NCBI RefSeq assembly: GCF_000473225.1
Contig: NZ_AXBG01000028.1
Coordinates: forward strand, 1 to 57,777
From: Sedimentitalea nanhaiensis DSM 24252
Lineage (GTDB): Bacteria > Pseudomonadota > Alphaproteobacteria > Rhodobacterales > Rhodobacteraceae
DNA: 57,777 nt
Reading direction: 5' to 3'
This document shows positions 1 through 57,777 of the stretch, piece by piece. The stretch's first letter is position 1, and the number at the start of each line of letters is the position of its first letter. The notes beneath the pieces are model-generated. The model was not told the DNA's origin. It did not search any database and saw only the letters and a list, made by a program, of their open reading frames with translations. The position numbers and the translations under genes are program-made.

Positions 1-231
1 CCGCCGCTCCTTGCGTGTTTTGCGCTGCTCAGACAGCAACCAAGCTGTCAGCTTCTCAGCATACGGATCCAGCTTGCTCGGCCGGTCCGGTCTCTGGAAT
101 TCGGGTTCGACAATCCCGGCCCGCAGATATTTCTTGATCGTGTTGCGAGACACGCCTGTTCGCCGCGCAATCTCGCGAATGGGCATCTTGTCTCGCAGCG
201 CCCATTTCCGAATGACCCTCAAAAATCCCAT
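1..231 (-). CDS. istA: IS21-family transposase IstA, N-terminal fragment (cut by window edge)
   Basis: The 77 visible residues begin MGFLRVIRKWALRDKMPI and contain a helix-turn-helix with the IS21 signature REIARRTGVSRNTIKKYL, followed by a basic linker. IstA is the DDE transposase that works with the ATPase IstB. Family members are about 500 residues long, so roughly 85 percent is missing here because the window stops. The ATG at 231 fits the usual N-terminus; an in-frame GTG lies nine bases upstream. The matching istB is at the other end of the window in the orientation expected if both belong to one element spanning the ends. Confidence 0.85.
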   Translation of the reverse strand, partial: MGFLRVIRKWALRDKMPIREIARRTGVSRNTIKKYLRAGIVEPEFQRPDRPSKLDPYAEKLTAWLLSEQRKTRKERR

Positions 232-344
232 GTCTACCACTCCAATAGCCCCCAGCTGAATCAAGCAGGGGCAAGGTTGCACATGGGTCAATTCTCAATG
301 ACAATTTCTGCAGTTGCCGGGTCAGTTCTCAGTGACAATCAACA
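1..344 (-). mobile_element. IS21-family element, left (istA) end, cut by the window edge
   Basis: The outer terminal repeat lies at 316-344. It matches the reverse complement of 57038-57066 at 28 of 29 positions. A second, inner repeat at 284-304 matches 57069-57089 imperfectly; such multiple terminal repeats are typical of IS21-family transposase binding sites. The element points leftwards and its outer end at 344 interrupts a ParB-like gene. The rest of istA lies beyond position 1. Confidence 0.85.
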
Positions 345-723
345 GCGCAAAGGCCTCGAATTCGTCGATGGCGTTCATCGGCGCTTGCGTGATGTTCTCG
401 GCGAGCGACAAGGCCGTGGTGACGTCGCAGTCCTCAGGGACAAGGCGGCAGTCCACCTTGGTTTTCGCGGTGAACCCCTTGGCGGCCTTGTCAGCGACCA
501 GGTCCTTCAGCGCGGCATGACGTCGGCCACCGGCCAGCACTGCGTACTTGCCGTCGAGCTTCTGGACCAAGAGCGGCTGCAAGAGACCCAGAACGGCAAT
601 ACTGGCCTTCAGATGGGCGATGTTCTCGGGGTCATAGGTTTCCGGGGAGTTACTGCGCACGTTGGCGGGGTGGGCAGTCAGATCGCCAATAGCGACGGAG
701 ACGGGTTTGAAGCTTGCGGTCAT
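345..723 (-). pseudogene. ParB-like nuclease-domain protein, 3' end lost to IS insertion
   Basis: The reading frame starts MTASFKPVSVAIGDLTAHP behind an AAGGAC ribosome-binding site and carries a ParB/Srx-type N-terminal domain: NVRSNSPETYDPENIAHLKASI, then GLLQPLLVQ, then the GGRRHAAL box. It runs about 126 residues and then enters the IS21 terminal repeat at 344, where a stop follows at once. Relatives on rhodobacterial plasmids are several hundred residues long and usually sit beside ArdC and DUF3768 genes, as here. The partition protein of this plasmid is RepB, so this is an accessory ParB-fold protein of unclear role, and it is probably dead. The rest of the gene is not seen next to the other IS end. 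Confidence 0.75.
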
Positions 724-806
724 GGGATGTCCTTTTCGATGGGTAGGGTGCGGCCGGCGCGACCTGCTGCGCGACCAATCCCCGGGTTTGGGGATCAAAA
801 GGACAA

Positions 807-843
807 AAGGCCCGCTTTGCCTTTTGAGTGGGCAGCGGGCCTT
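807..843 (-). terminator. Rho-independent terminator downstream of the DUF3768 gene
   Basis: A perfect 10-bp stem (AAGGCCCGCT / AGCGGGCCTT) with a 17-base loop is followed on the minus strand by a T-rich stretch. It lies between the stop of the DUF3768 gene and the start of the ParB-like gene, so it separates the two units. Confidence 0.7.
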
Positions 844-880
844 AGGAGGCTGAGAAATAGGTCTTGAGGCTACCCCTCGC

Positions 881-1270
881 CTACCAGTCGCGCGCCATCA
901 TGATGGTCAGCACACGCATGGTGGTTTCCAGGTTATCCGGGGCCTCGGCACCGCAGCGAAAATCGGAATCTGACTCATAGAGATCAATTTTCCAGAACAC
1001 GGTTTCGCCCCGGATCTCGATCGCCCCGAAATCATGCCAGCCCTCCGGGTCGTTCTCGGGTTCGAACGTGTCGAACGCCCCCGTGACATTCACCGCCTCG
1101 GCCATGAAACCGTCCCCCGCCTCCATGAGCGAGCGGGTCACATGCATCCGGCCTTGGATGGGCGCCTCTGGTGCTATCCCGAGGCAGGCGAGCTTGCGGA
1201 AAGCGTCATTCTGAGCGGCGATTACGGCGGGGTCTGGGCGGTCTGTCAGAGGCTGTGCTGCGTTGGTCAT
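881..1270 (-). CDS. DUF3768 domain protein
   Basis: A 129-residue acidic protein recognisable by FRKLACLGIAPEAPIQG near the N-terminus and the FEPENDPEGWHDFGAIEI block in the middle, the core of DUF3768. The family occurs in alphaproteobacteria, often on plasmids next to ArdC-like and ParB-like genes; no biochemical role is known to me. The ATG at 1270 (MTNAAQPLTD) is preferred to an upstream in-frame start because it follows an AAAGGAC ribosome-binding site and because conservation begins there. It shares strand with ardC upstream and is followed by a terminator. Confidence 0.8.
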   Translation of the reverse strand: MTNAAQPLTDRPDPAVIAAQNDAFRKLACLGIAPEAPIQGRMHVTRSLMEAGDGFMAEAVNVTGAFDTFEPENDPEGWHDFGAIEIRGETVFWKIDLYESDSDFRCGAEAPDNLETTMRVLTIMMARDW

Positions 1271-1340
1271 GGGTCTGTCCTTTGAGAAGTTTGAAACACC
1301 CTTCCCAAAGCCTGCTTTCCCTTTGCCGACACACATTCCC

Positions 1341-2279
1341 TCAAGCGGCCTGGTCGACCTCCCCTGCCCTGCCCGCCTCCGATCGCGCGATAAGGTAATC
1401 ACAGGCGCGCTGCGCATCGGCCGCGTGCTTGAAAATCGCCTGTTTATCCGAGCGCAAAACGCGCAACCAGTTGTAAAGGTAGGCCGCGTTCATCTCGAGC
1501 GTATGCGCGGTGAACCCAAGTTCCTGCCCCAGAAAGCACGACGTGAGTTCGGCAACGATCTCCTCGCGGGCATAGGCTGTGTTGCCGAACCGCGAAAGAC
1601 CGTAGTCGCGGTTCAAGCGATGGCGCGCCTTTGTGGCATGGCCCAGTTCATGGGCCCAAACCCCATAAAAATTTGGCGAATTTTGAAACCGCGTAATCGG
1701 CGGCATGTAGACCTTGTCTACCGGCGGCAGATAGTAGGCATCGCTACCCGTGAAGACGGTGGTGATATCGATGGCATCAAAAAAAGCCTGCATATGGGGA
1801 ATGGGTTCAGCGGGCGGATGCTCAGGCACCGGGTCCGGCTCGGGATGGAAGCTATCCGGCAACCCCTCGATCTGGCAGGCGTTGAACACGCGATAGGATT
1901 TCTGGAAACGGAAGACGCGGGCCTCGTCACCATCTGCCTCACCATCGTCTCGCGCCTCGTCGCCCTCACCCTGCCTCCGGCTTTGGCCATAGTAAACCAC
2001 CACGGAGGACTTCTCGCCCTTGCGAACCTTTGCGTCCAAGGCATTGGCCTGCGGCAGCGTCATCCAAAAGGGCGAGCTGTGGCCCGCCATCACGGTCCGC
2101 ATTGTCAGCAGGAAGTTGTTCACTCCTTGGTAGGGTTCACCGCCCACGCGGAGGGGACGAGAGCTGCCACCTGCGGTCCATGGCTTGCGCCACGGCAGGA
2201 CGCCGCGCTCGATGATGCGGATGATTTCGTTTGTGATGACCTCGGAGGCATCGAATTTGGGCGTACGGGATCGGGCCAT
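1341..2279 (-). CDS. ardC: ArdC-like antirestriction protein (zincin-like metallopeptidase)
   Basis: A 312-residue protein with the ArdC/DUF1738 layout: an N-terminal single-strand-DNA-binding-like domain (VITNEIIRIIERGVLPWRKPW, then the GVNNF motif) and a C-terminal metallopeptidase domain with the zinc motif HELGH at residues 210-214, followed by LNRDYG and a second glutamate region (EEIVAEL). ArdC proteins protect incoming plasmid DNA from host restriction during conjugation. The linker at about residues 98-125 is rich in acidic and arginine residues and varies among relatives. The gene lies directly upstream of the DUF3768 gene on the same strand, a common plasmid arrangement, and appears intact. 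Confidence 0.88.
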   Translation of the reverse strand: MARSRTPKFDASEVITNEIIRIIERGVLPWRKPWTAGGSSRPLRVGGEPYQGVNNFLLTMRTVMAGHSSPFWMTLPQANALDAKVRKGEKSSVVVYYGQSRRQGEGDEARDDGEADGDEARVFRFQKSYRVFNACQIEGLPDSFHPEPDPVPEHPPAEPIPHMQAFFDAIDITTVFTGSDAYYLPPVDKVYMPPITRFQNSPNFYGVWAHELGHATKARHRLNRDYGLSRFGNTAYAREEIVAELTSCFLGQELGFTAHTLEMNAAYLYNWLRVLRSDKQAIFKHAADAQRACDYLIARSEAGRAGEVDQAA

Positions 2280-2634
2280 GGCTGGCCTCCTTTCGAGTGT
2301 TGGTGAGAAAGACAGACCGGAATCCGGCCCGGACCCGTCCGAGGCACCCCAAGGTCCCTCAACTGTCAGTCACAAAACCCGAAGGACACTTTCCCTCTCT
2401 GCTACCCCGGAGGCACAGGCTGAGGAATTTTGGGACCGTCAAAACCGCGGTTCACCTTCATTGCATACTGCACCCAAAGATCGGCAACGCACATCGGCAA
2501 AGAAGTGATGGAGTCTAATGATTATCACAAATTATCAAAGGCTTAGCTTTATTTACAGACCGGCAAGCCTCACCGGTGCGTGTCTGATACTTGCTTGGAG
2601 TGGGCGTCTGAGGCTTCGCCTGTGTCAAACCTCT
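2280..2634. other. Intergenic stretch between the Fic gene and ardC
   Basis: About 355 bases with no convincing gene. It should hold the ardC promoter (the minus-strand start of ardC is at 2279). Short open frames here lack ribosome-binding sites and family resemblance. I see no clear terminator or repeat. Confidence 0.5.
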
Positions 2635-3729
2635 TTAGGTCGCCGTCAGGGAATAGCTGGTGCTGCGTCCACCAGCCTCATCTTTCTCCAAGGCGCCCAA
2701 TTCGATCAGATCGAGGATATCGCGATAGGCCGTATCTTGTGAGCACTTTTCGATCTTCGCGTATTTCGACGTCGTGACCTTTCCTTCGAACCCATCCAGC
2801 AGACGGTTCAGCATGTCCCGCTGGCGGTCGTTCATGTTCGCCGTTCCATATTTCTCCCAGAACCGCGCCTTCCGGAACACGGCCTCAAGGATGATCTCGG
2901 CACCATCAAATGCGCGGTCAAGGCAAGCCAGGAACCAAACGAGCCACGCCGTGACATCAAGCCCGCCTTTCTGCGTCGTCTCGAGCATGTCGTAATAGCC
3001 GCTCCGCTCCTGCCGGATTTGCGTCGACATGCTGTAGAACCGCTGCGCGCTGCCTTCCGATCGCGCCAAGGCCATGTCTGCGATCGCGCGCGCTATGCGC
3101 CCGTTGCCATCATCGAACGGGTGGATGGTGACAAACCAAAGATGGGCGATGGCGGCATGTATGACGGGATCTGTTTCGATGGATTGATTGAACCAGGTCA
3201 GGAAACGCGCCATGTCAGGGTCTAACCGTTCGGCTTCTGGCGCCTCAAAATGCACGTGTTCGCGGCCATAGGGTCCTGATACAACCTCCATCGGACCGTC
3301 ACGCCACTGTCCCACCCTGATCCGGGTCATTCCGCTTCGCCCGGTCGGAAAGAGGGCCACGTGCCAGCTGAACAGACGCTCCGCATCCAGTGGCTTGTCA
3401 TACGCTTGGGTCGCGTCCAGCATCATCTCGACGACACCATCAACATGGCGATCAGACGGGATCAACCCGCCAATTTCCAGACCCAACCGCTTTGCGATAG
3501 ATGAGCGAACCTGATCCTTGTCGAGCGTCTCCCCCTCGATCTCGCTGCTTTTGACGACATCACTGGTTAGTGTTCTAAGCATCGCCTCGTTGCGAAGATC
3601 GAAGCCAAGACCCTCCATGCGCCCCAAGAGTTTGCCTTGGCGGTGACGGACCGCAGCAAGTTGTGACGACAGTTTGGCCTTATCCCAGGTAAACTGGGGC
3701 CAATCAGGGTGTTCGTGAATGTAAGTCAT
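2635..3729 (-). CDS. Fic family protein (DUF4172-Fic-winged helix), class II
   Basis: A 364-residue protein. Residues 1-90 form the DUF4172-type N-terminal domain (YIHEHPDWPQFTWD). The Fic core carries HPFDDGNGR with catalytic His203, the signature of AMP-transferring Fic enzymes. The inhibitory motif (S/T)xxxE(G/N) is present as SSEIEG at residues 61-66, upstream of the core, which makes this a self-inhibited class II Fic. The C-terminal 70 residues (SKYAKIEKCSQDTAYRDILDLIELG) look like a winged helix, so the protein may bind DNA. Two matching palindromes directly upstream suggest autoregulation. It may act as a toxin-like plasmid maintenance factor or modify a host target; the target is unknown. 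Confidence in the family is high. Confidence 0.93.
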   Translation of the reverse strand: MTYIHEHPDWPQFTWDKAKLSSQLAAVRHRQGKLLGRMEGLGFDLRNEAMLRTLTSDVVKSSEIEGETLDKDQVRSSIAKRLGLEIGGLIPSDRHVDGVVEMMLDATQAYDKPLDAERLFSWHVALFPTGRSGMTRIRVGQWRDGPMEVVSGPYGREHVHFEAPEAERLDPDMARFLTWFNQSIETDPVIHAAIAHLWFVTIHPFDDGNGRIARAIADMALARSEGSAQRFYSMSTQIRQERSGYYDMLETTQKGGLDVTAWLVWFLACLDRAFDGAEIILEAVFRKARFWEKYGTANMNDRQRDMLNRLLDGFEGKVTTSKYAKIEKCSQDTAYRDILDLIELGALEKDEAGGRSTSYSLTAT

Positions 3730-3743
3730 ATTTTACGCATTCC

Positions 3744-3826
3744 TTGCGGAGATTATACGGCACAATCTCCGCAAGACAACGACAAACACCGCAGAAGGCG
3801 CGGAGAATAAGGGCGACAATCTCCGC
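3744..3826. promoter_or_regulatory. Tandem palindromic operator upstream of the Fic gene
   Basis: Two inverted repeats of the same design lie 15-97 bases upstream of the Fic start. Copy 1 (3744-3774) is TTGCGGAGATT - 9 bases - AATCTCCGCAA with perfect 11-bp arms. Copy 2 (3800-3826) is GCGGAGAAT - 9 bases - AATCTCCGC with one mismatch. Centres are 54 bases apart. The likely ligand is the winged-helix C-terminus of the Fic protein itself (inference). Confidence 0.7.
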
Positions 3827-3873
3827 ATACCCGATCTGGGAGGTCAAACGCAGGACAACTGCTTGACTTCCCA

Positions 3874-5235
3874 TTACGCCGCCTGTCCGCTCAACCGGCC
3901 ATAGAAACTGCGTTCGAGATGCAGCTCCCCTGCCCCGGCCTTCTCGACCATACCCCGCAGATATCCACCCGGAGACGCCACTTCGCCGGCACAATGCTTG
4001 TCAAACGTGAGAACGAGCGCTGCTGTCGCGATTTGGGGACCGAGACGGTCCTGTGCGAGGTTCCAAGCGTGCTCTGAGACACCGATCATGGGCCTGAGCT
4101 GCCCGACAACGCGATGAAGATCGCCCCAATCCTTCAAATACCCGCCCATATTGCGTGCCCAGGACGCGAATTCAGGACAAGCCTGCATCACAGTCGGCAA
4201 ATCAAGCGCTGCACCACGTTTCTTACGTGTTTCAACCACCCAGTCTTCCAGCTCCCTATCCACCGTCTCTTCCGGTGGCGCATTTGGCACCACGGCCGCC
4301 GCTTGCTCAGTTTCTGAGCGATTACAGGTTACAGGATTAAGTTGATTTGTAATTAGTATATGAGGTTCAGTAATGACCTCCCTGGGGTCCACTTCTTGAG
4401 TCTTTTCACTGACTTGTTCGGTGGATTTGGCGGTGTTTTCCACAACGTCATCCGCTCGAAATGCCTTGAGATAGGTCACTTCGACACGCTCCTGAAGCTC
4501 CCTGAACCATTCTAGGAGCCGCGCAAGCGTCTCAGAGGCCGTGTTCCGGCGTGGCAGGCGGTCCAGAAGATCCTCAAAGAGGCTTGAGAGCTGTGTCCAA
4601 GGGCCTCTCAGAGCATCGCTGAGGGCCGCTTCGATCCTCGCGCGGATCATTCGGCGCGCAACAGTGATCTGGCGCTTCAGGCGCTGGCAGAGTTCACGTT
4701 CAGCCTGCAGTTCAGCATGTAGCTGCTCAAACTCTTCGGCGCGAGCCGACAGCGGCGACAAATCAAAGCCGTAGGCCTCGATGATACGGCCGTCAGCGTC
4801 CCTGTGGCCCCACCGCTTGCCATTAGGGCTGTCCTTGAAGGCAATCACGCCGATCTCGGCCAGACGCCGGGAATGGCGCTTGAGCGCCGAGAGCGAGAAG
4901 CCTGTTTGCTCCATCAGATAAGAGTTGGACGCCCAGACGATCGGACGCTGTCCCTCTTCCCAGTCCTGGGCTTGCGTGAACGCCCCAAGCGTGTCGAGAA
5001 CCAGCATGTCGCCAGCCTTGAGACCTAAATGCGCACCAACGCGTTTCACGGCGACAAAGGCCTGTGTTTTGGGCACGGCTGCTCTTTCACCAGCTTGTGC
5101 GTGCTGTTCAGCAACCGCCAGTCCGGCCGTCGCTTTGCGCCACCCCGAGGGTTGGTTGATATTGGACATACCTCCGCCGTTCTGAGGCATGACTGTCCCA
5201 GTCGCTCCAAGCGGAGCATCATTGAATTTTGTCAT
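3874..5235 (-). CDS. repC: Plasmid replication initiator RepC
   Basis: A 453-residue protein with the RepC layout: an N-terminal winged-helix DNA-binding domain (LGLKAGDMLVLDTLGAFT, then SNSYLMEQTGFSLSALKRHSRRLAEIGVI), a coiled-coil-prone middle (residues about 165-215), a variable linker, and a conserved C-terminal domain ending YGRLSGQAA. RepC opens the origin, which in repABC replicons lies within repC itself; an AT-rich segment is present at about 4320-4378. It is the last gene of repABC, separated from repB by about 205 bases that encode the antisense RNA. Its level is expected to be limiting and controlled by that RNA and by RepA/RepB autoregulation. Intact; the ATG at 5235 (MTKFNDAPLG) is the likely start. 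Confidence 0.95.
   Translation of the reverse strand: MTKFNDAPLGATGTVMPQNGGGMSNINQPSGWRKATAGLAVAEQHAQAGERAAVPKTQAFVAVKRVGAHLGLKAGDMLVLDTLGAFTQAQDWEEGQRPIVWASNSYLMEQTGFSLSALKRHSRRLAEIGVIAFKDSPNGKRWGHRDADGRIIEAYGFDLSPLSARAEEFEQLHAELQAERELCQRLKRQITVARRMIRARIEAALSDALRGPWTQLSSLFEDLLDRLPRRNTASETLARLLEWFRELQERVEVTYLKAFRADDVVENTAKSTEQVSEKTQEVDPREVITEPHILITNQLNPVTCNRSETEQAAAVVPNAPPEETVDRELEDWVVETRKKRGAALDLPTVMQACPEFASWARNMGGYLKDWGDLHRVVGQLRPMIGVSEHAWNLAQDRLGPQIATAALVLTFDKHCAGEVASPGGYLRGMVEKAGAGELHLERSFYGRLSGQAA
4320..4378. other. Candidate replication origin (oriV) inside repC
   Basis: This segment is clearly AT-rich against its GC-rich surroundings (for example TTGATTTGTAATTAGTATAT) and corresponds to the variable linker of RepC. 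In studied repABC replicons the origin is an AT-rich stretch inside repC. The assignment rests on position and composition only. Confidence 0.5.
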
Positions 5236-5281
5236 TTCTTAGTTAGGCACAGAAAACCTGTTCGCCCGAAGACGTTTTTCG

Positions 5282-5310
5282 TTGTTTAGCGATTCGCGGG
5301 CTGCTATGAT
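5282..5310 (+). promoter_or_regulatory. Promoter of the repABC antisense RNA
   Basis: A -35 TTGTTT (5282-5287) and a -10 TATGAT (5305-5310) are separated by 17 bases, on the strand opposite to repABC, in the repB-repC gap. This is where the counter-transcribed RNA promoter is found in repABC plasmids. Confidence 0.7.
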
Positions 5311-5316
5311 TGAGGT

Positions 5317-5380
5317 GTGAAAACAAATCGCGCTTTGTGCGCAGCAGCCCTCGGGACTTCGGTTTCGAGGGTTTTCTTTT
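5317..5380 (+). ncRNA. Counter-transcribed RNA (ctRNA, incompatibility RNA) of repABC
   Basis: A predicted RNA of about 65 nt starts 6-7 bases after the -10 box at 5305-5310. It ends in a 10-bp stem (CCCTCGGGAC / GTTTCGAGGG, including G-U pairs) closed by a UUCG tetraloop, followed by TTTTCTTTT at 5372-5380. It is antisense to the repC leader. In repABC plasmids such an RNA represses repC translation or transcription and sets incompatibility. Start and end are inferred from the promoter and terminator. Confidence 0.75.
5348..5380 (+). terminator. Terminator of the antisense RNA (UUCG hairpin)
   Basis: The hairpin 5348-5371 with its C(UUCG)G loop and the T-run to 5380 form a strong intrinsic terminator on the plus strand. 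In ctRNAs of this class the same hairpin is usually the loop that pairs with the repC leader. Confidence 0.75.
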
Positions 5381-5421
5381 TGGTGCCTTTCTCCTTTCTG
5401 CTCGTTGCCTCTGTTTTGGCG

Positions 5422-5437
5422 GTTAACAGTTGTTAAC
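5422..5437. promoter_or_regulatory. parS-like palindrome, repB-repC gap
   Basis: GTTAACAGTTGTTAAC fits the repABC parS form GTTnnCnGCnGnnAAC apart from one central base. It lies six bases beyond the repB stop and is a likely RepB binding site. It differs from the two other sites only at the centre. Confidence 0.75.
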
Positions 5438-5442
5438 CACCG

Positions 5443-6414
5443 CTATCCATCGTGGCTCTCTGATTGGAACCGATCGAAGGAATCCTGAATGAGCTGGTCC
5501 AGATTCTGATCCAGCCAATTCGCGAATCTTGTATTCTCCCCTACCCGCTTAACGGTTACTGAGAGTCCCGATTTTCCACTCTTGATCTGCACACCGGGAA
5601 CGGGCGAGCGCTGTTCAACAGATCGCTCTTGCTTACCACGCTTGCCAATTTCCTTGATGACGAGGTCCAGCCGCCCGTCGGAATCAAGGACGCCAGATTG
5701 ACCAAGCACATCCAATACACGCTCCTCCGAAAGTTGCTCCTTCTCGAACGCCGTTGCGAGAGTGGTCCACTTTGGGCGCCCTGCGCCTGGAGCCGCGCCG
5801 ATTGCCTGACCGACCGCTACGGGCACAAGCCGATTGATACGCTCAAGCTGCGAGAGAGTGTTCTTGCTGATCGCCAAAGCTTGGCATGCTTCCGCACGGG
5901 AGTATCCCTGCTCCAAGATCGCCTGTGCGAACCGAACACGTTCGTAGTAACTCAGCTCCGCACGGCCGGCATTCTCGAGCCCCTTGGCCATTAGAGCATC
6001 GGTATCATCGAGTGTGCGGATCAGAGCCCGCACCGACATCCCTAGATGGCGACATGCAAGTATGCGTCGCTGGCCATAGATGACTTCAAAATGGCCGTCA
6101 CGATCCTTTGATGGACGCAAAAGCACTGGAACTTGCTGTCCGGACTCAGCGATGCTGGCGGCGAGATCTTGAATAGATTCATTTGTCGCGTCGCTGTTAA
6201 CAGCTGTTAACTCGATATCCAGCCGATCCTTTGGACCCCAGGCGAGGATCAAGTTGGTGTCGATATCCTGAATGCCCCCGAGGCCTGCGCGGACCGAACC
6301 GATAGTTCCCTTTGGCAAGGTCCGGTGGGCCCTGTCGGACACACCCTCCTTTGAGGCCTCGCTTGCCGCTGTTATCGCGGCCATGATACCGGTCTTGTTC
6401 TTCCCCATTGCCAT
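5443..6414 (-). CDS. repB: Plasmid partition protein RepB (ParB family)
   Basis: A ParB-type centromere-binding protein of about 323 residues. It contains the ParB nuclease-like box (IYGQRRILACRHLGMSVRA), a helix-turn-helix (YSRAEACQALAISKNTLSQLERI), and a C-terminal dimerisation region ending in RFANWLDQNLDQLIQDSF. RepB binds the three parS palindromes and pairs with RepA to segregate the plasmid. The ATG at 6414 (MAMGKNK) overlaps the repA stop codon region; ATGs at 6408 and 6429 are also in frame, so the exact start is open. Overlap with repA indicates translational coupling. A parS site lies within its own 5' coding region. Confidence 0.93.
   Translation of the reverse strand: MAMGKNKTGIMAAITAASEASKEGVSDRAHRTLPKGTIGSVRAGLGGIQDIDTNLILAWGPKDRLDIELTAVNSDATNESIQDLAASIAESGQQVPVLLRPSKDRDGHFEVIYGQRRILACRHLGMSVRALIRTLDDTDALMAKGLENAGRAELSYYERVRFAQAILEQGYSRAEACQALAISKNTLSQLERINRLVPVAVGQAIGAAPGAGRPKWTTLATAFEKEQLSEERVLDVLGQSGVLDSDGRLDLVIKEIGKRGKQERSVEQRSPVPGVQIKSGKSGLSVTVKRVGENTRFANWLDQNLDQLIQDSFDRFQSESHDG
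6196..6211. promoter_or_regulatory. parS palindrome inside repB
   Basis: GTTAACAGCTGTTAAC is a perfect 16-bp palindrome, identical to the copy at 7741-7756. Its place inside the 5' part of repB is unusual compared with sites in the flanking gaps. Confidence 0.85.
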
Positions 6415-6416
6415 GA

Positions 6417-7598
6417 CTAACGCCCCCACGCCTGTTGAAGCATGCCTGCGATTTCCGCACCTACTGCATCCATACTATTTTTAGCCCGATCGTACGTCGA
6501 TCGCGTCATCTCGGATCGTGCAACCTCATAGATCGACATCTTGAGCATCGAAGCATCGCCAATTGCCGTACTGCGCAGTCCAGTCGCCCCAACGACACGA
6601 TCTTGGAACAGAGCGCGCATCAAACTCACAATCTGCTGACTGGGAATGTCGCTCGGATCGTCCCGCGTAATGAGAAAAGAGAAGAAATCATGATCGAGTT
6701 TGACACCCGTGTCCTCGATCACCCCGAGATAGGCAGATGTCATCTCGACAAACTGCTGTGTAGAGGCAAGGTCGAGCATGCTTGGCGTCATCGGCACGAT
6801 GACAGAGGTCGCGGCATAAAGGCCGGTGAGAGTCAAAAACCCGAGAGCTGGCGGGCTGTCGATCACAACTACATCGTAGTCGCTCTCAACGGACTGGATC
6901 GCTAGACTGAGCTTCTCAAAGAACGCGACACCGCGCCCCGCATTGACCGCCGTTTCAGTCTCAAATTCGCTCAGCACAAGGCGGGCAGGGGCCAAATGCA
7001 AGCCAGGGAAATAGGTTTCCACGACAGCTTCTGACATCGGCACTGGATCGTCATAACGCAGTGCGTCGTAGATTGACGCGCCTTCAAACTCCAGTTCAGT
7101 TTGAATCCCGCAAAAGCCCGTGAGGCTCCCTTGTGGATCCAAGTCAATTGCCAGCACCCGGTAGCCACTCAAAGCAAGGTAGTGACACAGATGGATTGCA
7201 GAGGTGGACTTTGCAGATCCACCTTTGAAGTTCATCAGCTGAATGACCTGAAGCTTGTCACCCTCGCGACGCCCGGGAAGATACTTACCCGGCTTTCGAG
7301 AGCTTGCCTCTAAGAAATGGCGCGCTTGCAGGATCTCTTCCCCGGAATAAAAGCGCCGTCCGTTCTTGATGACTTTAGGCTCAGGCAACGAACCATCGCT
7401 ATGGCACTTGCGCAAGAATTGACCGGTCACACCGAGTAAGTCAGCAGTCTCTGTTGCGCTGAATAGTCTCAAATTTTTGCGCTGATCGGGCGCATAGGCT
7501 TGTTGAAGATGCGTCGTGAGCGCCGTGTGTAGACGCGCGGCCATCTGGCTTGTAAGCTCGGATTGGGACGCCGCTTCGATGGGTGCCGTCTGAAACAT
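6417..7598 (-). CDS. repA: Plasmid partition ATPase RepA (ParA family)
   Basis: A 393-residue protein with an N-terminal MerR-like helix-turn-helix (ETADLLGVTGQFLRKCHSDGSLPEP, residues about 50-75) and a ParA ATPase core. The deviant Walker A motif KGGSAKST is at residues 125-132, followed by IDLDPQGSLT and the Walker B-like VVVIDSPPALG. RepA drives partition with RepB and represses the repABC promoter. It is the first gene of the operon. A parS palindrome and an inverted repeat lie upstream. The gene looks intact and has the usual length for repABC RepA proteins. The start MFQTAPIEAA at 7598 is the only good candidate. Confidence 0.95.
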   Translation of the reverse strand: MFQTAPIEAASQSELTSQMAARLHTALTTHLQQAYAPDQRKNLRLFSATETADLLGVTGQFLRKCHSDGSLPEPKVIKNGRRFYSGEEILQARHFLEASSRKPGKYLPGRREGDKLQVIQLMNFKGGSAKSTSAIHLCHYLALSGYRVLAIDLDPQGSLTGFCGIQTELEFEGASIYDALRYDDPVPMSEAVVETYFPGLHLAPARLVLSEFETETAVNAGRGVAFFEKLSLAIQSVESDYDVVVIDSPPALGFLTLTGLYAATSVIVPMTPSMLDLASTQQFVEMTSAYLGVIEDTGVKLDHDFFSFLITRDDPSDIPSQQIVSLMRALFQDRVVGATGLRSTAIGDASMLKMSIYEVARSEMTRSTYDRAKNSMDAVGAEIAGMLQQAWGR

Positions 7599-7637
7599 AG
7601 TTGCAATTTCTCTGCTCGAACGCGCTTATTTGCGCAA

Positions 7638-7676
7638 CTTGACTCTAATGGCCGTGATTCACCCAGTTAAGTCAAG
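7638..7676. promoter_or_regulatory. Inverted repeat in the repA promoter region
   Basis: CTTGACT (7638-7644) and AGTCAAG (7670-7676) form a 7-bp inverted repeat 40-78 bases upstream of the repA start. On the minus strand the distal arm includes a TTGACT that could serve as the -35 of the repABC promoter. This is a plausible RepA operator. Confidence 0.45.
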
Positions 7677-7740
7677 GATTTTATCCACAAATTGTGCTGT
7701 TGGACCAATGCGCTACTAGGGAAGCCACGCACCCTCCCGA

Positions 7741-7756
7741 GTTAACAGCTGTTAAC
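7741..7756. promoter_or_regulatory. parS palindrome upstream of repA
   Basis: GTTAACAGCTGTTAAC, a perfect 16-bp palindrome 143 bases upstream of repA. It is identical to the site inside repB and very close to the one after repB, consistent with a RepB centromere. Confidence 0.85.
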
Positions 7757-8624
7757 AGCACGCACAAACTTGCGGTTCACGAGCCAATCTGGCGCTGACT
7801 GGGTATCGCAAGCGCCTCGCTTCTCAATGGCGTCTTGACCGGAATTCTGGATTGTGAGAGATCCAATAAGCTCGGGCCGGAACAGACAACACACCGACAG
7901 ACCTACGGCAAATCCACGACCGAACTGGATCGACATTCAAAGCTACATTGGTACTTTGGTGCCATGCCTAAACGATCAGACCAAACCCACTGCATGAGCA
8001 AGGATGGTCAAGGCCCTGTCGTCTGAGGCGTCCATGATTCCCAGCAGGGTAAGGGGCATCACGGTTGCCTGTGTCGTGGGAACAGTACCCGACACAAGGC
8101 ACAGCGTTGCCACGAAGAATTCAACCACACCTCACCGACCCGCGACACCTATCCGATGAGACCAAATTATTGAGAGGCAGGGAGAAGCTTTCCGCGACAC
8201 TCGAGGTTCCAAAGAATGTTCAGTGATCATGAGTTCAAACTCAAAGAAGCCGGTGCGCTTACTCGACGGCTTTAGAGAACACTGGAAAGCAACCGCGGAC
8301 CACGTTCTTGCTTCAGCACAACCTATGGCTCCCGTCACTGAATGTCTGAGGGCAGACTGCTCCCAGCTTTATTGTTTGGATGATCCGCGTGGCATGATCG
8401 ATGGCAGATACCTTCCGAAGATCCACGTTCAGGAACTGTCGTCGCAAATACTAGGGCAGGGACCTCTATCATTGCCCCGCTCCTAGCTAAGTAGATTGTC
8501 AGCTAATAGAGACAAATGGAAACCGCTGGTAGCGCACAATAGCTCTACTCGACACCACCTCAGGTTCATGCGCGATTAAGTACGCGCGTGCTGGAGTGCT
8601 ATCGTTCCATGGCGTGGAATCTTC
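7757..8624. other. Intergenic region between repABC and the resolvase
   Basis: About 870 bases. Open frames here (for example 8223-8486) have no good ribosome-binding site, no recognisable domain, and codon use unlike neighbouring genes. I see no RNA gene. It may be a remnant, or control DNA of the replicon. Confidence 0.5.
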
Positions 8625-9530
8625 TCAAGATTGTTGTTGATGCACGGACCCCAGCAACCCCAGTCTTTCAGCACGCTCCAGCAACATCTTGACCGAAGAC
8701 GGCTGCCAGCTGGTACGACCTCGAGGGGTGCGCTCGCGCATCGACTCAAGCCGGTCGCAGATTGCCTGAAGAGTGATGTCTGGGTCCGCTCCTTTGATGC
8801 CGGCAACGATCGCGGGGAGGCGGTCGTCGGTTTCGCGGCGTCCTGCACGGCCCAGCACCTCAGCGGACAGAAAGCCGTCGCGGACGTAAGCCTTAACGGC
8901 GCGCAGCAAGCGGCTTTGGGTCCAATGGCGATCTGGGGGCAGGGGGCCATTGATAATCCGCAGGACGTCTTCCCAAGCCATATCGGGGCGCAAGCGGCGC
9001 ACATGGGGCACCCAATCCGGCGCGGTCTCGTGTAAGCGCTCCATATAGCCGTCCTTTCGTGCCAGCCGCACCTTGCGGAGCGCGACAGGGTCCCTGGCGC
9101 GAAGCCCTGGGTTGCCACCTACGCGCCCTTTGGCGCGTGCCGAGGCAAGCCCAGCCTTGGTACGCTCGCGGATCAGAGCACGTTCAAACTCGGCCGCAGC
9201 GCCCAGAACCTGCAATGTGAACTTGCCCTGCGGGGAAGCGGTGTCGATGGGGTCCTGCAGGGAGCGGAAAAAGGCGCCCTTGGCCTCCAGGCGCTCGATC
9301 ACTTCCAGCAAGTGCGACAGAGATCGCGCAAGCCGGTCGATCCGCACGACGACAAGCGTGTCGCCGCTCTGGACGCGGTCGAGCACGCGCGCAAGCACAG
9401 GACGCGCGCGATTGCCGCCAGAGGCGTGCTCTTCGAAGATCTCGACACATCCCGCAGTTTGCAGGGCCTCAGACTGGGGCAGGGGGGTCTGATCCTCTGT
9501 CGATACGCGTGCATAGCCTATCAAGGGCAT
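8625..9530 (-). CDS. Serine recombinase (resolvase/invertase family)
   Basis: A 301-residue serine recombinase. The N-terminal catalytic domain shows YARVSTEDQ with the nucleophile Ser10, RIDRLARS, and the GKFTLQVLGAAAEFERALIRERT helix, all diagnostic of the Pin/Hin/resolvase group. The C-terminus is about 110 residues longer than in Tn3-type resolvases and lacks the zinc-ribbon of large serine integrases. The likely job is resolving plasmid multimers or inverting DNA. It is divergent from the gene at 9757; the 226-base gap should contain its recombination site, and a short inverted repeat (GCAAT/ATTGC at 9546-9562) is a weak candidate for one subsite. Not part of the neighbouring tni transposon. 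Confidence 0.9.
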   Translation of the reverse strand: MPLIGYARVSTEDQTPLPQSEALQTAGCVEIFEEHASGGNRARPVLARVLDRVQSGDTLVVVRIDRLARSLSHLLEVIERLEAKGAFFRSLQDPIDTASPQGKFTLQVLGAAAEFERALIRERTKAGLASARAKGRVGGNPGLRARDPVALRKVRLARKDGYMERLHETAPDWVPHVRRLRPDMAWEDVLRIINGPLPPDRHWTQSRLLRAVKAYVRDGFLSAEVLGRAGRRETDDRLPAIVAGIKGADPDITLQAICDRLESMRERTPRGRTSWQPSSVKMLLERAERLGLLGSVHQQQS

Positions 9531-9756
9531 GAAAACGGCCTGTTTGCAATTTAAGGTATTGCTATTAAACGACTGTTTGTAAACGAATGCAAGTAGGTGC
9601 TCTCTCGTCGTGCTCGTCCAAAATCCCTTGGTTTCCTTGCGCTGAGCGCGATCTGAGAGATTTCACCGGCAGTCGCGCGCGCATACTATATAAAGAGCGA
9701 AGGCAACCGCCACAAAACCACTTGGGTAATGTGCAAAAGAACAGTATTTTGCGCAT

Positions 9757-10824
9757 ATGAAGATCCAAGCATCCGCATTGACTGATGATTTCAATGACCC
9801 CCTCATCACCATCGAGGAGGATGAAGAGGCTCACGAAGAGGATCTCTGGTTTCTGCCGGGACCATTCGAAGAAGAACCGGATGATTTGCCTCCCGGGCCA
9901 CGGGCGGAACCGCCCGACACTGCTGTCATCGAAGACTGGGCAAAGGCAGAGGGCGTTCACGCTGCGCGACTGGCACGGGTCGCTGGACGCCTGGGTGCTC
10001 TGGATGACCGGCTGCTGCGTGGCCCGGAAGGCTGGCGGCATCGCCTCGCTCTTATCGAGGCAGCGGACCTTAGCTGGTTCGCAGGGGATCGGGTGAGTTC
10101 TGATCGTCTAGCGCTTTGGATATCGATGCGGCTGTCAGGTGCACAGGATGACCCAAATGCCCTGGCAAGAGTTGGATGGGCTGTTCGGCGCCTGACAGGC
10201 GGTCCCGGACCGAAGGCTGACTTGGCCGCCTTCCTGGATCGCCGCGATCCCGAGAACATTGAAGGCAGCGCTGAGCGTTTCGAAGAACGCGCGGGCGGAT
10301 GGTTGGACGTAATGGCTGCAGCAGCCGAGCTCCACCCAATCACGCGGGCTTGCATGGGCTTTCATCTCTGGAACCTGGCCGGCCTCGGACAGCACGGTGA
10401 CCAGATGGAAGCCGCCGTCACCGCGTCCAGGATCGCGGCCAGCGATGGAAGCGGCGCCATCTTCGTACCGCTCGCCATGGGCGGGGCAGGGGGACTGCGT
10501 GTTTCGGGCTTGCCGCCCGAACGTTTGGCCCGCTGGCTGGATGGGATGAACAGCGCAATTCTAACGGCGATGCGTCATCTTGATGGTACCCAAACATGGA
10601 GTGTTCGGGCGGAGAGAGTCATGTCCCAGCTTTCGGGCAGAACTCCGGCCGCTCTTCGGTCTGTGTTGACGGAGTGGCCTTTGGTGTCGGCGCCGATGGC
10701 GGAGGCTCTAACAGGCGCAAGTCGCGCGGCTGTTCAAAGGAACCTCGCCTGGATTGAAGAGAGAGGCCTGATCCAAGAAGTGACGCAACAAGGACGCTTC
10801 AGGATGTGGCGGATCAGCATCTAA
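9757..10824 (+). CDS. RHE_PE00001-like protein (DUF1612-type with C-terminal HTH)
   Basis: A 355-residue protein. An acidic N-terminal tail (EEDEEAHEEDLWFLPGPFEEEPDD) precedes a helical region with LDDRLLRGPEGWRHRLALIEAADLSWFAGDRVSSDRLALWISMRL, characteristic in my memory of the RHE_PE00001/DUF1612 family of rhizobial and rhodobacterial plasmids. The last 60 residues (PMAEALTGASRAAVQRNLAWIEERGLIQEV) form a winged helix. It is a likely DNA-binding protein of unknown role. It is divergent from the resolvase and ends 80 bases before the left end of the tni transposon. The gene appears intact. Family call moderate, HTH call firm. Confidence 0.7.
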   Translation: MKIQASALTDDFNDPLITIEEDEEAHEEDLWFLPGPFEEEPDDLPPGPRAEPPDTAVIEDWAKAEGVHAARLARVAGRLGALDDRLLRGPEGWRHRLALIEAADLSWFAGDRVSSDRLALWISMRLSGAQDDPNALARVGWAVRRLTGGPGPKADLAAFLDRRDPENIEGSAERFEERAGGWLDVMAAAAELHPITRACMGFHLWNLAGLGQHGDQMEAAVTASRIAASDGSGAIFVPLAMGGAGGLRVSGLPPERLARWLDGMNSAILTAMRHLDGTQTWSVRAERVMSQLSGRTPAALRSVLTEWPLVSAPMAEALTGASRAAVQRNLAWIEERGLIQEVTQQGRFRMWRISI

Positions 10825-10903
10825 GTCGGTTGTTAAGTTTAATCTTGTCGAACTGGGCGCCCCGGATTTCCAACGACGACGTAGCCGGAGGCCACGTCGC
10901 GCG

Positions 10904-11020
10904 TGTCGCGTAGCCCTTAATTGTGAGATGAGAAATCCAACGAAATCAACGGCTATGCTTTGCCCTTAAATATGAGATTTTGCCTTTAATTCCGATATTT
11001 TTGCCCTTAAACCCGAGACA
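10904..11020. repeat. Transposase-binding repeats at the transposon left end
   Basis: Four copies of a unit close to TGCCCTTAAnTnTGAGA occur at 10912-10930, 10961-10979, 10981-11000 and 11002-11020, the last three spaced about 20 bases. The same unit occurs inverted at 14341-14359 and 14383-14401. Confidence 0.75.
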
Positions 11021-11049
11021 GGGTTCACAGACTTGTGCGGCAAGTATCG

Positions 11050-12684
11050 ATGGATGATGATGGCGAAGACTCCGTTGCCGTTGGTGCTGAAGAGGCGCGC
11101 AGGGCCGCGGTGCTGCGTCCGCTTGTCCAAGCATACCTTAAAGGAACTGACAGCTTGGAAAGTGGCGTCAATGACGCCGTTTGGGAGCTTGGTGTCAGCA
11201 GGGCGACGGTCTGGCGCTGGATAAAGCGGCTGGCTGAAGAGGGTGGGCGCACGAGCGCTCTGGTACCGCGGAAACGGGGCCGTCCAGTCGGTACGGCCTT
11301 GATATCAAGCAAGGTCGAAGCGGTGATCGAAGAACATCTTCGCCGTTATTTCTTGCGCCGGGAGCGTTCGAGCCTGTCGCGCGTCGTGACAGAAATCCGT
11401 AGCGCGTGCTGGCAACAGGGCTTGCAGGCGCCGACACGGCGGACGGTTCAGCGTCGTCTGGATGCGATGGATGCCCGCGAAGTTGCGAAGGCACGAGAGG
11501 GCGCAAAGGCGGCCCGCCAAAAATTTGCGCCGGTCACAGGTGAGAACAAGGCCTGTGTGCCACTGGAGATCGTCCAAATTGATCATACGCCGGCGGACAT
11601 CATTCTTGTCGACAGCTTTGAACGCCAACCAATTGGGCGGCCTTGGGTCACGCTGGCGATCGACATCGCAACGCGGATGGTAACCGGATACTACACTTCT
11701 CTCGAGGCGCCTTCGCGATTGTCAGTGGCGCTTTGCCTGACACAGGCGGTGGCCCCCAAGGCGGAACTTCTGACTGAATTGGCGTGCAATATTCCTTGGC
11801 CCGCACAGGGAAAACCGCTCAGCCTCCACGTCGACAATGGCCGCGATTTCCGGTCGCGGGCCTTTCGGTCGGCATGCGCGGAATGGGGGATCGATCTGGT
11901 CTATCGGCCGCCGGGAAGTCCTCACTTCGGAGGTCACATCGAGCGGTTGATCGGGACGATGATGGGGGCCGTCCACCTGTTGCCGGGAACAACGCAATCC
12001 TCGATCGCGACCAAGGGCGACTATGATGCCGAAGGCATGGCCACGATGACGTTGAGCGAATTCGATCATTGGTTTGCTCTCGAAATCTGCCGTTACAACA
12101 ACAGCATTCATTCAAGCCTTGGCTGTACGCCCGTTGCCAAATGGGAAGCGCTCTCAGAGCAAATGACGAGCGACATCCCCTTCGAGATGGAAGCCTTTCA
12201 GGTGAGCTTCCTGCCCAGCGAACTGCGCAAGATCAGGCGTGACGGCATCCATCTGTTCCAGATACGGTACTGGTCCGATGCCCTTGCAGGCCACATTGGG
12301 CGCGGCGATGGAAAGGTGGTCGTTCGCTACGATCCTCGCGATATCTCAATGATCTGGGTCGAACTGGACGATGGCCGATTTGTTGAGGCGCGGTACAGAA
12401 ACCTGGAAATCCCGCCAGCGTCCCTCTGGGAATATCGCGAAGCCATGAGGAAGGCCCGCGCCCTTGGCAAGTCCGGGTCCAATGAGCTGGTTCTGGCTGA
12501 GTTGATCCGCCAGCAACGCCAGATCGAGGCAGAGAGCCGGGGCCTGACAAAGGCCGAACGCCGATCCCGTGAAAGAAAAGGGACATTGGAGGGCGCCAAC
12601 TCGGCTGTCGCGACGACTGAAGGGCTGCGCCCGATCGATACGGGTGATACATCGCGCCCATTGTTCAAGGTAGAGAGATGGTGA
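11050..12684 (+). CDS. tniA: Transposase TniA (DDE integrase family)
   Basis: A protein of about 544 residues. An N-terminal HTH (AVWELGVSRATVWRWIKRLAEEGG) is followed by a retroviral-integrase-like core with the DDE residues: Asp in VQIDHTPADIILVD, Asp in LHVDNGRDFRS, and Glu in FGGHIERLIGTMMG. The C-terminal beta-barrel of Mu/Tn7-type transposases follows. TniA cuts and joins transposon ends together with the ATPase TniB and the target factor TniQ. Either the ATG at 11050 (MDDDGEDSV) or the GTG at 11035 may be the start. It is the first gene of a tight tniABQ operon. Confidence 0.93.
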   Translation: MDDDGEDSVAVGAEEARRAAVLRPLVQAYLKGTDSLESGVNDAVWELGVSRATVWRWIKRLAEEGGRTSALVPRKRGRPVGTALISSKVEAVIEEHLRRYFLRRERSSLSRVVTEIRSACWQQGLQAPTRRTVQRRLDAMDAREVAKAREGAKAARQKFAPVTGENKACVPLEIVQIDHTPADIILVDSFERQPIGRPWVTLAIDIATRMVTGYYTSLEAPSRLSVALCLTQAVAPKAELLTELACNIPWPAQGKPLSLHVDNGRDFRSRAFRSACAEWGIDLVYRPPGSPHFGGHIERLIGTMMGAVHLLPGTTQSSIATKGDYDAEGMATMTLSEFDHWFALEICRYNNSIHSSLGCTPVAKWEALSEQMTSDIPFEMEAFQVSFLPSELRKIRRDGIHLFQIRYWSDALAGHIGRGDGKVVVRYDPRDISMIWVELDDGRFVEARYRNLEIPPASLWEYREAMRKARALGKSGSNELVLAELIRQQRQIEAESRGLTKAERRSRERKGTLEGANSAVATTEGLRPIDTGDTSRPLFKVERW

Positions 12685-12685
12685 A

Positions 12686-13567
12686 TTGAGGGCAAGGACA
12701 ACTCAGGAAGACGGTCGGATTGCCCTCATTCAATCGGATATCTGGATCGGCTTTCCGCGGGCCGAACAGGTGTTGGACCGCTTGCAGGGTCTGATCGAAG
12801 CGCCACGGCAAACCCGTATGCCTGGGCTTCTTGTGCATGGTGCCTCCGGGATCGGAAAGACGATGATTGCCCGAAACCTGTCGCGCAAATACGCACCAGA
12901 ATACGATCCAGCGTCAGACATCACCCGCACACCGCTGCTGCTGTTGCAAGCGCCGCCCGCACCAGACGAACGGCGGTTCTACCTGCACATCTTGGCCGCC
13001 GTCGGCGCCCCGGCGACGGCACTGAGCGCCCGCGCGCAAAATGTGGCTTCCCTCGAGGTCCGCGTCATCGCGCTCCTGCGCGACCTTGGCCTTCGGATGA
13101 TCATGATCGACGAGGTTCACAACCTCTTGGCCGGGACCCACCGCGAACAGCGCCGCTTTCTCAATGTTCTGCGGTATCTTAGCAATGAACTCGAGGTGTC
13201 GCTGGTCTGCCTCGGGGTCAGCGAGGCCGTTGATGCCATCCGTGGTGATATCCAGCTTGCCAGGCGGCTGGACGAACATCACCTGCCAAACTGGCGCGAC
13301 GATGCCGAGTTCTCGGACATGATCCAGACACTCATCGCGGCAATGCCCCTCGAGAAGAAATCCAATCTGAAGGTCAAGTCGCTCAAGCAGATACTGGCGC
13401 TGAGCGGCGGGGTGACTTCGCGCATCTTCGCCCTGATCAAGGATCTTTCCATCGACGCCATTATCACAGGTGATGAATGCATCACTGATGACGCTATCGC
13501 AAAATGGACGCCGGTTTGGTCGCGCCATGCGAACGCACATCGGCGACTCGAGAAGTCCGGGGTGTGA
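12686..13567 (+). CDS. tniB: Transposition ATPase TniB
   Basis: A 293-residue AAA+ ATPase with Walker A GASGIGKT at about residues 52-59 and Walker B LRMIMIDEVHNLL, followed by a sensor region (VSLVCLGVSEAV). It corresponds to TnsC/MuB-like regulators that bind target DNA and activate TniA. It starts with TTG one base after the tniA stop, so the two are translationally coupled. It ends overlapping the tniQ start by four bases. Intact. Confidence 0.92.
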   Translation: MRARTTQEDGRIALIQSDIWIGFPRAEQVLDRLQGLIEAPRQTRMPGLLVHGASGIGKTMIARNLSRKYAPEYDPASDITRTPLLLLQAPPAPDERRFYLHILAAVGAPATALSARAQNVASLEVRVIALLRDLGLRMIMIDEVHNLLAGTHREQRRFLNVLRYLSNELEVSLVCLGVSEAVDAIRGDIQLARRLDEHHLPNWRDDAEFSDMIQTLIAAMPLEKKSNLKVKSLKQILALSGGVTSRIFALIKDLSIDAIITGDECITDDAIAKWTPVWSRHANAHRRLEKSGV

Positions 13568-14355
13568 AGCCGCGCCCGCTGCCGAAAACTGTCGCGCCGC
13601 TGCCAGACGAGTTGTTGTCAGGTTGGTTATCTCGGCTGGCGGCGGCCAACTATTGCGATGACGCGGAACTGCTGGCTCATATCAAAATCGATACCGCGCA
13701 GGGCACCGCCTTGGACTTCAGCGTCGACGCGGCCACGGCGGAGAGGATTGCCAACGCCGCACGAGTCGAACCAGATGTTGTGCGATCGTTGACCTTTCCG
13801 GCAATGACGCCACGAGAAGCCTCGCTGACGGCTCAGATGCCATTCCAGCATTGCATGCAATGCTCCAGAGAGGGTCTTTCGCTCAGGCATTGGAGGCGTG
13901 CCTGGGCATTTGACTGCCAAGTTTGCGGGACGAGTCTTGTGCAGACCCTTGGCAAACCCGGTGAGGAACAAATATCCGGAAAACTGATATACCGAGCGCG
14001 CCGCGGGGCAGGGATGCTTGAGTGCGCCGCGCGATCGCGCGGCCCCAAGCAACTTCGGCGCGCAATGCGCGCAGTCACCTTTGCCATGTCACTCAAAACC
14101 TTCCGCGGGGATCCGTCGTTCGCTGTCCAGAACCCCAGATCGGAAGTTAGGCTGTTCTGCCTCGCCGCAATCGCCGCCGCTCGATCTCAGCCCTTGGCTA
14201 AGACAGCCATCGTCAGCAAAAGCATCGACGACTATGCAAGGGTTGCTCTCTTGCGCGCCTTCGAGAAGGAGCCTCGATTGCTTGCCGCGGTTGATCACAT
14301 CGCGCAAAGGCGCGCGAAAAGCGCCGGCCCCATGACAGCCGCATCTCACAATTAA
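13564..14355 (+). CDS. tniQ: Transposition target-selection protein TniQ
   Basis: About 263 residues from the GTG at 13564, which overlaps the tniB stop (GTGTGA). The N-terminus PLPDELLSGWLSRLAAANY is the TniQ/TnsD signature. A zinc-finger-like set of cysteines follows (CMQC, then CQVCG). TniQ guides Tn5053-class elements to their targets, often the res sites of resolvase systems. An upstream in-frame ATG at 13504 would add 20 residues lying within tniB and is less likely. The last gene of the element; the right-end repeats begin before its stop. Confidence 0.88.
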   Translation: MKPRPLPKTVAPLPDELLSGWLSRLAAANYCDDAELLAHIKIDTAQGTALDFSVDAATAERIANAARVEPDVVRSLTFPAMTPREASLTAQMPFQHCMQCSREGLSLRHWRRAWAFDCQVCGTSLVQTLGKPGEEQISGKLIYRARRGAGMLECAARSRGPKQLRRAMRAVTFAMSLKTFRGDPSFAVQNPRSEVRLFCLAAIAAARSQPLAKTAIVSKSIDDYARVALLRAFEKEPRLLAAVDHIAQRRAKSAGPMTAASHN

Positions 14356-14409
14356 GGGCAAAAATTGTCGCCAAACACGTCCCGTCTCAGATTAAAGGGC
14401 AACGCGACA
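14341..14409. repeat. Right-end repeats of the tni transposon
   Basis: Two inverted copies of the transposase-binding unit (14341-14359 and 14383-14401) end with CGCGACA at 14403-14409. The 27 bases 14383-14409 match 38659-38685 with one difference. Confidence 0.8.
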
Positions 14410-14437
14410 ATAAGACACTTATTTTCCGGGTTTGGCC

Positions 14438-15315
14438 ATGGTGGATCGAGCAGACATCAACGCCGTCGATGATGCTGCGTGGGAACAGGCGGTCGCGCGG
14501 GAAACTGTGATCCGTCGGCTGGCAAACAAGTCACCGCCGAACCGTGCCGAGTTTCTCAAGGACTGCCGCGATCTTGGTCTCAAGCGCTCCCGCCTGTACG
14601 AGTTGATCTCAGCGTACAAGGCGCGCCCGGTCGCCAGTTCCTTGCTGGCGGCTCAAGTCGGAACACCGACGGGCAGCCGTCGGCTGCCTGACGAGATCGA
14701 AACGGTGATTTCGGGGGCGATCGAGGAGTTTTACAAGTCCCTCCAGAAGCCGAGCATCAACGCCCTGCAAAAGGAGGTGCGCATGCGGTGCAGTCAGAGG
14801 GGTTTGCGTCCCCCGTGCTGGACCACGCTGCGGGACCGTGTGGCGGCGATAGATCCGGTCGAACTCACAGCGGCGCGTGAGGGCGCCAGAGCCTCTCGCC
14901 AGCGCCATCACCCGGTGCCAGGCAGCTATCAGGTCCAACGGACCTATGAGGTGGTTCAGATCGACCATACGCTGGTGGATGTCATCGTCGTAGATCGAAT
15001 TCATCGGAAGCCTTTGCAACGGCCCTGGCTGACGCTCGCCATCGACGTCGCCAGCCGCATGGTGGCAGGGTTTTACCTGACGCTGGAGCCGCCATCGACC
15101 TTGTCGGTGGCACTGGCCATTCAGCACCTGGTGCAGCCCAAATTCGACTGGCTGGAGAGCTTGGGGATCGACGCAGACTGGCCCGCCGAGGGATTGCCGG
15201 ATACCATTCACGTCGACAATGCCAAGGAGTTCCGCTCAAAAGCGATGAAGCGGGGCGCCGAGTAGCACGGGATTTCGCTGCAGTACCGGCCTATAGGTGC
15301 GCCACACTACGCAGG
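14438..15315 (+). pseudogene. tniA: Second tniA, interrupted by a stop and truncated
   Basis: A tniA homologue distinct in sequence from the one at 11050. It has the HTH region, VQIDHTLVDVIVVD and IHVDNAKEFRS (first two catalytic Asp), but a TAG at 15263-15265 stops translation. Beyond the stop the frame still reads HGISLQYRPIGAPHY, the expected TniA sequence, and homology then ends at about 15315, just before the third catalytic residue and 16 bases before the end of the hisC-like gene. It has therefore suffered both a nonsense mutation and loss of its 3' half. It has no left end of its own; the intact transposon abuts its 5' side. Confidence 0.85.
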
Positions 15316-15330
15316 ACGGCGGCGAGGCGG

Positions 15331-16452
15331 TCAGGCCACCTTGCCGCTGATCTGCGGCACGGCAGCCAGAAACGCGTCATTCTCGGCCGCTGTGCCCATG
15401 GTGACGCGCGCCCATGTCTGAAACGGCGCCTCCTGCCATGCCTTGATCAGGATCCCGGCGCGGCGCAGGCCCTCGGCAAACTCATTGGCGGGCTGGCCTG
15501 TGTCGAAAAAGACGAAATTGGTCTGGCTGGGCGCGCAGGGATAGCCCTTGGCGGTCAGCGCGGCGGCCACCCTGTCGCGCTCGGCCGCGGCGCACTGCAG
15601 CACGCGGTCCAGATGGGCGGTGTCGGCCAGCGCCTCGATCGCGCCTGCGGCGGCCATCGCGTTGACGCCGAAGGGATTGCGCGTCTTCATCAGCGCCCGG
15701 ATCATCGCGGGTGCGCTGGCGATGCCGTATCCCACCCGCGCGCCAGCCAGGCCGTAGGCCTTGGAGAAGGTGCGCAGCACGATATGGGGCTTGCCGGATG
15801 CGGCCAGTATCCCGAGCGCGTCAAAGCGGTGCTGCGGGTCGATGAATTCGACATAGGCCTCGTCGAAGCAGATCAGCGTCGCGGGGTCAGCGGCCTCCAC
15901 GATGGCGCGGAAGGCGTTTTCGCAGATTGCGGGGCCGGCCGGGTTGCTGGGCGACGAGAAGATCAGGATGCGCGGCGCGCTGCGCAATTCGGCTTTGATC
16001 GTCTCGACCGGAAAGGACCAGTCGGCCTCGAAAGGCAGCTTGGTCACCCGCGCGCCGAAGGTCAGCGCGCCGAACTCATGCAGGCCGAAACTCGGGCAGA
16101 TCGTGACCACGTGATCGCCTGCGCGGATCGTGGCCCGAAAGAGCGCCCCGATCAGATCTTCCGAACCATTGCCGACGATGATCCGGTCCGCCTCGGCCCC
16201 GGTGCTTCGCGCAATGGCGCTGCGCAGTGCGGTGTTGGCGGCATCGGGATAGCGCGCGACACCCTTTGCCGCCTCCCGCATCACCTCGATCGCGCGTGGC
16301 GACGGGCCAAGCGGGCTCTCGTTGCTGTCCAGCTTGGCCACGCAATCGATGCCGTATGCGTCGCGAAAACGATCCAGTGCCAAGCCGGCATTATACTCCG
16401 GCAGATCGCGCACATCCTTGCGGATCAGATCATCGGGAAGCGGGTGTGTCAT
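15331..16452 (-). CDS. HisC-like PLP aminotransferase
   Basis: A 373-residue class I/II aminotransferase closest in look to histidinol-phosphate aminotransferases: KLDSNESPLGPSP near the N-terminus, SSPSNPAG, and the PLP lysine in TFSKAYGLAGARVGYG. HisC relatives also accept aromatic 2-oxo acids. No other his biosynthesis gene is present. It sits 17 bases after an FAD-linked 2-hydroxyacid dehydrogenase in an operon headed by a transporter binding protein, so a catabolic role is more likely. Inferred reaction: interconversion of histidine (or a methylated histidine) and the imidazole-pyruvate. Start chosen at 16452 (MTHPLPDDLI). Its stop lies 16 bases from the broken tniA. Confidence 0.85.
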   Translation of the reverse strand: MTHPLPDDLIRKDVRDLPEYNAGLALDRFRDAYGIDCVAKLDSNESPLGPSPRAIEVMREAAKGVARYPDAANTALRSAIARSTGAEADRIIVGNGSEDLIGALFRATIRAGDHVVTICPSFGLHEFGALTFGARVTKLPFEADWSFPVETIKAELRSAPRILIFSSPSNPAGPAICENAFRAIVEAADPATLICFDEAYVEFIDPQHRFDALGILAASGKPHIVLRTFSKAYGLAGARVGYGIASAPAMIRALMKTRNPFGVNAMAAAGAIEALADTAHLDRVLQCAAAERDRVAAALTAKGYPCAPSQTNFVFFDTGQPANEFAEGLRRAGILIKAWQEAPFQTWARVTMGTAAENDAFLAAVPQISGKVA

Positions 16453-16469
16453 GGTTGCTGTCCTTGGCG

Positions 16470-17855
16470 TCAAAGGTCGAAAATCTTGCCGGGGTTCATG
16501 ATGCCGCCCGGATCAAGCGCGCGTTTGATCCGGCGCATCACATCGAGGGCGGGGCCGTGTTCGGCGTCGAGATACGCCTTCTTGCCGAGGCCGACCCCAT
16601 GCTCGCCCGTGCAGGTGCCGCCCATGGCGAGGGCCATCTCGATCAGGCTGCTGTTGATATGCCGCGCCTCGCGCACCTCATCCGCATCGGCCGGATCATA
16701 AAGCAGCACCAGATGGAAGTTGCCATCCCCGACATGCCCGACCAGCGGCGCGATGATCGAGGTGGTGGCGATCACGTCCATGATTCCGCTGATGCAAGCG
16801 GGCAGTTGCGAGACAGGCACGCAGACATCCGTGGAGATCCCCTTGATGCCGGGCCGCAGCGCACGCGCGGCATAAAGCGCGTCGTGCCGGATGCGCCACA
16901 GCTTCGATGCGGCCTCCGCCGTCTGGGCCGCCTCGAAGCGCAGCGCGCCCTCCGCCAGATCGCGCAGGATCGCCATGTCATGCGCCACGGCCGTTTCGGA
17001 TCCGGTCAGTTCGATCCAGAGAGTCGGATGTTCGGGAAGATCGGAGCCCGAATAGGCATTGATCGCGCGCATCTGGACGGTATCGGCCAGCTCGATCCGG
17101 TTCAGGCAAAGGCCGCATTGCAAGGCGGCCACGACCGTTTCGGTCGCCTTCCCGATGCTGGCGAAACTGCACATCGCGCTTTGCGCCGCCTCGGGGATTC
17201 CGAAAAGCCGCAAGGTCAGCTCGGTGATGATGCCGAGCGTGCCTTCGGAGCCGACCATAAGCCGCGTGAGATCATAACCGGCCGAAGATTTGCGCGCCCG
17301 ACCGCCGGTCTTGATGATCTGCCCGTCCGGCATGACCACGGTCAGCCCCAGCACCAGATCCCGCATCGAGCCGTAGCGCACGGTCGTCGTGCCTGAGGCG
17401 CGCGTTGCCGCCATGCCGCCAAGGGTTGCATGCGCGCCCAGATCGACGGGAAAGAAAAGCCCGGTGTCGCGCAGATGCTCGTTCAGCGCCTGCCGGGTGA
17501 CGCCGCAGGCGACGCGGCAATCCATATCCTCGGGATTGACCGCGATGATTTGGTCCATGCCGGACATGTCGATGCTGATGCCGCCGCGCGGTGCATGGAT
17601 CTGCCCCTCGAGCGACGATCCGGCGCCGAAGGGAATGACCGGCACGCCGTGCGTATGAGCGGCGCGCAGGATGTCCGCGATATCTTCGGTGGATGTCGCC
17701 ATGATCACGGCGTCAGGCCATTGGGGCGGAAGATGCGACTCGCCACTCCCGTGGTGCTCGCGTGCGGCGTCCGAGGTCAGCAGGCGCTCGCCGAACCGAT
17801 GGCGAAGTTCTTCCAAGGCGGCGGTGAGGCTGTCGGTTGCGGCGGGGGTGTCCAT
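16470..17855 (-). CDS. FAD-linked oxidase, D-lactate dehydrogenase/GlcD type
   Basis: A protein of about 461 residues with a vanillyl-alcohol-oxidase-type FAD domain (VIPFGAGSSLEGQ, then DLGAHATLGGMAATRASGTTTVRYGSM) and a C-terminal domain ending GEHGVGLGKKAYLDAEHG and LDPGGIMNPGKIFDL. This is the pattern of D-lactate dehydrogenases (cytochrome) and glycolate oxidase GlcD. Such enzymes oxidise D-2-hydroxy acids to 2-oxo acids and pass electrons to quinone or cytochrome. Next to a HisC-like aminotransferase, the plausible substrate is an imidazole-lactate, giving imidazole-pyruvate for transamination (inference). An upstream ATG at 17888 is in frame; 17855 gives the usual length. Confidence 0.85.
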   Translation of the reverse strand: MDTPAATDSLTAALEELRHRFGERLLTSDAAREHHGSGESHLPPQWPDAVIMATSTEDIADILRAAHTHGVPVIPFGAGSSLEGQIHAPRGGISIDMSGMDQIIAVNPEDMDCRVACGVTRQALNEHLRDTGLFFPVDLGAHATLGGMAATRASGTTTVRYGSMRDLVLGLTVVMPDGQIIKTGGRARKSSAGYDLTRLMVGSEGTLGIITELTLRLFGIPEAAQSAMCSFASIGKATETVVAALQCGLCLNRIELADTVQMRAINAYSGSDLPEHPTLWIELTGSETAVAHDMAILRDLAEGALRFEAAQTAEAASKLWRIRHDALYAARALRPGIKGISTDVCVPVSQLPACISGIMDVIATTSIIAPLVGHVGDGNFHLVLLYDPADADEVREARHINSSLIEMALAMGGTCTGEHGVGLGKKAYLDAEHGPALDVMRRIKRALDPGGIMNPGKIFDL

Positions 17856-17933
17856 GGGATGTGTCGACCTCGGGATCGGATGTGACAACGGGCCGCCGTT
17901 CCGGGCGGCCCGCCATATTGCAATTCTGCCCGA

Positions 17934-19490
17934 TCAGGCGTTGAACCACCAGCGTTCGCCGCAGCGGTTGCCGTCAAGGTCCCAGTCGCCCGAGATCTCT
18001 TCGGGCGTGCCCACCTTGGATGCCTTGGCATCGAGGAAGTCGGCCCAGACCGGTGCGATCAGCCCGCCCTCATCCGACAGGATGCGCTGGCATTCGTTAT
18101 AGAGCTCGCGGCGCTTGGCGTCGTCCTTTTCCGAACGGGCGGCGATCAGTGCGGTGTTGAATGCCTCGTTGTCCCAGTTGGTCGCGTTGTAGCCGCCTAA
18201 CGCCTCCTTGGAGTAGGCGAGGCTGAGCATCAGATCCTCGTTGGCACGGCCGGACCAGCGCGAGGCGAAGAACGGCTTCTTGCCCCAGATGTTCGACCAG
18301 TAGCCATCCTCGGGCTCGCGCGCGACATTGATGGTGACGCCTGCCTGCGCGGCATGCTCGGCAAAGAGCTGCGCGGCCTCCACGGCGCCGGTAAAGGGCG
18401 TGTTCGAGGCGTGCAGCGTCGTCGTCAGACCCTCGGCGCCCGCGTCCTTCAGTAGCGCTTTGGCCTGCTCGGGGTCATAGCTGTGCTGGGGCAGATCGGG
18501 GTTGTGATAGCGATAGGCGTTGGAAATCGGCTGGTCATTGGCGATCGAGCCATAGCCATTGAGAATCTTGTCGACCATGTCCTGACGGTCGATCGCCAGT
18601 TTCATCGCCTTGCGCACGCGCACGTCCTGGAACAGCGGATCGGTGGTCATCATGCTGAAGCAGTAATGCACCTTGCCCTGCGTCTGGACCAGATCGACGC
18701 CTGGCATGACGGCCATCAGATTGGCCGTTGTCGGATCGACCGAGTTCATCACGTCGATCTGCCCGGTCTGCAGCGCGGTCGTGCGCGCATTGACATCTCG
18801 GATCGCCAGCATCTCGATTTCGTCGAAATGGGCGCGATCGGATTTCCAGTAGTTGGGATTCTTGCGGACGATGGATTTGATGCCCGGCTCGTAGGTTTCG
18901 AGGATATAGCCGCCGGTGCCGATCCCGGCATCGAAATTCATGTCATCCTTGGGCACGATGACCATCGTGGTCAGCGCCATGACAGGGGGGAAGCCTGCAT
19001 TCGGCTCGTTCAGGGTGATCGTCACCTCGTCGGGGGCAGTGGCCTGAACGTCCTTGATCACGGCGACAAGGCTCTTGGTCTGGCTGATCGTGTCCGGTCC
19101 GCGATGCAGGTTGATCGAAAAGACCACGTCATCGGCATCCATCGTCTTGCCGTTGTGGAATTCGACCCCTTGGCGAAGCTTGAACACCCAGACGGTCAGA
19201 TCGTCATTGGATTCCCAGCTGGTGGCAAGCTCGGGCACCAGAACGCCGCCCGCCCCGATCTCGATCAGGTTGTTACGGATCTGCCATTGCAGGTTCTGCA
19301 TGAACTTGGTCTCATTCACCTGCGGATCCAGCGTCTCGCCCGAGTCGAAACTGCCGACCCCGAGGCGGAGAGTTCCGCCCGGCTGCGGCGTCGCCGCGCG
19401 CAAAGGCTGGCCCGAGAGGCCCAGAACGGCGGCGCCGCCCATGGCGCCCGCACCGATCAGGAGACTGCGTCGGTTCATTGAAATCGTCAT
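17934..19490 (-). CDS. Periplasmic binding protein of a peptide-type ABC transporter (family 5), Tat-exported
   Basis: A 518-residue extracytoplasmic solute-binding protein of the DppA/OppA family. The N-terminus MNRRSLLIGAGAMGGAAVLG is a twin-arginine-type signal. The mature part has the family layout (LDPQVNETKFMQNLQWQ, LATSWESNDDLTVWVFKLRQGVEFHNGK, AYRYHNPDLPQHSYDPEQAKALLKDAG). It is the first gene of an operon with the FAD enzyme and the HisC-like aminotransferase. The matching permeases and ATPase are in a separate operon at 23992-27445, since no other permease set is present in the island. A HutC-like half site lies 85 bases upstream. ATGs at 19490 and 19478 are both possible. Confidence 0.88.
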   Translation of the reverse strand: MTISMNRRSLLIGAGAMGGAAVLGLSGQPLRAATPQPGGTLRLGVGSFDSGETLDPQVNETKFMQNLQWQIRNNLIEIGAGGVLVPELATSWESNDDLTVWVFKLRQGVEFHNGKTMDADDVVFSINLHRGPDTISQTKSLVAVIKDVQATAPDEVTITLNEPNAGFPPVMALTTMVIVPKDDMNFDAGIGTGGYILETYEPGIKSIVRKNPNYWKSDRAHFDEIEMLAIRDVNARTTALQTGQIDVMNSVDPTTANLMAVMPGVDLVQTQGKVHYCFSMMTTDPLFQDVRVRKAMKLAIDRQDMVDKILNGYGSIANDQPISNAYRYHNPDLPQHSYDPEQAKALLKDAGAEGLTTTLHASNTPFTGAVEAAQLFAEHAAQAGVTINVAREPEDGYWSNIWGKKPFFASRWSGRANEDLMLSLAYSKEALGGYNATNWDNEAFNTALIAARSEKDDAKRRELYNECQRILSDEGGLIAPVWADFLDAKASKVGTPEEISGDWDLDGNRCGERWWFNA

Positions 19491-19574
19491 TGAAAGATAT
19501 CCCTGTTATGGGCCGACACCGATCATCGCCAGATGATTGAACACCCGTTGAGCGGGCGGCCGTTTGCGTGTTAT

Positions 19575-19588
19575 TATGTCTATTGTTA
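19575..19588. promoter_or_regulatory. Degenerate HutC-like site upstream of the binding-protein operon
   Basis: TATGTCTATTGTTA matches 11 of 14 bases of the core TATGTCTATACATA found before hutF and the formaldehyde dehydrogenase gene. The left half is exact. It lies between the divergent binding-protein gene and the LysR gene. Confidence 0.45.
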
Positions 19589-19690
19589 TTAGAATAGGTC
19601 TACCGCTGATCTTCTGACAAATGAGAATTGCGCAGACACTCTTTAGGCTTTCTAAGTGTAACTGGTGCGACCTCATATTATAGGCAGGCT

Positions 19691-20632
19691 ATGCAATCCA
19701 CTCTTCCTCCCCTCCGTGCGCTTCAGGCCTTCGAAAGCTTCGGGCGGCTCGGTTCTGTCACGGCGGCGGCCAAGGAGCTGGGCGTGACGCCCGGCGCGAT
19801 CAGCCAGCAGATCAAGATCCTCGAGACGCAACTCAAGATCCCGCTGATCATGAAGGATGGCCGGCGCGCATCACTGGCCCCTGCCGCGCGGTCGTATCAC
19901 GACTTGCTGTCGGCCGGCTTCGCCAAGCTCCAGCAGGCGCAGGGGCTACTTGCCGAGCGGATGGCCGACCGGGACGTGAGTATCTCGGGGCTGCCGACCT
20001 TGCTGCTCAAATGGCTCAATCCGCGCCTTCACCGTTTCGAGGCGGCTCACGGCTCGGCCTCTTTCCGGCTTGAGGCCACCCATGTAGAGCCGGAACCGCA
20101 ATTCCTGAACCACATGTTCCGCCTGACCTATGGCGCGGCATCCGAGGTGCATCCGCATCGGCGCGCGCTCTTCCATGATGTCTGCTTTCCGGTCTGCGCG
20201 CCCGAATTCCTGGCGCGCCACCCCGAGGCGTCGGACCCTGAAGCGCTGGGATCGCTGCCGTGGGTCGATATCGACTGGGGTCCGGGCTATGCCAGCGTGC
20301 CGCGCCTTGGCGACTGGCTTGCGGCCCAAGATCAGCCGCGCCCCAGGCAGAAACCCGTCTCGATCCATTCTCTTTCCGGCTCGGCGCTGGAAGCTGTGGC
20401 AAGCGGGCAGGGCGTTGCCCTGGCGCAGCATTCATTTGCTTCGATGGATCTGAAGCTGGGACGGCTGGTGCGTTTGTCCGAGCAGTCCATCCCCATGCCT
20501 GAACCCTATTACATCTGTTGGTCGCCCATGCTGCTGGAGCATGATGTCTCGCGCAGGTTCCTGAACTGGATCCTGGCCGAGGCGCGCTCTGGCCAGGGCG
20601 CCGACCGATTTTCCATAAGGCAGGAAAACTAA
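19691..20632 (+). CDS. LysR-family regulator (GcvA-like)
   Basis: A 313-residue LysR protein. The N-terminal HTH reads LPPLRALQAFESFGRLGSVTAAAKELGVTPGAISQQIKILE, close to the GcvA group. The C-terminal effector-binding domain (FPVCAPEFLARHP, SALEAVASGQGVALAQHS) is complete. The ATG at 19691 (MQSTLPPLRAL) matches the family start; the frame opens earlier without a good start. It is divergent from the binding-protein operon and is followed 93 bases later by the Rieske oxygenase on the same strand. It is the obvious local regulator of one or both, alongside HutC. The effector is unknown. Confidence 0.9.
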   Translation: MQSTLPPLRALQAFESFGRLGSVTAAAKELGVTPGAISQQIKILETQLKIPLIMKDGRRASLAPAARSYHDLLSAGFAKLQQAQGLLAERMADRDVSISGLPTLLLKWLNPRLHRFEAAHGSASFRLEATHVEPEPQFLNHMFRLTYGAASEVHPHRRALFHDVCFPVCAPEFLARHPEASDPEALGSLPWVDIDWGPGYASVPRLGDWLAAQDQPRPRQKPVSIHSLSGSALEAVASGQGVALAQHSFASMDLKLGRLVRLSEQSIPMPEPYYICWSPMLLEHDVSRRFLNWILAEARSGQGADRFSIRQEN

Positions 20633-20725
20633 ACAATCACCCTGCAGAACGACGTTTAATTTTGCCATGTCTTCAATATAGATCGGAGAGGTCCAGCCAC
20701 ACCCAAGCCAGTCAGGAGTCCAGGT

Positions 20726-21766
20726 ATGTTTTTGAAGAACGCATGGTATGTCGCCGCATGGAGCGACGAGATCAAGGGCGAGCTGCAGCAGGTCAAGTTG
20801 CTGGGCGAGAAGATCTGTATGTTCCGCAACAGCCACGGCGAAGTCATCGCGATGGAGGATGCCTGCCCGCATCGCAAGCTGCCGCTCAGCAAGGGCCGGA
20901 TCAAGGATGACAATGTCGAATGCGGCTACCATGGCCTGACCTTCGATTGCGCGGGCCAATGCGTCTGGGCGCCGGGAGGCGGGCGCATCCCCTCGGCCGC
21001 CAAGGTGCGTCCCTATCCGGTGCATGAGAAATACGGGCTGGTCTGGATCTGGATGGGCAATGCGGCGATCGCGGACCCCGAGGACATCATCGACATCCCG
21101 AATTTCGACAATCCCGAATGGGGCATCAATCGCGGCGCGGCGATGGAGCTGAACTGCAATTACTTGCTGATGTGCGACAACCTGCTCGATCCGACGCATG
21201 TGGCCTGGGTCCACGAGTCCTCCTTTGCGGCCGCGGCGACCAAGGACACGCCGCTGCGCGTGACCAAGACCGACACGGGCGTCATCGTCCACCGCTGGAT
21301 GATGGATCACGAGCCCGCGCCCTTCTACAAGAAGGTTGTCGAGTTCGAGGGCAATTGCGACCGTCTGCAGCATTACGAAGTGCGCTATCCCAGCCACGCG
21401 CTGATCCGCGCCGTGTTCACCCCCGCCGGAACCGGCGGCGTCGATGGCACCCTGCACGAGAAGACGTTTGTCATGGACAGCTACAACTTCATGACGCCTA
21501 CTACCGAGACCGAGACGCGCTATTACTGGTTCCAGCTGCGCAATATCCGTCCTGACGACGAAGAGCTGTCGAAAATGATGAGCGAGGACGTGCGCAGCGC
21601 ATTCGAAGAGGATCGCGCCGTTCTGAACGAGGTGCAGATCGGCATGACCGAAAAAACTTCACCGCATATCGACCTGCATATCGACGCGGGCCAGCTGCGA
21701 TTCCGGCGGCAACTGGAAGCGATGATCGCCGAAGAGGCGATGGTCGACGCCAAGATGAGCCAGTGA
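20726..21766 (+). CDS. Rieske non-haem iron oxygenase, VanA/Ndm-like (probable demethylase)
   Basis: A 346-residue Rieske oxygenase alpha subunit. The 2Fe-2S site is Cys47-x-His49 and Cys66-x2-His69 (ACPHR and VECGYHG). The mononuclear iron site lies in CDNLLDPTHVAWVH (His158 and His163, bridging Asp 151/155), with a late acidic ligand around EEDRAVLNE. The start MFLKNAWYVAAWSDEI and LVWIWMGN are typical of the VanA group of O- and N-demethylases (vanillate, dicamba and caffeine demethylases). It is followed one base later by its reductase. Inferred job: oxidative removal of a methyl group from an imidazole compound, releasing formaldehyde. Ring hydroxylation cannot be excluded. An AGGAG ribosome-binding site precedes the ATG. 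Confidence 0.88.
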   Translation: MFLKNAWYVAAWSDEIKGELQQVKLLGEKICMFRNSHGEVIAMEDACPHRKLPLSKGRIKDDNVECGYHGLTFDCAGQCVWAPGGGRIPSAAKVRPYPVHEKYGLVWIWMGNAAIADPEDIIDIPNFDNPEWGINRGAAMELNCNYLLMCDNLLDPTHVAWVHESSFAAAATKDTPLRVTKTDTGVIVHRWMMDHEPAPFYKKVVEFEGNCDRLQHYEVRYPSHALIRAVFTPAGTGGVDGTLHEKTFVMDSYNFMTPTTETETRYYWFQLRNIRPDDEELSKMMSEDVRSAFEEDRAVLNEVQIGMTEKTSPHIDLHIDAGQLRFRRQLEAMIAEEAMVDAKMSQ

Positions 21767-21767
21767 C

Positions 21768-22928
21768 ATGGCTGGCGGTTTCCGCGCGTTCCGGGTCGCT
21801 CGCAAGCTGCGCGAGAGCGACATCATCACCTCCTTTTATCTCGAGCCGGCGGATGGGGCGCCGCTCTGGTCTCCGTTGCCCGGTCAATACCTGACACTGC
21901 GGGTGCCGGGCGCGGACGCTCCGGTGCTCAAGACCTATTCGGTCTCGAACCATGTTTCCGACGGGCAGGCCCACCGCATCACGGTGAAACGCGAGGCGGG
22001 GCAGGGCGGCGCGCCCGATGGCGTGGGATCGTGCTGGCTTCACGACGGGGTGCAGGAAGGCGACCAGATCGAGATCGCGGCCCCGCGCGGCGGTTTCGTC
22101 CTCGACGAGACAAGCCGCCGTCCCGTTCTGCTCCTGTCGGGCGGGGTCGGGCTGACGCCGCTTGTGTCGATGCTGCACAGCCTCAAGGATAGCGGGCGCG
22201 ACGTCTATTTCATCCACGCCTGCGAGAATGGCGCGGTCCACGCGCTGCGCGATGAAGTCGAGGCGCTTGCAGGTGGCAACATCCGCACTCTCTTTGTCTA
22301 TCGCACGCCCACGGATGAGGACCGCAGCGCCGCGCGCCATCATGCCGAGGGCATGATCCACAAGGCGTTTCTGCAAGATCACGTCCCCATCGGCGACTAT
22401 GAGGCATATTTGTGCGGCCCCGCTCCGTTCATGGCGGCGATGTATCAGTTGCTGCAGGAACTGGGCCTGCCGAAGGACCGGATTGCCTATGAGTTCTTTG
22501 GCAAGGCCATGTCGCTGGACCAGATGAGTGCCACGCCTGCAGAAAAGCCGTCTAAAGCGGCGTCGAAGGCGGCGGCCTCCATCCGCTCGCTGACCTTTCT
22601 GACCAATCCCGATGCTTGGGCCAGCGACGAAACCGCGGTCGAGCTGGCCCCAAAGGCTGCGCCCGTTGCGGCCGTGGGCGATGTGACCTTCCGTAAATCC
22701 GGCAAGGCAGCGACATGGGATGGCAGTGCGGCCTCCTTGTTGGAGCTGGCCGAGAATGCCGGCCTCAATCCTGAATTCAGCTGTCGCGCCGGGATCTGCA
22801 ACTCGTGCAAATGCGCGCTTGTGTCGGGCGAGGTCGAATATTTCGAGGATCCGCTGAACCCGCCCGCGCCGGGCGAGGTGCTGATCTGCTGCGCCCGCCC
22901 CAAGGGGGCCGTAGTGCTGGATATCTAG
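21768..22928 (+). CDS. Ferredoxin-NAD(P)H reductase component of the oxygenase
   Basis: A 386-residue electron-transfer protein: an FAD domain resembling that of flavohaemoglobin (PGQYLTLRVPG, then KTYSVSN), a nicotinamide domain (LLLSGGVGLTPLVSML, then YLCGPAPFM), an Ala/Lys-rich linker at about residues 255-300, and a C-terminal plant-type 2Fe-2S domain with Cys339, Cys344, Cys347 and Cys374 or 375 (SCRAGICNSCKCAL). This architecture supplies electrons to Rieske oxygenases that act on small N- or O-methyl compounds. It starts one base after the oxygenase stop. Its stop overlaps that of the convergent deacylase gene. Confidence 0.9.
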   Translation: MAGGFRAFRVARKLRESDIITSFYLEPADGAPLWSPLPGQYLTLRVPGADAPVLKTYSVSNHVSDGQAHRITVKREAGQGGAPDGVGSCWLHDGVQEGDQIEIAAPRGGFVLDETSRRPVLLLSGGVGLTPLVSMLHSLKDSGRDVYFIHACENGAVHALRDEVEALAGGNIRTLFVYRTPTDEDRSAARHHAEGMIHKAFLQDHVPIGDYEAYLCGPAPFMAAMYQLLQELGLPKDRIAYEFFGKAMSLDQMSATPAEKPSKAASKAAASIRSLTFLTNPDAWASDETAVELAPKAAPVAAVGDVTFRKSGKAATWDGSAASLLELAENAGLNPEFSCRAGICNSCKCALVSGEVEYFEDPLNPPAPGEVLICCARPKGAVVLDI

Positions 22929-23995
22929 GGCGCGCCGCGCGCGGTCTGCTCCAGCAGGGCATCCAGTGCCGTGCCGGAGAGTTCCGGGCAGATAACGCAA
23001 AGATGATCGCCGGGCGCGACAATCGCGCCTGCACGCTGAATGGCGACAATGCCTGCGACGTGCGCGGTCAGGTCAATGGCCGAAACGTCCAGACGATGCA
23101 GATCGCGCAGGCGGGCGATAGGCTGACCAGCGCTGACCGCCTCGCCCAACGCAACCAGCGGCTCGGCAAGCGCCTGGTGATCCGATGTGACAGCCGCCGA
23201 AGCGGCGCCGAGATCCAGAAACCGCGTCTGCGGCGCGGGTCCCGCCCCCAGACGCGTCGCTGCCGCCTCGTGCAGGATGCCCGCGTCAACCAGCACGCGC
23301 AAGACACCCTGCCAGCCTGCCTCGAGCGCGCGCCGTGACACCTTGCCCTCACCGCCCAGCTCGCAGGACAGCATGGCGCAGCCCGCCGCATGCGCGGCAC
23401 CGTCGAAATCTCCGGGTGTGTCGCCGGGCGGCACGACCATCGCGAAAGGCAGGCCCATTGTCGTGGCCATGGCGCGGGTTTGCGCATCGCGGGCCGCATC
23501 GCCCGAAAGGCAAAGATAGGCGGCGTCGAGATAGGCGGTGCCCGTCCCGCCCGAATGCAGGTCGATGGCGATATCGGCCAGCGGCATGAGCTGCGTGGCC
23601 ACGAAACCTGCAATCTCGCGGGTGGGGCCGGCATGGGCCTCTCCGGGGAAGGAGCGGTTCAGGTTGCCGCCATCCAGCGGCGATGTGCGGCTGACGGCCT
23701 CGATCGCAGGCATGTTGAGCGCGGGCGCGAGGATGAGGCGGCCGTGCAGATCTTCGGGCTCGAGCCGCTCGAAGAGCCGGCGGGCGATGATCTGCCCTTC
23801 ATATTCGTCGCCATGGTTGCCGCCGCAGATCAGGGCGGTGGGGCCATCCTCGCCGCGTATCACGCCCAGCGGTGCGCGGATTGCCGAAAAGGCGTGCCGG
23901 TTGCCCGAATGCGTCAGGCCGTATTGCCCCGCCCGCTTGCCAGCGGCATCGAGATCGAGGGGCGATGACAAGGTGCCGAACGCAAGACCCATCAT
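22925..23995 (-). CDS. Succinylglutamate desuccinylase/aspartoacylase family deacylase
   Basis: A 356-residue M14-type zinc hydrolase: GGNHGDEYEGQ supplies the zinc His and Glu, and IDLHSGG the third ligand. The C-terminal extension (LVALGEAVSAGQPIARLRDL, then GDHLCVI) is the biotinyl-like tail seen in AstE/DoeB-type members. Family members cleave N-acyl groups from amino acids, for example N-acetyl-diaminobutyrate or succinylglutamate. It is the last gene of the permease/ATPase operon, with an ATGA overlap with the ATPase stop, so its substrate is probably what the transporter imports, such as an N-acyl or beta-alanyl histidine derivative (inference). The ATG at 23995 is chosen for this coupling. 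Confidence 0.85.
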   Translation of the reverse strand: MMGLAFGTLSSPLDLDAAGKRAGQYGLTHSGNRHAFSAIRAPLGVIRGEDGPTALICGGNHGDEYEGQIIARRLFERLEPEDLHGRLILAPALNMPAIEAVSRTSPLDGGNLNRSFPGEAHAGPTREIAGFVATQLMPLADIAIDLHSGGTGTAYLDAAYLCLSGDAARDAQTRAMATTMGLPFAMVVPPGDTPGDFDGAAHAAGCAMLSCELGGEGKVSRRALEAGWQGVLRVLVDAGILHEAAATRLGAGPAPQTRFLDLGAASAAVTSDHQALAEPLVALGEAVSAGQPIARLRDLHRLDVSAIDLTAHVAGIVAIQRAGAIVAPGDHLCVICPELSGTALDALLEQTARGAP

Positions 23996-25623
23996 GACGC
24001 GCCTTGCCCGCTTTCGCCCCGGGCGGCCAGAAGCCGGGTCAGCCACTCGGGATCCATTTCAGGCACCGATGACAGAAGAAGCTCGGTATAGGGGGCGTGG
24101 GGCGGCGTAAAGATGTCGTCCTTGGTGCCCTGCTCGACGATGACGCCGCGTTGCATCACCACCACGGTATCCGCGATGGAGCGAACCGTCGCCAGATCAT
24201 GCGTGATGAACATGTAGGTCAGGTTCATCTCGCGCTGCAGCCGGTCCAGAAGGCGCAGGATGCCCTCGGCGACCAGCTGATCGAGTGCGGAAGTCACCTC
24301 GTCGCAGATGATGAATTCGGGCTCGGCCGCCAGTGCGCGGGCGATGCAGACGCGCTGTTTCTGCCCTCCTGACAGCTCGCCGGGCAAGCGGTCGATGAAT
24401 TCGTCCGGATCGAGCTCGATCAGGGTGAGCAGCTCGCGGATGCGCGCCTCCTTGGCGGCGCCCTTGAGGCCGAGAAAAAACTCCAGCGGCCGGCCAAGCA
24501 CCTCGCGGATGCGCTGCTTGGGGTTCAGCGCGGTATCGGCCATCTGGTGGATCATCTGCACATGGCGTTGCAGATCAGGCGTGCGATCCCGGCTCGAGGC
24601 GGGCAGGGGCGTGCCGTCGAACTCGATCGAGCCCTGCCACGGCGGCAAGAGGCCCATCACGACACGCGCGAGGGTGGACTTGCCCGATCCGCTTTCGCCG
24701 ACGATCGCGACGGTCGATCCGCGCGTGATCGTCAGGTCGATATCCTTGAGGACCGTGACTGCGCCATAGCCCGCCGTGACCCGCTCGACCTCCAGGAGTG
24801 GCGCAATGCCCTCCTCCTGCGGGGGCATCGGATCGCGGCGGAAATCGCGGACCGCCCAGAGGGATTTGGTGTATTCCTCTTGCGGATTGGCCAGCATGTC
24901 GCGCGCGGGCGCATCCTCGACCTCCTCGCCCCGCAAGAGCACCTTGATCCGGTCGGCCATCTGCGCGACGACCGCCAGGTCATGCGTGATGTAGATCGCG
25001 GCGGTGTTGTATTCGCGCACGATGTCGCGGATCGCGGCCAGAACCTCGATCTGGGTGGTCACGTCCAACGCGGTCGTCGGCTCGTCGAAGACGATCAGAT
25101 CGGGGCGGCAGGACATGGCCATCGCCGTCATCGCGCGCTGAAGCTGCCCGCCCGAGACCTGATGCGGATAGCGAAAGCCGATTTGATCGGGGTCCGGCAG
25201 GCGGATCTTGCGATAGAGCTCGACCGCATCGCGCTGCGCCTCGGCGCGGCTCATGACGCCATGCTTGACCGGGCCTTCGGAATACTGGTCGATCAGCTTG
25301 TAGGCTGGGTTGAAGGCTGCGGCCGCGGATTGCGCGACATAGGCAATGCGCTTGCCGCGCAGCTTGCGCAGGGTATTGGCATTCGCACCTACCAGCTCCT
25401 GCCCGTCGAACCTGATCGAGCCGCCGCTGATCCGGCAGCCGCCCTTGGTATAGCCCATGGCGGCGAGGCCCAGCGTCGATTTGCCGGCGCCGCTCTCGCC
25501 GATGAGGCCCAGGATCTCGCCGCGCCTCAGCGCCAGATCGACACCCTTGATGATGGGCTTCCATGCCCGGTCGGAGCGTCCCTCGATACGGATATCGGTC
25601 ATCTCCAGCAGCAGATCGCTCAT
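23992..25623 (-). CDS. Dual ABC ATPase of a peptide-type transporter (DppD-DppF fusion)
   Basis: A 543-residue protein with two ABC domains in tandem. The first has Walker A GESGAGKST, signature VSGGQLQRAM and Walker B LIVFDEPTTALD. The second has GESGSGKST, LSGGQKQRVCIARAL and a Walker B aspartate in IICDEVTSALD, where the usual E after D and P is replaced by EV. Fused ATPases like this power family-5 peptide transporters, for example YejF and GsiA. It lies three bases after the permease gene and overlaps the deacylase by four. Likely substrate: a small histidine-containing peptide or derivative. Confidence 0.92.
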   Translation of the reverse strand: MSDLLLEMTDIRIEGRSDRAWKPIIKGVDLALRRGEILGLIGESGAGKSTLGLAAMGYTKGGCRISGGSIRFDGQELVGANANTLRKLRGKRIAYVAQSAAAAFNPAYKLIDQYSEGPVKHGVMSRAEAQRDAVELYRKIRLPDPDQIGFRYPHQVSGGQLQRAMTAMAMSCRPDLIVFDEPTTALDVTTQIEVLAAIRDIVREYNTAAIYITHDLAVVAQMADRIKVLLRGEEVEDAPARDMLANPQEEYTKSLWAVRDFRRDPMPPQEEGIAPLLEVERVTAGYGAVTVLKDIDLTITRGSTVAIVGESGSGKSTLARVVMGLLPPWQGSIEFDGTPLPASSRDRTPDLQRHVQMIHQMADTALNPKQRIREVLGRPLEFFLGLKGAAKEARIRELLTLIELDPDEFIDRLPGELSGGQKQRVCIARALAAEPEFIICDEVTSALDQLVAEGILRLLDRLQREMNLTYMFITHDLATVRSIADTVVVMQRGVIVEQGTKDDIFTPPHAPYTELLLSSVPEMDPEWLTRLLAARGESGQGAS

Positions 25624-25626
25624 GCG

Positions 25627-26484
25627 TTACTCCTTGAGGCCCGAGGACATGTGCAGCACCCAGTCGACGATCAGGTTGACCCCGATGGTCAGCAGCGCGA
25701 TGGCCCCGGCAGGTAGCAGCGGCGCAAGGCCGAATGTCGCTGTCTGCCAGGTCGAGAAATCGGCAAAGCCGATCAGCTTGGCGCTTTCGCGGACCATGCC
25801 GCCCCAGTCGGCGGTGGGCGGCTGGATGCCGAGGCCGAGGAATGACAGCGCCGAGATGAAGAGGAAGACAAAGCAGAAGCGCAGGCCGAATTCCGCGATC
25901 AGGGGCGCCGCGGCATTGGGCAGCACCTCCTTGCGGATCAGCCACCACAGGCCCTCGCCGCGCATCCGCGCCACCTCGATATAATCCATTGTCAGAATGC
26001 CTTGGGCGACGGCGCGCGACAGGCGGTAGACACGGGTGCTGTCCAGGATGGCGATGACGAAGATCAGGGCCAGGACCGATGTACCGGTGATGGTCAGGAT
26101 GAGCAGCGCGAAGATCAGCGCCGGGATCGCCATCAGCACATCGACCACGCGCGCACTGATCGCGTCGAACCATCCGCCGAGGGTAGCGGCCAGAAGGCCC
26201 ATGGTCGCGCCTAGAAGGAAGGCCAGCGCCGTTGTGGCCAGCGCGATGCCAACCGTATTGCGCGCGCCGTAGATCAGACGCGAGAGCACGTCGCGCCCCA
26301 GCGCATCGGTGCCAAGGTAATGTGGCGCGGCCCAGGGCTGATATTGCGCACCCACCGAGGCCGCCTCGGGATAGGGGGCCAGCAGCGGCGCGGCAATGGC
26401 CAGGACGGCGTAGAGACCGATGATCGCGATGCCGATCCAAGCCGAAACCGGCGCGCCGCGCAAGGTGTATAGTATTTCGTTCAC
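25627..26484 (-). CDS. ABC transporter permease, DppC type
   Basis: A 285-residue inner-membrane permease. The N-terminal segment AWIGIAIIGLYAVLAIAAPLLAPYP and the motif YLGTDALGRDVLSRLIYGARNTVGIAL are hallmarks of DppC/OppC. Five to six membrane segments follow and the EAA-type loop is EVARMRGEGLWWLIRKEVLPNAA. It lies four bases after the DppB-type gene and three before the ATPase gene. Confidence 0.92.
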   Translation of the reverse strand: MNEILYTLRGAPVSAWIGIAIIGLYAVLAIAAPLLAPYPEAASVGAQYQPWAAPHYLGTDALGRDVLSRLIYGARNTVGIALATTALAFLLGATMGLLAATLGGWFDAISARVVDVLMAIPALIFALLILTITGTSVLALIFVIAILDSTRVYRLSRAVAQGILTMDYIEVARMRGEGLWWLIRKEVLPNAAAPLIAEFGLRFCFVFLFISALSFLGLGIQPPTADWGGMVRESAKLIGFADFSTWQTATFGLAPLLPAGAIALLTIGVNLIVDWVLHMSSGLKE

Positions 26485-26488
26485 GGCG

Positions 26489-27445
26489 CTACCTCGGGTG
26501 CAGAAGGCGGGGATTGGCGATGATCGACAGGATATCCGCCGCGAGGTTCAAAATGATGTAGGTGGCCGCGAATATCAGGCAGGCGGCCTGCACCACGGTC
26601 ACATCGCGATTCGACACCGCATCGACCAGGATCTGACCCAGGCCGGGATAGACGAAGACCACCTCGACCAGCACCACCCCGACGATCAGATAGGCAAGGT
26701 TCAGCGCGATCACGTTTATGATCGGCGCGAGCGCATTGGGCAGGGCATGAACCGCGATCACGCGCCAGCGCTTCATCCCCTTCAGATGCGCCATCTCGAT
26801 ATAAGGCAGAGCCAAGAGGTTCAGAATCGCCGCCCGAGTCATGCGCATCATGTAGGCCAGCACGATCAGCGTCAGCGTCATCGCGGGCAGAAACGTCAGG
26901 TAAAGCCGCTCGCCGAGGCCCGTGCCGGGATCGACATTGGCGAGGCTGGGAAACCAGCCGAGTGCCACCGAAAAGATCAGGATCAGGATATAGGCGATGA
27001 AGAACTCGGGGAACGAGATCGCGGCCAAAGTCGAGCTGCTGAGCATCCGGTCGAAGACAGATCCGTTATAGAGCGCGGCCAGCATGCCCGACACCACGGC
27101 GATCGGAACCGCGATCGCGGCGGCATAGCCTGCAAGGAAAAACGTGTTGGCCGCGCGCTGGCCGATCAGTTCGGAGATGGGGCGCTGATTGGCGAGGCTG
27201 ATGCCGAAATCGCCCGTGACGGCGCCGCCAAGCCATGACAGGTAGCGCGCGGGCAGGGACCGGTTCAGATCGTATTTCTCGCGAAAAGCGTTCAGGCTTT
27301 CTTCGGTCGCGGCCTGGCCAAGAACCTCGGTCGCGATGTCGCCGGGCAGCATTTCGATGGCGCCGAAGATGATGATCGTCACGACGAAAAGCGTCATGCA
27401 TCCGACCAGCAGTCTTTTCAGAATGATCGACAGGATAGTCCGCAT
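26489..27445 (-). CDS. ABC transporter permease, DppB type
   Basis: A 318-residue inner-membrane permease of the DppB/OppB family: an N-terminal membrane helix (LVGCMTLFVVTIIIFGAIEMLPGD), the periplasmic motif RYLSWLGGAVTGDFGISL, and the EAA-type loop IEMAHLKGMKRWRVIAVHALPNALAPI. It is the first gene of the permease-ATPase-deacylase operon. A HutC-like palindrome lies 31 bases upstream, so histidine or urocanate probably induces this transporter. Confidence 0.92.
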   Translation of the reverse strand: MRTILSIILKRLLVGCMTLFVVTIIIFGAIEMLPGDIATEVLGQAATEESLNAFREKYDLNRSLPARYLSWLGGAVTGDFGISLANQRPISELIGQRAANTFFLAGYAAAIAVPIAVVSGMLAALYNGSVFDRMLSSSTLAAISFPEFFIAYILILIFSVALGWFPSLANVDPGTGLGERLYLTFLPAMTLTLIVLAYMMRMTRAAILNLLALPYIEMAHLKGMKRWRVIAVHALPNALAPIINVIALNLAYLIVGVVLVEVVFVYPGLGQILVDAVSNRDVTVVQAACLIFAATYIILNLAADILSIIANPRLLHPR

Positions 27446-27476
27446 CTAAACCGCTTCTTGTCCAAGGGATTCCGTT

Positions 27477-27491
27477 TATGTCTAGACTATA
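27477..27491. promoter_or_regulatory. HutC-like palindrome before the transporter operon
   Basis: TATGTCTAGACTATA, with the perfect palindrome GTCTAGAC at its centre, lies 31 bases upstream of the DppB-type gene. It shares TATGTCTA with the operators before hutF and the formaldehyde dehydrogenase gene. Confidence 0.55.
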
Positions 27492-27588
27492 TATAGGGTG
27501 ATTGAGGTCGCCTAGCCCCGCAAGCGCAGGCTTGATGCGCCGTCGTTTAGAATATCTACAAGGTCGCGCCGCAGGCTTGGTGTGGGAT

Positions 27589-27605
27589 AAGATATAGACT
27601 ATAAG
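27589..27605. promoter_or_regulatory. HutC-like site before hutC
   Basis: AAGATATAGACTATAAG lies 34 bases upstream of hutC. Its reverse complement contains TATAGTCTATA, related to the other sites by one inserted base. It suggests autoregulation of HutC. Confidence 0.45.
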
Positions 27606-27639
27606 TGCAATAGCGCGAACTTATGCGAAGGCTTGCCCG

Positions 27640-28329
27640 ATGAATGCCACTTACAAGGATGTGAAATCGGACATCCTGTCCAAGATCACCAGCGGCCATT
27701 GGCAGCCCGGCAGCCTTATCCCGAACGAGATCGAGCTTGCGGAAACCTATGGCTGCGCCCGCGCGACCGTGAACCGCGCTATGCGCGAGCTGGCGGATGA
27801 CGGCCTGATCGAGCGGCGGCGCAAGGCAGGCACGCGAGTCCGCGCAAGTCCGATCCGGCAGGCGCGTTTCGACATTCCGCTTGTGCGCCGCGAGATCGAG
27901 GACAAGGGCGCCGAATATCGCTACAGCCTTGCGTCGCGCAGCATCGAGACTGCGCCCGACTGGCTGCGCACGCGGCTTCAGCTGGGGCAGGGGGCCGACG
28001 CGCTGCACCTCGTCTGCATGCATTACGCCGATGGCGATCCGTTCCAGCACGAGGATCGCTGGATCAATCTCGAGGTTCTGCCGCAGGCGCGAGATGCCGA
28101 CTTCTCGCAGGTCGGGCCCAATGAATGGCTGGTTTCGACCATTCCCTTCTCGACGGCCGAGATCAGCTTTTCCGCCACGCTGGCCGATAGGGCGCTGGCC
28201 GAGTATCTGGCCTGCGACACCGGTGCGCCGCTTTTTACAGTCGAACGGGCGACGTGGTTCGAGGGGGATGCAAACACCTTCGTCCGGCTCACGTACCGCC
28301 CCGGCCACCGGATGACGACGCGCTATTGA
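27640..28329 (+). CDS. hutC: Histidine utilisation repressor HutC (GntR family)
   Basis: A 229-residue GntR/HutC protein. The N-terminal winged HTH reads SGHWQPGSLIPNEIELAETYGCARATVNRAMRELADDGLIERRRKAGTRV. The UTRA effector domain contains the HutC-type stretches HEDRWINLEVLPQARDADFSQVGPNEWL and ends VRLTYRPGHRMTTRY. HutC senses urocanate in studied bacteria and releases hut promoters. It is divergent from the transporter operon and followed 27 bases later by a PLP enzyme gene. Copies of a common palindrome near several island promoters fit its role as regulator of the island. Confidence 0.92.
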   Translation: MNATYKDVKSDILSKITSGHWQPGSLIPNEIELAETYGCARATVNRAMRELADDGLIERRRKAGTRVRASPIRQARFDIPLVRREIEDKGAEYRYSLASRSIETAPDWLRTRLQLGQGADALHLVCMHYADGDPFQHEDRWINLEVLPQARDADFSQVGPNEWLVSTIPFSTAEISFSATLADRALAEYLACDTGAPLFTVERATWFEGDANTFVRLTYRPGHRMTTRY

Positions 28330-28356
28330 GCGCCCTTTGCAATCGAAAGACACGCT

Positions 28357-29496
28357 ATGAGCACCCAATCACTCGCCACCCTGATGACGCCCTGCCTGAT
28401 CGTCGACGAGGCCAGGATGACGCGCAATATCGAGCGTCTCGCGGCCCATGCGGCCAGCCTCGGAGTGCCGCTGCGCCCGCACCTGAAGACCGGCAAATCG
28501 GTGGAGGTGGCCCACCGGATGCTGCCGGGCGGTAACGGGCCTGCGATGGTCTCGACCCTGGCCGAGGCCGAGGTCTTTGCCGCTGCCGGGATCCGCGACA
28601 TCACCTACGGCGTCGGTATCGCCCTGAACAAGCTGGACCGCGTTCTGGATCTGCACCGCGCCGGGTGCCGCCTGACGGTCCTTGTCGACTCCGCCGCGCA
28701 GGCGCGGGCCGTTGCAGACGCGTCGAGCCATGCGGGCATTGCCATTCCGGCGCTGATCGAGATCGACAGCGACGGCCATCGCAGCGGGTTGGTGCCGGAT
28801 GATCCGGAAATCATCGAGATCGGGCGCATCCTGCAGGATGGGGGCGCCGAATTGGCGGGTGTCCTCTGTCACGCGGGCCAGAGCTATGGCGCGGTGGGCC
28901 GCGCCGCGCAGGCCAAATTCGCCGAGGTCGAGCGCGCCGCGCTGGTGCGCGCCGCCGAGGCGCTGCGCGGCGCAGGACTGCCATGCCCGGTGATCAGCGC
29001 AGGGTCGACCCCCACTGCCCATGCCGCGACGGATCTGACCGGCGTGACCGAGCTGCGCGCGGGCGTTTACGTATTCTTCGATCTGGTGATGGCGGGCATC
29101 GGCGCCTGCGCGGTGGACGATATCGCGCTGTCGGTGCTGACCACGGTGATCGGCCATCAGCCCGCGCGCGGCTCGATCATGGTCGATGCGGGCTGGATGG
29201 CGCTGTCACGAGATCGTGGCACGGCGGCGCAGGAGGTGGATCAAGGCTATGGCCTGGTCTGCGATGAAGCGGGGCGCCCGATCCCGGATCTGATCGTCAC
29301 CCAGACCAGTCAGGAGCATGGGACGATTGCCGTGCGCCCCGGATCAAGCGCGGCCATGCCCGCTCTGCCTATAGGCACGCGCCTGCGCATCCTGCCCAAC
29401 CATGCCTGCGCGACCGCGTCGCAGCATGGGCACTACAACGTCATTCCCGCCAAGGGCGGTCCGCTCATGCAATGGGAGCGGTTCGGCGGCTGGTAG
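28357..29496 (+). CDS. D-threonine aldolase / D-serine dehydratase-like PLP enzyme
   Basis: A 379-residue fold-type III PLP enzyme of the alanine-racemase-N/DSD1 group: TPCLIVDEARMTRNIERLAAHA, the PLP lysine at about Lys44 in RPHLKTGKS, and a C-terminal metal site HACAT followed by QHG. Relatives are metal-dependent D-threonine or D-3-hydroxyaspartate aldolases and D-serine dehydratases. It forms a likely operon with hutC. It is not part of the standard histidine pathway, so it may act on a D- or beta-hydroxylated side product or on a different substrate of the island. The substrate cannot be read from the sequence. Confidence 0.82.
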   Translation: MSTQSLATLMTPCLIVDEARMTRNIERLAAHAASLGVPLRPHLKTGKSVEVAHRMLPGGNGPAMVSTLAEAEVFAAAGIRDITYGVGIALNKLDRVLDLHRAGCRLTVLVDSAAQARAVADASSHAGIAIPALIEIDSDGHRSGLVPDDPEIIEIGRILQDGGAELAGVLCHAGQSYGAVGRAAQAKFAEVERAALVRAAEALRGAGLPCPVISAGSTPTAHAATDLTGVTELRAGVYVFFDLVMAGIGACAVDDIALSVLTTVIGHQPARGSIMVDAGWMALSRDRGTAAQEVDQGYGLVCDEAGRPIPDLIVTQTSQEHGTIAVRPGSSAAMPALPIGTRLRILPNHACATASQHGHYNVIPAKGGPLMQWERFGGW

Positions 29497-29538
29497 GGTG
29501 GGATTGCCGCCGGGGAGGGCCCCGGCGGCGAAAGCGCA

Positions 29539-31206
29539 TCAGAGGATGCCGGGCAGGTTCAGCCCCTGCTTGCGGGCGCAGTCCAGCGCCTCCTCATAAC
29601 CCGCATCGGCATGGCGCATGACGCCGGTGGCCGGATCGTTCCAGAGGACACGCGCGATGCGGCGGTCGGCATCCTCGCTACCATCACAGCAGATCACCAT
29701 GCCCGAGTGCTGGCTGAAGCCCATGCCGACGCCGCCGCCATGGTGCAGCGACACCCAGGTCGCGCCCGAGGCGGTGTTCAACAGCGCATTGAGCAGCGGC
29801 CAGTCGGATACGGCATCGCTGCCGTCCTTCATTGCCTCCGTCTCGCGGTTGGGCGATGCGACCGAGCCTGAATCAAGGTGATCGCGGCCGATCACGATGG
29901 GCGCGCTCAGCTCGCCACTGCGGACCATCTCGTTGAAGGCGAGGCCCAGCTTGTGACGCACCCCGAGGCCGACCCAGCAGATGCGCGCGGGCAAACCCTG
30001 AAAGCTGATCCGCTCGCGCGCCATATCGAGCCAGTTGTGCAGATGCGTGTCCTCCGACAGGATCTCCTTCACCTTGGCGTCGGTCTTGTAGATATCCTCG
30101 GGATCACCCGAGAGGGCAGCCCAGCGGAAGGGGCCGATGCCGCGGCAGAAAAGCGGGCGAATATAGGCGGGGACGAATCCCGGGAAGGCAAAGGCATTCT
30201 CCAGCCCTTCCTCCAGCGCGACCTGGCGGATGTTGTTGCCATAGTCCAGCGTCGGCACACCCGCGTTCCAGAAATCGACCATCGCGGCGACATGCACCTT
30301 CATGCTGGCGCGGGCGGCTTTCTCGACGGCCTTGGGATCGCTCTCGCGCTTGTCGCGCCACTGGGCCATGGTCCAGCCCTGCGGTAGGTAGCCATTGACC
30401 GGATCGTGGGCACTGGTCTGGTCGGTGACGATATCGGGATGCACGCCGCGCTTGACCAGCTCGGGAAAGACATCGGCGGCATTGCCCAATAGGGCGACCG
30501 ACTTGGCCTCGCCCGCCTTGGTCCAGCGGTCGATCATTTCCAGCGCCTCGTCCAACGTCTCGGCCTTTTCATCGACATAGCGGGTGCGCAGGCGGAAATC
30601 GATGCTGTCGGGATTGCACTCGACCGCGAGGCAGCAGGCGCCGGCCATCACGGCGGCGAGCGGCTGCGCGCCGCCCATGCCGCCAAGTCCGCCGGTCAGG
30701 ATCCACTTGCTGGTCAGATCGCCATCGTAGTGCTGGCGGCCGGCCTCGACGAATGTCTCGTAGGTGCCCTGAACGATGCCTTGGCTGCCGATATAGATCC
30801 ACGATCCGGCGGTCATCTGGCCGTACATCGCCAGACCCTTCTTATCCAGTTCGTTGAAATGGTCCCAGGTCGCCCAATGTGGCACGAGGTTGCTGTTGGC
30901 GATCAACACGCGCGGCGCGTCCTTGTGGGTCTGAAAGACGCCCACGGGCTTGCCCGATTGCACCAGCAGCGTCTGATCCTCTTCGAGATCCTTGAGGCTG
31001 GCCACGATGGTGTCGAAATCGTCCCAGGTGCGCGCGGCGCGCCCGATGCCGCCATAGACGACCAGCTCGTGCGGGTTTTCGGCCACATCGGGATGCAGGT
31101 TGTTCATCAGCATCCGCATGGGCGCTTCGGTCATCCAGGTCTTGGCTGTGATCTCGCTGCCGGTCGCGGGATAGATGTCGCGCGTGTTCTTGCGGGAATT
31201 GCTCAT
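29539..31206 (-). CDS. hutU: Urocanate hydratase HutU
   Basis: A 555-residue protein that aligns by eye over its whole length with urocanase: [40 protein letters not shown] at the start, [13 protein letters not shown] for NAD binding, and [37 protein letters not shown]. The enzyme uses tightly bound NAD to turn urocanate into imidazolone propionate. It is the last gene of hutI-hutH-hutG-hutU and overlaps hutG by four bases (ATGA), so the operon is translationally coupled. Intact and of normal length. Confidence 0.98.
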
Positions 31207-32015
31207 GAGGTGCCTCCGGGCGTGAGTTTTGCGATAAGGGCCGGATCGGCCAGTTGGGTCAGAATGTCCTTGAGGGGACGGCGCAGACGCTCGGCCTTGG
31301 CGCTGTCATAGCTCCAAGGCGGATTTTCGGCGCTCAGATAGGTCGCTTGCGACAGTTCCATCTGGATGGCGTGTATGCCGTGCGTGGGCTGGCCATAGTG
31401 ACGCGTCGTCCAGCCGCCCTTGAAACGTCCGTTGAGCACGCTGTTATAGCCTTCGGCAGCGGCGCAAACGTCCTGGACAATGGCTTCGATCGCGGGATCG
31501 CAGGTGGCGCCCATATTGTTGCCGATGCTGAAATCGGGCAGCACGCCATCGAAAAGAAACGGGATTTCCGAACGGATCGAATGGCAGTCATAGAGGATCG
31601 CGATGCCGTGGATCGCCTTCACCCGCTCCATCTCGGCTTTGAGAGCTGCGTGGTAGGGCGCGTGATAGCTCAGGCGGCGCTCTTCGATTTCGTCCGTGTC
31701 GGGCGCGCGGTGCCAGATGTCATGCCCGTCGAAATCGGTCAGCGGCACGAGGCCGGTGGTGTTCTGACCGGGATAGAGCGACGCGCCCGACGGGTCGCGA
31801 TTGGCGTCGATCACATAGCGGTGGAAGGTCGCCCGCACCGTCGTGGCACCGGGCAGCAGCCCGTCATAGAGCCGCTCGATATGCCAATCGGTATCGTCGA
31901 GGCCGCGGCCCCGCTCGTTCAGATCCGCCATGATCGCGTCCGGCACATGGGTGCCCGTATGGGGCAGGCCCAGAACGATGGGGCTGTCGCCGCGGGTAAC
32001 TTCTACAGGTGTCAT
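31203..32015 (-). CDS. hutG: N-formylglutamate deformylase HutG
   Basis: A 270-residue N-formylglutamate amidohydrolase of the FGase family: [68 protein letters not shown], and a C-terminal [23 protein letters not shown]. It is the final step of the five-step route and gives glutamate and formate. It is not the formiminoglutamase also called HutG in some bacteria, which agrees with the presence of hutF. Overlaps both neighbours by four bases. Confidence 0.95.
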
Positions 32016-33550
32016 GCGCCCAGCTCCGGCATCGGGGTGCCCGCCGCCTCGATGATGGCGCCCGTGGCGATCATCTGCGCCGCGCGCTCCAGATCGGGGG
32101 CCATGTAGCGGTCATCGCCCAGCGTCTTGACCTCTTGGCGCACACGCGCGACAACGCGGGCCAGCGCGGCGCTGGTGGCCAATGGTGCGCGGAAATCGAC
32201 GCCCTGCGCCGCGCAAAGAAGTTCCACCCCGAGGATGCGGGTGAGGTTGTCCAGCATCGGCATCAGGCGCCGCGCGCCATGCGCCGCCATGCTCACGTGA
32301 TCTTCCTGATTGGCGGAAGTGGGCGTGCTGTCGGTAACGCAAGGATTGGCCAGATGCTTGTTCTCGCTCATCAATGCGGCGGTTGTGACTTCGGCGATCA
32401 TGTAGCCCGAATTCAGCCCCGGACGCGGCGTCAGGAAGGCAGGCAGATCGTGGCTGAGCACCGGATCGACAATCAGCGCGACGCGCCGCTGGGCGATGGC
32501 GCCGATCTCGGCCACGGCCAGCGCGATCATGTCGGCGGCAAAGCCGACCGGCTCGGCATGAAAGTTACCGCCCGAGACGATCAGATCCGCCTCGGTCAGC
32601 ACAAGCGGATTGTCCGTTGCTGCATTCGCCTCGATTTCCAGCGTTCGCGCGGCCTGGCGCAGCACATCCATCGCGGCGCCCGTCACCTGCGGCTGGCAGC
32701 GGATGCAATAGGGATCCTGCACGCGCGCGTCGCCGTCCACATGGCTTTCGCGGATTTCCGAACCGCTGAGCAGCGCGCGCATCGTCTCGCCTGCCTCGAT
32801 CTGACCGCGATGCCCGCGAAGCTGGTGAATTTCGGGCTGCAAGGGTGCGGTCGAGCCCATGATGGCGTCCGTCGAGAGCGCGGATGTGACCAGCGCGGAA
32901 TGCGCCGCGCGCCATGCGCCGAACAGGCCCGCCAGCGCGAAAGCGGTGGAGAATTGCGTGCCGTTGATCAGCGCCAGCCCCTCTTTGGGGCCCAGCTCGA
33001 TCGGGCTGAGGCCCGCGGCCTCCAACGCCTTGTCGCCCGCCATCACCGTGCCGCCGAATTCGGCCTCGCCATGGCCCATCATGACGGCCGCCATATGCGC
33101 AAGCGGTGCCAGATCGCCCGACGCCCCGACCGAGCCCTGGGCCGGGATCTGGGGCGTCACGCCCTTGTCCAGCATCGCTTCGATCAGATGTGTCAGCTCG
33201 AGCCGCACACCCGACGCGCCGCGCCCGAGGCTGAGCAGCTTGAGCGCCATCAGCAGCCGCGCCATGCGGCGCGGAATGGCCGGACCGACGCCGCAGCAAT
33301 GCGACAGGATCAGGTTGCGCTGCAGCGTGGCCGTATCCTCGGACGCGATTTTGACAGAGGCCAGCTTGCCAAAGCCGGTATTGACGCCATAGACGGCATC
33401 GGTTCCGGCGACGGCGCGGGCGATCCGCGCATGGGCGCGCTCGATATCCGGATGGCACGCGGGATCGAGGCGCACGGCGGCCTCGCTCCAATAGATCTGC
33501 GCCAGATGGTCCAGCGTCACGGCGCCGGGCGTCAGGGTAAGCGTGGTCAC
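32012..33550 (-). CDS. hutH: Histidine ammonia-lyase HutH
   Basis: A 512-residue histidine ammonia-lyase. The self-processing Ala-Ser-Gly triad that forms the MIO cofactor is in [24 protein letters not shown] and [15 protein letters not shown] are further signatures. It converts histidine to urocanate and ammonia. The start is taken as the GTG at 33550, which overlaps the hutI stop (GTGA) and follows a GGAGG ribosome-binding site; an upstream start would run into hutI. Intact. Confidence 0.97.
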
Positions 33551-34758
33551 GAAATGCCTCCGAAGATACGGGAATGAAGCGGGTTGAACCCGATGCGATA
33601 GCTCAGCTCGGCCGGTGTCTTGACCTCCCAGACGGCCAGATCGGCGCGCTTGCCCTCGGCGATGGTTCCGCAATCATCTAGCCCCAGTGCGGCAGCCGCG
33701 TTGCGCGTCGCGCCGGCCAGCGCCTCTTCGGGCGTCATGCGAAAGAGGGTGCAGGCCATGTTCATGGTCAAGAGCAGCGAGGTCAGGGGGGACGAGCCGG
33801 GGTTGTTGTCGGTCGCCAGCGCCATCGGCACGCCTGCCTTGCGCAAGGCGGCGATGGGTGGGGCCTGGGTCTCGCGGATGGTGTAGAAGGCGCCGGGCAG
33901 GATGACGGCGATGGTGACGGCCTTCGCCAGCGCGGCGACGCCGGCATCGTCCAGATATTCGATGTGATCTGCCGAGATGGCGCCATGCTCTGCCGCCATG
34001 ATCGCGCCTCCGAGGTTCGACAGCTGCTCGGCATGGATCTTGACCGGCAGTCCCAGCTCGCCCGCAACGTCAAAGACGCGGCTGACCTGTTCGGGCGAAA
34101 AGGCGATGCCTTCGCAAAAAGCGTCGACCGCGTCGACCAGCCCTTCGGCATGGGCCTTGCGCAGAGTGGGGATGCAGACCTCGTCTATATAGGCGTCGGG
34201 GCGGCCGTCATATTCGGCTGGCACCGCATGCGCGCCGAGGAACGTGGTGCAGACCCGCACCGGACGCTCGTGCCCGATGCGGCGCGCGGCGCGTAGCATC
34301 CGCAGCTCGGTCTCGGTGTCGAGGCCGTAGCCCGATTTGATTTCCAGCGTGCATACGCCCTCGGAGAGCAGCGCATCGACGCGGGGCAGGGCATCCGCCA
34401 CCATCCGGTCCACATCCGACGCGCGGGTTGCCGTCACGGTCGAGACGATGCCGCCGCCGGCGCGCGCCACCTCTTCGTAGCTGGCGCCGTTGAGGCGCAT
34501 CTCGAACTCGCCCGCGCGGTCGCCGCCATGCACGACGTGGGTGTGGCAGTCGATCAGGCCGGGCGTCACGAGGCGCCCCCCGAGGCTCTGCCCCGCTGTG
34601 CCGTCATACCGGGACGGCAGATCCGCGCGCGGGCCGACCCAGGCGATTCGCGCATCCTTGACGACGATCGCGGCATCTTCGATCAGGCCATAAGCGTCAC
34701 CCCCCGGCACCATGGTTGCGGCTGTAAAATCGACGTAAAGGGTGCTGCTATCTGTCAT
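33547..34758 (-). CDS. hutI: Imidazolonepropionase HutI
   Basis: A 403-residue amidohydrolase: metal ligands in [22 protein letters not shown], then [17 protein letters not shown] and [10 protein letters not shown], which together mark imidazolonepropionase. It opens the imidazolone ring to formiminoglutamate. It heads the hutIHGU operon. The ATG at 34758 ([11 protein letters not shown]) is used; the open frame extends far upstream through the antisense of hutF but has no support there. A perfect copy of the HutC-like operator lies 51 bases upstream, between hutI and hutF. Confidence 0.96.
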
Positions 34759-34809
34759 AAACTGTCCAAAATGGCTGAGGTTTCGCTTTTCCAACGGCTT
34801 TGGGCGCTG

Positions 34810-34827
34810 TATATGTCTATACATAAA
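34810..34827. promoter_or_regulatory. HutC operator between hutI and hutF
   Basis: TATATGTCTATACATAAA contains the inverted repeat TATGT-CTAT-ACATA. It ends 18 bases before the hutF ATG and begins 51 bases before the hutI ATG. The same 18 bases occur at 36826-36843. Binding by HutC is inferred from position and repetition. Confidence 0.8.
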
Positions 34828-34845
34828 CTTTCGAAAGGCAGTCAA

Positions 34846-36204
34846 ATGATTTTCGCGAAACAGGCGCTTCTGGCGGATGGGTGGGCTGGCGATGTCCGGT
34901 TGAGCATGGAGGCCGGCACGATCACCGAGGTGACCGCAGGCGCCAGCGCCGGGCCGGATGATTTGCGCGTCGACACAGTTTTGCCCGCGCTTGCCAACCT
35001 GCACAGCCACAGCTTTCAGCGCGCGATGGCGGGCATGACGGAATACCGCGCAGCTGGCAAAGACAGCTTCTGGACATGGCGCGATCTGATGTATCGCTTT
35101 ACCGCGCATCTCAGCCCCGAGCATATCGAGGCGTTTGCCGCCTTCGTTTTCCTCGAAATGCAGGAGGCGGGATATGCCAGCGTCGGCGAGTTTCATTACC
35201 TGCATCACCAGCCGGACGGCGGGCCTTATGACAATCTGGCAGAGCTTTCGGCGCGTATCGCTGCCGCCGCGCAGGTGTCGGGCATCGGCCTGACGCATCT
35301 GCCGGTGCTTTATACCTATGGCGGCGCGGGACAGACGCCGTTGCAGCCGGGACAGGCACGATTCGGCAACAGCGTGGATCGTTTCGGCGATCTGGTCGCG
35401 CATGCGCGCCGAGCGGTGGCAGAGCTGCCCGAGGATTGCCGCGTCGGCATCGCGCCCCATTCTCTGCGCGCCACCTCGCCGGATGATCTGGCGGCCGCGC
35501 TGGCCGCGCATGAGGGCGGCCCCGTCCATATCCACATCGCCGAGCAGCCCAAGGAGGTCACCGATATCGAGGCGTGGCTGGGCGCGCGCCCTGTCGACTG
35601 GCTGTTTGCGAATGCCGATGTCACGCCGGAATGGTGCCTGATCCACGCCACCCACATGACCGACGCCGAAACGCGGGCGATGGCCCATTCAGGCGCGGTT
35701 GCGGGCCTGTGCCCGATCACCGAGGCCAATCTGGGCGATGGCCCGTTCAACGGACCCGCCTATCTGCAGGCGCGCGGGGCCTTCGGCATCGGGTCGGACT
35801 CCAACGTGCGGATCTCACTGACCGAGGAGTTGCGCACGCTGGAATATTCGCAGCGGCTGCGCGACATGGCGCGCAATGTCATGGTCGTCGAGGAGGGGTC
35901 GGTTGGTCACATGCTCTATACCGGCGCGGCGCGCGGCGGGGCGCAGGCCCTGGGCCGCAACTCGGGCACGATCGCAGTGGGCCAGCTGGCCGATCTGGTG
36001 GCGATCGACAGCCAGGACACCGCGCTGATGGCGCTGCCGCGCCACCAGTTGCTGGATGGTCTGGTCTTTGCCGCGACGGACGGCGCGGTGAGCGATGTCT
36101 GGTCTGCCGGGCGGCACATGGTCAAGGACGGGGCGCATGTCGCGCGCGAGGGGATCGTCGCGCGCTATCGCGCCGCGATGCACAGCGTTATGGCCGCGCT
36201 CTGA
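34846..36204 (+). CDS. hutF: Formimidoylglutamate deiminase HutF
   Basis: A 452-residue amidohydrolase with [23 protein letters not shown] (metal-binding His pair), [28 protein letters not shown] and [26 protein letters not shown], the HutF pattern. It hydrolyses formiminoglutamate to formylglutamate and ammonia, which HutG then cleaves. It is divergent from hutI with a shared operator. The ATG at 34846 follows GAAAGG. Its 3' end overlaps the convergent hutD by 40 bases. Confidence 0.95.
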
Positions 36205-36749
36205 TCAAGATACCGCAAGGATATCTCCAGCAGAGCGTCGCCCTCGGCCAGCTCCAGATCCGCAGGCCCATTCAAAAACGCGGTATCGGCAACCGACAGC
36301 GCATCGCCCGCAACACGCGGGCTGCCATGAACGACGTGAATCGCCGTGATCCCGGCAGGCGGGGGGGTTACATCCCGCGCCGCCGGACCACGCAACAGGC
36401 GGACCGCGCCGTCGCAATGGGCCGGATCGAACATCAGGTTCAGATCGGTCAGCGGCCCGTCCAGCAGGCGCGCCGTGACGGGCAGGCCCCCATCGAACGC
36501 CACCGGCTTTAGCGGATCGGCGCGCAGGGTGCCATCCGTGTGCACAAGGTCCATGCCAGCGCCGGAGATAACGGTAAGGACTCGCCGCAGCCCCGCGAAA
36601 TTCGAGAAAGGCCCATCCCCGGCCACATCAGCCCGGCTCAGTCGCCATGCCGGGCCAAGGGCCGTCTTGCCTTCTGCGATATTGCGGGTGATGCCGCCGC
36701 CGTTCTTCCACGACACCTCCACTAGATCGACGCCCTTCAGCAGCTGCAT
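36165..36749 (-). CDS. hutD: HutD family protein
   Basis: A 194-residue cupin-like protein with the HutD signature VSWKNGGGITRNIAEG at the N-terminus and RLSRADVAGDGPFSNFAGLRRVLTVISG. HutD occurs in hut clusters and in Pseudomonas is thought to limit hut activity, perhaps by sensing formylglutamate. It is convergent with hutF (40-base overlap) and divergent from the formaldehyde dehydrogenase gene; the HutC operator at 36826 lies 77 bases upstream and could serve both. Confidence 0.93.
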   Translation of the reverse strand: MQLLKGVDLVEVSWKNGGGITRNIAEGKTALGPAWRLSRADVAGDGPFSNFAGLRRVLTVISGAGMDLVHTDGTLRADPLKPVAFDGGLPVTARLLDGPLTDLNLMFDPAHCDGAVRLLRGPAARDVTPPPAGITAIHVVHGSPRVAGDALSVADTAFLNGPADLELAEGDALLEISLRYLDQSAAITLCIAAR

Positions 36750-36825
36750 GATTTCTTCCTTTCATCCCAGATGACGCCAAATGCTTGACGGGGCCAGTCA
36801 CGCTTTCTACAGCGTGGTGACGCCT

Positions 36826-36843
36826 TATATGTCTATACATAAA
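36826..36843. promoter_or_regulatory. HutC operator before the formaldehyde dehydrogenase gene
   Basis: TATATGTCTATACATAAA, identical over 18 bases to the site before hutF. It ends 17 bases before the adhI ATG, the same placement as at hutF, and is 77 bases from the divergent hutD start. Confidence 0.8.
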
Positions 36844-36860
36844 TTCAAGTGAGATCTGCA

Positions 36861-37256
36861 ATGAGAACACGCGCCGCCGTGGCCCTCGAGGCCGGAAAAC
36901 CCATGGAGATCATGGAAGTGAACCTCGACGGCCCGAAAAAGGGCGAGGTTTTGGTCGAGATCAAGGCAACTGGTCTGTGCCATACCGACGATTTCACCCT
37001 CTCGGGCGCCGATCCCGAGGGCGCGTTCCCGGCGATCCTCGGCCATGAGGGCGCGGGCGTCGTCGTCGAAGTGGGCGAGAGCGTGACCTCGCTCGAGGTG
37101 GGCGATCATGTGATCCCGCTCTACACGCCCGAATGCCGCGAGTGCGAGTATTGCCTGAACCCCAAGACGAACCTCTGCCAGTCGATTCGCGCGACCCAAG
37201 GGCAGGGTGTGAGGGAGTGGGCAAAACTTGGGGGTCATGCGGCTGCTCTTTGGTAG
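36861..37256 (+). pseudogene. S-(hydroxymethyl)glutathione dehydrogenase, truncated by an IS
   Basis: The first 116 residues are a class III alcohol dehydrogenase (glutathione-dependent formaldehyde dehydrogenase): [17 protein letters not shown], the catalytic zinc ligands in [13 protein letters not shown] and LGHEGAGVV, the structural zinc cluster [15 protein letters not shown], and SIRATQGQG, typical of class III. At 37211 the ISKra4-type element begins and the frame runs into unrelated sequence, ending at 37256. The intact enzyme is about 370 residues and makes S-formylglutathione. Its place behind a HutC operator suggests that formaldehyde is made when the hut genes are on. The lost activity could be supplied by another copy in the cell. 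Confidence 0.88.
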
Positions 37257-38657
37257 GTTCCGGTTAGCCGACCGTCGAGAACGGCGGCGCGGACAACAGC
37301 CACCCGGTGGGCTCCCTTGGGTGACCATCTCATGCGGCGTCGCTTTCCCATGCGGGTGTTGCCGATGTCGTCCACGCAGCCCTCAGCCCGGGACGAAGAA
37401 ATCGGAAGACCCGTGCGGTACCGCCGACCATAGTCGGTCAGGCTGTCCATGTTGTTCGCAAGGTAGGAATAGAGGTCTCGGCACCGGGCTTGCACCCGCC
37501 GGACGGCTTCAGTTGCCACGCGGTCATCTGTACCCAGCCGGGCGCAATCGACCATCAACCATTGCAGACTGGTCGTGGCAGTCAGGACTTTTCCATGCCA
37601 CAGGTACCATCGCAGCGCTTCGGCCGGACGTTTGAACAGCACTGGAATGCCGGAAAAGCCCCTGACCTGCAGCAGGCCCTTCACCGCGTTCTCGATGTGC
37701 TGAATACGCATCGAAATGTGCCACCAGTCGAGGATGTGGCGGACCTTTCCACCGACTGCGCCGCGCACGAGGTTTGGCAGGGCGGGTTCCCCGTCCGAGA
37801 TCACCGTGACGGTTTTTCCGCGATCCCAACCGAGAGCCCTCAAGTCCTGGCGAAGCTGGCTGGCAGGTGACAGCACCGCCTGTTGAACAAGGCCAAAGCG
37901 GCGGCACTTGTCGTGGCTTTCGATCTTGCCCACCACAACATCGAGGTGTCGTTTCTGGTATTCCGGTCTGCATCGGATATGCGCGCCGTCCAAGAAAACC
38001 GTCAACGCAGGCGGATCTTCGACGGCCGCCGCAACCACCGGCTCAGTTTGCTCAATGGCGTCGATGTTCCTTGCGACTTTGCCAAGACGGTTGCGCACCG
38101 ATGTATTCACCTGCTTCGCGCAAGGCACAAAGGTTTCCAAGATTCGTGCCGCTTCCCGGAAAGAATATCGTGCCCCGAGTTCAGCCTGAAGGCGTTACAT
38201 TTCCGGGGTCGAGCGGTCCGGAAAAAAGCGAGCGAGAGGCGAAAGCGGTCCGCCTAAGACAACATCGGATTTAGCATTGCAGGCGCAACAGCGAATCCGC
38301 GGCGCTTTGACCTTGAACCTGCCGAAAAGTGTGTCGAGCACACGCGACCGATAATCATGTATAGCCCGTACCCCGTCGCAGTCCGGACAGATCCTGCTGG
38401 CTGCGGAAATTTCCTCAATCTGGTCGCGCAGGATCGCATTCTGCAATTGCCGCAGGATGATCTTCGCATCTTCGAGCAACAACCCGAACCCCTCAGGCTG
38501 CGTCCGCCGAAACGGGCGGGATAGATAGCCGACACGATGCCGCTTTGTGGTTCCGTTCTCAAATGTTGTCTCGACAATAATCCGCACTTCCATGGCAGTT
38601 CCCTTCTCAATGAACCACCAACATACACAGACACCCCCAAGTTTTGCCCACTCCCTC
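37211..38657 (-). mobile_element. ISKra4-type insertion sequence
   Basis: Perfect 25-bp terminal inverted repeats lie at 37211-37235 and 38633-38657; the inner part reads GTGGGCAAAACTTGGGGGT. The element is 1447 bases with one transposase frame. Its left end interrupts the formaldehyde dehydrogenase gene and its right end touches an orphan tni-type transposon end. No target duplication is seen, so sequence has probably been deleted next to the IS. Confidence 0.85.
37235..38593 (-). pseudogene. ISKra4-family transposase with an in-frame stop
   Basis: The frame starts MEVRIIVETTFENGTTKRHR at 38593 and contains a zinc-finger-like pair (ICPDCDG, then RCCACNAK). A TAA at 38195-38197 interrupts it. 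The same frame continues without shift as RLQAELGARYSFREAARIL, then the core TVFLDGAHIRCRPEYQKRHLDVVVG, SDGEPALPNLVRG and WHISMRIQHIENAVKGL, and ends inside the left terminal repeat. Without the stop it would be one protein of about 450 residues, the normal family size. A CAA-to-TAA change would explain the stop. The copy is probably inactive unless read through. Confidence 0.82.
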
Positions 38658-38658
38658 G

Positions 38659-38685
38659 CGTCTCAGATTTAAGGGCAACGCGACA
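38659..38685. repeat. Orphan right end of a tni-type transposon
   Basis: These 27 bases match 14383-14409, the right end of the tni transposon, with one difference and in the same orientation. There is no tni gene nearby. It lies directly between the IS right end and the esterase gene, marking the right boundary of the hut island. Confidence 0.8.
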
Positions 38686-38689
38686 AGAG

Positions 38690-39430
38690 CTATTCTGCGG
38701 TCAGAAAATTTGTAAGTTCCTGTACAATCAAGTCTCGATCATTATCCAGAGTAGCCACGTGATAAGAATTTTCGAGCCAGCAAAAGGTGATGGAACGAGA
38801 GGCAACTGCGCCTTCGATCCGTTTGCCGTTCTTAGAACTGACGACATGATCCGTACGCGATTGTAGGATCAACAAAGGTTTGTCGAGCAGTGGCAACATT
38901 TGCCCTGTTGCAGTCACCAAAACATACCGTTCTTGGGCAACGGAATTTGGTATGCGATCATAGCAGATCTCTTTGTTGTCAAGGTTCTTAATGTCCGAAC
39001 CGATGCCAGGATGATAATCCTCCGCGCAGCCTTCAAAAAACGCTTTCATTTGTTGCGGTGAATAGAGGCCCGTTGACCCGTTGATTGTGGCAACTCGATC
39101 AACTAGATCACCGCGCCGGATCGACAGGTTCAACGCAATCGTCCCGCCTAACGACAACCCTGCGATGCAAACGGTAGTACACCGTGCGCTTAGCGCCTCC
39201 AGCGCGTCCTCTGCAGAATTCAACCAATCGCGAAAACCAGTTTGGGCAAAATCCTCTGGCGTCGTCCCATGCCCGGCAAGCAAGGGGGCCATCACCGTGG
39301 CACCGGAAAGCGCGTGCAATCGGTGGCCCACATAGCGCACACTTTGCGGCGTGCTGGTAAAGCCATGCAGCAACAAGACACCGCAACGGGATCCTTCAAG
39401 AAGAAAAGGCGCGGTGCTGTCGTTTTCCAT
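38690..39430 (-). CDS. Alpha/beta hydrolase (carboxylesterase Est30-like)
   Basis: A 246-residue cytosolic serine hydrolase. GVLLLHGFTSTPQSVRYVGHRL gives the oxyanion region, the nucleophile elbow is GLSLGGT, the acid is Asp in SRTDHVVSS and the base is His in NSYHVATLDND. The small cap and motif spacing match Est30-type carboxylesterases/monoacylglycerol lipases. It follows the LysR gene on the same strand (86-base gap), opposite to the TRAP operon, so it may act on the transported ester. Its stop lies four bases from the orphan transposon end, so the C-terminus just escaped disruption. Confidence 0.85.
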   Translation of the reverse strand: MENDSTAPFLLEGSRCGVLLLHGFTSTPQSVRYVGHRLHALSGATVMAPLLAGHGTTPEDFAQTGFRDWLNSAEDALEALSARCTTVCIAGLSLGGTIALNLSIRRGDLVDRVATINGSTGLYSPQQMKAFFEGCAEDYHPGIGSDIKNLDNKEICYDRIPNSVAQERYVLVTATGQMLPLLDKPLLILQSRTDHVVSSKNGKRIEGAVASRSITFCWLENSYHVATLDNDRDLIVQELTNFLTAE

Positions 39431-39516
39431 ATGGCTTTCAATCCTGTCATTCGTCCGTTTCGTTCGAAATCAAGTTTTGCAGGCCGAAAAACAAATAGAG
39501 ATATACGATCAGCCGA

Positions 39517-40428
39517 TCACGGTTGGCGATCAGTCACACTTGCCTGCGATGCATATTGCGCGCGAAACAAACGCAATAGGGACGTATCTGCCGCAGCGCT
39601 CCAGGCGATCGCAATCGAAAGCTCGGCATCAAGCTCCTCAAGCGGCATAATCCGCAGTGCACGAGGCATCGCCGACTCTGCTGTGATCGGATGGAAGGTA
39701 TATCCACGCCCGTCCGCGACGCGTTGCAGGATCACGTGAATATCCCATGCCTCGTCCTCGACGATCGGCGTGAAGCCCGATTGTTCAAATGCGTCATCCA
39801 ACAGCGCGCGATACGCCCGCCAATTCTCGCGGACACCCATGATAAACGGTGCAGCGCGCAGCGCGTCCAACGTCATGTCAGCAGCGTCATGCGGCGCGAC
39901 CAAGCCGATGGGCGAGGTCCAGACAACACGCTGCGAAATGCCCGGATCACGCACCGTGTCATGCGCCATCAAAAAACCCAAATCAATCGCACCAGTTTTG
40001 ATGTTGCGCATCATGGTGTCGGTCGACATGACGTGCATTTCCACTTGAACGCCTGGATAAAGTGCCTGAAACGTTTCGAGCCCATCTGACAACTGAGTGG
40101 ACGTGGCCAAGGCCGAATAGCCGATAATGATATGGCCCCTATCGCCCACCCCATTTCGCCGCGACGCGCGAATGGTGCGTTCAAACTGGGCCACGGTCTG
40201 ACGCGCATCGTCTAGAAACCGCTTCCCGTTTTCACTGATCTCAACGGTTTTGGTGCCTCGAACAAAGATCTCAAACCCCATGTCTTCTTCGGTATCGCGC
40301 ACGGTTTTCGAAATAGCTGGCTGGGCGATGTTGAGCATTTCAGCTGCGGCACGAAAGCCCCCCGCATCCGCAACAGCGAGCGCATAGCGCAAATGCCGGA
40401 TCCCAAGGCTTGATGGTTTGTTCTGCAT
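39517..40428 (-). CDS. LysR-family regulator of the TRAP cluster
   Basis: A 303-residue LysR protein: HTH LRYALAVADAGGFRAAAEMLNIAQPAISKTVRDTEEDMGFEIF, then a full effector domain (GHIIIGYSALATSTQLSDGLETFQALYPGVQVEMHVM). It is divergent from the TRAP transporter operon (about 140 bases between starts) and upstream of the esterase gene. It most likely controls both; the inducer is unknown. Confidence 0.9.
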   Translation of the reverse strand: MQNKPSSLGIRHLRYALAVADAGGFRAAAEMLNIAQPAISKTVRDTEEDMGFEIFVRGTKTVEISENGKRFLDDARQTVAQFERTIRASRRNGVGDRGHIIIGYSALATSTQLSDGLETFQALYPGVQVEMHVMSTDTMMRNIKTGAIDLGFLMAHDTVRDPGISQRVVWTSPIGLVAPHDAADMTLDALRAAPFIMGVRENWRAYRALLDDAFEQSGFTPIVEDEAWDIHVILQRVADGRGYTFHPITAESAMPRALRIMPLEELDAELSIAIAWSAAADTSLLRLFRAQYASQASVTDRQP

Positions 40429-40568
40429 GAAATGCCCTCTCTGGCTGAGACTGATAACGAAATGCGATCAACCGATCAAGCAATGGTATTTGCCTGTAGC
40501 TGCTGGGCAAGAAAAGAAAGGAGCCGGAGGCATGCGCATGCAATTTGCGTGGCATGAAGGGGGGAAAG

Positions 40569-41081
40569 ATGGAAACGGCATTTCGACGCTTGACGCAAAC
40601 GCTGATGTACCTAGGCGGCGCGGGTCTGCTTTTTATGATGCTGCATGTGACGCTGGATGTCGTATTAAAGGTCGCGTTCAATGCCCCCATCCAGGGCACG
40701 GTCGAGATTTCATCCTATTACTACATGGTTGGTATCGTCATGCTTCCCATGGCGCTTGTCGAATTAGAGGATGACCAAATCAGCGTTGATTTGTTGTTCA
40801 ACCTCTTCCCGGCACCGCTTCAGAAAGTTTGTCTGCTGCTTACGCTGATGGCGACAGCCGCCGTTCTGGCTGTGATTGCATGGCGCACAGGGCAGGACGC
40901 CATCCGCGCCTTTCGTGTGGGCGAAGTGGTGATGGGCAGTCGAGAGATCATCGTCTGGCCCGCCCGTTGTATGCTGCCCCTTGGTTTCACGCTGGCTGCG
41001 ATAGCCGCTTTACTGCGCGTGATCATGGTAATTCAGGGAAAAACCGTGACGCGAAACACCACTGACGAGGCCGCGGGATGA
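40569..41081 (+). CDS. TRAP transporter small permease (DctQ type)
   Basis: About 170 residues with four membrane helices, starting METAFRRLTQTLMYLGGAGLLFMMLHVTLDVVLKVAFNAPIQGTVEISSYYYMVGIVMLPMAL, the DctQ pattern. Of three in-frame ATGs the one at 40569 is preceded by AAGGGGGGAAAG and is preferred. It overlaps the large permease start by four bases (ATGA). Confidence 0.9.
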   Translation: METAFRRLTQTLMYLGGAGLLFMMLHVTLDVVLKVAFNAPIQGTVEISSYYYMVGIVMLPMALVELEDDQISVDLLFNLFPAPLQKVCLLLTLMATAAVLAVIAWRTGQDAIRAFRVGEVVMGSREIIVWPARCMLPLGFTLAAIAALLRVIMVIQGKTVTRNTTDEAAG

Positions 41082-42388
41082 GTGCACTTATGATTGGTTG
41101 GGCCGGTGTTGCCGCCCTGTTCGCGCTGCTTTCGATCCGCACGCCGATTGGTGTGGCACTGATGATTGTCTCAATTATTGGCATCACCGTAATGACAAAT
41201 CTGACGGCGGCTTTTGGTATTATCAGCGCGTTGCCCTTCAGCTTTATCGGGGATTGGTCGCTGACGGCCATTCCGATGTTTCTCTTGATGGGCTTTATCG
41301 CAGCCAGTACCGGCCTGACGGCAGGTGCCTTTGATCTGTTGCGGATGCTGCTGGCGCGGGTACCAGGTGGCTTGGCCTCGGCCAGTGTCGGGGCATGCGG
41401 TCTTTTCGCTGCTGCCTCGGGCTCGAGCATTGCCACGACCGCTGCCATGTCGCGCATCGCTGTGCCCGAAATGCTGCGGGCAAACTATCACCCTTCATTG
41501 GCTACAGGAGTGGTGGCCGCATCCGGCACATTGGGCTCACTCATCCCGCCGTCCATCCTTATGGTGCTCTACGGGATTTTTACTGAGCAATCTATAGGCC
41601 AGCTTTTCATTGCAGGACTGATCCCAGGTGTTGTTTCCGCGCTTGTTTATATGGGTATGATCACGGTGCGCTGCACGCTGAAACCGTCGCTCGCACCGCC
41701 GGTTAAAAACCCCTTCGCATGGCCACAATTTTGGACGCTTTTGCTATCCGTCTGGCCATTCCCAGTGCTGATCTTTGGCGTATTGGGTGGCATATTTGGC
41801 GGCTTTTTTACTCCAACCGAAGCGGGCAGCGTCGGGGCGTTTTTGGCCCTTTCCATTGCTGCGTTCCGCCGCAGCCTGACGCGCCAAGCCCTGGGCACGG
41901 CCATCCGCCAAACAGTGATCGCCACGTCGTCGATCTTCTTTCTGTCGATCGGTGCCATCATGTTCACCCGTTTTATGGGCCTGTCGGGCGTGCCGCGGGC
42001 ACTGGCTGACGGCATGCTGGCGGTGTCGGACAACCAAATCATCATCATCGTGATGATCGCGGTGCTGTTTGTCATCCTTGGCATGGTGATCGATTCAATC
42101 GGTCTGATGCTGCTAACCCTGCCCGTCCTGCTGCCGGTACTGGAAGCGGCGGATGTAAACCTGATTTGGTTCGGCATCATCACCATCAAACTGCTAGAGA
42201 TCGGTCTGGTCACGCCACCCGTGGGTTTGAATCTTTATGTCCTGCACGGCGCGCTGGCCGGGCGGGTAAAGCTTAAGGACATCATGTCCGGCACAACATG
42301 GTTCATCGCCATGGATCTATTGACCCTAATTCTGCTGATCGCTTTTCCCGCGATCAGCCTGTTCCTGCCGTCATTCATGACCAACTGA
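41078..42388 (+). CDS. TRAP transporter large permease (DctM type)
   Basis: A 436-residue polytopic membrane protein of the DctM family: RTPIGVALMIVSIIGI, AASGSSIATTAAMSRIAVPEMLRANYHPSLATGVVAASGTLGSLIPPSILMVLYG, TEAGSVGAFLAL and LEIGLVTPPVGLNLYVLHG. It forms the sodium-coupled channel of the TRAP system with the small permease. The binding protein follows 26 bases downstream. Confidence 0.95.
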   Translation: MSALMIGWAGVAALFALLSIRTPIGVALMIVSIIGITVMTNLTAAFGIISALPFSFIGDWSLTAIPMFLLMGFIAASTGLTAGAFDLLRMLLARVPGGLASASVGACGLFAAASGSSIATTAAMSRIAVPEMLRANYHPSLATGVVAASGTLGSLIPPSILMVLYGIFTEQSIGQLFIAGLIPGVVSALVYMGMITVRCTLKPSLAPPVKNPFAWPQFWTLLLSVWPFPVLIFGVLGGIFGGFFTPTEAGSVGAFLALSIAAFRRSLTRQALGTAIRQTVIATSSIFFLSIGAIMFTRFMGLSGVPRALADGMLAVSDNQIIIIVMIAVLFVILGMVIDSIGLMLLTLPVLLPVLEAADVNLIWFGIITIKLLEIGLVTPPVGLNLYVLHGALAGRVKLKDIMSGTTWFIAMDLLTLILLIAFPAISLFLPSFMTN

Positions 42389-42414
42389 CAAAATTTCAAC
42401 TGGAGGAGACGACC

Positions 42415-43536
42415 ATGAAAATATTTAAAACTCTCAGCGCGACGTTGCTTGGGCTGGCCATTGCCGCGCCTGCGGCAGCCGAAGAGTATAACGCAAACCA
42501 TTTCTTCGCCGAGCGGCATTCGATGGTGCGCGGCCCCTATGTGGACTTTGCCAAACGTGTGGCCGAACGCACTAATGGCGAGGTGACGTTCCGTGTGTTT
42601 TCCGCAGGCTCCTTGCTGCCGCCAGCCTCGTCCTTGCAGGGGGTACGCGATGGTGTGGCGCAGGTCAGCTATCATGCCGGTACCTACACCCCGGCCGAAC
42701 TGCCGATTGCCAACCTGATCGGCAACATGGCGTTCTACAATACCGATCCGATGGTCATGGCCTTTGCCTCGACCGAATTCGGACTGACATACCCCGCCGC
42801 CCTCGCAGAATGGGCTGACAATGGCGTTGTGTTCGGCGGTGGCTATTCAACATCGCAGTATTTCATGATGTGCAACACAGACGTTGAGACCCTAGCGGAT
42901 GTAAAAGGCAAGCGGATGCGCATGGCCGGTGGCGCTTGGTCCCGCTTTGCCGAATTTGTCGGTGCCGTTCCGGTTTCGATCCCGTCAAGCGAAATGTACA
43001 CCGGGCTTGACACAGGCTCGCTGGATTGCGCGGTTGCGGCTGCGGATGCCCTCGACAGCTTTAGCCTCAAGGATGTCGTCACCTCGATGAATACTCTCGC
43101 CATCGGCAACTACTACGCAGGGTTTGAATGGGGCTATAACGCAGGGTTTTGGCAGGGGCTGACCGCCGAACAGCGCCGCGTTCTGTTCGATGAAATGGCT
43201 TATGAGCTGGCGCAGCACCGCGTCGCCTTTGACGCCGATGTTGCCACAGCCGTCGCTTCGGCCAAGGACGCCGGCATGACTGTTCTGGACCCTGACGCGG
43301 CCTTGCAGCAAGCGTTGGCTGATTTCGTTGTCGCCGACGAAACCGCGCTGATCGAAAACGCAACATCGCGCGGTGTGGAAAACCCGGATCAAGTTCTGAC
43401 AGCTTTCAAAGGGATCATCGACCGCTGGGAAGCGCTGCTGAAAGATGTTGACCGTACCGACACGGAGGCACTCGCTGCATTGGCGCGCAGCGAAATCTAT
43501 GACCGGCTTGATGCTGATACCTACGGCGTCAACTGA
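42415..43536 (+). CDS. TRAP transporter substrate-binding protein (DctP type)
   Basis: A 373-residue periplasmic protein with a signal peptide (MKIFKTLSATLLGLAIAAPAAA) and the DctP-family fold (RGPYVDFAKRVAERTNGEVTFRVFSAGSLLPPASSLQGVRDGVAQV, then KGKRMRMAGG). In many TRAP systems an Arg in the RMRMAGG-like stretch binds a carboxylate, so an organic acid is likely. The ATG at 42415 follows TGGAGGAGACGACC. A strong hairpin follows its stop. Confidence 0.93.
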   Translation: MKIFKTLSATLLGLAIAAPAAAEEYNANHFFAERHSMVRGPYVDFAKRVAERTNGEVTFRVFSAGSLLPPASSLQGVRDGVAQVSYHAGTYTPAELPIANLIGNMAFYNTDPMVMAFASTEFGLTYPAALAEWADNGVVFGGGYSTSQYFMMCNTDVETLADVKGKRMRMAGGAWSRFAEFVGAVPVSIPSSEMYTGLDTGSLDCAVAAADALDSFSLKDVVTSMNTLAIGNYYAGFEWGYNAGFWQGLTAEQRRVLFDEMAYELAQHRVAFDADVATAVASAKDAGMTVLDPDAALQQALADFVVADETALIENATSRGVENPDQVLTAFKGIIDRWEALLKDVDRTDTEALAALARSEIYDRLDADTYGVN

Positions 43537-43547
43537 TCACTAATTCA

Positions 43548-43571
43548 GGGGGGCCATCGGCCCCCCTTTTT
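43548..43571 (+). terminator. Intrinsic terminator after the TRAP binding-protein gene
   Basis: GGGGGGCC-ATC-GGCCCCCC followed by TTTTT. It lies between the binding protein and the membrane hydrolase gene and would reduce or end transcription between them. Confidence 0.8.
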
Positions 43572-43596
43572 AATTAACGGAAGGGAGAGACAGAAC

Positions 43597-45300
43597 ATGA
43601 AAACGAACTGGCGAATATTCGCTTTGGGTCTGGTGTTGGTATTTGTCGGATCTATTGCGGCTCACTTGGTGCAAACAACAAACGGTGTCACCATTAAAGA
43701 TGTCCGCTTTATCGGTGCCAATGGCAATCTGCAAAGCGGGCTACTTTACGTGCCTGAAGGCGTCACGGCCCAAACAAAAGCGCCGGCCATTCTGGCGGTT
43801 CATGGCTATATCAACACCCGCGAGGTTCAATCCGGCTTTGCCATTGAATATTCGCGGCGCGGCTATGTGGTTCTGTCTATTGACCAAACTGGTCATGGCT
43901 ACTCCGAAGGCGCCGCATTTTCGGCCGGTTTCGGCGGGCCCGCAGCGCTGCAATATCTGCGCGGTCTCGATATTGTTGATGTTGATAACATCGGCATGGA
44001 AGGCCACTCAATGGGCGGCTGGACAGTATTGGCGGCGGCAGCCACCTATCCCGATGATTACAAATCTATCGTACTAGAAGGGTCCAGCGTCGGCGCGCCC
44101 TTTGCAGCTGAAGGTACCGCAGACTGGCCACGCAACGTGTCAGTCGTGTTTTCTGCATACGACGAATTTTCAAGCCTCATGTGGGGCGTGGATAAGGCCG
44201 ATGATGTAGAACAAAGCCCAAAATTGATGGCGTTTTTCAGTTCTGAAACGCCCGTAGAAGAAGGCAGAATTTATGGCGACATAGCAGCAGGCAACGCGCG
44301 CATCCTGTGGCAACCACCTGTCACACACCCCGGTGATCACCTGTCGCGGGCGGCTATCGGCCATTCGGTGGATTGGTTTGCGCAAACGCTGGACGGCGCC
44401 CGCCCGCTGCCTGCCGACAACCAAATCTGGTTTTACAAGGAATTTGCCACATTAATCGGCTTGGTAGGCTTCGTAGTGCTGATCATGGGCACGTTGAACG
44501 GGCTACTGTCCCTGCCCTGGTTGCGCGACCTGCAAGCCACACCCGTGGCTGCGGCGCATACGACGCGCGGTCCAAAGTGGTGGGGAATATTTCTGTTCAG
44601 CGCGCTGTTCCCGGTGGCGAACTATTATCCGCTTTTCACCCTTGCTGAATCGTTGTTTCCCGCCTCGGCATTACTCCCTCAGACCATCACGTCACAGGTT
44701 GCGTTTTGGGCCGTCATCAACGGTGCCGTCGCAGGGCTTGTCGGGCTCGTGATCCGCACGCAGCCAGTCGCCTTCCCAATCAAAGCCGCCCGGTCGCTGG
44801 TGCTTGCGGGGGTGGCGGTATTTGTGGCCTACCTTTCGGCTGTGATTGTCGATTTCTTCCTCAAGGTTGATTTTCGCTTCTGGTTCGTTGGTGTCAAATT
44901 GCTGACCGCTGAACGATTTGTGACAGCGCTGGTCTATCTCGTGCCCTTTACGATCTACTTCGTTCTGGCAATGCGCGCTTTGCATGGGGGGCTGTCTGTT
45001 GCGGGGCAAAGCCTGCGCGCAACCTACACCTTGAATGCGCTGGCGCTGATGGGTGGGTTTCTGGTGTTCTTGATCATGCAATACGCCGCGTTGTTTTCCA
45101 ACGGCATACTGCTGACACCATCCGAGCCACTGAACACCATCGTCATGTTTCAGTTTGTGCCACTGCTGCTAACCGCGGCGATCATTAGCACGTTCCTCTA
45201 CCAAAGAACCGCAAGCTATTTGCCCGGCGCCTTCGCAAACGCGCTGCTGGTCACATGGTTCGTGGTGGCGGGGCAAGCGACACAATACGCTGCTGGATAA
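43597..45300 (+). CDS. Alpha/beta hydrolase fused to a multi-pass membrane domain
   Basis: A 567-residue protein. Residues 1-25 form a membrane anchor or signal (IFALGLVLVFVGSIAAHLV). Residues about 35-285 form an alpha/beta hydrolase: LAVHGYINTREVQSGFAIEYSRRGYVVLSIDQTGHGYS, then the nucleophile elbow GMEGHSMGGWT, with a likely His in GDHLSRAAIGHS. From about residue 290 to the end there are about eight hydrophobic helices (for example LIGLVGFVVLIMGTLNGLL and LVLAGVAVFVAYLSAVIVDFF). The hydrolase is probably periplasmic, tethered to the membrane, and placed to hydrolyse a substrate before TRAP uptake (inference). It lies 60 bases after the binding-protein gene, with a terminator between. Confidence 0.82.
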   Translation: MKTNWRIFALGLVLVFVGSIAAHLVQTTNGVTIKDVRFIGANGNLQSGLLYVPEGVTAQTKAPAILAVHGYINTREVQSGFAIEYSRRGYVVLSIDQTGHGYSEGAAFSAGFGGPAALQYLRGLDIVDVDNIGMEGHSMGGWTVLAAAATYPDDYKSIVLEGSSVGAPFAAEGTADWPRNVSVVFSAYDEFSSLMWGVDKADDVEQSPKLMAFFSSETPVEEGRIYGDIAAGNARILWQPPVTHPGDHLSRAAIGHSVDWFAQTLDGARPLPADNQIWFYKEFATLIGLVGFVVLIMGTLNGLLSLPWLRDLQATPVAAAHTTRGPKWWGIFLFSALFPVANYYPLFTLAESLFPASALLPQTITSQVAFWAVINGAVAGLVGLVIRTQPVAFPIKAARSLVLAGVAVFVAYLSAVIVDFFLKVDFRFWFVGVKLLTAERFVTALVYLVPFTIYFVLAMRALHGGLSVAGQSLRATYTLNALALMGGFLVFLIMQYAALFSNGILLTPSEPLNTIVMFQFVPLLLTAAIISTFLYQRTASYLPGAFANALLVTWFVVAGQATQYAAG

Positions 45301-45308
45301 CGACTGGG

Positions 45309-45344
45309 GAGCCCGTCGCACAAGCTTTGCCGCGCGACGGGCTC
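45309..45344 (+). terminator. Hairpin after the membrane hydrolase gene
   Basis: A perfect 11-bp stem, GAGCCCGTCGC / GCGACGGGCTC with a 14-base loop, eight bases after the stop. No T-run follows, so it may be an RNA 3' stabiliser rather than a full terminator. Confidence 0.5.
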
Positions 45345-45526
45345 AAATAATGTGCCTCAAGGCTATCGCCAGTATTTGTTCTCTGGCCAGTTCCGATGGC
45401 ATGCCTCACTAGGTTCCTTGCACCATTCAGAGGCGCCTAGAAAAAGAGATTGAGATTCTTGGGAAAGACGCAGATCATTTTGACAATAATACGCAACTCT
45501 CTGCAACACCTGCAAGGAACTCGTTA

Positions 45527-45814
45527 ATGGAATACTGGAATATTACTATCAAAGCGCCAACGGGAGAATTTGATGCGACACTGAAATTGGGGAATGACGG
45601 TGGTGTTCCGGTTGGAGAGATGGCTGGCAAAAATGGCAAAGGTCCAATGCAAGATTTGGAAATTAGCGCAGCAGCCATTGCGTGGTCCACAAAGATTGAG
45701 CTTCCGATGCCGATGAAGTTGAAGTTTTTGGGAGCGCGCGACGGCGACACCATGTCTGGGACGGTCAAATTCGGTCTATTTGCTTCCGGGACATTTAACG
45801 CGTCTAGAGCCTGA
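45527..45814 (+). CDS. Small hypothetical protein (95 aa)
   Basis: MEYWNITIKAPTGEFDATLKLGNDGG begins a 95-residue protein of predicted beta-strands ending in DGDTMSGTVKFGLFASGTFNASRA. I recall similar small uncharacterised proteins with the DGDT.SGTVK.G.F ending in many proteobacteria, sometimes next to oxidoreductases. No signal peptide and no known function. It stands alone between the membrane hydrolase and the convergent MFS gene. The base composition (ATT and AAA rich) is less GC-rich than the hut island. Confidence 0.6.
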   Translation: MEYWNITIKAPTGEFDATLKLGNDGGVPVGEMAGKNGKGPMQDLEISAAAIAWSTKIELPMPMKLKFLGARDGDTMSGTVKFGLFASGTFNASRA

Positions 45815-45867
45815 ATCACCCGCTGCATTCGGTAATGCAGCCAATGTGTTGAGGCTAGATTGGGTCC

Positions 45868-47064
45868 TTAGTCGGTTCGACCAAATTTGCGCATCAGCCC
45901 TGCGAGAGAGGCCAGAGAGGCGATCAGACTGCCGTAACAGATCACAACGACTTTCAGCCCGAATACCGGCACCAAAAGTCCGGCAATTACCACTGGCAAG
46001 CCGAATGCCAAGTAACTGATACAGAATAGCGCAGCGAAAGTTTCTCCTCTGACATCCTCCGGTACCAGTGGAATAATCGAGCGGATGAAACCGTAAAAGC
46101 AGGTGCCGAAACCCGCCCCCACAACGGCGAGCGCAATAAGGTAGAGCACTAGATTTTCGTAATGAATGCCAAACAAAGTGGCAAAGGTTCCCATTGATAG
46201 CGCTGCGGCGCCAAACAACGTGACCTCACGAGCAGAGTAGTTGCGCGCAATGAAACAAGCCAGCGCACCAACCCCGGCCAGGAATGCGACCACGAAGCCC
46301 TGGACAATCACATTTTGAATACCAAAAACCTGTGAGATGATGAGTGCGCCAAGCGACAGATACAGCCCCCCTGTGGCCCAGCCCGCGAATAGCGCCGGAG
46401 CGCCACGCCAGAACGTGCCCCTGACTTCGATCGGGAGGCCAACGCGAGGCTTCAGCGCCTGCAACAAGCCTTCATGCCGTGGCGATGTTTCGGGCAAGCC
46501 CCATGTGGCCAGCGCCAACACCAGGCTGGCCATTGCAATCCCAGTGAATATATCAAATTTTGGCTCGGTAAGGTGCTCCATCGCGAAGCCGGATACCAAG
46601 GCCCCCAGGGCCAGCCCGACGAGGGGGATGACTGAATTACAGATCGCCGCGATGCCCTTGAATTCAGGGGGTTCAAGATCCGTAATCGCAGCCGACAGCG
46701 TAGACAAAAGAAGGCCGCATGCTACGCCCTGTACTACACGAGCCAACAACAACGCAGGCACAGAACCTGACAGCTCGAATCCGGCGGCGGAAACAGCGAG
46801 TAGCACGAACCCTATCGACAGAATAGGGCGCCGCCCGACATGATCCGAGATTGATCCGGCCACTAACAGTGTCGCAAGAAGGGCAATTGCGTAAATTGCG
46901 AATATCTCCGACACGACCAAAGACGAAAAACCAAGTTGCTGCTGCAGTAGCGGATAAAAGGGGGACGGCGCGCTCGCGCTCGCCATCATCAGAGCGCTTC
47001 CAGTAAGCACGATTGCGAAACCAGCGCGCTCTCTAGCCTTGGGTGACATCACAATCGTAGTCAT
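45868..47064 (-). CDS. MFS transporter
   Basis: A 398-residue major facilitator protein with 12 predicted helices. Loop motifs include GSISDHVGRRPILSIGF (the MFS loop 2-3 signature DxxGRR) and ARVVQGVACGLLLSTLSAAITDLEP. It is divergent from an ArsR-type regulator with two palindromic operators in the 87-base gap, so it is probably an efflux pump induced by a small toxic compound. The substrate is unknown. Confidence 0.9.
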   Translation of the reverse strand: MTTIVMSPKARERAGFAIVLTGSALMMASASAPSPFYPLLQQQLGFSSLVVSEIFAIYAIALLATLLVAGSISDHVGRRPILSIGFVLLAVSAAGFELSGSVPALLLARVVQGVACGLLLSTLSAAITDLEPPEFKGIAAICNSVIPLVGLALGALVSGFAMEHLTEPKFDIFTGIAMASLVLALATWGLPETSPRHEGLLQALKPRVGLPIEVRGTFWRGAPALFAGWATGGLYLSLGALIISQVFGIQNVIVQGFVVAFLAGVGALACFIARNYSAREVTLFGAAALSMGTFATLFGIHYENLVLYLIALAVVGAGFGTCFYGFIRSIIPLVPEDVRGETFAALFCISYLAFGLPVVIAGLLVPVFGLKVVVICYGSLIASLASLAGLMRKFGRTD

Positions 47065-47087
47065 TTTGGAATGCAGTCCTTCATAAG

Positions 47088-47151
47088 GGTTCGAAGTTTA
47101 TCGAACCTTTCTCTAGTTTCTTCCTGCGGAAGGTTCAAGTATATTCGAACC
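47088..47151. promoter_or_regulatory. Two palindromic operators between the MFS and ArsR genes
   Basis: GGTTCGA-6-TCGAACC at 47088-47107 (perfect) and GGTTCAA-6-TCGAACC at 47132-47151 (one mismatch) have the same spacing, with centres 44 bases apart. The second touches the regulator ATG at 47152. Likely bound by the ArsR-type regulator to control both divergent genes. Confidence 0.75.
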
Positions 47152-47481
47152 ATGAGTATCTTACCCGACACTGTCAGCCCCGATCTTGCGCACCCGCAGG
47201 AACAGGAGCTGCAACTGACGCAAGTCTTGTTCGCACTCAGCGATCCGGGCCGGTTGGACATCGTGCGTCAGCTCCGCGACGGCCCGGTCGAAATGGCAAA
47301 CTGCAATTTAATGGATCCGGAAGTGGCGAAATCCACCAAGTCGCACCTGTTCAAAGTGTTGCGCGAAGCAGGTGTGATCCGGAATATCCCCAAGGGGCGG
47401 GGTCGCCTGCTTTCACTGCGAAGAGATGCGCTTGACCGTCGCTTTCCTGGTTTGCTGGAAGCAGTGCTGAACGCAAACTAA
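47152..47481 (+). CDS. ArsR-family transcriptional regulator
   Basis: A 109-residue winged-helix protein: LTQVLFALSDPGRLDIVRQLRDGPVEMANC, then KSTKSHLFKVLREAGVIRNIPKGRGRLLSLRRDALDRRFPGLLEAVL. The KSHLFKVLREAG recognition helix and overall length fit the ArsR family. The arsenic-type CxC motif is absent; single Cys occurs only in ANCNL, so a metal sensor of the classic type is unlikely. The ATG at 47152 follows the second operator directly; the frame opens earlier but that part overlaps the operators. Confidence 0.88.
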   Translation: MSILPDTVSPDLAHPQEQELQLTQVLFALSDPGRLDIVRQLRDGPVEMANCNLMDPEVAKSTKSHLFKVLREAGVIRNIPKGRGRLLSLRRDALDRRFPGLLEAVLNAN

Positions 47482-47632
47482 GGGCGTGCCGCATCGATTT
47501 GCGTATGCATTGCTTGTTTTTCTGGGCTGGATGTCAAAGCTGCTAACTGGTGTGCATGCCGGCTAGCGCCTTTCCCGCTCCGTTTCACAGCGCCGCTCAC
47601 AGCCCTGTGATTAGAAAAAGCTACGCCACCCA

Positions 47633-47647
47633 TAGACGACCGGTCTA
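47633..47647. promoter_or_regulatory. TetR operator upstream of the TetR gene
   Basis: TAGACGACCGGTCTA has arms TAGAC/GTCTA with five bases between. It recurs at 48279-48293 and resembles the NemR box of E. coli. It lies 20 bases before the TetR ATG. Confidence 0.8.
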
Positions 47648-47667
47648 ATGAGACTATATCTGGGATC

Positions 47668-48255
47668 ATGGAACAGAAAAACGACACCCGCTCACAGATA
47701 TTGGCCACAGGACGCCGCCTGACAGCCAAGCAGGGCTACACAGGTGTCGGCCTGAGTGCGCTCTTGAAAGAGGCCGGCGTTCCGAAGGGGTCGTTCTATC
47801 ACTATTTCGCCTCCAAGGAAGCTTATGGCTGTGCGCTGTTGAATGATTTTATGACGGAGTATGGCACACGCCTGAACGCGTCGCTTGCGCATCCGGACAT
47901 GGATTCACGGTCTCGGTTTCTGACCTATTTCGAAGAGTGGCGGAAAAAACAGATCAGCCCCAACCTCGAAGACCGGTGCTTGGTCGTCAAACTGTCCGCA
48001 GAGGTTGCTGACCTCTCGGAGAACATGAGCAATATCTTGCAGAAAAGTGTGTCCGAAATCGTCGCGCGCCTGACGGAGACCCTTGAACAGGGAACGAACG
48101 ATGGCACGATCGCCGCGCTTGAAGACCCCCGCTCCACGGCAGAAATGATCTACCACATGTGGCTTGGAGCTAGCCTCGTCGCGAGCCTCTCGCACAGTGA
48201 AGCCCCGCTCAATTCCGCTATGAATGCCACAAAGGTGCTCGTTCCAGGACCATAA
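47668..48255 (+). CDS. TetR-family regulator, NemR/YcdC-type
   Basis: A 195-residue TetR protein. The N-terminal HTH reads RSQILATGRRLTAKQGYTGVGLSALLKEAGVPKGSFYHYFASKEAYGCALL, with the KGSFYHYF form typical of NemR-like regulators. The C-terminal domain (TETLEQGTNDGTIAALEDPRSTAEMIYHMWLGASLVASL) is of the same group. NemR senses electrophiles through cysteines; here Cys in YGCALL and DRCLVV are candidates. Palindromes before its own gene and before the downstream operon indicate autoregulation and control of the detoxification genes, including an old yellow enzyme. Confidence 0.88.
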   Translation: MEQKNDTRSQILATGRRLTAKQGYTGVGLSALLKEAGVPKGSFYHYFASKEAYGCALLNDFMTEYGTRLNASLAHPDMDSRSRFLTYFEEWRKKQISPNLEDRCLVVKLSAEVADLSENMSNILQKSVSEIVARLTETLEQGTNDGTIAALEDPRSTAEMIYHMWLGASLVASLSHSEAPLNSAMNATKVLVPGP

Positions 48256-48278
48256 CCCTAAAAATTTTGACACATCGA

Positions 48279-48293
48279 TAGACGACCAGTCTA
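48279..48293. promoter_or_regulatory. TetR operator before the detoxification operon
   Basis: TAGACGACCAGTCTA has the same arms and spacing as the site at 47633. It ends 17 bases before the ATG of the OsmC/Ohr gene. Confidence 0.8.
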
Positions 48294-48310
48294 TTCGCGA
48301 AAGGAAGCTC

Positions 48311-48727
48311 ATGAAAATCTTCTACACAACCACTGCAACGGCAACCGGAGGACGCTCGGGCACCGCCGCGCTCAACGACGGCAGCTTTTCAGTCCAGATG
48401 GTCCGCCCGGACAGCCGCGAGGCGGGGGTGAACCCCGAGCAGTTGTTCGCGCTTGGCTATGCGGCCTGTTTTGATAGCGCGATGGAAATGACCGCAAAAC
48501 AACTCAAACTGGATGCCAAAGTGGCATCAACGTCGGTTGAGGTGGGCATCGGCCAACGCCCCGAGGGCGGATACGGACTTGATCTCGACATTACCGCACA
48601 TCTGCCGGGCATGACCCGCGAGGATGCTGAAAGACTTGTCGAAGCGACGCACCAGGTCTGCCCATACTCCAACGCCACACGCGGAAACGTTGACGTGCGC
48701 CTGCACATTGAAACTGAAGGAAACTGA
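48311..48727 (+). CDS. Organic hydroperoxide resistance protein (Ohr/OsmC family)
   Basis: A 138-residue OsmC-fold peroxidase. The two redox cysteines are in LFALGYAACFDSAM and ATHQVCPYSNATRGN, as in Ohr. The enzyme reduces organic hydroperoxides in the cytosol with lipoyl thiols in studied cases. It is the first gene of a nine-gene run on the same strand behind a TetR operator. ATG at 48311 follows AAAGGAAGCTC. Confidence 0.9.
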   Translation: MKIFYTTTATATGGRSGTAALNDGSFSVQMVRPDSREAGVNPEQLFALGYAACFDSAMEMTAKQLKLDAKVASTSVEVGIGQRPEGGYGLDLDITAHLPGMTREDAERLVEATHQVCPYSNATRGNVDVRLHIETEGN

Positions 48728-48731
48728 GCCC

Positions 48732-49889
48732 ATGAACAATTTTGACTTTCGCAATCCGACACATATCCTGTTTGGAAAGGGTCGTATCGCGGACCTGAAG
48801 GATCAGGTTCCGGCTGACGCAAAGGTGCTGATCCTTTATGGTGGAGGCAGCGCGGAGAAAACAGGCGTCCTTGGTCAGGTGCGTGCGGCACTTGCGGGCC
48901 GGACCTTGGTCGAATTTGGCGGTATTGAGCCCAATCCGCGCTTTGCCACTGCGCTGAAGGCTGTCGACGTGATTGGCCAAGAAGGGATCACCTTCCTGTT
49001 GGCTGTCGGCGGTGGCTCCGTTATTGACGCCACCAAATTTATCGCGGCGGCGGCCAAATATGATGGCGACGCCTGGGACATCCTGACATCTCGCGGGTCG
49101 GTCATCACGCAAGCGCTGCCCTTTGGCACCGTGTTGACCTTGCCCGCCACCGGTTCGGAGATGAACTCTGGCGCTGTGATCACCAATCCCGAGAAGGGCG
49201 CTAAGCTTCCGTTTGGTAGCCCACATTGCTACCCGGTTTTCTCGGTGCTGGACCCCGAGGTCACTTACACGCTGCCGCCCCGTCAAATCGCGAACGGCGT
49301 GGCCGACGCGTTTGTTCACATCATCGAACAATATCTGACCTATCCATCCGCCGCGCGCGTTCAGGACGGTTTTGCCGAAACCCTGCTACGCACCCTGATC
49401 GAGCTTGGGCCCAAAGCCCTTGAGACGCCGGAGGACTATGACGTTCGCGCCAACCTGATGTGGACGGCAACACTGGCACTGAATGGCCTGATCGGCGCAG
49501 GTGTCCCGCAGGACTGGGCAAGCCATATGATCGGACATGAGATTACTGCGCTCAATGACACCGACCACGCCCGCACACTGGCTGTCGTGTTGCCGTCACT
49601 GATGAGCGACCAACGTGGCCCCAAACGCGAGAAACTGCTGCAATATGCTGCTAATGTTTGGGACATCCGTGAGGGATCTGATGATGCGCGGATTGATGCC
49701 GTGATCAAGGCAACACGCAGGTTCTTTGAACAGATGGGTATCAAAACCCGACTCGGCGATTACGCAATTGCTGCACCTGAAATTGATCTTATCGTCGCCG
49801 CCTTGAAGGATCACGGCATGACCGCCCTTGGCGAACAAAATGCCATCACCCCCGAAGATGCCCGCCGCATTCTTGAAACAGCCTTGTAG
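48732..49889 (+). CDS. Iron-containing alcohol dehydrogenase, YqhD type
   Basis: A 385-residue group III alcohol dehydrogenase/aldehyde reductase close to YqhD: MNNFDFRNPTHILFGKG at the start, nucleotide loop GGGSVIDATKFIAAAA, and metal ligands in DWASHMIGHEITALNDTDHARTLAVVLP. YqhD is an NADPH-dependent reductase of short and lipid-derived aldehydes. It starts four bases after the Ohr stop. Fits removal of aldehydes formed from peroxidised lipids or electrophiles. Confidence 0.9.
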   Translation: MNNFDFRNPTHILFGKGRIADLKDQVPADAKVLILYGGGSAEKTGVLGQVRAALAGRTLVEFGGIEPNPRFATALKAVDVIGQEGITFLLAVGGGSVIDATKFIAAAAKYDGDAWDILTSRGSVITQALPFGTVLTLPATGSEMNSGAVITNPEKGAKLPFGSPHCYPVFSVLDPEVTYTLPPRQIANGVADAFVHIIEQYLTYPSAARVQDGFAETLLRTLIELGPKALETPEDYDVRANLMWTATLALNGLIGAGVPQDWASHMIGHEITALNDTDHARTLAVVLPSLMSDQRGPKREKLLQYAANVWDIREGSDDARIDAVIKATRRFFEQMGIKTRLGDYAIAAPEIDLIVAALKDHGMTALGEQNAITPEDARRILETAL

Positions 49890-49901
49890 GAGATGATGAC
49901 C

Positions 49902-50939
49902 ATGGCACAGACTGAAACAGTAAACCGCCAGCTTGTGTTGGCGGAACGCCCCAAAGGCGAACCGACCAAGGACACGCTTCGCTTGGTCGAAGGGGACGTC
50001 CCCTCCCCCGGTGCTGGGCAGATGCTTCTGCGCACCGAATATCTGTCGCTGGACCCTTATATGCGGGGGCGCATGAGCGATGCGCCATCTTACGCCGCGC
50101 CGGTGGAAATTGATGGCGTGATGGAGGGCGGCACAGTGGCTCAGGTCGTCACCTCAAAGGTTGATGGCTTTGCGCCGGGCGACTGGGTGCTCAGCTTCAA
50201 TGGCTGGCAGGATTATGCGCTGTCGGATGGCACGCGGACCACCAATCTGGGTACCTCGCCTGCACACCCGTCTTGGGCGCTCGGTATCATGGGTATGCCC
50301 GGATTTACCGCTTGGGCGGGTCTGACGCAAATTGGCGCGCCAAAGCCGGGCGAAACCATCGCCGTGGCGGCCGCAACCGGCCCGGTCGGGGCCACTGTGG
50401 GCCAGATCGGCAAGATCCTTGGCTGCCGCGTGGTCGGCATCGCGGGCGGGCCAGAAAAATGCGCCCATGCGGTCAATGAGTTGGGTTTTGACGCCTGTAT
50501 CGATCACAAGGCAGATGACTTTGCCGAACAGCTTGCAAAGGCCTGTCCCGATGGCATTGATGTCTATTTCGAAAATGTCGGCGGCAAGGTCCTCGACGGG
50601 GTCATCCCGCTGTTGAATCCAAACTCACGGGTGCCGGTCTGCGGATTGATCTCTCAGTATAATGCGACTGACTTGCCCAAAGGACCGGACCGGATGAATT
50701 GGCTTATGGGTCAAATCCTGCGCAAGAAGATCAAGGTGCAGGGCTTCATCATCTTTGACGACTTCGGCCACCTCTACCCGGATTTTGCCAAAGACATGGG
50801 GGCGTGGATCGAAAGCGGCCAAATCAAGTACCGCGAAGAGATCATCGACGGTTTGGAAAATGCGCTCGAAGCCTTCATTGGCCTGCTGAATGGCGAAAAC
50901 TTTGGCAAGCGCGTGATCCGCGTCGGCCAGAAAAAATAG
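49902..50939 (+). CDS. NADP-dependent oxidoreductase, CurA/leukotriene B4 dehydrogenase type
   Basis: A zinc-free medium-chain reductase of about 345 residues: NRQLVLAERPKGEPTKDTLRL, LSLDPYMRGRMSD, NADPH loop AAATGPVGATVGQIGKILGCRVVGIAGG, then YFENVGGKVLDGVIPLLN. These reduce alkenal and alkenone double bonds. The ATG at 49902 is well spaced from TAGGAG; an ATG at 49893 is too close to it. Confidence 0.9.
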   Translation: MAQTETVNRQLVLAERPKGEPTKDTLRLVEGDVPSPGAGQMLLRTEYLSLDPYMRGRMSDAPSYAAPVEIDGVMEGGTVAQVVTSKVDGFAPGDWVLSFNGWQDYALSDGTRTTNLGTSPAHPSWALGIMGMPGFTAWAGLTQIGAPKPGETIAVAAATGPVGATVGQIGKILGCRVVGIAGGPEKCAHAVNELGFDACIDHKADDFAEQLAKACPDGIDVYFENVGGKVLDGVIPLLNPNSRVPVCGLISQYNATDLPKGPDRMNWLMGQILRKKIKVQGFIIFDDFGHLYPDFAKDMGAWIESGQIKYREEIIDGLENALEAFIGLLNGENFGKRVIRVGQKK

Positions 50940-50948
50940 GAAAATAAC

Positions 50949-51626
50949 ATGAAAATTCTGATGGTACTGACATCCCACGACACACTCGGGGACACAGGCA
51001 AGAAAACTGGCTTCTGGCTGGAGGAGTTTGCGGCCCCCTATTACGTCTTCAAGGACGCCGGAGCAGATATTATACTGGCCTCGCCCAAAGGGGGACAGCC
51101 GCCGATTGATCCGTCCAGCGACAACGCTGACGCACAGACCAACGACACCCGTCGGTTCAAAGACGATCCAGAGACGCAAAAGCATCTTGCGACGACGCTG
51201 AAGCTTTCGGATGTAACCGAAGACGGGTTCGACGCCATCTTCTATCCGGGCGGCCACGGCCCTTTGTGGGATCTGGCCGAAAGCGCGGACAGCAAACGCC
51301 TGATCGAGGCCTTCGCCGCCGCCGATTTGCCTGTCGGCGCAGTTTGCCACGCCCCAGCCGTGTTCCGCCACACCCAAGGTGCGGACGGCAAACCGCTGGT
51401 GTCTGGTCGCCGGGTGACGGGTTTTACCAACACCGAAGAAGAGGCCGTCGGCCTTACCGATGTTGTGCCGTTCTTGGTGGAAGACATGCTGAAGGCCAAT
51501 GGTGGCCAGTATGAAAAAGGGGCGGATTGGGCCAGTTTCGTGCTGCGTGACGGAAAACTGGTCACCGGCCAGAACCCCGCCTCATCCGCCGCCGCCGCGC
51601 AAGATATCCTCGGGCTGCTGAAGTAG
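50949..51626 (+). CDS. DJ-1/PfpI family protein (Hsp31/glyoxalase III-like)
   Basis: A 225-residue class I glutamine-amidotransferase-like protein. The nucleophile Cys is in LPVGAVCHAPAVF, with Glu in GFWLEEFAAPYYVFKDAG and the strand FDAIFYPGGHGPLWDL. Family members convert methylglyoxal to lactate without glutathione or act as chaperones/deglycases. It lies nine bases after the CurA-type gene, within the detoxification operon. Confidence 0.9.
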   Translation: MKILMVLTSHDTLGDTGKKTGFWLEEFAAPYYVFKDAGADIILASPKGGQPPIDPSSDNADAQTNDTRRFKDDPETQKHLATTLKLSDVTEDGFDAIFYPGGHGPLWDLAESADSKRLIEAFAAADLPVGAVCHAPAVFRHTQGADGKPLVSGRRVTGFTNTEEEAVGLTDVVPFLVEDMLKANGGQYEKGADWASFVLRDGKLVTGQNPASSAAAAQDILGLLK

Positions 51627-51636
51627 GAGAAAAACG

Positions 51637-52569
51637 ATGGTCGACCTGATCCTGCACCACTATGAAGCCTCTCCCTATTCCGAAAAAATCAGAACTTTGA
51701 TGGGCTTCAAGGGGCTGTCATGGTCATCGGTCATCGTGCCTCCTATTGCGCCAAAGGCTGATCTGCTGGCCTTGACGGGTGGCTACAGGCGGGCCCCAGT
51801 GCTTCAGATCGGGGCGGATATCTACTGTGATTCCGCCCTGATCGCCGCCGAGCTTGACCAGCGGTTTCCGGCGCGCGCCCTTGCCCCGAACACTGTGGGC
51901 ACAGCAACCCCGTTGCTCGACAATTGGGCGGACCGCATTTTGTTCTGGCAAGTGGTTCGTTACAGCATGGGTCTGCGCGCTGATGCCGTTCCCCCAGCCC
52001 TGATCCATGACCGCGAGGCGTTTTGGGATCACAAGATTGATCTGGACGGCCTGAAAGCGGATGTCGGCTATCATCGCGGCCAAATTACAACAGGGCTTGG
52101 TTGGCTTGAGAACCTGCTGGGCGGTGCCGATTTCTTTGCCGGGGACACGCCCGCGCTGACTGATCTGGCACTCTATCATGTGGTTTGGTTTTTTGCCAAA
52201 GCTGACACAGCCGCCAGCGGCAGCGGTCTATCGCTGTTCCCGGCATTGTCGGCATGGATGGCGCGCATTGCGGAGTTCGGTCACGGCACACGAACCGAAT
52301 TGGCGCCTGCTGAAGCGATCAACATCGCGCTTTCGGCGCCCCCCGCCCCCCTTCCAGAAACGGGAGCTGCACATCCCGCGATAGGCGCGCCGGTACAGGT
52401 TCTGGTCGATGAATTTGGCACGGAAGTCATCGACGGTACGCTGGCCCATATCGACGACACCCGCATCATTCTGCATCGGGACACGCCACAGGTGGGAACG
52501 GTTGCCGTGCATTTCCCGCGACACGGCTATCCGCTTCGTACAACTCTAATCCAAGGGAAAGACACATGA
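51637..52569 (+). CDS. Glutathione S-transferase family protein
   Basis: A 310-residue protein. The N-terminal thioredoxin-like domain reads LILHHYEASPYSEKIRTLMGFKGLSWSSVIVPP with GYRRAPVLQIGADIYCDSALIAAELDQRF (Pro after the beta-3 strand and the Ser/Asp motif). The helical C-terminal domain contains FFAGDTPALTDLALYHVVWF. The C-terminus is about 80 residues longer than in typical GSTs (from about residue 230) and has an uncertain extra domain. Likely conjugates or handles glutathione adducts of electrophiles. Its stop overlaps the cytochrome gene start. Confidence 0.85.
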   Translation: MVDLILHHYEASPYSEKIRTLMGFKGLSWSSVIVPPIAPKADLLALTGGYRRAPVLQIGADIYCDSALIAAELDQRFPARALAPNTVGTATPLLDNWADRILFWQVVRYSMGLRADAVPPALIHDREAFWDHKIDLDGLKADVGYHRGQITTGLGWLENLLGGADFFAGDTPALTDLALYHVVWFFAKADTAASGSGLSLFPALSAWMARIAEFGHGTRTELAPAEAINIALSAPPAPLPETGAAHPAIGAPVQVLVDEFGTEVIDGTLAHIDDTRIILHRDTPQVGTVAVHFPRHGYPLRTTLIQGKDT

Positions 52570-53129
52570 AAATACTAAGTCTATGTAGTCGATTTAACGC
52601 CATACTGGTGACCGCTGCGGCCTTGCTTGCCGCATCATTCGTTGCTCTCCCAATCCAGGCCGAAATCTCAGCCCAAGCCAATAATGAGATTGAGGCCACC
52701 TCGGAGATGTTTGGCTGCATTTATGATTTCCCCAAAGTGCGCAACACCTTCCTGTTCCATTCCGACCCGGAAAAGCTCAAGGAAGCCATCCGTATTTTTA
52801 CCGACCGCGTGCCTGATATCGAATACCCGGTCGGCACGGTGATGCAGCTTGTCCCGTTTGAAGCGATGATCAAACACTCGAGCGCAGACTACCCGGACAG
52901 CAATGGCTGGGAATTTCTTGCCCTCGACGTGACGGCGGAGAGCACGACGATTACCAGCCGGGGCGACCACGCGGTCAACTTTGAGGGGCGTGAGTGCCTG
53001 AGCTGTCACGCCGCTGGCTTTGAGTACGATTTTGTTTGCGAGAAAGAGCACGGCTGCGAGCCACTGTCTATCGACGACGAAGAGATTGCTGCTTTTCAGG
53101 CCGCTGATCCTCGTTGCACACAACCCTAA
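52566..53129 (+). CDS. Periplasmic monohaem cytochrome, P460-like family
   Basis: A 187-residue exported protein. Residues 1-35 form a signal peptide (VTAAALLAASFVALPIQAEI). The mature part contains YPVGTVMQLVPFEAMIKHSS and WEFLALDV, then a single haem c motif CLSCHAAG and a pair of further cysteines (FVCEKEHGCEPL). The pattern fits small cytochrome P460-like or related monohaem proteins. A periplasmic cytochrome among cytosolic detoxification enzymes is unusual; the start overlaps the GST stop by four bases, so it is co-translated with them. Role unknown. Confidence 0.7.
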   Translation: MKILSLCSRFNAILVTAAALLAASFVALPIQAEISAQANNEIEATSEMFGCIYDFPKVRNTFLFHSDPEKLKEAIRIFTDRVPDIEYPVGTVMQLVPFEAMIKHSSADYPDSNGWEFLALDVTAESTTITSRGDHAVNFEGRECLSCHAAGFEYDFVCEKEHGCEPLSIDDEEIAAFQAADPRCTQP

Positions 53130-53145
53130 TTCAAGGAGAAAACAC

Positions 53146-54132
53146 ATGAAAACGCGTAATCTGGGTGGCGGACTGGGATCCGTATCAGCCATTGGGCTTG
53201 GCTGCATGGGCATGTCCGAATTCTACGGCCCGACCAACCGCGATCAATCCTATGAAACGCTGGACCGTGCGCTTGAATTGGGTGTCACGTTCTACGATAC
53301 CGCCGATACCTACGGCATCGGCGCGAATGAAACCTTGTTGTCGGATTTCGTCCGGCAAAACCGGGACAACGTCACGCTGGCGACCAAGTTCGCAATCATC
53401 CGATCCGACGATCCGGACGTACGACACATCGACAGCAGCCCGGCCTACATGAAACAGGCGGTCGAGGCGTCGCTGAAACGTCTGGGGATTGATCAGATCG
53501 ACCTCTATTACGCGCATCGCCTTGATGGGGTGACCCCGATCGAGGACACGGTCGGAGCGATGGCCGATCTTATCAAAGAAGGTAAGATCAGGGGGATCGG
53601 GTTAAGCGAAATCTCCGCACAAACTTTGCGTCGGGCAAATGCGGTGCACCCGGTTGCGGCGGTTCAGACAGAGTATTCGCTGTGGTCGAGAGACCCAGAG
53701 GCAGAGATGCTGGCCACGTGCGCCGAATTGGGTACGGCTTTTGTACCCTACAGCCCGCTTGGGCGCGGCTTTCTGACCGGCAAGGTCACCACACTAAGCG
53801 ACCTGGCTGATGATGATTTCCGGCACACCCAGCCGCGCTTTACCGATGGAAATCTGGATCAGAATCTGAACTTTCTGGAGCAATACCGTGCCATCGCCGA
53901 CAGCGCCGGATGCTCGCCTGCGCAACTGGCGCTCGCATGGGTCTTGGCCCAAGGCGATCATATTGTTCCGATCCCGGGCACCAAACGGCGCACCTATCTT
54001 GAAGACAATATTGGGGCCGCCGATGTCACACTAACCGAGGACATTCTCACCCGCCTCGACACCTTGTTCCCACGCGGCGCTGCCGCTGGCGACCGTTACA
54101 CGGAACAAGGGATGCAGATGACCAATCTGTAG
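53146..54132 (+). CDS. Aldo/keto reductase
   Basis: A 328-residue NADPH-dependent aldo/keto reductase of the YakC/AKR13-like group: MKTRNLGGGLGSVSAIGLGCMGMSEFYGP. The catalytic tetrad is visible in FYDTADTYGIG (Asp, Tyr), TLATKFAI (Lys) and DLYYAHRLD (His). The cofactor region is IPGTKRRTYLEDNIGA. Reduces aldehydes. Follows AAGGAG at good spacing, 16 bases after the cytochrome stop. Confidence 0.92.
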   Translation: MKTRNLGGGLGSVSAIGLGCMGMSEFYGPTNRDQSYETLDRALELGVTFYDTADTYGIGANETLLSDFVRQNRDNVTLATKFAIIRSDDPDVRHIDSSPAYMKQAVEASLKRLGIDQIDLYYAHRLDGVTPIEDTVGAMADLIKEGKIRGIGLSEISAQTLRRANAVHPVAAVQTEYSLWSRDPEAEMLATCAELGTAFVPYSPLGRGFLTGKVTTLSDLADDDFRHTQPRFTDGNLDQNLNFLEQYRAIADSAGCSPAQLALAWVLAQGDHIVPIPGTKRRTYLEDNIGAADVTLTEDILTRLDTLFPRGAAAGDRYTEQGMQMTNL

Positions 54133-54321
54133 ATCGGAAACCCTGCATTGCAAGCTCGATTGGCGGCGCAGCGCCTTTAACCTAAGCCCTGCGCCGCCGC
54201 CACAAATTCGCCCCCAAAACGACCGGATCAGGCGTTGGCCACATCCGACACGCCCAAAGCAACCGGCCCACCCCTTTGTCCCAAATTCACTCTCCTGCCA
54301 GCCAGGAGACGAGGAGTTACT

Positions 54322-55416
54322 ATGTCAACCATCCCTGAAACCGATCTCTTTTCCCCCGTCGTTGTCGGACCTTATACGCTGTCAAACCGCGTCGTAATGG
54401 CCCCCCTAACCCGCGCGCGGTCCCCCGAAAACATCGCCACCCCAATGATGCAGGAATATTACGCCCAACGCGCATCGGCAGGCCTGATCATCAGTGAAGG
54501 CGTGAACATTTCGCCGCAGGCCACAGGGTACGCCTTTACTCCCGGGATCTGGACCGACGAGCAAATTGAAAGCTGGCGCCCCGTCACGGCCGGTGTGCAT
54601 GACAAGGGTGGCCGCATCTTTGCTCAGCTGTGGCATGTAGGCAGGGTGTCCCACCCGGATGTGCAGGCCGGTGGGATATTGCCTGTCGCTCCCTCCGCTG
54701 TTCGCCCTGAAGTGGATGCGTTCACTCCGGATGGAAAGAAACCAGCACTCACACCGCGGGCGCTGGCTCTGGAGGAGTTACCGGGGATTGTCGCAGATTA
54801 CGCACAAGCGACGCGCAACGCTCTTGCCGCAGGGTTTGATGGCGTCGAGATTCACGCCGCGAACGGATACTTACTCGATCAGTTCATGCGTGACGGGGCC
54901 AACCAGCGTACTGATGGCTATGGCGGATCGGTCGAGAACCGCATTCGGCTGACACTTGAGGTCACGAAAGCTGTCGCGGCCATCTGCGATGATGGCCGCA
55001 CAGGTCTTCGGATATCCCCAATCAGCACTGCCAATGGCCTTACGGACAGCAATCCTGCACCCGTGTTCACCGCACTTGTCGATCAATTGAATGATATTGA
55101 TCTGGCTTATCTCCACGTTGTGGAAGGTGTGACGGGCGGAGCACGAGCCGTCGAGGGTGGATTTGATCTGAATATCTTGCGGCAGCATTTCAACGGGATC
55201 TACATCGCCAACAATGGCTATGACAGAGACCTTGCAATTGCGGCGCGCCGCAGTGACGCCGCCGATCTAATCGCCTTTGGTCGTCCCTATATTGCCAACC
55301 CGGACCTGGTGGCCCGGCTACAGCAGAACGCACCCCTCAACGCACTTGACGGCGCGACCGCATATGGCGGCGGGGCCGAGGGATACATCGATTACCCTGT
55401 TCTCCCACATGAGTGA
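54322..55416 (+). CDS. Old yellow enzyme family alkene reductase (NemA-like)
   Basis: A 364-residue FMN enzyme: LFSPVVVGPYTLSNRVVMAPLTRARS, RIFAQLWHVGRVSHP, the His/Asn pair in GVEIHAANGYLLDQFMRDGANQRTDGYGGSVENR, and the FMN-binding IAFGRPYIANPDLV. NemA-type enzymes reduce maleimides, quinones and nitro compounds. A 190-base gap separates it from the aldo/keto reductase, so it may have its own promoter, but no second TetR palindrome is visible in the gap. The TetR-OYE pairing is the usual NemR-NemA one. Confidence 0.92.
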   Translation: MSTIPETDLFSPVVVGPYTLSNRVVMAPLTRARSPENIATPMMQEYYAQRASAGLIISEGVNISPQATGYAFTPGIWTDEQIESWRPVTAGVHDKGGRIFAQLWHVGRVSHPDVQAGGILPVAPSAVRPEVDAFTPDGKKPALTPRALALEELPGIVADYAQATRNALAAGFDGVEIHAANGYLLDQFMRDGANQRTDGYGGSVENRIRLTLEVTKAVAAICDDGRTGLRISPISTANGLTDSNPAPVFTALVDQLNDIDLAYLHVVEGVTGGARAVEGGFDLNILRQHFNGIYIANNGYDRDLAIAARRSDAADLIAFGRPYIANPDLVARLQQNAPLNALDGATAYGGGAEGYIDYPVLPHE

Positions 55417-55664
55417 TCGCAGGAACTATAGCGCGACAATCTGGGTGAGACGCTGGCGACAAACAGGATGAGATTCTATGTCGCGGCATCGGAGACGATA
55501 TCACCGTGATTGTCGCTGGCAAGAATTTCTTCTGCAGCTGTTTATCGCTCCGCGTCAATCAGCGGTGTATTTTTGATTGTCGCGTAAGCGGCAGGCCTTC
55601 CTCTCTTCCGTTTCGCCTCCATCGCCGTCCGCCGTCTGTAGCTTTCCACGTTCATCTCGAAGAT
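55417..55664. other. Region between the OYE gene and an IS3 remnant
   Basis: About 250 bases without a supported gene. A minus-strand frame continues from the IS3 fragment through RKRGRPAAYATIKN to a stop at 55542, probably a chance extension or the edge of another remnant. Confidence 0.4.
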
Positions 55665-55799
55665 GGTCGCACGGCGGATGTCCTTGACGACCTTCTCGCC
55701 GTGGCTCTGCTTGGTTCCGGGTTTCTGTCTCATCTCCACTCCTTGGTGGTTACGATGTGCCAGAAACCCTCTCTTATCAATTCAGCCTAAACTGTCCCA
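55665..55799 (-). mobile_element. IS3-family remnant: left end and start of orfA
   Basis: The minus strand reads MRQKPGTKQSHGEKVVKDIRRAT from 55733, the conserved start of an IS3-family orfA, then departs from the family at 55664. Upstream (to about 55799) is a sequence beginning TGGGACAGTTTAGGCTGAAT that may be its terminal repeat. Only the first 23 codons survive. Confidence 0.6.
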
Positions 55800-55819
55800 T
55801 TGGCGCTGACGTCAGACAT

Positions 55820-56200
55820 CCAGCCAAAGATGTATCAGGCAGACTTCATGCCCGCGCTCTACGCGGCGCCGAAGTTTTGAAGACGGCTGCGGCCACGGCC
55901 GATCTCGCGCGGTTGCGCCGGATCAGTCTGGCCCTGCAAGTCATGTCGGTGCTGAAGATCGGGCGTCTTTGGTCGCTCACCTCCGGGAACAAGCGCGAAA
56001 GGCTCCTGGCGCTTGCTGCGGTCGGTATCGGCACGACCCGTCCCTTGTTGGCTGCCGCCATCATACTGCGAGAAAACGACCGAGCGGTCCGGGAGTTGAG
56101 CCGCGTCTTACCTCAACATCGTCGGGTGATCGAGCGGATCTGCGGATTGTCGCAGGACCTCGGTCGACCGCTTCCCGGACTAAGTAAAACAGGGCATCCA
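55820..56200 (+). pseudogene. Unidentified coding remnant
   Basis: One plus-strand frame (in phase with 55757) has strongly GC-rich third codon positions from about 55850 to 56170 and reads ADLARLRRISLALQVMSVLK and NKRERLLALAAVGIGTTRPL. This looks like genuine coding sequence rather than a shadow. I do not recognise the family. It has no clear start, and the frame runs on into the antisense of an SDR fragment, so the gene is broken at both ends. Confidence 0.35.
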
Positions 56201-56290
56201 ACCGGGCATGAAACACATGGATTGTGCCGCCCAAGAGTGTCGGAGAGCGCTTTGCAGGTCGCTCGTCAGGCAATCTCAGAACTCGGAGCA

Positions 56291-56416
56291 GACGCAAATC
56301 GGCAAGCCCCACACGCGCTCCGGCGCTGGCAAGCGCAGTGGCGACAGCGCGGCCAATCCCCGAAACGGCCCCGGTCACCAGCACAACACGCGCGCCGAAA
56401 TTGTACGAAATATCCA
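56291..56416 (-). pseudogene. Short-chain dehydrogenase, N-terminal fragment
   Basis: Forty-two codons starting MDISYNFGARVVLVTGAVSGIGRAVATAL, with the SDR nucleotide motif TGxxxGIG and GARVGLADLR (the loop that sets cofactor preference). An AGGGAGAGACAGA ribosome-binding site precedes the ATG. SDR similarity stops after LADLR, so about 200 residues are missing. Confidence 0.75.
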
Positions 56417-56757
56417 TTCTGTCTCTCCCTTTTGGCGCACCCGCCCGCATCGCCCAAACGGGTTCTTTTCAGTGCCGGACGCGTGATATGTTTTACGTTC
56501 CGCTGCGCGGACTGCTCCCATTTCGACAGAAAACCAACCATTGGCAAGCCTCATTTCCCGGACTTCGCTCCCCGCGCGGGCAGGACCCTGGCCGGTTTTC
56601 CGGCCCCCGACTCGCCTCGGATTCACCGTGCCGGAGGCGCAGGTCATGGATGCGTTTTCCGTTCCATATCGGCGGCTTTCGGAACGCTGTCGCGGGCGAT
56701 CATGTCTGGGAGCAGAGAATCAAACGAATGGCATAGCTTCAATGATTTGATTGGGTT

Positions 56758-56943
56758 TTGACTCTAGGCGGTCTCGAAAACAGTTATCGGAGACTGGTCG
56801 AAGATCCTGTCGATGACAAGAGTGCGCCCGACTTCATTTCGGAGGACCTTCGGTATGGCGCGCTAGAACGCGGCGAGGCGCAGATCGTCCTCGAGAGCTC
56901 TGAGCGCACGGCGCGCAACACGCTGTCACTGTACCCAAATTAA
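56758..56943 (+). pseudogene. Possible C-terminal remnant of a Fic-type protein
   Basis: The frame reads DLRYGALERGEAQIVLESSERTARNTLSLYPN. The RGEAxxxLxxSERTARxxLS stretch resembles the winged-helix linker at the C-terminus of many Fic proteins. No Fic core is present upstream. Low confidence. Confidence 0.3.
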
Positions 56944-57037
56944 TCAGAAATTGCGGATTCACGGCGTTCTGAAGCGTTTTTGTACCCTTAATTGCAATAT
57001 ATCCACAGGTTCCGTGGCTTATGACTTGACCCCACTT

Positions 57038-57777
57038 TGTTGATTGTCGCTGAGAACTGACCCGGCATTGTCACCGAGACTTGACCCACCCAGCTGTTAT
57101 GTTCTTTGCGTCATGATGGCGTCAATGCTGCTGTCTCCTTTCGTTTCTTTTTCGCTGTCTCCGAGCTGGCCTTGAACCGATAGCTGTCATTGCCGGTCTC
57201 CAGGATGTGGCAGCGGTGGGTAAGGCGGTCGAGTAGCGCGGTGGTCATTTTCGCATCGCCGAACACGCTGGCCCATTCGCTGAAGCTCAAGTTCGTGGTG
57301 ATGACGACGCTGGTGCGCTCGTAGAGTTTACTGAGAAGGTGGAACAACAACGCGCCTCCCGAAGCGCTGAACGGCAGATATCCCAACTCATCCAGGATCA
57401 CCAAGTCGGTTTTCACCAGCGCCTCAGCGATCTTCCCCGCCTTGTTTTGGGCCTTTTCCTGCTCCAGCGCATTGACCAACTCAACCGTCGAGAAGAAGCG
57501 GACGCGTTTACGGTGATGTTCGATCGCTTGGATGCCAAGAGCGGTGGCGACATGCGATTTCCCAGTTCCTGGGCCTCCGATCAGCACCACGTTTTCGGTC
57601 CCATCCATGAACTCGCAGCGATGCAACTGGCGGACCAAGGCTTCACGGATTTCGCTGGCGGCAAAGTCGAAGCCAGAGAGATCCTTGTATGCCGGGAAGC
57701 GTGCTGCCTTCATGTGATAGGCGACGGAACGCACCTCACGTTCAGCCATTTCGGCCTTGAGCAGCTGTGACAGCATG
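57038..57777 (-). mobile_element. IS21-family element, right (istB) end, cut by the window edge
   Basis: The terminal repeat at 57038-57066 pairs with 316-344 (28 of 29 bases). An inner repeat at 57069-57089 pairs with 284-304. istB lies inside. The sequence outside (57030-57037) differs from that outside the left end (345-352). Confidence 0.85.
57111..57777 (-). CDS. istB: IS21-family ATPase IstB (5' end beyond the window)
   Basis: At least 221 residues of Ist[29 protein letters not shown], Walker [16 protein letters not shown], Walker [19 protein letters not shown], and [47 protein letters not shown]. IstB assists IstA in transposition. Family members carry about 40 more residues before the first visible Met, so the true start probably lies past 57777. 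The C-terminus is complete. Confidence 0.93.

Follow-up and report, generated by a model that had tools for sequence, protein, structure and literature searches.

A plasmid island of Sedimentitalea nanhaiensis joining a Rieske oxygenase to hut genes: a possible route from methylated histidines into histidine breakdown

The island and its genes

The window analysed is a stretch of 57,777 nucleotides from S. nanhaiensis DSM 24252 (contig NZ_AXBG01000028.1), a RepABC-type plasmid contig on which the island occupies positions 15331 to 37256. The island holds genes for HutH, HutU, HutI, HutF, HutG, HutC and HutD, together with those for an importer, a hydrolase, a Rieske oxygenase and its reductase, a FAD dehydrogenase, an aminotransferase, a PLP enzyme and a truncated FrmA. 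Pfam and NCBIfam profiles and nearest PDB chains recovered here every gene that had been named in an earlier reading of the letters alone (the sequence-only reading), whose list had omitted a LysR-type regulator (19691-20632). The features are as follows.

15331-16452, minus strand: HisC-like class I/II aminotransferase (Aminotran_1_2; TIGR01141 270.2 bits, cut-off 276.55; start by gene model)
16470-17855, minus strand: FAD-linked D-2-hydroxyacid dehydrogenase, LDHD type (FAD_binding_4 and FAD-oxidase_C; start by gene model)
17934-19490, minus strand: periplasmic solute-binding protein (SBP) of a peptide-type ABC importer (SBP_bac_5)
19575-19588, no strand: degenerate HutC-like operator between the SBP and LysR genes (3 mismatches)
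19691-20632, plus strand: LysR-type regulator (HTH_1 and LysR_substrate; start by gene model)
20726-21766, plus strand: Rieske non-haem iron oxygenase, VanA/DdmC type, proposed demethylase (Rieske and VanA_C)
21768-22928, plus strand: FAD/NAD/C-terminal 2Fe-2S reductase partner (FAD_binding_6, NAD_binding_1, Fer2)
22925-23995, minus strand: AstE/AspA-type zinc hydrolase, DoeB-like, proposed amide/acyl hydrolase (PF24827; start by gene model)
23992-25623, minus strand: fused double ATPase of the ABC importer (two ABC_tran stretches and oligo_HPY)
25627-26484, minus strand: ABC permease, DppC type (Pfam)
26489-27445, minus strand: ABC permease, DppB type (Pfam)
27477-27490, no strand: degenerate HutC-like operator between the permease gene and hutC (3 mismatches)
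27640-28329, plus strand: HutC repressor, GntR/UTRA (TIGR02018 281.4 bits, cut-off 220)
28357-29496, plus strand: DSD1-like PLP enzyme, D-3-hydroxy-amino-acid dehydratase type (D-ser_dehydrat and Ala_racemase_N)
29539-31206, minus strand: HutU urocanase (TIGR01228 955 bits, cut-off 375)
31203-32015, minus strand: HutG N-formylglutamate deformylase (TIGR02017 367 bits, cut-off 279)
32012-33550, minus strand: HutH histidine ammonia-lyase (TIGR01225 681 bits, cut-off 539; start by gene model)
33547-34758, minus strand: HutI imidazolonepropionase (TIGR01224 475 bits, cut-off 298; start inferred from the 403-aa gene annotated in locus L033)
34812-34825, no strand: HutC-like operator TATGTCTATACATA between hutI and hutF (exact)
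34846-36204, plus strand: HutF formimidoylglutamate deiminase (NF006684 645 bits, cut-off 525; start inferred from the gene annotated in locus L033)
36165-36749, minus strand: HutD family protein (PF05962)
36828-36841, no strand: second HutC-like operator TATGTCTATACATA, between hutD and frmA (exact)
36861-37256, plus strand: interrupted 5' fragment of frmA, S-(hydroxymethyl)glutathione dehydrogenase (TIGR02818 positions 2-116 of 368 at 36867-37211)

All five enzymes of the Hut pathway (HutH, U, I, F and G) exceed their curated NCBIfam cut-offs. A Pseudohalocynthiibacter plasmid (NZ_CP049041) matches query bases 1-21872 of 21926 at 91.7% identity, and the island is therefore a real unit rather than a chance assembly.

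Proteins that missed an NCBIfam cut-off are given family-level names only (HisC-like, DoeB-like, GlcD-like and BhcC-like). The aminotransferase fell narrowly short of HisC, and in the PDB it lies nearest to HisC and to a putative phenylalanine aminotransferase. The FAD dehydrogenase, with a GlcD-like score of 317 against a cut-off of 568, is nearest to mitochondrial D-lactate dehydrogenase (8jdc, E 1e-128). The hydrolase reached 229.7 against 402.7 for DoeB (TIGR02994), with 3cdx and DoeB (6twl/6twm) as nearest structures, and the DSD1-like enzyme, at 121.8 against 690 for D-3-hydroxyaspartate aldolase BhcC (NF045642), is closer to D-threo-3-hydroxyaspartate dehydratase (3wqc, E 1.5e-117). The SBP is nearest to a family 5 binder (8efz) and to heme, peptide and nickel binders.

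The VanA_C domain (PF19112) of the oxygenase scored 160 bits against a cut-off of 23.5, and in the PDB comparison its best solved relatives are DdmC and 7QWT, ahead of NdmA and NdmB. Matches to NdmA (E 3e-14) and NdmB (E 1e-13) covered query residues 22-125 and 23-166 only. The earlier label "VanA/Ndm-like" was thus right as to the VanA-type family and only loosely so as to Ndm. The Rieske motif C-x-H...C-x2-H (C47, H49, C66 and H69) is kept in 112 of 115 relatives, the other three being gapped, and the 2-His-1-Asp iron site (H158, H163 and D296) with the bridging D155 is present in 115/115; these iron-site residues were placed by alignment to DdmC, with what we take to be its iron-ligand numbering. 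Two aligned positions depart from DdmC residues whose roles we assume: R or K stands in place of N230 in 114 of the 115 Rieske proteins, which would be fitting for a carboxylate ligand, and N replaces H251.

Linkage, operators and formaldehyde genes

Linkage was assessed in two samples, the flanking DNA of the best 80 Rieske relatives in genome contigs and 295 genomes of the family. In the first, hut enzyme genes lie near the Rieske gene in 40 of the 80 loci by gene calls and 41 by tblastn, the difference being L114, whose DNA begins inside hutU; the Rieske gene stands directly 3' of hutU on the same strand in 15 loci and adjoins hutC in 7. In the second, the share of homologues with urocanase within 10 kb drops with distance from the island oxygenase, from 7/18 at ≥77% identity through 2/11 at 58-63% and 4/37 at 47-55% to 0/22 at ≤42%, the chance level being about 0.5% per gene by our own estimate. 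The linkage takes at least two different arrangements, distant relatives included, and is also found in a 4.19-Mb single-contig genome (G059). In a tree of 115 Rieske proteins, the members of the two hut-linked groups are scattered, and the starred branches alone imply at least 8 and at least 5 changes (gains or losses). The neighbourhood search that the sequence-only reading had proposed was thus run, and the pairing, whose absence elsewhere would have told against that reading, recurs in several arrangements and in many other records.

No urocanase match was found in the genomes of 7 of the 18 close homologues (G289, G080, G265, G201, G268, G102 and G290), two of them only 84% and 62% complete, and 25 of the 80 loci by gene calls (24 with L114 counted as hut) lack hut enzyme genes, hutC and the reductase gene alike. 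The Rieske enzyme can therefore serve without Hut, or it differs in role there. In Shinella, Roseateles and Rhizobium, islands retain the Rieske gene together with the HisC-like and FAD genes, and the stretch examined carries no annotated hut gene. On the supporting side, plasmids of P. fragi (from meat) and P. bubulae carry a 59%-identical Rieske gene along with genes for a DUF2817 protein and for an ABC importer whose annotation is histidine-type.

Eighteen identical bases around TATGTCTATACATA lie upstream of both hutF and frmA, and elsewhere in the 4.95-Mb genome the motif occurs, with ≤1 mismatch, only at the chromosomal hutI/hutF promoter. It was first read off two of these three genomic places, and three is also the count for a reversed-pattern control, so that position, not number, is the evidence. 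Sites with ≤3 mismatches number four in the window, not above chance (mean 3.3). A matrix was trained on the hutF promoters of 22 loci without a reductase gene (11 distinct sites), with the 99% level of 673 background genes as threshold. It passed this level before the Rieske genes of 6/44 island-type loci (rank test p 1.7e-7, such p-values being overstated because the loci are related and L063 repeats L033), before the SBP gene in 8/34 and before the permease gene in 4/32; high scores were not enriched before HisC-like (1/33), FAD (1/30), reductase (0/44) or AstE genes (0/24). The island's own Rieske promoter holds no operator-like site by the matrix (best score -1.1), such sites being present before the Rieske genes of other island loci, and its SBP and permease promoters have degenerate sites only, with similar sites in related loci. 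The frmA promoter exceeded the 99% level in 2 of 10 loci, the island itself (WIN) and its near relative L033; L034 narrowly misses it, in L076 it is exceeded from the hutD side only, and L040, L042, L049, L051, L075 and L099 are below. With HutC above the TIGR02018 cut-off and an identical predicted operator at hutF and frmA, the island would constitute a HutC regulon.

The island FrmA is a fragment (190 bits to TIGR02818) short of a full-length match and is followed by an ISKra4-family transposase gene (37235-38140); two full-length copies on the chromosome pass TIGR02818 at 594.8. In the flanking DNA examined, frmA occurs in 7 of 43 island-type loci (WIN, L033, L034, L040, L042, L076 and L099) and in 3 of 67 others (L049, L051 and L075). 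It is also annotated at the edge of L041, and its annotated neighbours include gfa in L041, L042 and L149.

Proposed function and its alternatives

We propose, with a probability of roughly 0.55, that the island is a mobile unit encoding a HutC-controlled peripheral pathway from substituted histidine compounds through L-histidine to glutamate. The recurrent linkage, the HutC-like operators, including that of frmA, and the presence of frmA in the island fit a demethylase that feeds histidine. Our best reading is that a methylated histidine derivative, as yet a candidate substrate only, is demethylated with release of formaldehyde and the product enters Hut. First, the ABC importer would take up the histidine derivative. 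Second, the AstE/DoeB-like enzyme, where present, would strip an acyl or aminoacyl group. Third, the oxygenase and reductase would oxidise a methyl group, which would leave as formaldehyde; the likeliest such group is the imidazole N-methyl of a methylhistidine. Enzyme family, frmA link and hut linkage all point this way, and O-demethylation or hydroxylation is also possible given the nearest PDB enzymes, including DdmC. Fourth, FrmA, behind its HutC-like operator, would remove the formaldehyde, the plasmid copy being broken and two full-length copies lying on the chromosome. Fifth, HutH-U-I-F-G would convert histidine to glutamate, with certainty at the level of families.

The earlier proposal, that an N-methyl and/or N-acyl histidine is deacylated and demethylated ahead of Hut, is supported in part, in that the oxygenase belongs with hut, as linkage, operators and frmA indicate. 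The AstE/DoeB-like gene for the deacylation step is absent from otherwise complete islands, L034 and L037 among them; P. seriniphilus and Mameliella are examples. It also gave no task to the LDHD-like, HisC-like and DSD1-like enzymes, which fit a second entry via imidazolepyruvate. We propose that the FAD dehydrogenase is a D-imidazolelactate dehydrogenase and the aminotransferase an imidazolepyruvate:amino-donor aminotransferase. The pair suggests a further imidazolelactate-imidazolepyruvate-histidine entry, in which the former would oxidise D-imidazolelactate and the latter would transaminate imidazolepyruvate to histidine; the DSD1-like dehydratase, where present, may act on a 3-hydroxy-D-histidine.

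A more specific version is tentative, and we place it somewhat short of an even chance: a dedicated HutC-controlled methylhistidine route in aerobic bacteria, whose oxygenase would represent a new Rieske N-demethylase clade standing in the hut operon of many marine Rhodobacterales, with operators shared with formaldehyde dehydrogenase and, in the full island, a junction to the imidazolelactate/imidazolepyruvate entry. The methylhistidine of such a route could come from actin or anserine, perhaps after deacylation.

Alternatively, the oxygenase may act on methylated imidazolelactate or imidazolepyruvate, with LDHD-like oxidation and transamination then giving histidine; on this view the later steps encoded by the HisC-like and FAD genes would be indispensable. 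Both genes do accompany the Rieske gene even in distant islands, whether hut is present or not, and the FAD enzyme has D-lactate dehydrogenase as its nearest match. However, HisC-like, FAD and reductase genes occur in 0/15 of the hutU-Rieske loci (flanking DNA examined), so that these genes are not needed close by for the common hut-linked function. We know of no abundant natural N-methylimidazolelactate and regard this explanation as unlikely. Equally doubtful is a substrate methylated at the α-N of histidine (hercynine, dimethyl- or methylhistidine) that would lose its methyl groups step by step with the help of a second, GbcA-like Rieske enzyme. By clustering (with Pfam on L041), four loci, L034, L041, L056 and L076, have a second, Ring_hydroxyl_A-type Rieske protein close to the first, remotely GbcA-like in the last three; in hut-linked L103, L119, L124, L126 and L136 the Rieske gene is followed by one for a GbdR-like regulator (family named on L126), and 50-62% relatives adjoin sarcosine-oxidase-like genes (L061, L145 and L146). 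Nevertheless, the second enzyme is confined to four loci and reaches 132-141 bits against a GbcA cut-off of 670 in the three scored, and VanA_C-type enzymes are, to our knowledge, not classical quaternary-ammonium demethylases.

That a side product of histidine (e.g., an imidazole acid or an imidazolonepropionate by-product) is hydroxylated or oxidised on its ring by the oxygenase, no methyl group being involved, seems to us quite improbable. Rieske enzymes perform such chemistry, according to the available part of one review (PMC12445004), the gene directly follows hutU in 15 loci, and frmA is found in only 10 of 110 loci, but frmA and gfa recur in islands, the island frmA has the exact operator common to hutF, and among solved enzymes named for a reaction the O-demethylase DdmC comes closest. 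Co-location without joint function, i.e., a generic xenobiotic demethylase unit travelling with hut on plasmids, would suit the plasmid and transposon context and the 25/80 copies without hut enzyme, hutC or reductase genes, but is very hard to reconcile with linkage on the single-contig genome G059, with at least two arrangements reaching distant relatives and with recurring operator-like sites.

Textbook histidine utilization takes histidine and urocanate as its inputs. Methylated and otherwise substituted histidines are abundant in vertebrate muscle and fish, and there are papers on anserine and carnosine in muscle and in aquatic species. Among the papers listed by literature searches, none showed a bacterial pathway for methylhistidine breakdown. 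The plasmid genes seem to strip extra groups, probably methyl, off modified histidine, which then joins normal histidine breakdown. If this is true, the hut regulon has an oxygenase branch opening it to methylated or otherwise substituted histidines, and genes can be named for methylhistidine breakdown, with substrate and mechanism testable on one purified enzyme pair. Use of methylated histidine by such a route may have escaped notice, the same oxygenase gene standing in the hut operon of other marine bacteria.

Comparison with known systems

The methylxanthine enzymes NdmA and NdmB are also Rieske proteins, and NdmA, as far as the available text goes, N-demethylates a methylated N-heterocycle; their match to the island oxygenase is weak and N-terminal (E 3e-14 and 1e-13), and we know of no hut context for caffeine clusters. 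The VanA and DdmC (dicamba) O-demethylases share with it the VanA_C family and conserved Rieske and iron ligands. In contrast to DdmC, there is R/K for N230 and N for H251, and the gene context is histidine rather than aryl ethers. With regard to homarine and N-methyl amino acid catabolism in marine bacteria, the S. nanhaiensis genome has a 51% relative beside soxB/soxA-like genes, and we would guess this relative to be a homarine gene; a role for Mgd in the breakdown of homarine is reported in the part of the source available (PMC13390433).

The five-step hut system of Pseudomonas is matched by five enzymes and HutC above their cut-offs and by HutD, and the island operator resembles the published Pseudomonas HutC core, TGTA-N2-TACA, as given in the accessible portion of that paper (PMC12977541). 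A comparative study of HutC regulons names hut genes, transporters and his genes, with no Rieske gene or frmA among the genes named in its available part (PMC5343134). Beyond the Pseudomonas hut system, the island carries a Rieske oxygenase, a reductase, a hydrolase, a FAD dehydrogenase, an aminotransferase and frmA.

The island and its plasmid

The window corresponds to contig C6 (57,777 bases) of a 4.95-Mb host genome and encodes RepC and a ParA-type protein; it is therefore plasmid DNA. The G+C content of the island (15331-37211) is 0.646, vs 0.581 and 0.567 in its flanks. Pfam and NCBIfam checks of all named genes confirmed the gene content described in the sequence-only reading. HutC, HutU, HutG, HutH, HutI and HutF all score above curated NCBIfam cutoffs, HutD is detected by Pfam, and the island also encodes a reductase, an AstE/DoeB-like hydrolase, an ABC importer, a HisC-like aminotransferase and a LysR regulator, together with the following oxygenase.

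20726-21766: Rieske oxygenase, VanA_C group (Pfam/NCBIfam check)

The closest solved protein to the LDHD-like FAD enzyme is mitochondrial D-lactate dehydrogenase (E 1e-128), and that to the DSD1-like PLP enzyme is D-threo-3-hydroxyaspartate dehydratase. Of frmA the island has a 5' fragment, with a transposase gene of the ISKra4 family after it; the host's 4.41-Mb contig carries a second hut cluster as well as two full-length copies of frmA.

The island forms a unit; its counterpart on a plasmid of Pseudohalocynthiibacter aestuariivivens is 91.7% identical and has a frmA annotated as full length. Related islands with hut genes are found on plasmids of Paracoccus seriniphilus, Mameliella alba, Paracoccus yeei and Leisingera caerulea. 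Those on plasmids of P. methylovorus and Gemmobacter fulvus have a GntR regulator that clusters with HutC and no annotated hut enzyme gene within the stretch examined. A LysR gene accompanies the Rieske and reductase genes on plasmids of Sulfitobacter W027 and Thalassospira marina, where the stretch examined has no hut gene. The DSD1-like gene is present in the islands of the window and of loci L033 and L064, and DSD1-like genes ∼70% identical to the island copy lie ∼2 kb from a hutU-Rieske pair in two further loci (L104, 12827-13975; L119, 12887-14011).

Genes for a Mu-type transposase, TniB and TniQ lie to the left of the island (11035-14355), and, because TniB and TniQ genes also flank the island in NZ_CP049041, it may be transposon cargo. 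The plasmid also encodes ArdC-like antirestriction and Fic-domain proteins to the left of RepC (1341-3729) and, further right, the TRAP transporter components DctM and DctP (41078-43536).

A single block on plasmids of Pseudomonas fragi (meat) and P. bubulae (loci L143 and L144) holds genes for LysR, an ABC importer annotated as histidine type, DUF2817, a Rieske protein (a 59% relative) and a reductase, consistent with a histidine compound from muscle as substrate. In a Shinella locus (L042, 15450-17414) DUF2817 is fused to an ABC ATPase domain, joining a hydrolase-like domain to a transporter subunit, and DUF2817 genes of similar size are annotated in islands of Rhizobium, Roseateles and another Shinella (L147, L149 and L151).

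Linkage of the Rieske gene to hut genes

Related loci were collected by a profile search with an alignment of 23 relatives, and the best 80 of 581 confirmed loci (78 to 99% identity) were compared, short-contig loci being counted with whatever flank was present. Gene calls excluded L062, L143-L151 and L001-L032. Four loci (L063, L101, L126 and L133) are the same records as L033, L043, L045 and L046; they were excluded from the tree and kept in the promoter-score, linkage and frmA counts.

Among these best 80 loci, the DNA examined around the Rieske gene includes a hut enzyme gene in 40 by gene calls and in 41 by tblastn; hutC occurs without a hut enzyme gene in 5 more, and 25 lack hut enzyme, hutC and reductase genes alike. 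The loci fall mainly into two arrangements, one being the plasmid-type island and the other a hut operon of the order hutF / hutI-hutH-hutG-hutU-Rieske. In 15 of the 80 loci the Rieske gene is the next gene 3' of hutU and has the same orientation; in 7 others it adjoins hutC. Remoter relatives (52 to 61%) are located near hutU (L052, L054 and L060) or near hutH and hutC (L055 and L056).

The same neighborhood was also sought in 295 family genomes, drawn evenly, for which the chance of a urocanase gene at ≤10 kb is estimated at ∼0.5% per gene. Such linkage was found for 7/18 Rieske homologues at ≥77% identity, 2/11 at 58 to 63%, 4/37 at 47 to 55% and 0/22 at ≤42%, counts that include five places with one internal stop (G018, G035, G111, G290 and G348) and a partial match (G219) and that stayed unchanged once the remaining match positions had been checked. 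Rieske-urocanase proximity recurs in the family, and this linkage rejects chance gene content. Counting against the hut reading, 7 of the 18 close homologues come from genomes in which no urocanase was matched; two of these genomes are 84% and 62% complete. That close homologues also live outside hut is shown by copies without hut genes whose neighbors include a GbdR-like regulator, a creatinase or a 2-oxoglutarate oxygenase resembling MysH.

A tree of 115 Rieske proteins (eight from L143-L151), built by a quick method, contains many weak branches; a neighborhood was scored for 107 rows, of which 51 are hut linked, and the hut/no-hut label requires 23 changes. Within the close clade, hut-linked copies also occupy early branches (L049, L097 and L112).

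Other genes recur near the Rieske gene. A creatinase gene lies within ∼1.2 kb in L124, L126, L130 and L135 and at a distance of ∼7 kb in L069; that of L126 is closest in the PDB to creatine amidinohydrolase (E 4e-157), and the others were assigned by clustering. It gives no more than a hint of muscle metabolites, because creatinase is common in the family (196/295 genomes, and 16/18 with a close Rieske homologue) and is near the Rieske gene only in G101 among 13 such genomes with a listed creatinase place (compared by eye). A PhyH-family 2-oxoglutarate oxygenase gene, assigned by Pfam on L104 and closest among solved proteins to MysH, adjoins the Rieske gene in L113, L122, L135, L134, L104 and L100 and is one gene off in L086, with a GbdR-like regulator alongside in some loci; MysH is an enzyme of mycosporine-like amino acid biosynthesis. 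CoA-transferase III and acyl-CoA dehydrogenase genes (Pfam) are located between hutG and hutU within the hut operon of L100 (5122-7466). Clustering places such a pair close to two other Rieske islands (L041, 1322-3665; L056, 14886-17242), and one is also annotated where a Thioclava plasmid matches hut; the pair could provide a route from imidazolepropionate to urocanate. On the host chromosome (L061, G000:C4:3845001-3864000) a 51% Rieske relative lies beside soxB/soxA-like sarcosine oxidase genes, as in L051 (clustering), L145 and L146 (annotation); we guess that the L061 locus possibly serves homarine or another N-methyl amino acid.

HutC-like operators

Pseudomonas HutC binds TGTA-N2-TACA (PMC12977541) and P. 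putida HutC is released by urocanate (PMC12772324). This core is absent from the window, and related looser strings give a single match there, at 38566, outside the island. An identical 18-base stretch, TATATGTCTATACATAAA, occurs in both the hutI/hutF and the hutD/frmA intergenic region, and a palindrome was derived from the hutF and frmA promoters and then tested on other loci.

34812-34825: palindrome TATGTNTANACATA, 0 mismatches
36828-36841: palindrome TATGTNTANACATA, 0 mismatches

At ≤1 mismatch the palindrome occurs in the whole genome only at these two places and in the chromosomal hutI/hutF promoter. A reversed control pattern also has 3 genome matches, on each strand, so that position rather than number is the evidence. 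At ≤3 mismatches all four window sites are in island promoters (19575, 27477, 34812 and 36828), a number not above chance (shuffle mean, 3.3).

A matrix trained on the hutF promoters of 22 loci without a reductase gene was applied at the 99% background level. It recovered 8/8 island hutF promoters and 6/44 Rieske genes of island-type loci (rank test p 1.7e-7, descriptive because the loci are related), and the top Rieske-promoter sites are mostly 43 to 54 bases 5' of the start. Scores above this level were also obtained for genes of the importer's solute-binding protein (8/34) and permease (4/32), frmA (2/10), and the HisC-like (1/33) and FAD (1/30) genes, with none for reductase (0/44) or AstE (0/24) genes. 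Orphan Rieske genes gave 0/35, and those in hut loci without a reductase gave 1/31. The matrix found no operator-like site before the window's own Rieske gene; in two Thalassospira copies (L038 and L089) with no hut gene within the DNA examined, such a site is kept before the Rieske gene.

Predicted pathway and candidate substrates

The Rieske enzyme has the full set of metal ligands and the bridging Asp. In the alignment, Arg or Lys occupies the site of DdmC N230 in 114/115 proteins and Asn that of H251 in 114/115, two residues with functional roles in DdmC; this combination would suit a carboxylate-bearing substrate. Genes for frmA or gfa recur next to the Rieske gene, frmA being present in 7/43 island-type loci vs 3/67 others (DNA examined). 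Read most simply, the enzyme would demethylate a histidine derivative oxidatively, yielding histidine and, as by-product, formaldehyde. None of the 15 hutU-Rieske loci has a reductase, HisC-like or FAD gene in the neighboring DNA examined, and the core function therefore requires no neighbors beyond the oxygenase and Hut, the reductase being supplied from elsewhere. As judged from family membership, the FAD and HisC-like enzymes of the islands may convert D-imidazolelactate via imidazolepyruvate to histidine, and the DSD1-like enzyme may convert 3-hydroxy-D-histidine to imidazolepyruvate.

The earlier proposal that a methylated or acylated histidine compound is taken up, demethylated and passed to Hut is thus supported in its pathway logic, with the substrate standing as a candidate only. 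Other readings remain, namely, a methylated imidazolelactate, alpha-N-methylhistidine or hercynine as substrate, and a non-demethylating oxidation. An Ndm-type label for the oxygenase was rejected, since sequence comparison favors DdmC/7QWT, as was a thiourocanate/ergothioneine route, since the island HutU scores as an ordinary urocanase.

In the literature searched, where subscription papers were mostly beyond reach and absence is thus not proven, no paper linked a Rieske enzyme to methylhistidine or hut or described a bacterial methylhistidine or imidazolelactate pathway. The accessible part of a comparative HutC regulon study names neither an oxygenase nor a formaldehyde gene (PMC5343134). 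The proposed demethylation pathway draws on enzyme families that are all known and would add a new side branch to a known pathway.
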